A stretch of DNA of 36,950 bases from Paludibacteraceae bacterium (GTDB lineage: Bacteria; Bacteroidota; Bacteroidia; Bacteroidales; Paludibacteraceae). Each line of letters starts with the position of its first letter. Position 1 is the first letter of the stretch. This document shows, one piece after another, positions 1 through 36,950 of this stretch. Under the pieces are notes generated by a model that worked only from the letters and a program-made list of their open reading frames with translations, made no database searches and had not been told where the DNA came from. The stretch is taken from NCBI GenBank assembly GCA_017478725.1, contig JAFVDD010000047.1:1-36950 (forward strand). The letters are read 5' to 3'. The translations under genes and the position numbers were made by a program.

Positions 1-805
1 TCTGCTCGAACTCGCGCATGCGGAAGATGAACTGGCGTGCCACGATCTCGTTGCGGAAGGCTTTACCGATCTGCGCGATACCGAAGGGGATCTTCATGCG
101 GCCGGTCTTCTGTACGTTGAGGAAATTGACGAAGATACCCTGTGCGGTCTCCGGACGAAGGTAAATCTTCATTGCACCGTCAGCGGTGGAGCCCATCTCG
201 GTGGAGAACATGAGGTTGAACTGACGCACGTCGGTCCAGTTGCGCGTGCCGCTGATCGGGCAGACGATCTCCTCGTCGAGGATGATCTGCTTCAGTTCGT
301 CAAGGTTGTTGTCGTTCATCGCCTTGGCGAAACGGGCGTGCAGCGCCTCGCGTTTGGCGATATGCTCTTTGACACGTTCGTTGGTAGATTTGAACATCTC
401 CTCGTCGAAGGAGTCGCCGAAACGTTTGCGGGCTTTCTCCACCTCTTTGGCAATCTTGTCATCGTACTTGGCGAGTTGGTCCTCGATGAGCACATCGGCG
501 CGGTAGCGTTTCTTGGAGTCGCGGTTGTCAATCAGCGGATCGTTGAAAGCGTCCACGTGACCGGAGGCTTTCCATGTCGTCGGGTGCATGAAAATAGCGG
601 CGTCGATGCCGACGATATTCTCGTGCAGCAGCGTCATGCTGTCCCACCAGTAACGCTTGATGTTGTTCTTGAGCTCCACGCCGTTCTGGCCGTAGTCATA
701 GACAGCTCCGAGTCCGTCGTAGATCTCGCTGGACGGGAAAACGAAGCCGTATTCCTTGCAGTGCGCGACGATTTTCTTGAATGTTTCTTCTTGAGTTTGT
801 GCCAT
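1..805 (-). CDS. glyS: Glycyl-tRNA synthetase (alpha2 type), C-terminus missing
   Basis: This class II aminoacyl-tRNA synthetase charges tRNA-Gly with glycine in the cytoplasm. The 268 visible codons start MAQTQEETFKKIVAHCKEYG and continue with YDGLGAVYDYGQNGVELKNN, the N-terminal signature of the homodimeric, eukaryote/archaea-like GlyRS. The class II motif 2 region RPETAQGIFVNF lies near residue 218, followed by IPFGIAQIGKAFRNEI. The ATG is at 803-805. The reading frame runs off the left edge after MREFEQ, so the C-terminal part of the catalytic domain and the anticodon-binding domain are outside the window. It is divergent from murC across a gap of about 115 bp that carries promoters for both. 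Nothing in the visible part looks damaged. Identification is by recognition of conserved motifs. Confidence 0.95.
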   Translation of the reverse strand, partial: MAQTQEETFKKIVAHCKEYGFVFPSSEIYDGLGAVYDYGQNGVELKNNIKRYWWDSMTLLHENIVGIDAAIFMHPTTWKASGHVDAFNDPLIDNRDSKKRYRADVLIEDQLAKYDDKIAKEVEKARKRFGDSFDEEMFKSTNERVKEHIAKREALHARFAKAMNDNNLDELKQIILDEEIVCPISGTRNWTDVRQFNLMFSTEMGSTADGAMKIYLRPETAQGIFVNFLNVQKTGRMKIPFGIAQIGKAFRNEIVARQFIFRMREFEQ

Positions 806-843
806 AAAATTATTTGTGTTTTAGTCAATTTCAAAAAAGCGCT

Positions 844-875
844 GCAAAGTTACTATTTTTTTTGCACATATAAAA
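844..875 (-). promoter_or_regulatory. Candidate glyS promoter (-7 clear, -33 weak)
   Basis: On the minus strand, TAACTTTG (plus-strand 844-851) matches the Bacteroidetes -7 consensus TAnnTTTG and lies about 40 bp before the glyS ATG. At the expected 20-bp spacing only TTTT (872-875) is found instead of TTTG, so the -33 box is imperfect. Confidence 0.45.
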
Positions 876-892
876 ATATTTTTGTAATTTTG
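861..892 (+). promoter_or_regulatory. murC-fts operon promoter
   Basis: TTTG at 861-864 and TAATTTTG at 885-892 are separated by 20 bp, a full match to the Bacteroidetes -33/-7 consensus. Transcription would start near 899, leaving a leader of about 20 nt before the ATG at 921. This favours 921 over the TTG at 906 as the murC start. Confidence 0.8.
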
Positions 893-920
893 TACGCTTT
901 TTAAGTTGGATGAAAAGGCA

Positions 921-2342
921 ATGTTGAAAGACAGCGACATAGAAAACATATTTTTTCTCGGAATAGGCGGCATTGGTATGAGTGCTCTTGCCCGCTATTA
1001 TCGGGCGTGCGGGAAGCATATCTCCGGCTATGACCGCACGCCTTCCGCTCTGACCCAAGAGCTGGAGCGGGAAGGAATCCGAATCACTTATACCGATTCT
1101 CCTGAGATAGCACAACGTCTCGGATTGACGGCTCAAAACACGCTTGTGGTGCGAACGCCGGCAGTGCCGGAGGACAGCGAATTGTATGTATGGCTACGAA
1201 GCAATGGTTTTGATATCCGCAAGCGTTCGGAGGTCTTAGGTGACGTAACCCGTTCGATGCATGCCCTCTGTGTGGCAGGCACGCATGGCAAAACCACTAC
1301 CTCAACCATGCTTGCGCATATTTTGCATGACCGGGTGGCTGCATTCCTGGGCGGGATCAGCATGAATTACGGCACCAATTACTGGAAGAGTCCTGACGCG
1401 CATTATGCCGTGGTGGAGGCGGATGAGTACGACCGTTCTTTCCACAGACTCACACCGTATATCTCGGTTATTACTGCCGTTGATCCTGACCATCTGGATA
1501 TCTACGGCACGCCGGAAGCCTACCGCGAGGCGTTTGAACACTACACCTCCCTTATCACCGGTGCGTTGGTCATCAAGCAGGGTTTGCCTGTCACTCCGCG
1601 GCTCCAGCCCGGCGTAAAGAAGTACACCTATGGTGTAATGACGAATGGCGAATGCGCAGAAGGCGAATGTCCGGATTTCTATGCAGATAATATCCGTGTG
1701 GCAAACGGCACGATTACCTTTGATTTTCATACCCCCGAGGATGTGATAACCGATATCCGTCCCGGTGTGCCCGTTTGGGTGAATATAGAGAATGCAACAG
1801 CTGCATTGGCAGTAGCATGGCTGGTGGGCAAGGAGCAAACGAATTCTTATGCATTGTTCGTCAGCCATCTGAAAGAATCCATGGCTTCTTTCCGCGGCGT
1901 TCAGAGGCGCTTCAATATCCATGTGAATACGCCCAAGGTGGTGTATATAGACGATTACGCCCACCACCCTGACGAGATAGCAACGTCGATTGACTCCGTG
2001 CGGAGGCTTTACCAGGACCGTAAGTTTATAGGTGTGTTTCAGCCGCATCTCTATTCGCGAACGCGTGATTTCGCGGACGGATTTGCACATGTGCTGGCTA
2101 CGTTGGATGAATGTATACTCCTGCCGGTTTATCCTGCACGCGAACTGCCCATTTCCGGCGTCAACAGCGAGATGCTTCTCGCCAAAATAGGGAAAGGCCA
2201 GCTGGTAGAAAAGTCAGAGTTGGCGAGAGTGCTGGGCGACAAAGTACAGAACTCAAACGTCCCTGTGACGGTAATGACTATCGGTGCCGGCGACATCGAC
2301 CGCCTTGTACCGGCGATAACAGAAGTGTTGAAAAGTGAGTAG
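921..2342 (+). CDS. murC: UDP-N-acetylmuramate--L-alanine ligase MurC
   Basis: MurC adds L-alanine to UDP-MurNAc with ATP, the first peptide step of peptidoglycan synthesis in the cytoplasm. The N-terminal nucleotide-binding motif FLGIGGIGMSALARYY is within the first 30 residues. The Mur ligase P-loop AGTHGKTTT follows near residue 120, then EADEYDRSF and the C-terminal IDDYAHHPDEI and FQPHLYSRTRDF. The open frame extends to a TTG at 906, but ATG 921 gives the usual start and fits the promoter; the protein is then 473 aa. That is somewhat longer than I expect for Bacteroidales MurC. Part of the extra length is a short in-frame 7-bp-periodic stretch at 1635-1672 (VMTNGECAEGECP) in the middle of the protein. 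The gene overlaps ftsQ by 8 nt, so the two are surely co-transcribed. Confidence 0.96.
   Translation: MLKDSDIENIFFLGIGGIGMSALARYYRACGKHISGYDRTPSALTQELEREGIRITYTDSPEIAQRLGLTAQNTLVVRTPAVPEDSELYVWLRSNGFDIRKRSEVLGDVTRSMHALCVAGTHGKTTTSTMLAHILHDRVAAFLGGISMNYGTNYWKSPDAHYAVVEADEYDRSFHRLTPYISVITAVDPDHLDIYGTPEAYREAFEHYTSLITGALVIKQGLPVTPRLQPGVKKYTYGVMTNGECAEGECPDFYADNIRVANGTITFDFHTPEDVITDIRPGVPVWVNIENATAALAVAWLVGKEQTNSYALFVSHLKESMASFRGVQRRFNIHVNTPKVVYIDDYAHHPDEIATSIDSVRRLYQDRKFIGVFQPHLYSRTRDFADGFAHVLATLDECILLPVYPARELPISGVNSEMLLAKIGKGQLVEKSELARVLGDKVQNSNVPVTVMTIGAGDIDRLVPAITEVLKSE
1635..1672 (+). repeat. In-frame heptamer array, AATGGCG type, in murC
   Basis: Units AATGACG, AATGGCG, AATGCGC, AGAAGGCG and AATGTCC follow one another. 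They encode roughly MTNGECAEGECP, between the conserved KYTYG and the FYADNIR strand of MurC. The same unit occurs at 13202-13224 in korB. Confidence 0.6.
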
Positions 2343-3078
2343 GACTGCAACAATCATATGGCAGACTATCGGCATTGTGCTGACACTCGCACTCATGTGC
2401 GGAGCTGTTGCCTGGGGCTATGCGATGCGTCCGATTGCCGAAGTATGCCCTGCGCTCACCTATAGGATTCTGGATAGCGACCAGCGGTGTTATCTCACCG
2501 AGGGCGAACTGGATAGCCTGTTGCGGCAAGCGGAGGTTTATCCGGTAGGCAAACATATAGATATGCTGGCGATTCATCGCATAGAGGATGTGATCCGTTC
2601 GCATCCAATGGTGGCAAGGGCTGAGTGTTACTCCACACCTATGTACGAAGTGCGGGTGGATATCCGTCAGCGGCAGCCGTTGTTGGAGGTACGCACGCCT
2701 ATCGAACGCTATTTTGTGGACACGAGGCATACGATCATGCCCTGGCGTGAGGAGATTAAGGACCAAGTGATCATTGCAACCGGAGCCGTCGGCCCGCAAG
2801 CAGCCTGCTCGTCACTCGCCGAGATGGCTGAATGGTTGCAGCGCGACTCCTATTGGCGCGAACGTATCCGGTATATTCATATGCGCACGCCGCAGAACGC
2901 AGTGCTGATCATGCACGATGACGACCAACCGCAAGTGGTGATAGGTGCTTTGAGCAACTATCAGTATAAACTGACGAAACTTCGCACATTCTTGGACAAC
3001 AGTGCGGACGCAACACAAGACAAACATTATCGAGAACTGGATATCCGTTTTCGCGGACAAGTAATAGGGAGAAAATAA
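2335..3078 (+). CDS. ftsQ: FtsQ/DivIB-type cell division protein
   Basis: FtsQ is a bitopic inner-membrane protein that links early divisome components to the septal wall-synthesis enzymes. The 247-residue product has a very short cytoplasmic N-terminus, one hydrophobic segment at about residues 7-28 (IIWQTIGIVLTLALMCGAVAW), then a periplasmic region. The stretch around IDMLAIHRIEDVIRSHPMVARAECY resembles the POTRA domain. It begins at a GTG inside the end of murC and its TAA overlaps the ATG of ftsA by one base. FtsQ sequences diverge strongly, so position between murC and ftsA carries much of the assignment. No start other than the GTG retains the membrane segment. Confidence 0.88.
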   Translation: MSRTATIIWQTIGIVLTLALMCGAVAWGYAMRPIAEVCPALTYRILDSDQRCYLTEGELDSLLRQAEVYPVGKHIDMLAIHRIEDVIRSHPMVARAECYSTPMYEVRVDIRQRQPLLEVRTPIERYFVDTRHTIMPWREEIKDQVIIATGAVGPQAACSSLAEMAEWLQRDSYWRERIRYIHMRTPQNAVLIMHDDDQPQVVIGALSNYQYKLTKLRTFLDNSADATQDKHYRELDIRFRGQVIGRK

Positions 3079-4358
3079 TGGCAAGAAAACAAAATAAAAC
3101 AGCAGACACATTACCATTGGTGGCACTCGATTTGGGTAGCGGCAGTATCCGCGCTATGGCAGCGCGAAGGCTGGCTCCCGATCTGTTTGAAATACTTGGC
3201 GTGGAAGAACGGGCACAGAAAAACGGAGCCATGTGTGTGGAGCAGGGTATTATCTCCCAATCCTCGGGTGCCGGTTTTGCTATCGCGGAGGTACTCAAAC
3301 TGCTCGCCAACCGTATAGGTGTGAATGAACTGCCTACTGCTTTTCTCTCGCTGGGAGGCCAGTCTATGCAGATAGTGGCGGTGCATAGCAAGCGCGATCA
3401 GGCGCGCCGCCGTGAGGTGACGCAGGCCCTCCTGGACGAGATGGAGGCTGAGTGCAAGCAGAAAATCGAGCATCGTAATCCGGAAGTGGCGGTGTTGGGA
3501 TTAGTACCCAGTTATTTCACACTGGATGGAGTAGAGCAGGACGAACTGCCCCGTCCGGAGCAGCGTGCGGCTATCGTGGAGGCCAATTATATTGCTTTCT
3601 ACGGCCGCAAGGCTATTGACACCCAGCTGCAGAAAGCCTTCTCGCAAGCAGGGCGCAGCATTGAGCACGCCTTCGTCCGTCCCGAAACGCTCCTTTCGGC
3701 TTTTGCTACATGCGATGGCAATCATGTGCTGGCTAACGGCTGTGCAGTGCTCGACATGGGCGCACAGACCACCACGCTGACGGTCTATAAGGGCGGTCAG
3801 TATCTGGTGAACAAAGTAGTACCTAAAGGTGGGTATCACATCACGCGAATGCTGGAGCAACAGGGTGTCTCGTTTCAGACGGCAGAGACGCTCAAATGCC
3901 GTTTCGGATGTGCATCGCCGGCGCAGGTGGAGAAAAACGTACGTCTGCGCATCCCCGCTTCTCCTGAAATGGGCGGTGAGATAGTAGCCACTACCGAGCA
4001 ACTGGCGGAGGCGATAGATATCAAACTGCGTGAGATACTGGCGCCCCTGATAGATGAAATCAAGAAGGTAGAGGGCCGCGTACCCACACTCTATATCACC
4101 GGGGGGGCTTCGATGCTGACCGGCATGGCGGAATACCTGCAGCAGCAGACCTCGCTGCGTGTGCAGTATGGCGCCCATAATCTCCTGTTGCATAGCAATA
4201 CCGAGGAGAAATACCTCTCGCCGGCCTATACATCGCTCATCGGAACGATCCTGCTGGGGCAGGACTACCGCGACAGTCACAAGAACCAACCGGTCAGGCA
4301 GCCTAATTTCTTCGACCGTTTGAAAGAAGGTACGCTCGATATATTCATCGACCAGTAA
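3078..4358 (+). CDS. ftsA: Cell division protein FtsA
   Basis: FtsA is an actin-like ATPase that tethers FtsZ to the membrane and recruits later division proteins. The 426-aa product shows the actin-family phosphate 1 motif (VALDLGSGSIRAMAA, residues about 14-28), phosphate 2 (AVLDMGAQTTTLTVY, about 226-240) and the adenosine motif (LYITGGASMLTGMAEYL, about 338-354). The C-terminus ends FFDRLKEGTLDIFIDQ, which could form the amphipathic membrane-targeting helix typical of FtsA. The ATG overlaps the ftsQ stop by one base. A 38-bp gap separates it from ftsZ, with no obvious separate promoter. Identity is secure. Confidence 0.96.
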   Translation: MARKQNKTADTLPLVALDLGSGSIRAMAARRLAPDLFEILGVEERAQKNGAMCVEQGIISQSSGAGFAIAEVLKLLANRIGVNELPTAFLSLGGQSMQIVAVHSKRDQARRREVTQALLDEMEAECKQKIEHRNPEVAVLGLVPSYFTLDGVEQDELPRPEQRAAIVEANYIAFYGRKAIDTQLQKAFSQAGRSIEHAFVRPETLLSAFATCDGNHVLANGCAVLDMGAQTTTLTVYKGGQYLVNKVVPKGGYHITRMLEQQGVSFQTAETLKCRFGCASPAQVEKNVRLRIPASPEMGGEIVATTEQLAEAIDIKLREILAPLIDEIKKVEGRVPTLYITGGASMLTGMAEYLQQQTSLRVQYGAHNLLLHSNTEEKYLSPAYTSLIGTILLGQDYRDSHKNQPVRQPNFFDRLKEGTLDIFIDQ

Positions 4359-4396
4359 AACGACAAAACAGTAACGATAAAAATACAGATATCTCT

Positions 4397-5659
4397 ATGG
4401 ATGCAGAACTTATAACCTTGCCGTTAGAGGGCTTGGCAGAAGACAACATTATCAAAGTAATCGGTGTAGGCGGCGGCGGATGTAATGCCGTCAACTATAT
4501 GCACCGTCAGGGTTTGAAAGATGTGTCGTTCCTTGTATGCAATACCGACCGTCAGGTTCTATTGAAATCCTCTGTGCCGAGCAAACTGCAGCTTGGTCCG
4601 GGTCTGGGCGCAGGAGGCGATCCCGAGGCTGCCAAGCAGTATGCAGAGGAGAGCCGTGACCATATCCGAGAGGCGCTGAACGATGGTACGCAGATGCTGT
4701 TTATCACTGCCGGCATGGGCGGCGGCACCGGCACTGGTGCTTCGGCCGTAGTAGCTGAGGTAGCGCAGGATCTGGGTATTCTTACGGTAGGTATTGTGAC
4801 ATTGCCTTTTGCCTTTGAGGGCAAGAGAAAAATAGTCAAAGCCATGACGGGCGTGGCTCGTCTGGCCAAGCATGTGGACGCCTTGCTCATTATCAACAAC
4901 GAGAAACTCAAGCAGATATATCCCGACCTCAACCTGCTGAACGCTTTCAGCAAATCAGACGACGTGGTAGCCAATGCAGCGCGTGCTATTGCGGAGATTA
5001 TCACCGTGCCGGGATATATCAATACCGATTTCGCCGATGTACGCAATACCCTCAAAAAGGGTGGTGTGGCAATCATGAATATCGGCCGTGCGAGTGGTGA
5101 GAACCGTATTACCAACGCTATCAACGACGCTCTCAACTCGCCGCTGGTGAACACCAACGACGTACATGGCGCCGAGCGGATTCTGCTGCAGTTCTATTGC
5201 TCCACCGAGCATGCCATTGTGATGCAGGAGATCGACCAGATCAACGCTTTTGTGCAGGAGGTGGGTGACGACATTGAGGTACAATGGGGCGCATCCATTG
5301 ACGAGAGCCTGGGCGAAGAGGTGCGTGTTACCATTATCGCTACCGGCTACAAGGTGGACGGACTGCCCACCGAGGACGCAGAAGAAGGCAAGAAAACTAT
5401 TGATGAGGCGATAGAGGAGAATTATCCTCAGCAGCCGCAACCGAATATGGAGGACGAGAAGCCTGCATTGATTGACCTGAGCGACACGCTTCACGAAGTG
5501 AAAGTAGAGGTGCCCGAGGAGAATACCATAACTCGTCAGCGTCCTGCAGCAGCGGCAGCTGACGAACTGGATATCCGAATCGAGGAAGATGTACAGGAAG
5601 AGGATAAACCCAAGGACAAGCCCTCTTATAACCCCTTCTCGTGGATTAGAGGCAAGTAA
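4397..5659 (+). CDS. ftsZ: Cell division protein FtsZ
   Basis: FtsZ is the tubulin-like GTPase that polymerises into the Z ring at mid-cell. The 420-aa product has the nucleotide-binding start IKVIGVGGGGCNAVNYM (residues about 18-34), the tubulin signature GMGGGTGTGAS (about 106-116) and the T7-loop region TDFADVRNTLKKGGVAIMNIG (about 210-230). After about residue 325 comes an acidic, low-complexity linker. The extreme C-terminus is KPSYNPFSWIRGK, which does not resemble the common DIPxFLR-type peptide and may be lineage-specific. It is the last gene of the murC operon and ends four bases before the stop codon of the convergent dedA gene. Confidence 0.97.
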   Translation: MDAELITLPLEGLAEDNIIKVIGVGGGGCNAVNYMHRQGLKDVSFLVCNTDRQVLLKSSVPSKLQLGPGLGAGGDPEAAKQYAEESRDHIREALNDGTQMLFITAGMGGGTGTGASAVVAEVAQDLGILTVGIVTLPFAFEGKRKIVKAMTGVARLAKHVDALLIINNEKLKQIYPDLNLLNAFSKSDDVVANAARAIAEIITVPGYINTDFADVRNTLKKGGVAIMNIGRASGENRITNAINDALNSPLVNTNDVHGAERILLQFYCSTEHAIVMQEIDQINAFVQEVGDDIEVQWGASIDESLGEEVRVTIIATGYKVDGLPTEDAEEGKKTIDEAIEENYPQQPQPNMEDEKPALIDLSDTLHEVKVEVPEENTITRQRPAAAAADELDIRIEEDVQEEDKPKDKPSYNPFSWIRGK

Positions 5660-5662
5660 GGA

Positions 5663-5680
5663 GTTATTTCCTCAAATAAC
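5663..5680. terminator. Small hairpin between convergent ftsZ and dedA
   Basis: GTTATTT (5663-5669) and AAATAAC (5674-5680) form a 7-bp stem with a CCTC loop, just past the ftsZ stop and overlapping the end of dedA. There is no T-run on either side, so it is a weak terminator at best. Confidence 0.3.
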
Positions 5681-6353
5681 GGACAAGCCATTTGACGGCG
5701 TAATAGAGAACCGCTACGCCCAGCAGCACCAGTATAGCCACGGATAGTTCGTGGCTATATTTGTTAATCAGGTCAGCCTGACCATGCGCCACGTAGCCGA
5801 GGATGGCGAGGACGGTGTTCCAAAGTCCGGCACCGAGGAAGGTGTAGAACAGGAACCAACCGAAATGCATTTTGCTCAGTCCCGCCGGAATAGAAATCAA
5901 CTGACGGATGCCGGGGATGAAGCGTCCGATGAATGTGCTGACCTTGCCGTGGTCGTTGAAATAGGTTTCGGCTTTCTCCATTTTCTCGCGGCTGAGCAGA
6001 CACAAGTGCCCTAACCGGCTGTCGGCAAAGGCGTAGATGATGGCCCTTCCGAGCCACAATGAAAGCAGGTAGTTGATAATAGCGCCGAGCAGTGCCCCGA
6101 TAGTTCCGAAAAGCACAATCAACGCCACGTTGACAAAATAACTGTCGCTCACATGTACCGAACTGCCCGGATCGGCAGCCACGTAGGCGGCAGGCGGAAT
6201 GACCACCTCGCTGGGGAAGGGGATAAACGAACTCTCAACGGTCATCAATGCCACGATGGAGCCGTAGTTCATGTTTGTGCTGTACCAGTCTGTAACAACC
6301 GACACCCAGTTGGTGCCGGTTGCTAACAGAATGATAAGGAACGCTCTTTTCAT
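5664..6353 (-). CDS. DedA-family membrane protein
   Basis: DedA proteins are inner-membrane proteins of the SNARE-associated/VTT family, linked to lipid carrier recycling and membrane homeostasis. The 229-aa product has the N-terminal family motif ESSFIPFPSEVVIPPAAY (about residues 40-57) with its conserved acidic residues. The signature GRFIPGIRQLISIPAG (about 143-158) follows, and at least four hydrophobic segments end in a basic tail. Its ATG overlaps the yqeY stop by four bases (ATGA), implying translational coupling. It is the last gene of the lepA operon. The exact substrate cannot be told from sequence. Confidence 0.9.
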   Translation of the reverse strand: MKRAFLIILLATGTNWVSVVTDWYSTNMNYGSIVALMTVESSFIPFPSEVVIPPAAYVAADPGSSVHVSDSYFVNVALIVLFGTIGALLGAIINYLLSLWLGRAIIYAFADSRLGHLCLLSREKMEKAETYFNDHGKVSTFIGRFIPGIRQLISIPAGLSKMHFGWFLFYTFLGAGLWNTVLAILGYVAHGQADLINKYSHELSVAILVLLGVAVLYYAVKWLVRYLRK

Positions 6354-6802
6354 CGGGCTAATAGTTCACGTACTTTGAGGTTGATGGCTTTGCCCTCTGC
6401 TTTGCCGGCGAGCTGCTTGGTAGCTGCGCCCATCACCTTGCCCATGTCCTGGGGACCGGTGGCACCTACCTGTGCGATTATTTCGTGCAGGGCAGCTGTC
6501 AACTCCTCCTCGCTCAGCATGGCCGGCAGGTAGCGCTCGATGATCTTGCACTGCGCCAGTTCGTCTTCCGCCAGTTCGGGACGGTTGGCGTCCATATACA
6601 TCTGCGCCGACTCTTTGCGTTGCTTGACCATTTTCTGGAGAATCTGCAGAGCTTTGTCGTCATGCAGTTCGCCGTCGCTGCCTTTGGCAGTCTTAGCCTC
6701 AAGAAACTCTTTCTTTATTCCGCGCAGCGCATCCAGCGCTGTTTTGTCTTTAGCGAGCATCGCACGTTTGATGTCCTCGCTTACTTGATCGAACAAACTC
6801 AT
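6350..6802 (-). CDS. GatB/YqeY-domain protein
   Basis: This 150-aa protein is of the YqeY type, which resembles the tRNA-binding tail of the GatB amidotransferase subunit; its cellular role is not well established. Recognisable features are the start MSLFDQVSEDIKRAMLAKDK, the central ALRGIKKEFLEAKTAKG and the C-terminal GPQDMGKVMGAATKQLAGKAEGKAIN (about residues 114-139), the family's most conserved part. In my recollection this gene follows ftsZ directly in some Bacteroides genomes. Here it is on the opposite strand, between nhaD and dedA. It is separated from nhaD by 30 bp of 7-bp-periodic sequence. Confidence 0.92.
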   Translation of the reverse strand: MSLFDQVSEDIKRAMLAKDKTALDALRGIKKEFLEAKTAKGSDGELHDDKALQILQKMVKQRKESAQMYMDANRPELAEDELAQCKIIERYLPAMLSEEELTAALHEIIAQVGATGPQDMGKVMGAATKQLAGKAEGKAINLKVRELLAR

Positions 6803-6835
6803 AAAGATATTTACTGTTTAGTTATTTACCATTTA
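6803..6835 (-). repeat. Junction heptamer array after the nhaD stop
   Basis: Read on the gene strand, the nhaD TAA opens a loose run TAAATGGTAAATAACTAAAC and then CAGTAAATATC, with AAATnnn-like units of 7 bp. The opening TAAATGGTAAAT is identical to the one that follows the stop codon at 35165. Confidence 0.5.
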
Positions 6836-8179
6836 GATAAACAACAGTTGTACAAGGATATAAACCGGCAGGAGGATAATCAGACTGAACTTGATCATGT
6901 ATCCGAAGAACGACGGCATCTTGATGCCGCTCTCCTCAGCAATCGCTTTCACCATGAAGTTAGGTCCGTTGCCGATATAGGTGAGCGAACCGAACATAAC
7001 AGCTGCGATGGAGATAGCCTTGAGCAATATCTCCGGAACGCCGGCTACGAAAGGCACGCCGTTGAAGATACCGGTCACCACGCCTGCCTCTGCGGCGGCC
7101 AGCGACTCAGGCAGACCGGAAGCCACACCGTGGAAAGCAACGGCTGTCGGGGTGTTGTCCAGGAAGGCACTCAGCGCACCTGTCGAGTAGTAGAACTGCC
7201 AGGGATGCGTGAATCCCAGGTCGGCGGCATGGGCTTTGAGGAATGCCAAAGCCGGAGTCATCGTCGTGAAGATACCCAGGAACAGGACAGCCACTTCTAC
7301 AATAGGCGTCCAGCTGAACTTGTTGTCGTCATAACGCACCTCTTTCCGGGTGGTGTAGAGCGAGAGACCGGTGAGCGAGAGCAGCACTATCTCACGTAGG
7401 TATTTGAGCCACAGCGGTGCGTCCGCTTCGCCCATCGCTTTGATGGTTCCTTCGTTCACAAAAGCTACAGCGAGCACTACGCCCAGCAGATAAAGGAAAT
7501 TGATGGTTCCTTTCATGACCAGCGGAGTCGCCTCACGAGCATCGGCGGACAGCGATGTCCAATGCTCTTTCTTGTAGTACCAGGTGTCCAGCAGGAAATA
7601 GATAGCGAGCAGAATCAGACCTGTCGTAGCCCATTCCGGCAGCAGGTGGAGGAACCATGTGAAACCGGCGCCGCGGAGGAACAACATGAACAAGGGTGGG
7701 TCACCCAGCGGAGTGAGCAAACCGCCGCAGTTGGCTACCAAGGCAATAAAGAACAGGATGGTATGCACTTTGTATTCGCGTTGTTTGTTCGTCTCGATGA
7801 GCGGACGAATCAGCAACATAGCCGCTCCTGTCGTTCCCATGAAGGACGCCAGAATCCAGCCTAATGCCAGAAAACCGGTGTTGACCCAAGGCTTGGCCTT
7901 CAGATCGCCCGAGAAATGAATACCTCCCGTGATTACAAACAATGCCAACAGCAGGATGATAAACGGCACGTAGTCAAAGAAAATCTGATGCTCCAACTCA
8001 TGCATCATGCCGCCCATAATCAGGCAAACGGCAACCGGTACGCCCAAGAAGAGCGACACGATCAGTTTGTTCACATTCTTTTCCCACCAGTGTTCCGCTA
8101 CCAGCGGACCGATGGCAATCATCAACAGCATGAGTCCGAACGGAATCATAGACCATGCCGAGTGTACAAATTGTTCCAT
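6833..8179 (-). CDS. nhaD: NhaD-type Na+/H+ antiporter (ion transporter superfamily)
   Basis: This is a polytopic inner-membrane carrier, probably exchanging sodium for protons. The 448-aa product has about a dozen hydrophobic segments. It contains FMGTTGAAMLLIRPLI (about residues 112-127), ANCGGLLTPLGDPPLFMLFL (about 149-168), and the second half-repeat LSAFLDNTPTAVAFHG with GSLTYIGNGPNFMVKA. The paired GGLLTPLGDPP and TYIGNGPNFM motifs are typical of the NhaD/ArsB-like families. A related substrate such as an organic anion cannot be excluded, but the best match is to Bacteroidetes proteins called sodium:proton antiporters. It starts 13 bp after the lepA stop, in the same operon. Confidence 0.85.
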   Translation of the reverse strand: MEQFVHSAWSMIPFGLMLLMIAIGPLVAEHWWEKNVNKLIVSLFLGVPVAVCLIMGGMMHELEHQIFFDYVPFIILLLALFVITGGIHFSGDLKAKPWVNTGFLALGWILASFMGTTGAAMLLIRPLIETNKQREYKVHTILFFIALVANCGGLLTPLGDPPLFMLFLRGAGFTWFLHLLPEWATTGLILLAIYFLLDTWYYKKEHWTSLSADAREATPLVMKGTINFLYLLGVVLAVAFVNEGTIKAMGEADAPLWLKYLREIVLLSLTGLSLYTTRKEVRYDDNKFSWTPIVEVAVLFLGIFTTMTPALAFLKAHAADLGFTHPWQFYYSTGALSAFLDNTPTAVAFHGVASGLPESLAAAEAGVVTGIFNGVPFVAGVPEILLKAISIAAVMFGSLTYIGNGPNFMVKAIAEESGIKMPSFFGYMIKFSLIILLPVYILVQLLFI

Positions 8180-8192
8180 AATATTATTAATT

Positions 8193-10022
8193 TTAATCCA
8201 GTTTCAGAACGGCGAGGAAGGCTTTCTGCGGCACTTCTACGTTGCCTATCTGCTTCATACGTTTCTTGCCGCGTTTTTGTTTCTCCAGCAGTTTGCGCTT
8301 GCGGCTCACGTCGCCTCCGTAACATTTGGCGAGCACGTCTTTGCGCACCTGCTTGACCGTCTCGCGGGCGATGATCTTCGCGCCGATAGCCGCCTGGATA
8401 GCTATATCGAACTGCTGGCGCGGCAGCAGTTCTTTCAGTTTCTCGCACATGCGGCGGCCGAAATCAACGGCGTTGTCGCGGTGAGTGAGGGTAGAGAGCG
8501 CGTCCACTTGTTCGCCGTTCAAAAGTATGTCCAGTTTGACGAGGTTGGACGGCCGGAATCCGTTCATGTGCCAGTCGAACGATGCGTAGCCCTTGGAAAT
8601 ACTCTTCAGTTTGTCGTAGAAGTCAATCACTATCTCGCCTAACGGCATGTCGAAGAGCAACTCCATGCGGTTGCCGGAGATATACTCCTGTTTGACCAGT
8701 TCGCCGCGTTTGCCGAGACAGAGGGTCATGATCGGGCCGATATAATCGGCTGTGGTGATGACGGAGGCGCGGATATACGGCTCTTCGATGCGGTCGATCT
8801 CCGTGAGGTCAGGCATGCCGGCGGGATTATGCACCTCCACCATGCCGCCGTCTTTGGTATAGACATTGTAAGAGACGTTCGGGACGGTGGTGATGACATC
8901 CATGTCAAACTCGCGGTCCAGACGTTCCTGCACAATCTCCATATGCAGCAGTCCGAGGAATCCGCAGCGGAAACCGAAGCCCAGCGCCATCGAACTCTCC
9001 GGCTGGAAGGTGAGAGAGGCATCGTTCAGTTGCAGTTTCTCCAACGAGGCGCGGAGGTCTTCGTAATCCTCCGTTTCGATGGGATACACGCCTGCAAACA
9101 CCATCGGTTTGGCTTCCTCAAAGCCGTCGATGGCTTTGTCGCACGGACGGGCGACGTGGGTGATTGTGTCACCCACTTTGACCTCGGTGGATGTCTTGAT
9201 ACCCGAGATAATATAGCCTACGTTGCCGGCGGAAATCTCGTTGCGCGGACTCATGTCCAGTTTGAGAATACCTATCTCATCGGCGTCGTACTCTTTGCCG
9301 GTGTTCACAAACCGCACTTTCTCGCCTGTGCGCATCGTGCCGTTCACCACTTTGAAATAGGCGATGATGCCGCGGAAACTATTGAATACGCTGTCAAACA
9401 CCAGACATTGCAGCGGTGCTTTCGGATCGCCTTTCGGCGCCGGGATACGTTCTACTATCGCGTCCAAAATTTCCCTTACTCCTTCGCCCGTCTTGGCGGA
9501 GCAACGGAGAATCTCTTCGCGTTTGCAGCCCAGCAGGTCAATAATCTCGTCTTCTACGCGTTCAGGCATGGCGTTGTCCATGTCGCATTTGTTGAGGACG
9601 GGAATGATTTCCAGGTCGTGTTCGATAGCCATATATAGGTTCGAAATCGTCTGCGCCTGCACGCCCTGCGTGGCATCCACCACCAGCACAGCGCCTTCGC
9701 AAGCCGCAATCGAGCGCGAGACCTCATAGCTGAAATCCACATGCCCCGGAGTGTCAATGAGGTTTAAAGTATATGGGCCATCAGCATTCGGCTTTGAGCC
9801 TTCAGAACTCTGATTTCTGATAGCTGACGGCTGATAACTCATCTGTATGGCATGCGACTTGATGGTGATGCCGCGTTCTTTCTCCAGATCCATGTCGTCC
9901 AGCACCTGGTTTTCCATCTGGCGTACGTCCACCGTGCCGGTGATCTCCAGCATTCGATCCGCCAGCGTACTCTTGCCGTGGTCGATATGTGCTATGATGC
10001 AAAAATTCCGTATCTTATCCAT
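8193..10022 (-). CDS. lepA: Elongation factor 4 (LepA)
   Basis: LepA/EF4 is a ribosome-associated GTPase that affects translation under stress and ribosome biogenesis. The 609-aa product has G1 [15 protein letters not shown] (residues about 11-25), switch I RGITIKSH (about 50-57), G3 DTPGH (91-95) and G4 NKCD, followed by EF-G-like domains. The LepA-specific C-terminus is [25 protein letters not shown]. Between switch I and G3, residues 64-83 ([20 protein letters not shown]) replace what is normally a short hairpin. This stretch is written in 7-bp units (9778-9835) and roughly accounts for the excess over the about 595-600 aa usual for the family. It heads the lepA-nhaD-yqeY-dedA operon. Confidence 0.96.
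9778..9835 (-). repeat. In-frame heptamer array, CAG type, in lepA
   Basis: On the coding strand the units are CAGCCGT, CAGCTAT, CAGAAAT, CAGAGTT, CTGAAGG, CTCAAAG, CCGAATG and CTGATGG, decaying away from the CAG form. They encode [19 protein letters not shown] in the G domain, between switch I and the DTPGH motif. Confidence 0.8.
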
Positions 10023-10053
10023 TAAGTCCTACTTATCCAAATTAAATCGGCTA

Positions 10054-10085
10054 CAAAGATACAACTTTTTTTTGACATGTGCAAA
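10054..10085 (-). promoter_or_regulatory. lepA operon promoter
   Basis: On the minus strand, TTTG (plus 10082-10085) and TATCTTTG (plus 10054-10061) are separated by 20 bp, a full Bacteroidetes -33/-7 match about 32 bp before the lepA ATG. Confidence 0.8.
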
Positions 10086-10173
10086 TATAGTTGAATTTTT
10101 ACATTTCAAAATCACGGAATAATATACTATGTATATTATAGGGTGGGGTATGATACGATATTCACCCGACGCG

Positions 10174-10280
10174 ATCCCGATGCGCCCCCGAAGCGGTACT
10201 GACGCTGCGCCGGCTCCGAAGAAAGCCCGATGTGAACACGAAGCGGCCTCGGCTCTGATAAAAGCCCGATGTGAGCCTGT
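10174..10280. repeat. Degenerate direct repeats in the lepA-korA intergenic region
   Basis: Within the 354-bp lepA-korA gap, CCCGATGyG...CGAAGCGG recurs at about 10177-10196, 10227-10246 and, partially, 10266-10275. A longer pair reads CGGCTCCGAAGAAAGCCCGA (from 10211) and CGGCTCTGATAAAAGCCCGA (from 10250), offset 39 bp, each followed by TGTGA. I see no open frame or known RNA here. The rest of the gap holds the two divergent promoters. Confidence 0.6.
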
Positions 10281-10313
10281 CTGTCCTTAAAAAAAGATTT
10301 TTCTCCGTTTGCG

Positions 10314-10345
10314 CTTGCGTATGTGCAAAAAATGTATTATCTTTG
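10314..10345 (+). promoter_or_regulatory. korAB promoter
   Basis: TATCTTTG at 10338-10345 is a perfect -7 box. CTTG at 10314-10317 gives a 20-bp spacer; a TTTG at 10308-10311 is 26 bp away. The tonB promoter at 28147-28178 has the same CTTG-at-20 arrangement. Confidence 0.7.
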
Positions 10346-10376
10346 CAGTCGCATTTAATACCAAACATCAATAAAG

Positions 10377-12299
10377 GTGAAAAACATTGTAGTTCGATTT
10401 TGCGGAGACTCGGGCGACGGCATGCAGCTGACGGGTAATATGTTTGCACAGCTGGCAGCCGAAATGGGCAACGAGATCTCCACTCTGCCGGATTTTCCCG
10501 CGGAGATTCGTGCGCCGCAAGGTACGTTAGGCGGCGTGAGTGCTTTCCAAGTAGAGTTGGGACATGAGGTTTATACCTCGGGTGACAAAGCGGATGTGGT
10601 GGTAGCAATGAACGCTGCCGCGCTGAAAGTGTGTACGTTAGGTTCGCATTTCAACCATCCGCAGGCGCATTTTGACGAGGAGTTTTCGTTGTACCACAGG
10701 CACGCGATAGTGATTGTCGATACGGACTCGCTGAGCGACAAAGACTTGGAGAAGGCGCAATTCCACACCTCCAACCCCTTTGAGGAACTCGGCATTCCCG
10801 AGACCGTGCAGATCGTGCCGGTGGCGCTGACAACGCTGACCAAAGAGGCGCTGAAGCCATCAGCCGTCAGCCATCAGCCGTCAGAAAAAGCCGAAAGCTC
10901 TTTTAATTTGGACAACAAAGCCGTGCTCAAATGCCGCAACATGTTTGCGCTGGGGCTGATTTATTGGCTGTTCGACGAGCCGATGGAGAAAGCTATTCAT
11001 CTGCTGGAGGAGAAATTCAAAAAGAAACCGGCACTGGTGGCACCGAACACCAAAGTGATGGTGGACGGCTACAACTACGGGCAGAACCTTGCGCTCAATG
11101 TACAGCAAGTGCATATTGAGGAGCCATCAGCTATCAGCCATCAGAATTCAGCTGAAAGCTCTTATACCTCTATTGCCGGCAACAAAGCGACGGCGTGGGG
11201 ACTGATAGCAGCGGCGGAGAAAGCAGGCAAACGGTTGTTCCTCGGTTCGTATCCTATCACGCCGGCTACGGATATCCTGCATGAACTGGCGGCGCGCAAA
11301 GACATGAACGTTATGGCTATTCAGGCGGAGGACGAGATAGCGGGCGTCTGCACGGCTATCGGCGCCGCTTTTGCAGGTGATCTGGCTTGCACAAGCACTT
11401 CCGGTCCCGGCCTGAGCCTCAAATCCGAGGCTATCGGCCTGGCTGTCATGGCGGAGTTGCCGTTGGTGGTGATAGACGTGCAGCGCGGCGGTCCGAGTAC
11501 GGGTCTTCCTACCAAGACGGAGCAGACGGATTTGCTGCAAGCCCTGTATGGCCGCAACGGCGAGTGTCCGGCGGTAGTGATTGCCGCTTCTTCGTCCGCC
11601 AACTGCTTCGATTTTGCCTACGAGGCATGCAGGATTGCGCTGGAGAATATGACGCCTGTCATACTGATGACCGACACCTATCTGGCGAACGGAACCGCCC
11701 TCTGGCGTATTCCCAAGCTGGCTGAGTTGCCGGAGATAAAGCCGCAAGGCGTGCCCGAAGAACTGAAGGGGCATTACAACCCTGCTCTGCGCGACGAACG
11801 CGGCGTACGCTATTGGGCTTTTCCCGGAATGGAGGGGTATGAGCACCGCAATATAGGTCTGGAGCGTGACGCAACGCGAGGCACGATCTCCACCAACCCC
11901 GAGAACCATGAGCAGATGGTCCTTGCCCGCAAGCACAAGATAGAGCAGATCGCGGACCGCATTCCAGACCTGAAGGTGATGAAGGCGCATGGCGAACAGC
12001 GAATGGACGAATGTCTGCTGGTCGGCTGGGGCAGTACAGAAGGGCACCTGCATGCTGCGGCGAACGAGCTGGGCTGCGATCTGGCGCAGTTCAATTATAT
12101 CTGCCCGCTGCCGAAGAACACGCATGAGGTGCTCAGCCGTTACCAACGGATTATCGTCTGCGAACTCAACACCGGCCAGTTTGCCGCCTATCTGCGTTCA
12201 CAGTTCCCGGATATCCAGATAGAACAATACAACGAGATTCAGGGGCAGCCGTTTGCGGTTGAAAGGATAGTCAACTTTGTTAAATCTATAGTCGATTAG
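10377..12299 (+). CDS. korA: 2-oxoacid:ferredoxin oxidoreductase alpha subunit (KorA-like, fused gamma-alpha)
   Basis: With KorB it would oxidatively decarboxylate a 2-oxoacid, probably 2-oxoglutarate, to the acyl-CoA while reducing ferredoxin. The N-terminal gamma domain starts VVRFCGDSGDGMQLTGNMFAQ and contains FPAEIRAPQGTLGGVSAFQV. The alpha domain contains GSYPITPATDILHEL, QAEDEIAGVCTAIGAAFAG, TSTSGPGLSLKSEAIGLA and QRGGPSTGLPTKTEQTDL. The start is a GTG, with the promoter 32 bp upstream. At 640 aa it is longer than I expect. Two stretches of 7-bp units lie at residues about 160-175 (KPSAVSHQPSEKAES) and 249-262 (EPSAISHQNSAESS), in the linker between the gamma and alpha domains. The substrate is inferred from family resemblance; other 2-oxoacids are possible. 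Confidence 0.92.
   Translation: MKNIVVRFCGDSGDGMQLTGNMFAQLAAEMGNEISTLPDFPAEIRAPQGTLGGVSAFQVELGHEVYTSGDKADVVVAMNAAALKVCTLGSHFNHPQAHFDEEFSLYHRHAIVIVDTDSLSDKDLEKAQFHTSNPFEELGIPETVQIVPVALTTLTKEALKPSAVSHQPSEKAESSFNLDNKAVLKCRNMFALGLIYWLFDEPMEKAIHLLEEKFKKKPALVAPNTKVMVDGYNYGQNLALNVQQVHIEEPSAISHQNSAESSYTSIAGNKATAWGLIAAAEKAGKRLFLGSYPITPATDILHELAARKDMNVMAIQAEDEIAGVCTAIGAAFAGDLACTSTSGPGLSLKSEAIGLAVMAELPLVVIDVQRGGPSTGLPTKTEQTDLLQALYGRNGECPAVVIAASSSANCFDFAYEACRIALENMTPVILMTDTYLANGTALWRIPKLAELPEIKPQGVPEELKGHYNPALRDERGVRYWAFPGMEGYEHRNIGLERDATRGTISTNPENHEQMVLARKHKIEQIADRIPDLKVMKAHGEQRMDECLLVGWGSTEGHLHAAANELGCDLAQFNYICPLPKNTHEVLSRYQRIIVCELNTGQFAAYLRSQFPDIQIEQYNEIQGQPFAVERIVNFVKSIVD
10855..10901 (+). repeat. 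In-frame heptamer array, CAG type, korA copy 1
   Basis: Units CCATCAG, CCGTCAG, CCATCAG and CCGTCAG follow in perfect register, then AAAAAGCCGAAAGCTCTT. The peptide is KPSAVSHQPSEKAESS. The flank GCYGAAAGCTCTT is shared with the second korA copy. Confidence 0.85.
11122..11161 (+). repeat. In-frame heptamer array, CAG type, korA copy 2
   Basis: Units CCATCAG, CTATCAG, CCATCAG and AATTCAG are followed by CTGAAAGCTCTT. The peptide is EPSAISHQNSAESS. Unit and right flank match copy 1, located about 260 bp upstream. Confidence 0.85.
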
Positions 12300-12333
12300 T
12301 CATATAGTCAACTAGTCAAATAGTAATCTAGTA
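12288..12333 (+). repeat. Junction array between korA and korB (TAGTCAA type)
   Basis: Runs of TAGTCGA, TTAGTCA, TATAGTCAA, CTAGTCAA, ATAGTAAT and CTAGTA span the end of korA and almost all of the 40-bp gap to korB. The korA stop (TAG, 12297-12299) is itself part of a unit. Confidence 0.7.
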
Positions 12334-12339
12334 TAAAGT

Positions 12340-13407
12340 ATGGAAGCATCTCAATTCAAATCGGACCAATACGTACGTTTCTGTCCCGGCTGCGGCGACC
12401 ACGCTATCTGTATGGCGCTTCAGAAAGCTATGGCGCAGACAGGCATCCCCACCCACCAGGTGGCGGTAATAAGTGGTATCGGTTGTTCCAGCCGCATGCC
12501 GCACTACCTGAACACGTACGGTTTCAATACCATACACGGTCGCGGCGGCGCTATTGCTACGGGCGTCAAGACTTCACACCCCGAACTGACTGTCTGGCAG
12601 ATGAGCGGCGACGGCGACTGTCTGGCTATCGGCGGCAACCATTTCATCCATGAGATCCGCCGTAACGTCGATCTCAATGTGTGTATGTTCAACAACCGCA
12701 TCTACGGTTTGACCAAAGGCCAGTATTCGCCTACCAGCCCGAAGGGCTTTGTGAGCAAGTCGTCGCCTTTCGGCACCGTGGAGCGTCCGTTCGTGCCTGC
12801 CGAACTGGTACTGGGCGCGCGTGGCACATTTTTCGCCCGCACACTGGATGTGGATGTGCCTACGACTGTCGATTGCCTTGTGGCTGCGCAGCAACATAAA
12901 GGCTGCTCGATAGTGGAGTGTCTGGTCAACTGCGTGATTTTCAACAACGGTACCCACGCGTGGATAGCCGACCGCGAGCAGCGCGCCGAACATTCTATTA
13001 TTTTGAAGCACGGCGAGAAGATGATCTTCGGCAAGAACAACGACAAGGGATTAGCTATCAGCTTTCAGCCGTCAGATCTCAGTCTTCAGCTCATTGTAGT
13101 GCCGGCGGATGACGAGCGTGTGCTGGTGCATGACGCGCATCGTCAGGATCCGACCCTCCACCGCCTGCTCGCCCTGATGGGGCAAGAGAGGAATCTGGAG
13201 GTAATGGCGAATGGCGAAAAGCAAGAGGACGAAAGTCAACTGCCTATCGCCTTGGGTGTCATCCGCGACGTAGAGGCAGAGACCTACGACCAGGCGGTCA
13301 ACCGCCAGATAGCCGAGGTGCGCGGGAAAGCCAAGGCGCAGAACTTTGACCAACTGACCGCCACACTGGAGCAGTGGACGTCGCGTTCGGCAATCGGGTC
13401 GCTTTGA
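12340..13407 (+). CDS. korB: 2-oxoacid:ferredoxin oxidoreductase beta subunit (KorB-like)
   Basis: This is the thiamine-pyrophosphate-binding subunit that pairs with KorA. It opens with YVRFCPGCGDHAICMALQKA, the usual beta-subunit start. The conserved GIGCSSRMPHYLNTYGF and HGRGGAIATG follow, then the TPP/Mg motif GDGDCLAIGGNHFIHEIRRN and NNRIYGLTKGQYSPTSPKG. At 355 aa it appears longer than typical homologues. The extra residues coincide with a CAG-type array (residues about 237-251, GLAISFQPSDLSLQL) and an AATGGCG-type array (about 288-296, MANGEKQ). It lies 40 bp after korA with no separate promoter. Three hairpins follow its TGA. Confidence 0.94.
   Translation: MEASQFKSDQYVRFCPGCGDHAICMALQKAMAQTGIPTHQVAVISGIGCSSRMPHYLNTYGFNTIHGRGGAIATGVKTSHPELTVWQMSGDGDCLAIGGNHFIHEIRRNVDLNVCMFNNRIYGLTKGQYSPTSPKGFVSKSSPFGTVERPFVPAELVLGARGTFFARTLDVDVPTTVDCLVAAQQHKGCSIVECLVNCVIFNNGTHAWIADREQRAEHSIILKHGEKMIFGKNNDKGLAISFQPSDLSLQLIVVPADDERVLVHDAHRQDPTLHRLLALMGQERNLEVMANGEKQEDESQLPIALGVIRDVEAETYDQAVNRQIAEVRGKAKAQNFDQLTATLEQWTSRSAIGSL
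13051..13093 (+). repeat. In-frame heptamer array, CAG type, in korB
   Basis: Units TATCAGC, TTTCAGC, CGTCAGA, TCTCAGT and CTTCAGC encode LAISFQPSDLSLQL in the C-terminal third of KorB. These units are more diverged than the korA copies but keep the 7-bp TCAG period. Confidence 0.8.
13202..13224 (+). repeat. In-frame heptamer array, AATGGCG type, in korB
   Basis: Two perfect AATGGCG units (after GAGGT) and a decayed AAAAGCA unit encode MANGEKQ. The unit matches the murC stretch at 1635-1672. Confidence 0.55.
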
Positions 13408-13439
13408 CTGACCGCCGCGCGGTCATTAGGGCGACCGAT
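13393..13439 (+). terminator. Nested hairpin over the korB stop codon
   Basis: ATCGGgTCGC (13393-13402) pairs with GCGACCGAT (13431-13439) with one bulged G. It encloses a perfect inner hairpin TGACCGC-CGC-GCGGTCA (13409-13425). The korB TGA (13405-13407) is inside the outer loop. No T-run follows, so a structural or RNA-stability role is as likely as termination. Confidence 0.45.
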
Positions 13440-13450
13440 GCCTTCGCTCT

Positions 13451-13474
13451 CCCCACGAATTAAAATTCGCGGGG
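13451..13474. terminator. Second hairpin after korB
   Basis: CCCCaCGAATT (13451-13461) and AATTCGcGGGG (13464-13474) form an 11-position stem with one A-C mismatch. The loop would be very small unless the innermost A-T pairs open. Confidence 0.4.
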
Positions 13475-13482
13475 GCCCCAAT

Positions 13483-13521
13483 TACAAAAATTGCGAAGCT
13501 TTTAGCCTCGCAATTTTTGTA
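13483..13521. terminator. Bidirectional terminator between korB and the giant gene
   Basis: TACAAAAATTGCGA (13483-13496) pairs perfectly with TCGCAATTTTTGTA (13508-13521), a 14-bp stem with an 11-nt loop. Each strand has ATTTTTGT in its 3' arm. It lies between convergent genes and would serve both. Confidence 0.75.
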
Positions 13522-13529
13522 CATTTTAG

Positions 13530-13550
13530 AATTCACAATTCTCAATTCTC
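13530..13550 (-). repeat. Junction heptamer array overlapping the giant-gene stop (AATTCTC type)
   Basis: The plus strand reads AATTCAC, AATTCTC, AATTCTC. The stop codon of the minus-strand giant gene (13542-13544) lies inside it, and the array supplies the last residues (EN) of the protein. Confidence 0.7.
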
Positions 13551-16500
13551 CTCGTCCTTCACCTTGATACCCTGCTGGTTGTACAGACGGCCGTTCTTGC
13601 GGATATACATTTGTCCGTCGCGGATGAATTTCTCGGCAGACTGACCGTTATTCCTGTCATCTTCTACCTGGTCAATCGCGGTGTGAGGAATCTCGGTCGC
13701 TATCACGGTCAGATAGAGCGTGAACGTAGAGTCGCAGCCGTGTACCGAGGTATAGGTGACGGTCAGCGTGGTGTCGCCTGCTGCTATCTCGCTCAGCTCA
13801 ATATTCTGCCAGATAACGGAATCTCCCTGATTGATAGTCTGGTAGGCTGTCACGCGCGATGCCGGCATGATATAAACGACAAGGTGTACAATCGAGTCAC
13901 CGCCGTAGATATTCTTCTCGCTGACAAGCACATCCTCTTCTTTGCTGCGGCGGTAGGTCTTGCCTTCATATACAATCCTGTCGCCGGCGCAGCCGTAGAT
14001 AGTGTCGTTGCCGTAGGTGGTGATCATCGGCAGCACACTCAGGTGGAGTGTATAGGTGGAGTCACAATCGTTGACTGTCCGGTATTCGGCTACCAGTGTG
14101 GTGTCGCCTTCGGGCAACTGACCGATAGCTATACCCTGCCAGATGTCGTACATGCCCGCGTGAATCTCCATGCTGTCCGTGAAGCTGTAAACAGGGTGAA
14201 CACTTACCGTGAGGCGCACAATCGAGTCACCTCCCTGGTCGTTCTTCTCGCTGAGCAGCACTTCGGTTTCGGTTGCGTCGTTGTACCAAACACCTTCAAA
14301 CTCAATGCTGTCGCCCTCGCAGATAGCAGCCGCATAATCGCCGTAGGTGGGAGCCGGAGCCAGCACTGTAACCTCAACCGTAAAGACGGTAGGCAGATAG
14401 TAGATATTATCCTCCGGCGTGAAGATGACGTCCATTTCGTGGGTGCCTATTCCCGGAACGGTGTCGGGTTTAGCCCAAGCGAACGTACCAGCCACCTCTG
14501 CAACGCCATTCGTGAGTTGCGACTCGCTCAGCGGCTGACCAAAGACGATAGATGTAGCTTCCGGCTTGACGGTGATAACAGGCTCTACCGGCTCGATATT
14601 CTGTACCTCTATCTGGCGTACTACAGGTTCGGCAGCTGCGTTATGTTCGTCGCCAGCCTGCGTAGCTGTGATAGTCACAACGCCCGGAGCCACTGCATGC
14701 AGCACATTGCCCTCAATATAAGCTATTTGCTCATCCGAACAGGTGTAGCTTACCTCCAGACCGGAAGTGGCTGTGGCTGTGAAGGTATGTGTGCCGTTGA
14801 GCACCATCGGAGCCAGCTCTTCCATCCACTCGATCGTTTGCGGGCGTTTGTCGGTTGTGACGGCCACATAGAGGATAGCCGGTGTGTAATTGTCGGTGTC
14901 ATCCGGAGTGAAGGTGGCTTCGTATTCAACTGTACCTACCTCGGGTTGCTCATTCGGATTCGACCATGCGAACACACCTGTGGTATTGGTCTCGCCGCCC
15001 GTTATTTCAGCCTCTCCCAGCGTCTGTCCATAAACCAGCCTGCCGGCCGCAGGAGCAACGATGACCACAGCCTCTGCTTTGCCGATCTCCGTATAGATAG
15101 GTCCGAATACCTCGCTGTCGGTATGGTTGGCATCGCCGATGAGTTGGTAATAAACAGTATATTCGCCTGCATTGAGAGCTGTCGGCACCAGCGTGCTCCA
15201 TTCGCCCTCTTCGCCGAGCCGGTAGTAGATGGCGCCATCGGCTGTCTCGCCGGCGTTCACCAGCGCCTGTGCCTCGCCGGTATAGATGAGGCTGCTGAGG
15301 GCTGAAGGCTGAACGCTGACGGCTGCCACGGCTTTGTTAACCGTCACAACCACTACGGTCTCAATAGCCTCATAGTTGTTGGCGTCAGCCGGCAGGAACA
15401 AAACCGCCATCGCATGGCTGCCTACCTCCGGCAGCGTGTCCGGCGCAGCCCAAACAAACGTACCTTCTACGGTAGCCTCGCCGCTCATAACGGACTCGCC
15501 GAGCGTCTGACCGTACTGGATGGCTGTAGCCGCAGGCTCCACTGTAATGGCCGGTGTGGCTTTGGCTACGGTCAGGCTAACCTCTATCTTGACTACGGCG
15601 TACAGTTCCAGGTCTTCCGGCGTGAAGAGCACGGGGTAGGTGTGTGTGCCGGCCTGTGCTACGGAGTCCGGATTAGCCCATGCGAACGAACCTGCTACGG
15701 AAGCCGCACCGCCTTGCAGCGCTACCTCCGACAGTGTGATGCCATACACTGCGTTTTCGGCTACAGCAACAGGCATTTCCTCTATTCGTGCCAGCACGTT
15801 GATGACGGTCACGGTAACTGTACCCTCTACGCTGTTGTAGTTGGCGTCAGCCGGCGTGAAGACTACGGTGCGCTCATAGGTGCCCGGACGGAGACGGTTC
15901 TCCGTGGGGTTCTTCCATGTGAACTCACCCTCTACATTGGCTTCGCCGTTCTTGAGCTCGGAGTCACCCAGGCTCTGGGCAATCGTGATATCGGTAGCCG
16001 TCGGCCAAGTGGTTACCACCGGAGTGGCTTTCTCCACACGCAGGCTGACCAGCTTGGTGCTGGCAGCGTAGATGCCGCTCTGCTCCGGCGTGAAGACTAC
16101 ATTATAGCTTTGCGTACCAGCAGCAGGTTTGGTTTCCGGATTCTCCCATGCGAACGAACCTTCCACAGTAGCCTCGCCGTCACTTAGAGCGGACTCACCG
16201 AGCGTCTGGCCATAAACGATAGTTGCTGCGGTAGGTGCTGTGGTGATCGTGGTGGCTACTTTATGGAGGACAATAGTCTTCTCTACAGCCGGAGCAGCAT
16301 CGTATTTCTCGTTGCCTTCCTGGGTGGCAGTGATGGTTACTGTGCCGCCGCTGACGATCACCAGACGGCCGTCCTCGACGTAAGCCACGGCGCTATCCGA
16401 GGTGAGGAATGTTACCTCCAAACCGCTGGAAGCGGTAGCCGCAACGGCAATCTCGTCGGTAGTCTGTGCCTCTGCGGGCAACTCAAAGTCGTTGATCGAC

Positions 16501-19500
16501 TGGTTGAGACCCTTGGTGGTCAGGCGTACCGGGATATTGATAGTCGAAGGCTGTGCTTTGCCGTCGGTGAGGATGATGACGTCGTTGTACTCCCGGTTCT
16601 TCTCCGTCGGGGTGAACGAAACGGTAAATACATCATCGCCGTAGCTGCCGCAACCGCCGCCCAGCGTGTTCTGGCTGAGGGTGAGCAGACCGTTCTGCGT
16701 AGAGAGGGTCATCAGGTCGATGTTGGAGTGAGTAACCGTAATCACTTGCTGCCATACGGAGTTGGTTTCTGCCTCCTGATCAATCGAACTTACGTCTGCA
16801 CGCAGGAGTTTTTTCTGCGTCACGCGGATGTTGCTGATCGTATGGTCGGTACCTGTCTCCAAGGTGCGGAAACGCAACTTGGTGGCAGTTTCATCAATGG
16901 TAATATTGCCGGACTGCGTGTCGGATGTACCTACCACTTGGTTATACACCTCGTACCACTCAAAAATACCGTCTTTGTAGAGGTATTGCTCTACGATGAG
17001 TGCTGAGTAGGTCGCACTTCCCCATGAACTGGTGCTCTTGGTGCCATGCTTGGCGGTGAAGGTCAGCGTGGCTGGAATACCGGTAAGGTTGTAATCCTGC
17101 TGTTTCTTGCTTCCGTTCAGGGTTAGCGAGCCCTGCGAGAGAGCCATTTGGTTACACTGCGAAGCAGGGTTGCGGACGATTACGTAGTTGTTCTGCGAAA
17201 CGGCAAGCCATTCTACACCTTCGTCATCGGTGTAGCCGCCTTGTGTAGCGGTGATATATGTCTCGCCTTCTCCTACAACGGTCAGCACATTGCCACTCAC
17301 TTTTACTACATTGGTGTTAGCCGATGTATAGGTGATCGGGCCGCCGCTCGTAGCGGTAGCGGTCAGTTCTACGGAGCCGCTGGTGGTCAGCAGACCATAG
17401 AGGTTCTGCTCCCAGGTGATAGACTGCTTGCGGAGGTCGGTTACGGTAAATGTTTGTGTGTCAGAAACCTCTGCATATTCGTCATCGCCTGCCTGATAAG
17501 CGGTTATGTGAGCTGTACCAATGGCTTTAGCCAGCAGCGCGGTATCGGCAATCACCTCAATCACCTCTTCGTTATCGGAAGTGAAAGTAATGCGCTCGCC
17601 GCTGGTAGCTGTAGCCAAAGACATCACTACGCTATCCGGATATTGCTCACCCACGTTCATGGCATAGCCTGTAGCAGCCAATTCGCTATTCCACGTAATA
17701 GTCTGCGGACGCTTGGTGGTATTGGCTTTGACGGTAATCTTCTTGGTGTTTGTGCCGTTGGTAATAGTAATCGTACCCTCTTGCGGACCAACCTCATTGG
17801 TATGGTTGTAGGTGACGGTCAGCACTTGCGAACCGGCTTGGTCAAAATTACCGAATGAAGCCGGACTGACGGAGAAGCGCGGGTTGCTGCTGGTGACTGT
17901 CAGCGGCGCGATGTTGCACCAGTTAATCAGCGATGTCTTACTAACCTCGCCCGAGTTGATAACTGCCGAACCGAAATCAATGGTAGCAGGGTCGGGATCC
18001 TCTACATACTTGAGCTCCGTCACCTTGATATTGGTATAGGAGTTGGAGAAGTTACATGAGTGATGGAAACGCAGGTGACGCGTAGCCTTGTTCAACTGGA
18101 TTTCTCCGGAAGAGTGCGTATCTTTGTCGGAACCGGAGTCGTCCGTCCAGATGGTATTCCATGTGTCGCCGTCTGCACTCTCCTCAACATAAAGCATATG
18201 AACGTTATCTCGTCCTTCCTTATTATCTGCTACCAGACCTGCTGCCCAACTCGGACAAGAAGTGGTTGGGTTTCCAATATTGCCTTGAACAAGATAGATG
18301 TATGCAAAATCGAACGACAACTTATCAGGAATACCCTCAAAGTGCATCGTTTCGTATACATGTCTCCAGTCCATAGCGTCACCGTAACCGATGGTATAAG
18401 ATCTACCTGTAATAGTCAAGTGCCCGCTATAGGCATTGACGGTAAGAGTGAAATCAACTGATGCAGCCTTGTAGGTATCTGTTTCTGCAAGCGTAGCACG
18501 GTATTTGGCTGTACCTACGCCTCCGGTAGTCATCACTCCGTTGACGTAAGATGCTATTTGAGATCCACTCACGTTGGTAACAACCACTTCCGCATCGGAT
18601 ACCTTTTCGAACGTTACTGTAGCCGTTTCTCCGCGAAGGATAGTCAAACTGGTGCGCACTTCGTCATCCATGATAACATTCAAAGTAGGCGTTTTCTTGG
18701 TTACCGTAATGGTGTATTGCGCATCCTTGGCGGCAATGCTGTTGGTCTGCGGCTGTGAAATGCTCAGGGTAGTAGTGCCCGGAGCCACTGCGGTAATCAA
18801 ACCGCTGTTGGCATCGTACGAAACAATACCTTCCGGCGCAAAGGTAATAGCCTGACCATCTACATGGCTGAGCGTCAGTGTAGCTGTCTGCTCCAACTCT
18901 AAGTTGGTTGCCGTAAGCGAGAACTGAGGTTCATAGCGTGTCACATTGAAGGTATATGTTTGGGTCGCTGCAAACACATCTGCATTATCTGCTTGCGAAA
19001 CAGTAACAGTCGTGCTGCCTTCGTGCAAGGCAGTAAAGATCAGTGCATTACCCTCACGCGCAATACCAATCACATTGTCAGTAGAGGCGGTTGCCGTAAA
19101 TTCACCGTTAAGTCCCTCGCTGACATTAGTCAGGCTGAGCGTAACGACGTCATCTACTTTCAGTTCATTGGTGCCCTCTTCGCTAAAACCATTCGGTCGG
19201 AAGTTAGGTGTCTCTTTGTTCAATACCGTGAACGTAGCGCTCAGCGTGGCAGGATTGAAATAGGTATTGCCCTCAATATGAATCGTAATAGTGGCTGTAC
19301 CGCCTGTATGAGCTACCAGATATTCGCCGTCAATGCTGATAACTGACTCATTGTCCGACTCACAAGTAAACGAAGTGATGCCGGAGTTGGTAGTCGGTGC
19401 TATCGGCTGACGCGTATTTTTGGCCATATAAAACAGCATCGTGCCCCAACCGGTCACTTGATCCTCCGGATGCAGCGTCCAATGGGCATAGAGTGTGTGG

Positions 19501-20426
19501 TGTTCGGAGGATGTTACAGTCGTTGCTGCAGTCACCTGCGAACCTCCTTCGGCTGCTGTAAACCAACCTGCGAAATCATAGAAACGGCGGGTTGGAGTAG
19601 GCAACGCACCATAGGTGTCTCCCTTGACAACCTGTTTGCTGGCGGGATTGACGCTTCCCCCTTCACCATTCGGGGCAAAGGTGACTGTCTGTTTCCAATG
19701 GGCATACAATGTTTGTCCCGTTGTCAGGTTGTATGTGGATGTATTGGTAATCAGAGAACCTCCGGTAGCAGCAGTGTACCAACCGGCAAACTCATAACCC
19801 TCACGCGTAGGGGTAGGCAGTGTGCCATAGGTCTTGGTATAAGTCACCGTTTTGCTGCTGGTGGCTACACTACCGCCGTTGGCATTGAAGGTCACCGTGT
19901 ATGTGGCCAATGAGAAGTACGCATAGCGGTTAATGGTAGTCGGTGAACCCTCACTTTTTGAAGTTGCTACTAAGGTCTCCGTGTATTTTAAGTCAGACGA
20001 CTTCAAACTACCGCCAGCCAGAGCATCGTACCAACCATCAAAGTGGTAACCTGCCCATGCTTTTGCTTGTAGATTGACTGTAAAACTTACGCTCGAGTTC
20101 CACTTTGCTGTGTTGCCACTTTTCGACGAGTTGTCGTCTGAAATGTAATTATCATCTGTTTCCGGCCAGTTACCATTGAGGCTTACATATACACCGCCTG
20201 CAGTCCGATTGATAGAGTTGTCAAACACCGCATAGGCGTTGCATTTTCCGTAATAGGTGTCATAGGTCAATGCAGCCCATGTATTTGTACTTGTTCCCGC
20301 CAATAGGCAGAGTAACATGCAAATGCGGAGCAAGCCGAGGGCGCTTCGGGAGCACTTCGGAGCAATCCTAGACTTTACACTATTCACACTACTTGTAAAT
20401 AATTGATTTTTAGTAAATTGTACCAT
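13542..20426 (-). CDS. Giant secreted repeat protein (InlB repeats, Ig-like and MBG-like modules, C-terminal tag)
   Basis: The gene encodes 2294 aa and is probably a surface or secreted adhesin-like protein; no function is assigned. The N-terminus has a long basic n-region, then a hydrophobic core [13 protein letters not shown] (about residues 32-44) and a likely cleavage after NTWA. Two InlB/Listeria-Bacteroides repeats follow at about 176-244 and 247-316 ([29 protein letters not shown]). Next are Ig-like segments with TATATSGxxITYTS motifs. From about 1390 to 2030 lie six approximately 80-residue modules with YGQTLGES, FAWxNP and FTPxD signatures, plus one MBG_2-like module. Two [11 protein letters not shown] modules precede a C-terminal tail [21 protein letters not shown]-type heptamer array lies at about 1700-1713. 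The gene has its own promoter. Confidence 0.9.
15290..15328 (-). repeat. In-frame heptamer array, CAG type, in the giant gene
   Basis: On the coding strand the units are CAGCCGT, CAGCGTT, CAGCCTT, CAGCCCT and CAGCAGC, encoding [13 protein letters not shown] at the boundary between an 80-residue module and the MBG_2-like module. Confidence 0.8.
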
Positions 20427-20564
20427 ATCTTTTTTGTGTTAAAATGATTCGTTTTTTGTGTTTCAATTCTTGTTTTAGCGTTTGGTGCTCTCTGTTTGGT
20501 AAAAAATATACGATTATTAAGATTGTTCGATAATTTTGTACCGTTTGGAGCCAAAAAACGAGTA

Positions 20565-20596
20565 CAAAATTAATATAAATCTTTGATTTATGCAAA
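20565..20596 (-). promoter_or_regulatory. Promoter of the giant gene
   Basis: On the minus strand, TTTG (plus 20593-20596) and TAATTTTG (plus 20565-20572) are 20 bp apart, a perfect match to the consensus. The predicted start near 20558 leaves an untranslated leader of about 130 nt before the ATG at 20426. Confidence 0.75.
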
Positions 20597-20690
20597 TTTT
20601 CGTTCTTTCACGCGCGCGAATAATAACAAGGTGTAGCCGATTATTAATAAAACGCACGGAATATACTATCCGATAATCAGAATAATGACG

Positions 20691-20734
20691 CCCCGATAAT
20701 CCCCCGATAATCCCCCGATAATCCCCCGATAATC
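20691..20734. repeat. Perfect 11-bp tandem repeat (CCCCGATAATC x4)
   Basis: Four identical copies run without interruption, then a broken fifth (CTCCGA). Looser GATAAT copies occur upstream at about 20670 and 20529. It lies in the 397-bp gap between the giant gene and the PCMD operon, about 95 bp upstream of the giant-gene -33 box. The period is close to one DNA turn. The rest of the gap holds the promoter at 20565-20596 and the terminator at 20753-20786. Confidence 0.9.
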
Positions 20735-20752
20735 CTCCGACGCACTACCGAC

Positions 20753-20786
20753 AAAAAAATGAGTCCGGCGGGAAGCCGAACTCATT
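20753..20786 (-). terminator. Rho-independent terminator of the tonB-PCMD operon
   Basis: AATGAGT-c-CGGC (20758-20769) pairs with GCCG-a-ACTCATT (20775-20786) around a GGGAA loop. On the minus strand it is followed by seven T's. It begins 37 bp past the stop of the last gene. Confidence 0.85.
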
Positions 20787-20823
20787 GGGAGAAATGGTAT
20801 GTATTATAATACCTTGTTGCTGA

Positions 20824-22392
20824 TTAGCGAACGCGTACGCCGGCAGCGTTGAACCAAGCGTCGTTGCTGCGGATGTAGAGCTGACCGTCAATGAGCACCT
20901 TCTCAAAGCGTGTCTCACCGAAACGGATGTTCTCAAAGCCCTCTGTTTGATCAATGTCTTTGGTATCGCTATCCGTGAAATTAACGCGGTAGAGGTTATA
21001 CTCGCCCGACTGTGCATAGTCATCCGCAATCACATAGACAAAGATGCATTTGTGTGCATGGTCAAAAGCAATAAATGTCTGAGCGGAAACACCATCTGCA
21101 GTAGCAGCGTTCTTGGCGCAGCTGTCGCAATAGGCTTCATCTACTTTAGCAATCTTGTTGGTAAACTCAAGTGCCTTGCTATTGCGCTCAAACGAGGTAA
21201 GTGCCTTGTTGTAAACCAGCTCTACATCGTCGATAAATACAGTGTCAAGTACGCTTTTCCCAAACAATCCGCCGGTGGAGTAGGACGATCCGCCACCGGG
21301 AGTGTAGTTAGTAGAGAATGTAGCAAGGATATAGGCAGGAGCCTGCTCCAGAGCTACATTGGTGTACTCAAACGGAGCGGACAAACGCTGCCAACCCATG
21401 TCGGCTGTTGCCTGATAATCAATAGAGGCACTCGCGATGCGGTAGTCAGCATGCTTGACAGAGTCGTTGTTCAACTCAGGATCCTGATAGCGGTTGTTGG
21501 TTGTTACTACGGTGTTCATGCGCGCTTTGTTCTCAGTGTTGGCCACATTGCGGTCGGCAGGCAGATACTTGGCCCAGAATACCACTGAGTCAGGACGGCC
21601 TTGGAAAGGTGTGTTGAAACCGGTGTTGGCGGGGTCGGAGAAGTTGTAGTTGCCCTTGGCTTCCGTGGCATCCATCGAGCCGGCGTTGATCTGACCGTTG
21701 GTGCAGTTGCCGTTGGCTTTCACACCAAAGAGCATGTTCGATGAAATCAAGGCACTGTTCTTGCCGGTGGAACCCGGACGAACTTCATCTGACTGAATAA
21801 ACTGTTGGGTGTTGCTGGTTACAAAATCAGCCATGAGACCCGTTGCGGAACCAAACGAGTGCCAACCCGCAGGCTCGTTGTTGGTCCACTCTCCCTCAAA
21901 ACCGCCGTTAGGCAGTACGTAGTTGTTGGCATGTGCAGGTACTCCTCCGAAAAGAACAAAAATAGGCTCAGGAAGATCGGCTTCGATAGAGAGCAGTATC
22001 ATCGCCTCGTTGGCAGTAACGTATGAGTTGTAAACCGTGCCGTCATAGTCATCTACAAAATTATTAAGGATAGTGATACTTGCACGCAGGGAAATAGCAT
22101 CCAAATAAAGACTGGCATTCTCCAAGGTCAGTTGGCCATTGGCATCCATCGGGATATTGGGGAGCACAATGTTACCCAGTTTGCCTTTGCCGCCATAAGT
22201 GAAGTCCGGCAATACGAAAGTTACGGTGTTATCCACTACACCCGGCAGCAGATAAACTGATTTGTTGGGATAAGGATCACCGCCGATATTCAAATCGCCT
22301 GTAAACTGGCCGCAGACGTCCTTGACGCTGACAGCCAATACTTGTGCCGAAATCATCAGTCCGGCTACCAAAGTAGTAAAAATCTTCTTCAT
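20824..22392 (-). CDS. Secreted calycin-like / PCMD protein with C-terminal tag (short paralogue)
   Basis: The 522-aa product begins with a clear signal peptide (MKKIFTTLVAGLMISAQVLA, residues 1-20). Residues about 21-145 resemble the Bacteroidetes calycin-like beta-barrel family (GDLNIGG, VYLLPGV, VTFVLPDFTYGG, LTLENASLYLDAI). Residues about 157-400 resemble the PCMD (putative carbohydrate metabolism) domain: NGGFEGEW, GWHSFGSATG, RPGSTGKNSA, WQRLSAPFEYTN and VFIDDVELVYN. A small unassigned domain and a C-terminal tail VLIDGQLYIRSNDAWFNAAG follow. It is homologous to the adjacent upstream gene over most of its length, so the pair arose by tandem duplication. It is last in the operon, 24 bp after its paralogue. 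The ligand and function are unknown, and both domain names rest on recognition alone. Confidence 0.82.
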   Translation of the reverse strand: MKKIFTTLVAGLMISAQVLAVSVKDVCGQFTGDLNIGGDPYPNKSVYLLPGVVDNTVTFVLPDFTYGGKGKLGNIVLPNIPMDANGQLTLENASLYLDAISLRASITILNNFVDDYDGTVYNSYVTANEAMILLSIEADLPEPIFVLFGGVPAHANNYVLPNGGFEGEWTNNEPAGWHSFGSATGLMADFVTSNTQQFIQSDEVRPGSTGKNSALISSNMLFGVKANGNCTNGQINAGSMDATEAKGNYNFSDPANTGFNTPFQGRPDSVVFWAKYLPADRNVANTENKARMNTVVTTNNRYQDPELNNDSVKHADYRIASASIDYQATADMGWQRLSAPFEYTNVALEQAPAYILATFSTNYTPGGGSSYSTGGLFGKSVLDTVFIDDVELVYNKALTSFERNSKALEFTNKIAKVDEAYCDSCAKNAATADGVSAQTFIAFDHAHKCIFVYVIADDYAQSGEYNLYRVNFTDSDTKDIDQTEGFENIRFGETRFEKVLIDGQLYIRSNDAWFNAAGVRVR

Positions 22393-22416
22393 TGTTTTGT
22401 TGGTTTTGTTTATTGA

Positions 22417-25287
22417 TTATTGGATTTTTCTTCCTATAATATCATAGATTGTCTCATCGTCACGGATAATATACAGATGTCCGTTCCAGAGCACTTTGTG
22501 TATGCGCCGGCCGTCCTGCGGCACCTGAGGAATACCTGATTCGATAGCCTCGGCTTCCACAGTCAGGTGGAGCACCAACGTCGAGTCGCAATCATCGTCG
22601 GTGTAGTAGGTGGCGTATAATTCGTATTGGCCTACGGGGAAATGGCTGAGATCCTGCCATTCCCATGATTGCTGGTCGCCTGCTACGATGTTCAGGTACT
22701 CGTCAATAGTATAGGACGGCAGAACAATGATGGTAAGGTGTACAATCGAGTCGCCGCCATACATATTAGGCGTGGACATATGTACATCTTCATCCGTGGC
22801 CTCTGTGTATATGGCACCATTGAACCGCACTTGCTCGCCTTGGCAGATTACTTCTTCGTATTCACCGTAGGTAACAGGCGTGTCAGATACAAACAGACGC
22901 AATACATATACCGAGTCGCAACCGTTGACAGCCGTCAGACTGTCGTAGTAGAGATACGGATCCGAGGAATGTGCCAGGCCTTGGATAACCTGGCCGCGCC
23001 ACTCTAAGTCAGCTTCGTTGACATACTTGGTTTCCGTCTTCTGCCAGGACGGCAGGACAGTCAGCGTCAGCGTATAAACAGAGTCAGTGCCGTAAACCGA
23101 CCGCAAGGAGTCATATACCGTCACCGTTCCTGCCTGAGCCGTGGGAAGGGCTTTGCCGTGCCACTCCGTTTGCTCGTTCTGGCAGGCGGTCGCTTCCTCT
23201 GCAAAGGCATAACGGATAGCCTCTACCGTCAGCGTGAGCGTATAGACCGAGTCACAGCCGTTTTGGGTGAGCAGCGAGTCAGCGTAGGTGTAAACACCCG
23301 GTACAAGATCTTTGTACTCATGCCCGCGCCAAGTGTAAGACGAATCCATCGGGATAGTTGCCTCGGCCGGAATCAGATACGACGGCAGGATGGTCAGGTT
23401 GAGCGTGACAACAGAGTCCGTGCCATAAACCGATTGCAGGGAGTCAATTACGGTAGCCGTTCCGGTTTCGGCAGTAGGCAGTGCCTTGCCGTGCCACTCT
23501 GCCGCTTCGTTCTGACAAACGGTCATTTCTTCAGAGGACGAATAGCCGATAGCCTTGACCGTGAGTGTGAGGGTATATACCGAGTCGCAACCGGCTTTGG
23601 TCTTCAGCGAGTCAGCGAATGTATATACGCCCGGCGTCAGGTTCTCGTATTTGTGTCCGCGCCATGTGTAGGATTTATCCATGTCAATAGTCGCTGAACT
23701 CGGACGCAGATAGGTAGGCAGCACTTTCAGCGTCAGGGTAATAATCGAGTCATAGCCTGCGGCATTAGGGATAGTCTTGGTATAAGTGTCAGCCTTGGTC
23801 AGGTTGCTGAACAACCCATCCGAATAGGGTTCGTTGGCGCATGTCGAAGCGGTGTACTCGTAATAGGTGTCGCGAATAGGCTCCGCCATCTGCAGGGTAT
23901 AGACGGAGTAGGAACTTGATGTCTGCGAGTAGTTGTCTCCTACTACATAGAAATGTACCTGATTATTGGCTTCGTCATAGCCGATGAACGACTTGGATGC
24001 CTTGCCGTTGGTGGTAGCGGCAAAGGTGTAGTCGCTGTCGCTGAAAGTCTTTTTGCTTGTAGCCTTTCCGTTGGAGAAAGAGATGGCGCTGTCGTCCATC
24101 TTGAGCGATGTGAGCGCGTGGTTGTAAATCATCTCTATGTCATCCAGATACAGGTTGTCGTAATAGTATGTTTTGTTGAACATGCTACCGGTCGAATAGG
24201 TAGAACCGCCTCCCGGCTGATAGTTGGTGGTGAACGTAATCAGCATGTAAGCAGCAGTGGAGGGATCCACAGAGGAATAGGTGAACGGAGTAGAAAGTCT
24301 CTGCCATCCCATATCTGAGGTAGCTGAATAGTTGATGGCCGCATCTCCAATCTTAACGGAAGCAGAACTGCCGGTCTCAGGATCCTGATAACGGGCATTC
24401 TGGGTGATTGCCGCGTGCGCACGCGCTACGTTGACCGAGTTGGAGGGATTGTTGTCAGCCGGAATATACTTCGCCCAGAACACCAGCGAGTCGGGTTGAC
24501 CGACAAAAGCAGTGTTGTAGCCGTTATTGGATGGGTCGGAGAAATTATAGTTACCGCTCGCATCATCTGCCGACATCGAGCCTGCATTGATTTGTCCGTT
24601 GGTGCAGTTACCATTGGCTTTGGCACCCGCTACCATATTGGATTGCAATCTGGCACTCTGGCTACCTGTTGAGCCCGGGCGTATTTCTGTGGACTTTTGG
24701 AATTGTTGTGTGTTGCCTGTTACAAAGGAATTATATGTACCTGTTGCGCTGGGGAACGAGTGCCAGCCGGAGACTTCGTTGTTGGACCAGGAGCCTTCGA
24801 AGCCGCCGTTAGCAACGGCGTAGTTCTTGTTGGTTACTTTGCTTCCGCTGAAAAGCACCATAATGGGTTCAGGCAACGAACCTGCTGCAATAGACAGCAA
24901 TACTTGTGCCGACGAGGAGGAAACAATAGAGTTATAAGTGGTGCCGCCGTCCTGAATGCCGTTGAGCACATTGATCGTAGCACGCTCATTAATGGCTTTG
25001 ATATAGAGTGAAGCATTCTCAAGCGTCAGTTTGCCGGAAGAGTTCATCGGAATATTCACCAGCACAATGTCACCGAGCGAAGCCGCACCGTACTTGAAAT
25101 CCGGCAATACAAAGGTAATGGTGTTGGCGGTAACGCCCGGCAGGATATACACCTCTTTGTTGTTGTACAATTGGCCGCCGATATTCAGGTCGCCTTTGAA
25201 TACACCTGCTACGTCATTCACTGTCACTGCCATCGCAGAAACAGCTAACATGCAAGCCATTATAACAGTAGTAAAAATCTTTTTCAT
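22417..25287 (-). CDS. Secreted calycin-like / PCMD protein with added repeats (long paralogue)
   Basis: The 956-aa product shares the signal peptide, calycin-like region (about 21-140) and PCMD-like region (about 153-395) with its downstream neighbour. It differs by an inserted repeat region at about 475-925. That region alternates CQNEAAEWHGKALPT-type units with SYTWRGHEYKDLVPGVYTYA units, each closing in GCDSVYTLTLTV. The last module ([11 protein letters not shown] ... CDSTLVLHLTV) and the tail VLWNGHLYIIRDDETIYDIIG resemble the end of the giant protein encoded downstream. It sits 50 bp after the TonB receptor gene, in a gap mostly filled by a heptamer array. It is probably exported and surface-bound or released; no enzyme motif is seen. 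Confidence 0.82.
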   Translation of the reverse strand: MKKIFTTVIMACMLAVSAMAVTVNDVAGVFKGDLNIGGQLYNNKEVYILPGVTANTITFVLPDFKYGAASLGDIVLVNIPMNSSGKLTLENASLYIKAINERATINVLNGIQDGGTTYNSIVSSSSAQVLLSIAAGSLPEPIMVLFSGSKVTNKNYAVANGGFEGSWSNNEVSGWHSFPSATGTYNSFVTGNTQQFQKSTEIRPGSTGSQSARLQSNMVAGAKANGNCTNGQINAGSMSADDASGNYNFSDPSNNGYNTAFVGQPDSLVFWAKYIPADNNPSNSVNVARAHAAITQNARYQDPETGSSASVKIGDAAINYSATSDMGWQRLSTPFTYSSVDPSTAAYMLITFTTNYQPGGGSTYSTGSMFNKTYYYDNLYLDDIEMIYNHALTSLKMDDSAISFSNGKATSKKTFSDSDYTFAATTNGKASKSFIGYDEANNQVHFYVVGDNYSQTSSSYSVYTLQMAEPIRDTYYEYTASTCANEPYSDGLFSNLTKADTYTKTIPNAAGYDSIITLTLKVLPTYLRPSSATIDMDKSYTWRGHKYENLTPGVYTFADSLKTKAGCDSVYTLTLTVKAIGYSSSEEMTVCQNEAAEWHGKALPTAETGTATVIDSLQSVYGTDSVVTLNLTILPSYLIPAEATIPMDSSYTWRGHEYKDLVPGVYTYADSLLTQNGCDSVYTLTLTVEAIRYAFAEEATACQNEQTEWHGKALPTAQAGTVTVYDSLRSVYGTDSVYTLTLTVLPSWQKTETKYVNEADLEWRGQVIQGLAHSSDPYLYYDSLTAVNGCDSVYVLRLFVSDTPVTYGEYEEVICQGEQVRFNGAIYTEATDEDVHMSTPNMYGGDSIVHLTIIVLPSYTIDEYLNIVAGDQQSWEWQDLSHFPVGQYELYATYYTDDDCDSTLVLHLTVEAEAIESGIPQVPQDGRRIHKVLWNGHLYIIRDDETIYDIIGRKIQ

Positions 25288-25306
25288 ATGTCGTTATTTG
25301 TTAGAA

Positions 25307-25337
25307 CTGAATTCTGAATGCTGAATTCTGAATGCTG
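25307..25337 (-). repeat. Junction heptamer array immediately after the tonB stop
   Basis: The plus strand reads CTGAATT, CTGAATG, CTGAATT, CTGAATG, then CTG and the complement of the stop codon (25338-25340). On the gene strand the units CATTCAG/AATTCAG alternate perfectly, starting right after the TAA. Confidence 0.85.
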
Positions 25338-28106
25338 TTACAGTGTAATATTCATTCGGCAAACAAACGTGCGGGGCGGTGCCAGCGCCATCGGACGGAA
25401 GCTATACTCCGTGTTGAGCAGGTTGTTCACGAGGAACTGCAATTCTATGTGCTCTTTGAACCGCACGGCGGCACGGATGTCCATCGTGAAGATACCCATG
25501 TTGTGGCTCATCCAATAGTCGTGAAGCGACACGCCGTCCTCATAGCCGAAGATGAACATACGCGCGTAATCCATAATATCTTTCTGCTCCTTCACGCGCT
25601 CGTCCACCATGATATAATCCACGGCGAGAATCTTGCTGCGGTACGACAGGTTGGTGCCAATCGAGAACCATTTGTAGTTATAATCCAGCGTCGCCTTGAA
25701 CGAGTGCTTGTTCCTGTATTTGAGGTACTTGGAGTCGTTGGATTTGTTCTTCATCTGCAGGGGATCGGTATAGGTCTTCTCCTCCTCGATGCGCGCTTGG
25801 TTGTCCATGTCTTCCGGCTCCGTGAACGTATAGCCGATTGTGTAGCGCAACTCCATGTCCTTCCGAATATCCACTTTGCCGGCGGTACCTACCTCCACGC
25901 CGTAAATACGCGCGTGGTTGACGTTCACAAACTGTGCGCCGATACCGATACCTGCGCCGCTGAGCGACTTGGTCGTCTTGATATCAGTGATCATCTGTTG
26001 CGCCTCGGAAATAACATCATCGATGGAATTGATCATCGTATAGTCGGAGTTGCGGAAAAGACCGAACTGATACTCAATCATGTTGCGGTACTCGGTATAG
26101 AAACCTGCTATGTCCAACGAACCGGTAATGGGGCCGAACTTATAGAGCTGCTTGTAGCCAATCTCGGCATTGAAACCCGACTCGGGTTTGATGTTGTGGT
26201 TGGGATAGACTCCTACGCCGCCGATATCCTTACGGGCGAATTTCTCGGTGATAGACGGGTTGCGGTAGCCCTGACCGAAGCTGGCGCGAAGGAAGCCCGC
26301 TTTGTAGATCTCCCAGTTCAGGCCGGCGCGGAACACGGGGCGCACAGGGCACAGCCAGTTGCCGAGCTGGATATTCGCCTCTTTATAGTGGTCATCCATC
26401 CGGTAATACTCCAGACGCATACCTGCGCTCAGTGAGAGGCGGTCGGCTATACGGTGGTCGTACTGGATATAAGCGGCTAAGTTGTCTGTCTGGTGCGTGC
26501 CGGTGATGTTGGCGGTATTGGTGATGTGGTTCCAGTTGATACCGGTGGTCAGACGTACGCCGCTCTCCCACTGTTTGGCAAACTGATAGTCCAGATAGCC
26601 GTTGTAGGTCAGCTCGGGGCGGGTAGGTGCATCATCGGTCAGCAGGTTCATTGCGTAGCCTACTGCGTCCTGCAGTTCGGCTACCGTGCCGGTATAGCCC
26701 AAACCGTTCTGCACCAGGTCAATACCCTTCTCAATGGCGGTCAGCCAGTCTTCGTTCATCACAGGAATAGCTACGTCTTTGAAGGTTACCAGCAATGCGT
26801 CGGCAAGCGATACACCCATGTCGGTATAACCGGTGACCTGGTCGTAGTAGCCTTTTATCTTGCCCAGATCGAAACTGGTCACACCCCATTTGAGCAAGTC
26901 CTCGGTGCTGATGCCTGCTGTCGGCTTGGTAATGTTATCGGATGTCAGATAGAAACGCGCACGAATCTTATGGGAAGTGCCGTTGTCGGCATTGTCGTAG
27001 TTCCAGAACGGATCGATATTGAAATTATGCTCCTTTCTGCCCATGTTGGTCAGCGGCGAGGGATGAATAGGATCCTTCGGGCTGCGCCAGATGAAGAAAT
27101 CGCCGAACTGGTTGGCCACATAGTTCATGTTGGCACCCACACTCATGTATTTGCCATTCTCCATGGGGACATGGTAGGTCATGTTGCCGCCCAGACGTAC
27201 GCGGTCGTTGAAACTCTGTTGGCGGTAGCCTTCGTCCTTGAATGCGCTGATCGCACCCGATAGATCAAAATTACCTACGCGGCGCGAATGACTCGCTTCT
27301 GCTCCGTAATACAAAGGCAGGCGCGCACCTGTATAGGCGTAGTTCTTATAGTTGTCATAAATACCTACATAGCCGCTGATCTTGGTCTCCGGTACCTCTT
27401 TCGGACGCTGGGTGCGGACGTTGATCACACCGTTCAGCGCTGACGAACCGTAGAGCACGGACGAGGCTCCTTTGATCACCTCTACCTGGCCTACGTTCTC
27501 CAGCGGGACGTTGTTCCAGTTGATCTCGCCGGTCTTGGGGTTCAAAATGGACATACCGTCCATCAGCACCTGGCAGCGGCTGCCTACGCTGTATGTCCAT
27601 CCGCCACCGCCGCGGATACTCGGCTGTTTGTCGATAATCTCTACACCCGGCAGGGTCTGCAGCGTTGCAGACAAATCGGTAGGCGCCTGGCTGCGCAGAG
27701 CCTGCGGTTTCAGTACTTCCATTGAGACTGTCACATCCGTCTGCCTCTGTTCGAAACGACCGGCTGTTACGACTACATCGTCCAGTATCTCATTGTGCGG
27801 CAGCATGCCTACATTGAGTTTGCTGGTTACCGTACTGACCACATAGGTATTGGTGTCATAGCCGATATACGAGAAACAGAGCTTGGCCGGTTTCTTCAGG
27901 TCCAATGTGATGGTGTAGTTGCCGTCGTAATCGGTGATGGTTCCTTGGCTCGGATCATCGCCTACAAACACGGTTACGCCTACCAACGGCTCACGGGTGT
28001 TCAAATCCGTAACGGTTCCGCTGATGGTTGTGATGGTGGATTTTTGTGCAAATGCACACGAAATAGAGATTGCTAATAGATTGATTAGTAATAATTTGAA
28101 TCGCAT
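25338..28106 (-). CDS. TonB-dependent outer-membrane receptor
   Basis: This is an outer-membrane active transporter energised by TonB. The 922-aa product has a signal peptide (MRFKLLLINLLAISISCAFA). A carboxypeptidase-regulatory-like domain spans about 28-110 (ISGTVTDLNTREPLVGVTVF, YDGNYTITLDL), then a TonB-box-like DDVVVTAGRFEQ. The plug covers about 135-240 (LQTLPGVEIIDKQPSIRGG, VLMDGMSILNP, VEVIKGASSVLYGSSALNGV) and the rest is a barrel. It has no SusD partner and resembles CirA/BtuB-type receptors more than SusC. Its operon partners are the two calycin-like/PCMD proteins, which suggests they handle the same ligand. The ligand (metal complex, cofactor or glycan) cannot be told from sequence. 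Its own promoter is upstream. Confidence 0.93.
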   Translation of the reverse strand: MRFKLLLINLLAISISCAFAQKSTITTISGTVTDLNTREPLVGVTVFVGDDPSQGTITDYDGNYTITLDLKKPAKLCFSYIGYDTNTYVVSTVTSKLNVGMLPHNEILDDVVVTAGRFEQRQTDVTVSMEVLKPQALRSQAPTDLSATLQTLPGVEIIDKQPSIRGGGGWTYSVGSRCQVLMDGMSILNPKTGEINWNNVPLENVGQVEVIKGASSVLYGSSALNGVINVRTQRPKEVPETKISGYVGIYDNYKNYAYTGARLPLYYGAEASHSRRVGNFDLSGAISAFKDEGYRQQSFNDRVRLGGNMTYHVPMENGKYMSVGANMNYVANQFGDFFIWRSPKDPIHPSPLTNMGRKEHNFNIDPFWNYDNADNGTSHKIRARFYLTSDNITKPTAGISTEDLLKWGVTSFDLGKIKGYYDQVTGYTDMGVSLADALLVTFKDVAIPVMNEDWLTAIEKGIDLVQNGLGYTGTVAELQDAVGYAMNLLTDDAPTRPELTYNGYLDYQFAKQWESGVRLTTGINWNHITNTANITGTHQTDNLAAYIQYDHRIADRLSLSAGMRLEYYRMDDHYKEANIQLGNWLCPVRPVFRAGLNWEIYKAGFLRASFGQGYRNPSITEKFARKDIGGVGVYPNHNIKPESGFNAEIGYKQLYKFGPITGSLDIAGFYTEYRNMIEYQFGLFRNSDYTMINSIDDVISEAQQMITDIKTTKSLSGAGIGIGAQFVNVNHARIYGVEVGTAGKVDIRKDMELRYTIGYTFTEPEDMDNQARIEEEKTYTDPLQMKNKSNDSKYLKYRNKHSFKATLDYNYKWFSIGTNLSYRSKILAVDYIMVDERVKEQKDIMDYARMFIFGYEDGVSLHDYWMSHNMGIFTMDIRAAVRFKEHIELQFLVNNLLNTEYSFRPMALAPPRTFVCRMNITL

Positions 28107-28146
28107 AATCTTTTGTTTGTACCCCTTATTGGTTCAAAAAACGCTG

Positions 28147-28178
28147 CAAAGGTACTGCTTTATTCCGAAATACACAAG
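28147..28178 (-). promoter_or_regulatory. tonB-PCMD operon promoter
   Basis: On the minus strand, TACCTTTG (plus 28147-28154) is a perfect -7 box and CTTG (plus 28175-28178) lies 20 bp upstream of it. The start codon is about 40 bp downstream. Confidence 0.7.
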
Positions 28179-28282
28179 TGCAAATATTAATAGAAAACTT
28201 ACTTTCTTTACTATTTTATTAAAATCTTAATAATCGTATATAAATTCAGTAGATTTTAGCTATTCTCTATATGTGGTATATT

Positions 28283-28313
28283 AAAAATAGACCCTCGTTC
28301 GGAGGGTCTATTT
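28283..28313 (-). terminator. Rho-independent terminator after htpG
   Basis: AAATAGACCCTC (28285-28296) and GAGGGTCTATTT (28302-28313) form a perfect 12-bp stem with a GTTCG loop. On the minus strand the stem is followed by further T's. It lies 23 bp past the htpG stop. Confidence 0.88.
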
Positions 28314-28335
28314 AGAACATTTTTACGGTTGTTTG

Positions 28336-30297
28336 TTACAGTAGTTCTACCGATCGGTTGACGAATTTGGCAAGAGCCTCGCCTTTGAGTTGTCCGCTTG
28401 CCAGCAGCGCGATGTCGATGAGCTGTTTGAGGCGCTCGTCCTCGCCTTGCAGGTTATAGACGGTCTTGATAACGGTCTCTTTCTTCGGCTCCTCGCCTTC
28501 TTTCTCCGCCGGTTTCTCTACCTCCTCGGATACCTGTTCGCTGGTCATCTTGGCTACCAAGTCCTGGATGAGCGGATGGGCGGTATTGAGAACGAGGTTG
28601 TAACTGTCCGGCATCTGACCGTAGAACGACATGCCTTGCTGGTGCGCACTCATCTCTTTCATCCGGCGCATAAACTCGTTCTGCGTCAGGAAGACAGGCA
28701 GTGCATCGGCGGAAGCAGCTTCGCAGGAGACGTAGTAATTCAGTTTTTCCTCTTTGGGGATAAAGGCCTCAAAAGCTTTCCTGAGACCCTCTTTCTGCTC
28801 GTCGGTATAGCTGTCCTTGGCGGCATCCTCTTTGCGGATCAGGTTCTCGATTGTGTCACTATCGACACGTACGAAACGCAGTTTGCCTTCGTCGCCGGCT
28901 TTCTGTTCAAACTGGCTCATGGAGTGTACATCCAGTTCGCCGTCCATCAGCAGCACGTCATAGCCTTTGGCTTTGGCACGCTCGATAAAGGTGTAGTTGG
29001 CGTCGGTGTCCTGTGTGTATAGAACCACCAGGTTGCCGTCCTTGTCGGTCTGCGCGTCTTTGACCTTGCTCTTGTATTCGTCCAGCGTGAAATACTTGCC
29101 TTCGATATTCTTGAGCAGCGCAAACGAAACGGCTTTCTCATAGAACTTCTCGTCGGTCAGCATACCAAACTGGATGAACATCTTGATGTCGTCCCATTTC
29201 TTCTCGAAGTTCTCGCGGTCGTTCTTGAACATCTCCGCCAGTTTGTCTGCCACTTTCTTGGTGATGTATCCGCTGATTTTCTTGACGTTGTTGTCGCTCT
29301 GCAGGTAGCTGCGGCTCACATTCAGCGGGATATCCGGACTGTCTATCACGCCGTGCAGCAGCGTCAGGTATTCCGGCACGATATTTTCCACCTCATCGGT
29401 CACATACACCTGGTTGCAATAGAGCTGTATCTTGTTGCGGTGAACATCCAGGTTGCTCTTGATCTTCGGGAAATACAATATACCCGTCAGGTTGAACGGG
29501 TAATCCACATTCAGGTGGATATGAAACAGCGGTTCGTCCATCTGGGTGGGGTAGAGCTCATGGTAGAACTTGTCGTAGTCCTCGTCCTTGAGGTCTGCGG
29601 GTTTGCGTGTCCAGGCGGGTGTCACATCATTGATGATGTTCTCTTCGTCCAGTTCCACTTGCTTGCCGTCCTTCCATTCTTTCTTATTGCCGAACGCAAT
29701 CTCTACGGGCAGGAACTTGCAGTATTTCTTCAGCAGCCCTTCGATAGTGGCTTCCTCCAGATACTGGCTGAACTCATCGTCGATATGCAGCACAATATCC
29801 GTACCGCGCGCGGCCTTGATGGTGTCCTCCATCGTATATTCGGGATCGCCTTCGCAGCTCCAGTGAACGGCTTTGGCGTCCTCCTGATAACTCTGGCTGA
29901 AAATCTCCACTTTCTTGCTCACCATGAAGGCGGAGTAGAAACCCAGACCGAAATGACCGATGATGGCTTCCGTCTTGTCTTTGTATTTGTTGACGAACTC
30001 TTCGGCGCCGGAGAAAGCTATCTGGTTGATGTATTTGTCCACTTCTTCGGCAGTCATGCCTATGCCGTGGTCGCTTATGGTCAGCGTCTTCTTGTCCTTA
30101 TTAATACTTACACGCACGCGTGTGTCGCCCAAATCGCCTTTCACTTCGCCTACCGACGACAGTGTTTTCAGTTTCTGGGTGGCATCTACGGCATTGGAGA
30201 TCAGTTCACGCAGAAAGATCTCATGATCGGAATACAGAAATTTCTTGATGACGGGGAAAATGTTGTCACTCGTTACCCCAATATTACCTTTGCTCAT
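28336..30297 (-). CDS. htpG: Molecular chaperone HtpG (Hsp90)
   Basis: HtpG is the cytoplasmic ATP-dependent Hsp90 chaperone. The 653-aa product has the N-terminal GHKL ATPase motifs FLRELISNAVDATQKL (residues about 26-41), ISDHGIGMTAEEVDKYINQIAFSG (about 74-97) and IGHFGLGFYSAFMV (about 113-126). The middle-domain signature GVIDSPDIPLNVSRSYLQ is also present. The C-terminal dimerisation region carries an acidic/lysine stretch (EKPAEKEGEEPKKE) typical of the Bacteroidetes form. No consensus promoter was found in the 101 bp upstream, which hold a GTCATGAC-type heptamer array. It may be read through from susCD, or its promoter may be non-standard (heat-shock type). Confidence 0.96.
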   Translation of the reverse strand: MSKGNIGVTSDNIFPVIKKFLYSDHEIFLRELISNAVDATQKLKTLSSVGEVKGDLGDTRVRVSINKDKKTLTISDHGIGMTAEEVDKYINQIAFSGAEEFVNKYKDKTEAIIGHFGLGFYSAFMVSKKVEIFSQSYQEDAKAVHWSCEGDPEYTMEDTIKAARGTDIVLHIDDEFSQYLEEATIEGLLKKYCKFLPVEIAFGNKKEWKDGKQVELDEENIINDVTPAWTRKPADLKDEDYDKFYHELYPTQMDEPLFHIHLNVDYPFNLTGILYFPKIKSNLDVHRNKIQLYCNQVYVTDEVENIVPEYLTLLHGVIDSPDIPLNVSRSYLQSDNNVKKISGYITKKVADKLAEMFKNDRENFEKKWDDIKMFIQFGMLTDEKFYEKAVSFALLKNIEGKYFTLDEYKSKVKDAQTDKDGNLVVLYTQDTDANYTFIERAKAKGYDVLLMDGELDVHSMSQFEQKAGDEGKLRFVRVDSDTIENLIRKEDAAKDSYTDEQKEGLRKAFEAFIPKEEKLNYYVSCEAASADALPVFLTQNEFMRRMKEMSAHQQGMSFYGQMPDSYNLVLNTAHPLIQDLVAKMTSEQVSEEVEKPAEKEGEEPKKETVIKTVYNLQGEDERLKQLIDIALLASGQLKGEALAKFVNRSVELL

Positions 30298-30316
30298 AGT
30301 GTTTTAGTTTTTATTT

Positions 30317-30350
30317 CGTCGTGTCATCATGACGTCATGTCGTCATGTCG
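30317..30350 (-). repeat. Junction array upstream of htpG (GTCATGT type)
   Basis: The plus strand reads GTCGT GTCATCA TGACGTCA TGTCGTCA TGTCG, 7- and 8-bp units containing the palindrome TGACGTCA. It lies 20-53 bp before the htpG ATG, between susD and htpG. Confidence 0.65.
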
Positions 30351-30398
30351 AAAAAAATATCTCAAATCCTGTGCCAAGGTGTCGTTTCTGCCAAATTG

Positions 30399-32051
30399 TC
30401 AGTTGTAGCCTTTGTTCTGCTTCAGACGGCTGTTGGTCTGTAGCGCTGTCTGCGGAATGGGGAATACAGTCAGGTATCGGTCGTTGTTTTGTTCTGTGTA
30501 TGTGCCGAAACGAATCTGGTCTTGTCGGTGCCAGCCTTCCCACATCAGTTCCATCCAGCGTTCGTAATAGATATTCTCAAGCGTGGCTTCACGGGGACTG
30601 ATTCTTACACTGCGGGCGATCGCCTCGCGCATTCGCACAATCTCGAACTCGCTTTGCCCGTCCTCTCCGTTGCGCACCTTGGCTTCCGCTATCATCAGAT
30701 ATGCGTCTGCCAGACGGAAAAGCACGATGTCTGTGTTACGCAACTGCCCGTCGAAGATGCCGCCCGGGTCGTATGAATATTTGAACATCCGTGCGCCGGC
30801 GGTAGCCACATATGGACTGCCTGTCAGATCTATTTCCACTTCGTTGGGACGGTAGATCAGTGTGTCGCCTGACGAGAGAATGAGCGGTTTGCCGTTCACG
30901 CGTACAACATCAGCAAAAAAGGTGGTGGCAAAGCGGCAATCCCGGTCTTTCGTTCCATAGCCGAACACCTTCAGGGTTTCCAATGTGGCGCAGGAACCGT
31001 TCTCGCCTCCGTATCCATAGGCTGCCGCGTGCTGGTAATGCAGGCTGCGGAAGAGGTTCTTGAAACGGTTGCGGTAGATTTTCGGATCCATTGGGATGGT
31101 GAAGATGTTCTCGGGCGCATCTTCGTTATATACTTTGAAACAATCGGTTTGGCTCTCGCACAGAGTGTAGCCGGCAGTGGAATGGAGTAGCTTCTGCCCG
31201 TATAGTTTCACGGCCTCCCATGCGTTCTTTTTGCCGTCATCCGGGCCGCAATCCAGCATAATGCTTTTCCCGTCAGGGTGCACGTTGTCCGTCCAGTCGT
31301 CATCTGTCCATATCTCTGCATTAAGGGCAAGTTTCATCAGCATAAAACAGGCGACAGGCTGGGTGATGCGTCCGTAGTATTCGCCCTGGCTGTTGCTTCG
31401 TGCGTCCGCCAGATACGGCATAGCTGACTGCAGTTCGTTCCATGTGAATGCAAATACCTCGCTTCGCTCCGATTGCACAATATCATGTAGCGGCATCGTC
31501 AGTTGGGTCACTATGGGCACCCGGCCGAACAAATCTGTCAGATACATATATGCCAGCGCCCTTACTGCGCGCACCTCGGCGCTGCAGGCCGATAGTTCCT
31601 CGCTGCTCATCAGGTGGCCGTATGCGTCCAGCATGTGCAGCGAGTTGTTGCATAACCCGACGAGTTGAAAGAGATATACCCACGCGTTCTCGCAGCATTC
31701 ATTGTCGGCAGCCCAGGTATGCAAGTGCAAATCCACCCATAGACCGCCGTCCCACCAGTCTCCTCCGCGTACGGGGATGATGGCTTCGTCCGATGCAAAG
31801 GTCTGTAGATCATATACGCCGCGATAGGTGCCTTGGAGGCCTTCGCCGTCCACGGTGCCGCCTATATGGTCGTACAGCGAAAGCACGGATTGTTGGCGCA
31901 GTACGGCGGCCGAAGTGATTACCGCTTCTTCCGGCTGACCGGAACGTGCTTCTTCATCCAGAAAACCGCAGCTGCTTATCAGCAATGTGACTGCAATCAG
32001 GAAAACGGTTCGGGAGGCCGGCAGGCCGGTATGTCGATATATCGTTGTCAT
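30399..32051 (-). CDS. SusD/RagB-family surface lipoprotein
   Basis: SusD-like lipoproteins sit on the outer-membrane surface as lids for a SusC transporter. The 550-aa product has a lipoprotein signal (VFLIAVTLLISSC, lipidated Cys about residue 28) followed by GFLDEEARSGQPEEAVITS. Helical TPR-like regions such as AEVRAVRALAYMYLTDLFGRVPIV are at about 140-160, and VLFRLADAYLMIAEAKVRNG lies towards the C-terminus, which ends VFPIPQTALQTNSRLKQNKGYN. All are hallmarks of RagB/SusD. It begins 2 bp after the susC stop. No glycoside hydrolase or regulator is next to it in the window, so its substrate (glycan or peptide) is open. Confidence 0.93.
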   Translation of the reverse strand: MTTIYRHTGLPASRTVFLIAVTLLISSCGFLDEEARSGQPEEAVITSAAVLRQQSVLSLYDHIGGTVDGEGLQGTYRGVYDLQTFASDEAIIPVRGGDWWDGGLWVDLHLHTWAADNECCENAWVYLFQLVGLCNNSLHMLDAYGHLMSSEELSACSAEVRAVRALAYMYLTDLFGRVPIVTQLTMPLHDIVQSERSEVFAFTWNELQSAMPYLADARSNSQGEYYGRITQPVACFMLMKLALNAEIWTDDDWTDNVHPDGKSIMLDCGPDDGKKNAWEAVKLYGQKLLHSTAGYTLCESQTDCFKVYNEDAPENIFTIPMDPKIYRNRFKNLFRSLHYQHAAAYGYGGENGSCATLETLKVFGYGTKDRDCRFATTFFADVVRVNGKPLILSSGDTLIYRPNEVEIDLTGSPYVATAGARMFKYSYDPGGIFDGQLRNTDIVLFRLADAYLMIAEAKVRNGEDGQSEFEIVRMREAIARSVRISPREATLENIYYERWMELMWEGWHRQDQIRFGTYTEQNNDRYLTVFPIPQTALQTNSRLKQNKGYN

Positions 32052-32053
32052 TC

Positions 32054-34768
32054 CTAAAATTTGATTTGCAATGAAAAACTATAAGTCCGGCTCACCGGGT
32101 ACGACCGTTTGTCATCTACGCCGAGTGTGTTGTTGAGTACCGTGCTGTTGATGATAGGCGTCAAGCCCGAATAGCTGGTGATAGTGGCCATGTTGTTCAC
32201 GCTCACCGACAACCTGAGCGAAGAGATGTTATACTTCTTCTGCGGCTGGATGCTGATGGCGGACGGCTGATATGTCCATCCTATCGTTACGTAATCGATG
32301 TTCACGTAATCGCCTCTCTCCAGCCAGTAGTCACTCACTGTCAGGTCGTCTATGTTTTTCTCCGGTGCTCCCCTCATCACGTTGTAGAAAGGCAGACTGC
32401 CCATGTTCATGTAGCTCAGCGATGTGCCGTTGTATATTTTATGTCCGAAAGCCCCGTTCAGCTGGACGCTCAGGTCAAACTGTTTGTATCGCACGTTGAT
32501 ATTGCTGCCTAACATCACTTTGGGTGTCGCCTGACCGCACACACGTCTGTCGCCGCCGTCAGAAAGATCAACATACCCGTCGCCGTCAATATCCTCTATC
32601 GCATAATGCCTCTCGCCGTTCTCGTCAACATCCAGTCCCGTACAATGCGGCAGATAGAATACGCCCAGCGGATAGCCCGGAATCTGATAGACCACATCGG
32701 TATTGCCGCCGTGCAGACCGGCGCCGTTCACACCCGCAATAGGGGTATAGGTCGGCGCAGTCAGATATTCGTCTCTGTAATAGCCGTTCAGCGAGATTAA
32801 CTTGTTTTGCTGCCACGTCAGGTTCAAGCCGATGTTCACATCCCAATCGCGCGTTTGTACGGCTGACAGAGCAAAACCGATCTCCACGCCTTGGTTCTGC
32901 ATCTTGCCCAGGTTGGCCAGCATCTTGTCAAAGATGAACGGCGGCACCGGCACGGTGTAATTATACAGCATGTCGTAGATGTACGAATAGTAGTAATCGG
33001 CGGTCAGCAGCACGCGGTTGTGCCAGAAACCCCATTCCATGCCTGCGTTCGCCGTCTGCGTCTTTTCCCATGTCAGGTCGGGGTTGGCGTTACGGCTCGG
33101 ACCTGTAATCACGTTCTGCAATCCGTCCGTTTCTGTGATTCCTGTCGGCACCATCAGATCCAGCGACTGATAGGCGGCTATACCTCCTAAGTTGCCCGAC
33201 AAACCCCAGCCGCCGCGGATGTTCAGACGCGTGATCTCGTCCACTTCCGCCAACCAGCTCTCTTTCTTCATGTCCCAGGCGATACTGGCTGAGGGAAAGA
33301 AACCCCATTTGTGCCCTTTGCTGGCTACCGAACTGGCATCCCCGCGGGCGGTTAGTGTTACTGTGTAACGACCCAATCCCGTGTAACTGATGCGCCCCAT
33401 CACACTCGCCATCCTCTGGCGCTCGTAACTGCTGCCTGTCCCTTCCCATAAACGCATGGCGCCTATCGACAAGTTGTCATAGCCGTAAGCGTTGGACGCC
33501 AGACGGTTGGCGGTGACATGGAATCCCGTAGCGGTGCGACCCTGCAGCTCGCCTAAGATATTGGCTTCCAAATGGTGGCTTTCGCCCCAGTCATGAGCAT
33601 ATCGGATCATCGCATTGGTTAACCACACATTGGTTTTACCGGCGCCGCGATACACCTTGCCCGTACTCTCCATATAGGTCGGATAGAAATAACTGTCGTC
33701 GTCCGAGTCGTAACTGTAACTGCCGTATATCGAAGCGGTCAGGCCGTGGCCGATGTTACCCGTCAGCCGCAAATGCGTGTTGAAATGCATGGCGTCATTA
33801 TGCTTCTTGATATCCAACAGACCCAGCGGATTGTTTATCTGGCTGGCGTCGGTATAACCGTCATAGCCTCCGCTGGCGTTGCGTGAGGTCGGAAAAGTGG
33901 GGTTGAACGCCGCGGCGGAATAGAAAGTCTTCTGCACGTCGTTCAGGTACTGGTTCTTGCCGATAGCGCCGAACAATCCCAGATCAATCGTCAGATGTTT
34001 GTCCAGCACATGCTGGGTGACATCCACTTTGGCCGTCAGGTTTTTGGTGCCTGTCTCGCGTACGATACTGTTGTCCTGGCTGTAACTGATAGCGCCGCGG
34101 TACATGCCGTTCTCCGTGCCGCCGCCTAAGGATATATGGTGGTTCTGCACAAAGCCCGTACGGATAATCTCGCGCTGCCAGTCGGTGGAGGCGCCGCGGT
34201 CGGAAATCTTCAGGCCGTGGTCTGCCGTTACCTGCCGGTACTCGTCTGCGCTCAGCATTGGCAGATACTTGTCCGCGTGGGCGAATCCTACGTTGCCTGC
34301 ATAACTTACTGAAAACTTGCCTATTGCGCCTCTGCGCGTGCGTACCTCTATCACACCTGCGGCGCCGCGTGCTCCGTATTGGGCTGTCTGGGCGGCATCC
34401 TTCAGAATAGTGAACGACTCGATATCTCCCGGAAAAATAGTGGACAGGGTGCGGAGATCCGATGACATACCGTCTATGATTACCAGCGGTTCGTTGCCGC
34501 CTGTCAGCGAGTGGTTGCCTCGCACACGGACCGACGACAGCATGGCTTCCGGGTTGGTGTTCGAGCCTACGGAGACACCAGCTGCCTGCCCGTTGAAGAT
34601 ATCCAGCGAGTTGGTGAGGTGGCCCCGTTGCTGGGTCTCTACGCGCAGGGTGTCGGTCAGCGACTCCTGCTGACTGATGTCAGTGGTTGCCGTTTTACGC
34701 GGTGCCGCAATGACCAGCATTGGCAGACCGGTCAACAACAAGATAGAAAATATTGATTTCTTAGCCAT
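32054..34768 (-). CDS. SusC-family TonB-dependent transporter lacking the usual N-terminal domain
   Basis: This is the outer-membrane barrel partner of the adjacent SusD protein. The ATG at 34768 (MAKKSIFSILLLTGLPMLVIAA) gives 904 aa with a good signal peptide. An upstream in-frame ATG at 34810 falls inside the promoter and is not used. The plug has VRVRGNHSLTGGNEPLVIIDGM, FPGDIESFTILKDAAQTAQYGARGAAGVIEV (about residues 80-140). SusC proteins usually begin with a carboxypeptidase-regulatory domain and a DEVVVVGYG-like TonB box. Here the mature protein goes almost straight to the plug, with only DTLRVETQQRG in that position. A CAG-type array near residues 832-844 encodes YQPSAISIQPQKK inside the barrel. 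Confidence 0.92.
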   Translation of the reverse strand: MAKKSIFSILLLTGLPMLVIAAPRKTATTDISQQESLTDTLRVETQQRGHLTNSLDIFNGQAAGVSVGSNTNPEAMLSSVRVRGNHSLTGGNEPLVIIDGMSSDLRTLSTIFPGDIESFTILKDAAQTAQYGARGAAGVIEVRTRRGAIGKFSVSYAGNVGFAHADKYLPMLSADEYRQVTADHGLKISDRGASTDWQREIIRTGFVQNHHISLGGGTENGMYRGAISYSQDNSIVRETGTKNLTAKVDVTQHVLDKHLTIDLGLFGAIGKNQYLNDVQKTFYSAAAFNPTFPTSRNASGGYDGYTDASQINNPLGLLDIKKHNDAMHFNTHLRLTGNIGHGLTASIYGSYSYDSDDDSYFYPTYMESTGKVYRGAGKTNVWLTNAMIRYAHDWGESHHLEANILGELQGRTATGFHVTANRLASNAYGYDNLSIGAMRLWEGTGSSYERQRMASVMGRISYTGLGRYTVTLTARGDASSVASKGHKWGFFPSASIAWDMKKESWLAEVDEITRLNIRGGWGLSGNLGGIAAYQSLDLMVPTGITETDGLQNVITGPSRNANPDLTWEKTQTANAGMEWGFWHNRVLLTADYYYSYIYDMLYNYTVPVPPFIFDKMLANLGKMQNQGVEIGFALSAVQTRDWDVNIGLNLTWQQNKLISLNGYYRDEYLTAPTYTPIAGVNGAGLHGGNTDVVYQIPGYPLGVFYLPHCTGLDVDENGERHYAIEDIDGDGYVDLSDGGDRRVCGQATPKVMLGSNINVRYKQFDLSVQLNGAFGHKIYNGTSLSYMNMGSLPFYNVMRGAPEKNIDDLTVSDYWLERGDYVNIDYVTIGWTYQPSAISIQPQKKYNISSLRLSVSVNNMATITSYSGLTPIINSTVLNNTLGVDDKRSYPVSRTYSFSLQIKF
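32237..32273 (-). repeat. In-frame heptamer array, CAG type, in susC
   Basis: On the coding strand the units are TATCAGC, CGTCCGC, CATCAGC, ATCCAGC and CGCAGAAG, encoding YQPSAISIQPQK between TIGWT and KYNISSLRLSVS near the C-terminal barrel strands. Confidence 0.75.
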
Positions 34769-34787
34769 AGTTGTTTGTTCGCGACTG

Positions 34788-34818
34788 CAAAGGTACAAAA
34801 AAATTTGCATATGTCAAA
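34788..34818 (-). promoter_or_regulatory. susCD promoter
   Basis: On the minus strand, TTTG (plus 34815-34818) and TACCTTTG (plus 34788-34795) are 19 bp apart. The -7 box lies about 20 bp before the susC ATG. This promoter interlocks with the divergent one at 34804-34835. Confidence 0.8.
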
Positions 34819-34835
34819 AAAAAGTTGTACCTTTG
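34804..34835 (+). promoter_or_regulatory. Promoter of the SufT-like-lpxH-mazG operon
   Basis: TTTG at 34804-34807 and TACCTTTG at 34828-34835 are 20 bp apart, a full consensus match. It is 17 bp before the ATG at 34853 and rules out the upstream in-frame ATG at 34775, which precedes the promoter. Confidence 0.82.
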
Positions 34836-34852
34836 CGCACTTTTTTGCGAAT

Positions 34853-35167
34853 ATGAACGAGTTCTTGGAAACAGAAGAAGATATTTTGCGGATGCTCAAG
34901 ACCGTCTTTGACCCGGAAATCCCGGTCAACGTCTATGACCTCGGGCTGATCTATGGCATCGAACTCAAGGACGACGGCCTGTGTGAAATCACCATGACCC
35001 TCACGGCGCCCTCATGCCCGGCGGGCGATTTCCTGGTGGAGGATATCCGCCAGAAAGTAAGCAGCGTCAAGGGTATCAAGGATGTCAATGTCAATATTGT
35101 CTTTGAACCCGAGTGGAACAAAGACATGATGTCCGAAGAAGCCAAACTCGAGCTTGGCTTTATGTAA
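34853..35167 (+). CDS. MIP18/SufT-like (DUF59) iron-sulfur assembly protein
   Basis: The 104-aa product belongs to the MIP18 family (DUF59/SufT/PaaD-like), small proteins that help assemble or deliver Fe-S clusters. It contains FDPEIPVNVYDLGLIYGIELKD (about residues 18-39), ITMTLTAPSCPAGDFLVEDI with the conserved cysteine (about 46-65), and the C-terminal VNIVFEPEWNKDMMSEEAKLELGFM. That end is the classic xPxWxxxxxSEEAKxxLG motif. ATG 34853 is chosen because it follows a consensus promoter and aligns with family starts. No other suf genes are nearby. The stop is directly followed by the next start region. Confidence 0.9.
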   Translation: MNEFLETEEDILRMLKTVFDPEIPVNVYDLGLIYGIELKDDGLCEITMTLTAPSCPAGDFLVEDIRQKVSSVKGIKDVNVNIVFEPEWNKDMMSEEAKLELGFM

Positions 35168-35194
35168 ATGGTAAATGACCCAATGGTAAATGGC
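35165..35194 (+). repeat. Junction heptamer array at the lpxH start (AATGGTA type)
   Basis: Beginning with the stop codon TAA (35165-35167) the sequence reads TAAATGGTAAATGACCCAAT, then GGTAAATGGC. These are AATGGTA, AATGACC, cAATGGTA and AATGGCA units. They create three in-frame ATGs (35168, 35183, 35195). Confidence 0.65.
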
Positions 35195-35977
35195 ATGATT
35201 TATTTCTTGAGCGACGCACATTTGGGCAGCAGGGCTATCGAACGCGGCTGGGCGCACCAGAAACGTGTGATTGACATGCTGGAGGAGATGAGCCGCGATG
35301 CCGTCTCCATCTATTTGCTGGGCGACATGTTCGATTTCTGGATGGAGTATTACTGCCACGACCACTCCAAACGCCGTTTCGCGCCTTTCTTCAGAGAACT
35401 GAGAAGCCTCACCAAACGCGGCATACATGTGCATTTCTTCATCGGCAATCACGATCTCTGGACGTTCGGTGGCATCGAAGAAATGACCGGCTGCGAAGTC
35501 CATTACAGGCCGGCTGCTATCACACGCTACGGCAAATCTATCTATCTCTGCCACGGCGACGGAGTCATGCCTTCCGACTGGCAGACCCTCTATCCCAAGC
35601 CGGTCGTTAGGAAAATCAAACGCTTCATCTTCCTGCGCCGTGTCTTCCATACGCCTTTCCTGCAATCATGTTTCCGCTGCCTGCCTCCTGGTTGGGGCAA
35701 CCATTTCGGCTATGAATGGGCGAAGAAAAGCCGCCTCAAGGAACTGGCCAAACCCTGTCCCTACAAAGGCGAAGACAAGGAGGAACTGGTGCTCTTTGCC
35801 AAGGAGCAGGAGCGCCTCGGCAATCACCATGATTTTTATATTTTCGGCCACCGGCATATCGAACTCGACCTGCAAATCACAGCTTCCAGCCGCGTCGTCA
35901 TCCTCGGCGACTGTTTCCAGCAGTTCACTTATGCCCGCCTTGACCCCAAAGGCAACCTCACCCTGAATAATTTCTAA
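35168..35977 (+). CDS. lpxH: UDP-2,3-diacylglucosamine diphosphatase-like metallophosphoesterase (LpxH family)
   Basis: LpxH cleaves UDP-2,3-diacylglucosamine to lipid X in lipid A synthesis at the inner membrane face. The 269-aa product has all calcineurin-type metal motifs: FLSDAHLG (about residues 13-20), LLGDMFDFW (about 50-58), GNHDLW (about 93-98), LCHGDG (about 120-125) and FGHRHIEL (about 226-233). It therefore looks active. The start is uncertain. The first 9 codons (MVNDPMVNG) are made of an AATGGTA-type array, and MIYFLSDAHLG from ATG 35195 or MVNGMIYF from 35183 may be the true ends. It is co-transcribed between the SufT-like gene and mazG. A related phosphoesterase role is possible. 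Confidence 0.87.
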   Translation: MVNDPMVNGMIYFLSDAHLGSRAIERGWAHQKRVIDMLEEMSRDAVSIYLLGDMFDFWMEYYCHDHSKRRFAPFFRELRSLTKRGIHVHFFIGNHDLWTFGGIEEMTGCEVHYRPAAITRYGKSIYLCHGDGVMPSDWQTLYPKPVVRKIKRFIFLRRVFHTPFLQSCFRCLPPGWGNHFGYEWAKKSRLKELAKPCPYKGEDKEELVLFAKEQERLGNHHDFYIFGHRHIELDLQITASSRVVILGDCFQQFTYARLDPKGNLTLNNF

Positions 35978-35989
35978 TTCTTAATTTCC
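35969..35989 (+). repeat. Junction heptamer array between lpxH and mazG (AATTTCT type)
   Basis: Three consecutive units AATTTCT, AATTCTT and AATTTCC span the lpxH stop (35975-35977) and all but three bases of the 15-bp gap to mazG. They resemble the AATTCTC units at 13530-13550. Confidence 0.6.
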
Positions 35990-35992
35990 AAG

Positions 35993-36787
35993 ATGCATAC
36001 ACGCGAAGAACAATTAGCCGCTTTCTCACGGCTGCTCGATGTCATGGATACACTGCGGGAGAAATGCCCGTGGGACAGAAAGCAGACTTTCGACAGCCTG
36101 CGCGAGAACACCATCGAAGAGACTTTCGAACTGGCGTCTGCTATCAGCAAACATGATATGAATGAGATTTGCAAGGAGGCCGGCGATGTCCTTCTGCATG
36201 TGGTTTTCTATGCCAAGATGGGCAGCGAAACAGGCGATTTCGATATCGCTGATGTCTGCAACCGCCTTTGCGACAAACTCATCTTCCGCCACCCGCATGT
36301 CTATGGTACAAATGACCAAATCGAAAATGCCTCCGATGTCAGCCGTCTCTGGGAACAAGTCAAACTCAAAGAGAAAGACGGCAACAAAACTGTTCTGGGC
36401 GGCATACCCGACAGCCTGCCTTCGCTTGTCAAAGCCTACCGCATCCAGGACAAGGTGGCGAACGTCGGCTTCGATTGGGAGAAACGCGAAGATGTCTGGG
36501 AGAAAGTGAAAGAAGAAATAGCGGAGTTCGAAGCCGAAATGCGCAAAGGCGAAAATGCGACAATAGAAAAATGCGAAAATGAGTTTGGTGACCTCCTCTT
36601 CTCGCTCATCAACGCCGCACGCCTCTATAAAATCCGTCCCGACAACGCCCTCGAGCACACCAACCTCAAATTCATTCGCCGCTTCAATTATGTGGAAGCC
36701 AAGGCGAAAGAGCAAGGCAAGGAACTGAAAGAAATGTCCCTCGCCGAGATGGATGCCCTTTGGAACGAAGCAAAGAAAGCGGAATAA
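35993..36787 (+). CDS. mazG: Nucleoside triphosphate pyrophosphohydrolase MazG
   Basis: MazG hydrolyses (d)NTPs to monophosphate and pyrophosphate, cleaning the nucleotide pool and modulating stress responses. The 264-aa product has the duplicated MazG fold. The first domain contains LREKCPWDRKQTFDSLREN, the metal-binding IEETFELASAI (about residues 44-54) and EAGDVLLHVVFYAKMG (about 63-78). The linker has HPHVYG; the second domain has VGFDWEKREDVWEKVKEEIAEFEAE and NEFGDLLFSLINAARL. Residues about 182-197 (MRKGENATIEKCENE) are rich in AAATGCG-like units (36537-36582). These may be a faint heptamer array, but they cause no clear length excess. It is the last gene of its operon, and no terminator follows in the window. 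Confidence 0.94.
   Translation: MHTREEQLAAFSRLLDVMDTLREKCPWDRKQTFDSLRENTIEETFELASAISKHDMNEICKEAGDVLLHVVFYAKMGSETGDFDIADVCNRLCDKLIFRHPHVYGTNDQIENASDVSRLWEQVKLKEKDGNKTVLGGIPDSLPSLVKAYRIQDKVANVGFDWEKREDVWEKVKEEIAEFEAEMRKGENATIEKCENEFGDLLFSLINAARLYKIRPDNALEHTNLKFIRRFNYVEAKAKEQGKELKEMSLAEMDALWNEAKKAE
36537..36582 (+). repeat. Possible decayed heptamer array in mazG
   Basis: AAATGCG, CAAAGGCG, AAAATGCG, ACAATAG, AAAAATGCG and AAAATGAG follow in loose 7-9-bp spacing, related to the AATGGCG type. The surrounding protein aligns normally, so this may be chance. Confidence 0.3.
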
Positions 36788-36820
36788 TCATGAACGGATT
36801 AGACTTGATATGTTTTTTAG

Positions 36821-36852
36821 GTTGTATATTTAAAATATTAGTAGTATCTTTG
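36821..36852 (+). promoter_or_regulatory. Promoter reading out of the window
   Basis: TATCTTTG at 36845-36852 is a perfect -7 box and GTTG at 36821-36824 lies at the 20-bp spacing. The last 98 bases contain no convincing start codon or open frame, so the downstream gene would have a leader of at least about 90 nt. Confidence 0.6.
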
Positions 36853-36950
36853 CACTCGATTTACATCTAAGGAATGGATTAAGGCCGATTTTTATGTGGT
36901 GCCAGACACCGTCATAAACGTTTTGTCCCCATTTCTTATACATCTAAAAA

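Follow-up and report, generated by a model that had tools for sequence, protein, structure and literature searches.

The window analysed here, a stretch of 36,950 nucleotides from a Paludibacteraceae bacterium, raises the question of how arrays of a seven-nucleotide unit came to lie inside conserved genes, and whether they serve a purpose there. The initial annotation listed six such sites, and five of these contain four or five perfect TCAG cores repeated every 7 nt. The unit is best written as TCAG+NNN, see Table 1, and the genic arrays of the window are in frame. The sixth site, in susC, is degenerate, its segment giving three-core matches with two and one mismatches only. Three perfect cores in phase are found 13 times in the window (overlaps counted), compared with a mean of 0.017 in 60 first-order Markov shuffles, and three-core matches with at most one mismatch 19 times, compared with 0.18.

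Table 1. Heptamer arrays, inverted segments and carrier genes in the window.
Feature	Position	Strand	Remarks
lepA (EF4), array carrier	8193..10022	-	
Inverted degenerate arm of the lepA array	9781..9805	+	TCAG/TCGG/TGAG/TCAG every 7 nt; convergent with the array; absent from the initial annotation
TCAGNNN array in lepA	9810..9834	-	4 cores; loop after KSHAIQM; +18 aa relative to the median of 29 species
korA (2-oxoacid:ferredoxin oxidoreductase alpha)	10377..12299	+	
TCAGNNN array, korA site 1	10860..10884	+	4 cores; clean insertion
Short degenerate inverted remnant after korA site 1	10885..10901	+	GCCGA-AA-GCTC; read by eye; absent from the initial annotation
TCAGNNN array, korA site 2	11127..11151	+	4 cores; loop also longer in 7/28 sister species, which have different repeats there
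Inverted remnant CTGAAAGCTC directly after korA site 2	11152..11161	+	read by eye; absent from the initial annotation
korB (TPP enzyme C-terminal domain)	12340..13407	+	
TCAGNNN array in korB	13058..13089	+	5 cores; equal-length replacement, net insertion 0
TCAGNNN array in linker of 2294-aa repeat protein (giant gene)	15295..15319	-	4 cores
Intergenic TCAGNNN array	25307..25331	-	4 cores; begins 6 nt past the stop codon of a 922-aa ORF
Degenerate TCAG-like segment in susC, doubtful member	32246..32270	-	2 perfect cores and 2 with one mismatch

Arrays with this core are dispersed over the genome. The assembly (G000) is a 2.16 Mb draft of 84% completeness, and 435.5 kb of it, about one fifth, in five contigs or parts of contigs including the window, was searched for arrays with at least three perfect cores, genic or intergenic status being assigned by a simple gene caller made for this analysis. 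This sample holds 55 arrays: 34 genic in the sense orientation, one genic antisense and 20 intergenic. The typical array has four cores and spans 25 bp, four being the commonest size. With up to one mismatch, the 17-base motif CAGCNATCAGCNATCAG has 136 overlapping matches in the whole assembly and its reversed control none. About twenty genes bear arrays in the sampled fifth. Seventeen of the 18 carriers outside the window were scanned (one is split between stretches) and all 17 contain Pfam domains; the carriers include RecG, RadA, AlaRS, UvrA with six arrays, RsgA with two, peptidyl-tRNA hydrolase (Pth), bL25 and PdxA.

Period 7 stands out among short arrays of any sequence. Their density in G000 is 18.6 per 100 kb at period 7 versus 4.6 at period 8, and 0.2 at period 7 after shuffling. 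Of periods 5-16 it is the most frequent one in G000 and also in eight of 12 sister species (samples of 13 to 80 kb each), while period 11 outnumbers it in the remaining four, G009, G011, G029 and G033. Genes hold 37 of the 81 arrays at period 7, 3 of the 20 at period 8 and 1 of the 16 at period 11. Periods 8 and 11 are also represented in the window. Octamer arrays lie at 12287-12332, 30316-30350 and 36537-36581, and those of the TCGTCATG type, which are mostly intergenic, turn up about eight times in the sampled part of the genome. An 11-bp array, CCCCGATAATC in 4.5 copies, adjoins the giant gene at 20691-20740; period-11 arrays form a second repeat class in the genus, 15 of the 16 in the G000 sample being intergenic.

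The initial annotation had presented the open orientation of the genic arrays as a finding and had proposed to tabulate orientation genome-wide. Carried out on about one fifth of the genome, the tabulation gives the 34:1 bias above, but this is forced, because the opposite strand has TGA in every frame: on the reverse strand of an array TGA recurs every 7 nt, so that all three frames are visited within three units. Genic orientation is therefore uninformative on mechanism, and we discarded it as evidence; intergenic arrays between co-directional genes are 10 sense versus 7 antisense. The sole genic antisense array has one mutated core, and by arithmetic one of its frames stays open.

The genic arrays encode variants of (S)AISxQPSAVS. 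The first TCAG falls in codon phase 0, 1 and 2 in 13, 11 and 10 of the 34 genic sense arrays, and this near-equal use of phases shows that the constraint acts on the DNA and not on the peptide. In interior units outside the detection pattern (n=39), the core columns match in 92-100% of cases, while the three spacer columns equal those of the previous unit in 59, 41 and 26%. Among the 55 G000 arrays, no longer sequence common to the genic arrays was found. A mobile unit larger than the array was considered and rejected, as the common flanks were accounted for by neighbours that overlap, by arms of arrays and, in a few intergenic pairs, by 20-31 nt of shared sequence.

A division into contiguous variable columns and a core was also looked for in arrays without TCAG, and only a mild excess was seen, for three variable columns. 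These are contiguous in 7/29 arrays of G000, 21/52 of the genus, 29/77 of the cross-phylum set (among the matches listed) and 6/13 of G243, a genome from another family, where 0.20 is expected. The corresponding fractions for two variable columns are 5/12, 8/25, 15/39 (among the matches listed) and 0/3, with 0.33 expected, and for four columns 5/12, 6/16, 5/38 (among the matches listed) and 3/7, with 0.20 expected.

Comparison of the carrier genes with their orthologues in sister species reveals what the arrays have done to the proteins. The initial annotation held that these proteins are longer than usual by about the array length. LepA is longer by 18 aa and KorA by 14 and 5 aa, each measured against the median of 29 species, but for KorB the claim fails. 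The LepA loop is short, 42 nt between anchors, in 17 of 29 species, and longer and of unlike sequence in the other 12, including G000 (the count is without G031, whose locus is longer in the protein alignment). Several of the long loops are heptamer arrays of other sequence, with one motif in G009 and G034 and others in G035 and G064. At korA site 1 the insert is found in G000 only, with 72 nt as opposed to 27-30 nt in the 28 other species, a gain of 42 nt. Site 2 spans 60 nt in 21 of 29 species and more in eight, where short repeats or palindromes can be recognised by eye. A third KorA loop has no TCAG in G000, while TCAG arrays occupy it in G006 and G061 at unchanged length, and other heptamers in G022, G015 and G001.

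In korB the region across the array measures 96 nt both in G000 and in nine of the 15 other species in which the pattern could be measured; four have 93 nt, one has 90 nt and one has 117 nt, the last with a different insert. The pattern could not measure 14 of the 30 species, all of which are covered by the protein alignment, and there extra residues occur at the array position only in G034. Similarly, the array at one alaS site replaces 21 nt and leaves the length unchanged. The description of the arrays as insertions or expansions thus fits korA site 1 well, but korB and this alaS site are equal-length replacements. At another AlaRS site, G035, G007, G032, G026 and G017 have heptamer arrays of their own at a common length of 12 residues. 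The linker holding the array in the giant gene is, by eye, about as long as the neighbouring repeats of the same gene.

Taken together, the 12 G000 arrays in LepA, KorA, KorB, UvrA and AlaRS fall in 11 variable regions, in which the G000 protein differs from the median by +18, +14, +5, 0, +4, +10, -1, +6, -1, 0 and +2 aa. One locus each of LepA, KorB and AlaRS did not pass the cuts for these alignments, and one AlaRS row (G026) is a run of N. Judging from the aligned sequences, both insertion and replacement occur, at loops that are variable anyway. Loops of lepA, korA, uvrA and alaS hold period-7 arrays of other sequence in some sister species, and unrelated peptides are encoded there. The coding sequences of LepA, KorA, UvrA and AlaRS, 240 kb from the 29, 29, 24 and 27 species retained, contain 31 lag-7 segments versus 8, 9 and 0 at lags 8, 9 and 10, and none at lag 7 after codon shuffling; the harmonic lags 14 and 16 give 22 and 11.

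Structures agree with the placement in loops. The solved LepA/EF4 chains 3cb4 and 5imq align to LepA with a gap at the array loop, and in a KorA model (12 sequences, mean pLDDT 54) residues 162-178, comprising array 1 and adjacent residues, are modelled with low confidence as a loop that joins helices 151-158 and 180-198, in a better modelled neighbourhood. The LepA model, with a mean pLDDT of 42, adds weak support only. The earlier proposal that the arrays are tolerated in protein loops and are lineage-specific is therefore borne out, by the gap in the LepA chains and by korA site 1, which is unique among 29 species.

Other repeats were observed in the same proteins. Palindromic elements rich in CCCTCCC/GGGAGGG lie in frame in loops of L053 (G022 korA), L271 (G034 korB) and L303 (G021 uvrA), and it is these same korA, korB and uvrA loops that bear TCAG heptamers in G000. 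Longer degenerate GACCGCTTCGCTGACAGA-type repeats are present in uvrA loops of G002, G034 and G026 (L304, L305, L309).

The sister species G360 (the genome of locus L146, uncultured Bacteroidales RUG13776) is also rich in the motif, with 88 matches. In 381 kb of it, 22 of the 55 G000 arrays have an aligned counterpart, six with in-phase cores and 16 without. Length differences between the two genomes are multiples of three at 14 of 15 genic sites, the exception being -23 in recG, and at two of seven intergenic ones, which upholds the view that the frame is kept. By base counts, the four ungapped shared arrays have identities of 56/56 in the core, 16/30 in NNN and 104/150 in the flanks; an array was counted as shared only if it had two in-phase cores, so that the core conservation is partly ascertained, and the arrays are few. 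In one shared array there are gaps of 14 nt and 7 nt, together with another gap of 3 nt. At the 16 unshared sites, G360 has strong lag-7 periodicity in four cases, one of them a decayed TCAG-type array, strong lag-8 in four, lag-6 in two and lag-9 in one; in random G360 windows strong lag-7 and lag-8 are seen in 1.2% and 1.5%. Swapping of heptamers at a site thus occurs but is not the rule.

The motif is unevenly distributed, with at least one match in 26 of 36 other species of the genus (0 to 108 matches each) and likewise in four of the 24 genomes that represent other families of the order. Four TCAGCNN units are found in 42 of 296 Bacteroidota genomes, the reversed control giving 12. A scan of 84,980 species genomes yielded at least 119 stretches with TCAGCNN arrays from many phyla; these were chosen for TCAGC arrays and are no census. 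In this set 168 of 210 arrays are intergenic, 36 genic sense and 6 genic antisense, and 112 of 166 have four units, the minimum required by both pattern and script (both counts among the matches listed). The period-7 density of 36.5 (among the matches listed) is likewise partly ascertained. The arrays of G000 thus resemble a class of heptamers present in many phyla.

Neighbouring arrays have a preferred polarity. Pairs within 60 nt are convergent rather than divergent by 9:1 in the G000 sample, 34:1 across phyla (among the matches listed) and 7:0 in G243, where 26 of 28 arrays are intergenic. Among the matches listed, 26 pairs have at least three cores per arm, and four cores are present in 17 of the left and 17 of the right arms. 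The arms are independent in NNN (identities 3/73 and 5/73 among the matches listed, 7% expected at random), which rules out that they are fold-back copies of each other. Arrays also tend to follow stop codons: of those with a sense gene on the left, 30 of 75 across phyla (among the matches listed) begin at most 13 nt past its stop, and 6 of 11 in G000 at most 11 nt past it. In G243, convergent TCAG pairs at loci L399, L402 and L403 share, by eye, a loop of about 45 nt, as if the pair had moved as a unit.

We suggest that the arrays probably form one family of dispersed TCAG+NNN repeats, which spread over the genome and inserted into or overwrote the sequence at many sites. Within genes, only copies with TCAG on the sense strand would survive, since TGA occurs in all frames of the opposite strand, and they would persist where the protein tolerates filler, i.e., in loops, linkers and termini, the encoded peptides presumably being neutral and without a function of their own. 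The arrays could have been made and moved by copying in trans during break or fork repair, with a switch into another array and back at TCAG microhomology; under such template switching the core would be preserved and the other three bases reshuffled, and selection on reading frame and fold would follow. The common core, the variable neighbours, the presence of both insertion and replacement, and the loops hit by different heptamers all fit array-to-array copying. However, we infer this mechanism from the pattern, no insertion or conversion event having been caught, and a native TCAG at the array edge, the possible microhomology, is clear at only one of seven inspected sites (an alaS site), which counts against it. 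Neither the polarity of convergent pairs nor the post-stop position is predicted by neutral copying, and both hint at function or a specific machinery. Neutral tolerance also leaves unexplained why octamers, which are open in one orientation and present, are rarely genic.

The polarity and the post-stop position are what a functional cis element would explain. The arrays, alone or as convergent pairs, would then be binding sites or mRNA 3' hairpins under selection, with the genic copies working too, and the polarity, the typical four cores in both arms with independent NNN, the starts close past stop codons and the conservation of the core over NNN would follow. We consider this possible but unlikely: it leaves the sequence exchange, with unrelated repeats at some of the same sites in sister species, unexplained, six arrays inside uvrA are hard to understand as sites, and match numbers per species span 0 to 136 within the genus. 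Local replication slippage, in which each array grew in place from a chance seed with 7 nt as the preferred slip length, gains from the dominance of period 7 among short arrays in G000 and across phyla (among the matches listed, partly ascertained), from homogeneous long arrays in other genomes and from the one shared array with unit-step gaps. It is nevertheless a rather improbable origin. Purely local slippage is hard to reconcile with a core that is kept while the other three bases vary and that turns up at dozens of unrelated sites, and the heterogeneous units within an array and the equal-length replacements also speak against it. Copying, slippage and a functional element are not exclusive, and intergenic pairs may be functional with genic copies as by-products.

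More speculatively, a dedicated process that heals DNA ends could have left heptamer arrays as scars throughout bacteria, and in this genus such scars would have been kept inside essential genes. A templated enzyme would extend each 3' end at a break in steps of 7 nt, each made up of TCAG, the 4-nt core for realignment, and three less constrained bases, and joining of the two ends would leave convergent, independent arms of about four units. Under such a process all pairs should be convergent, arms should be independent, some arms should stand alone, and resection should lead to replacement. A precedent exists in DRT10, a system of UG17 reverse transcriptase, ncRNA and SLATT protein; according to the available part of its description, this bacterial reverse transcriptase can add short tandem repeats by means of a 4-nt realignment segment (PMC12632851). 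We give it little credence. A reverse transcriptase as array maker was looked for and is not supported: only 10 of the 37 genomes searched (G000, 22 of the genus and 14 of the order) have PF00078 at E<=1e-10, among them 5 of the 23 genus genomes including G000, i.e., 4 of 22 sister species, and it is absent from G001, the second richest carrier. The two G000 reverse transcriptases (L039:7883-9388 and L045:14078-15208, contig C23) best match generic PADLOC RT models; one partly matches UG17 at 5.7e-21, but the generic model scores better. Divergent pairs, although few, do exist. Finally, selection for the peptide, with QPSAIS as a useful linker, is hardly credible, as the three codon phases are used about equally and unrelated peptides occupy the same place in other species, even if some of the peptides do lie in loops, linkers or termini.

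How do the dispersed TCAG+NNN arrays compare with known repeats? Rickettsia palindromic elements are longer palindromes of fixed family sequence. The likeness drawn to them by the initial annotation is one of effect only, in that in-frame foreign segments are tolerated in unrelated housekeeping proteins, while TCAGNNN arrays are about 25 bp, and no longer sequence common to the genic ones was found among the 55 of G000. The link by unit length to bacterial heptanucleotide repeats stands. Mrazek in 2007 reportedly described heptanucleotide long simple repeats and found unit length 7 to be the most abundant, and the repeats in coding regions, there and among cyanobacterial STRR, are said to be mostly multiples of three; what these repeats have in common with TCAGNNN is the unit length of 7. 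Borg ORF repeats, in the available text of PMC9879509, are alike in that recent arrays add protein segments and homologous proteins have different repeats, but differ in that all their unit lengths are divisible by three.

Closest in organisation are the Xanthomonas GGGAATC/(GGGANTN)n heptamers, which, according to the available text of PMC4692102, have four units as the modal number, form convergent pairs on opposite strands and lie close after stops on the coding strand and before starts on the non-coding strand. They share with TCAGNNN the 7-nt unit, conserved and free positions, the modal four, the convergent pairs and the post-stop position. They differ in the core, in G-quadruplex potential, which the listed G000 TCAGNNN arrays lack, none having a run of three G, and in being 89-93% intergenic; arrays are mostly intergenic in G243 and the cross-phylum set (among the matches listed) too, but not in G000. 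The TAACTGA (= TCAGTTA) direct repeats of Beggiatoaceae, cyanobacteria and five Bacteroidetes share the TCAG core and have few genic copies, mostly at protein ends, and the stop-codon constraint on orientation has already been stated for them (PMC4679880, available text). However, they consist of one exact heptamer, mostly before start codons in the main genome of that text, while in G000 TCAGTTA is a rare unit, NNN is free and the arrays lie inside domains of conserved proteins. Beyond the few genic copies in the available texts of PMC4692102 and PMC4679880, no paper describing heptamer arrays within conserved genes came up in a search of the open-licence literature, which is weak evidence of absence.

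We therefore read the arrays as a known class of dispersed heptamer repeat that has, unusually, colonised protein loops. The convergent TCAGCNN pairs of many phyla suggest a common process that has been described only piecemeal, in Xanthomonas, Beggiatoaceae and cyanobacteria. Repeat units that are not a multiple of three are expected outside genes, and here they are found in an aminoacyl-tRNA synthetase, DNA repair enzymes and a translation factor. The arrays thus provide a natural mutagenesis map of the loops that tolerate replacement in widely conserved proteins. They also make the origin of widespread bacterial heptamer repeats testable, as orthologous genes, unlike intergenic regions, give the states before and after.
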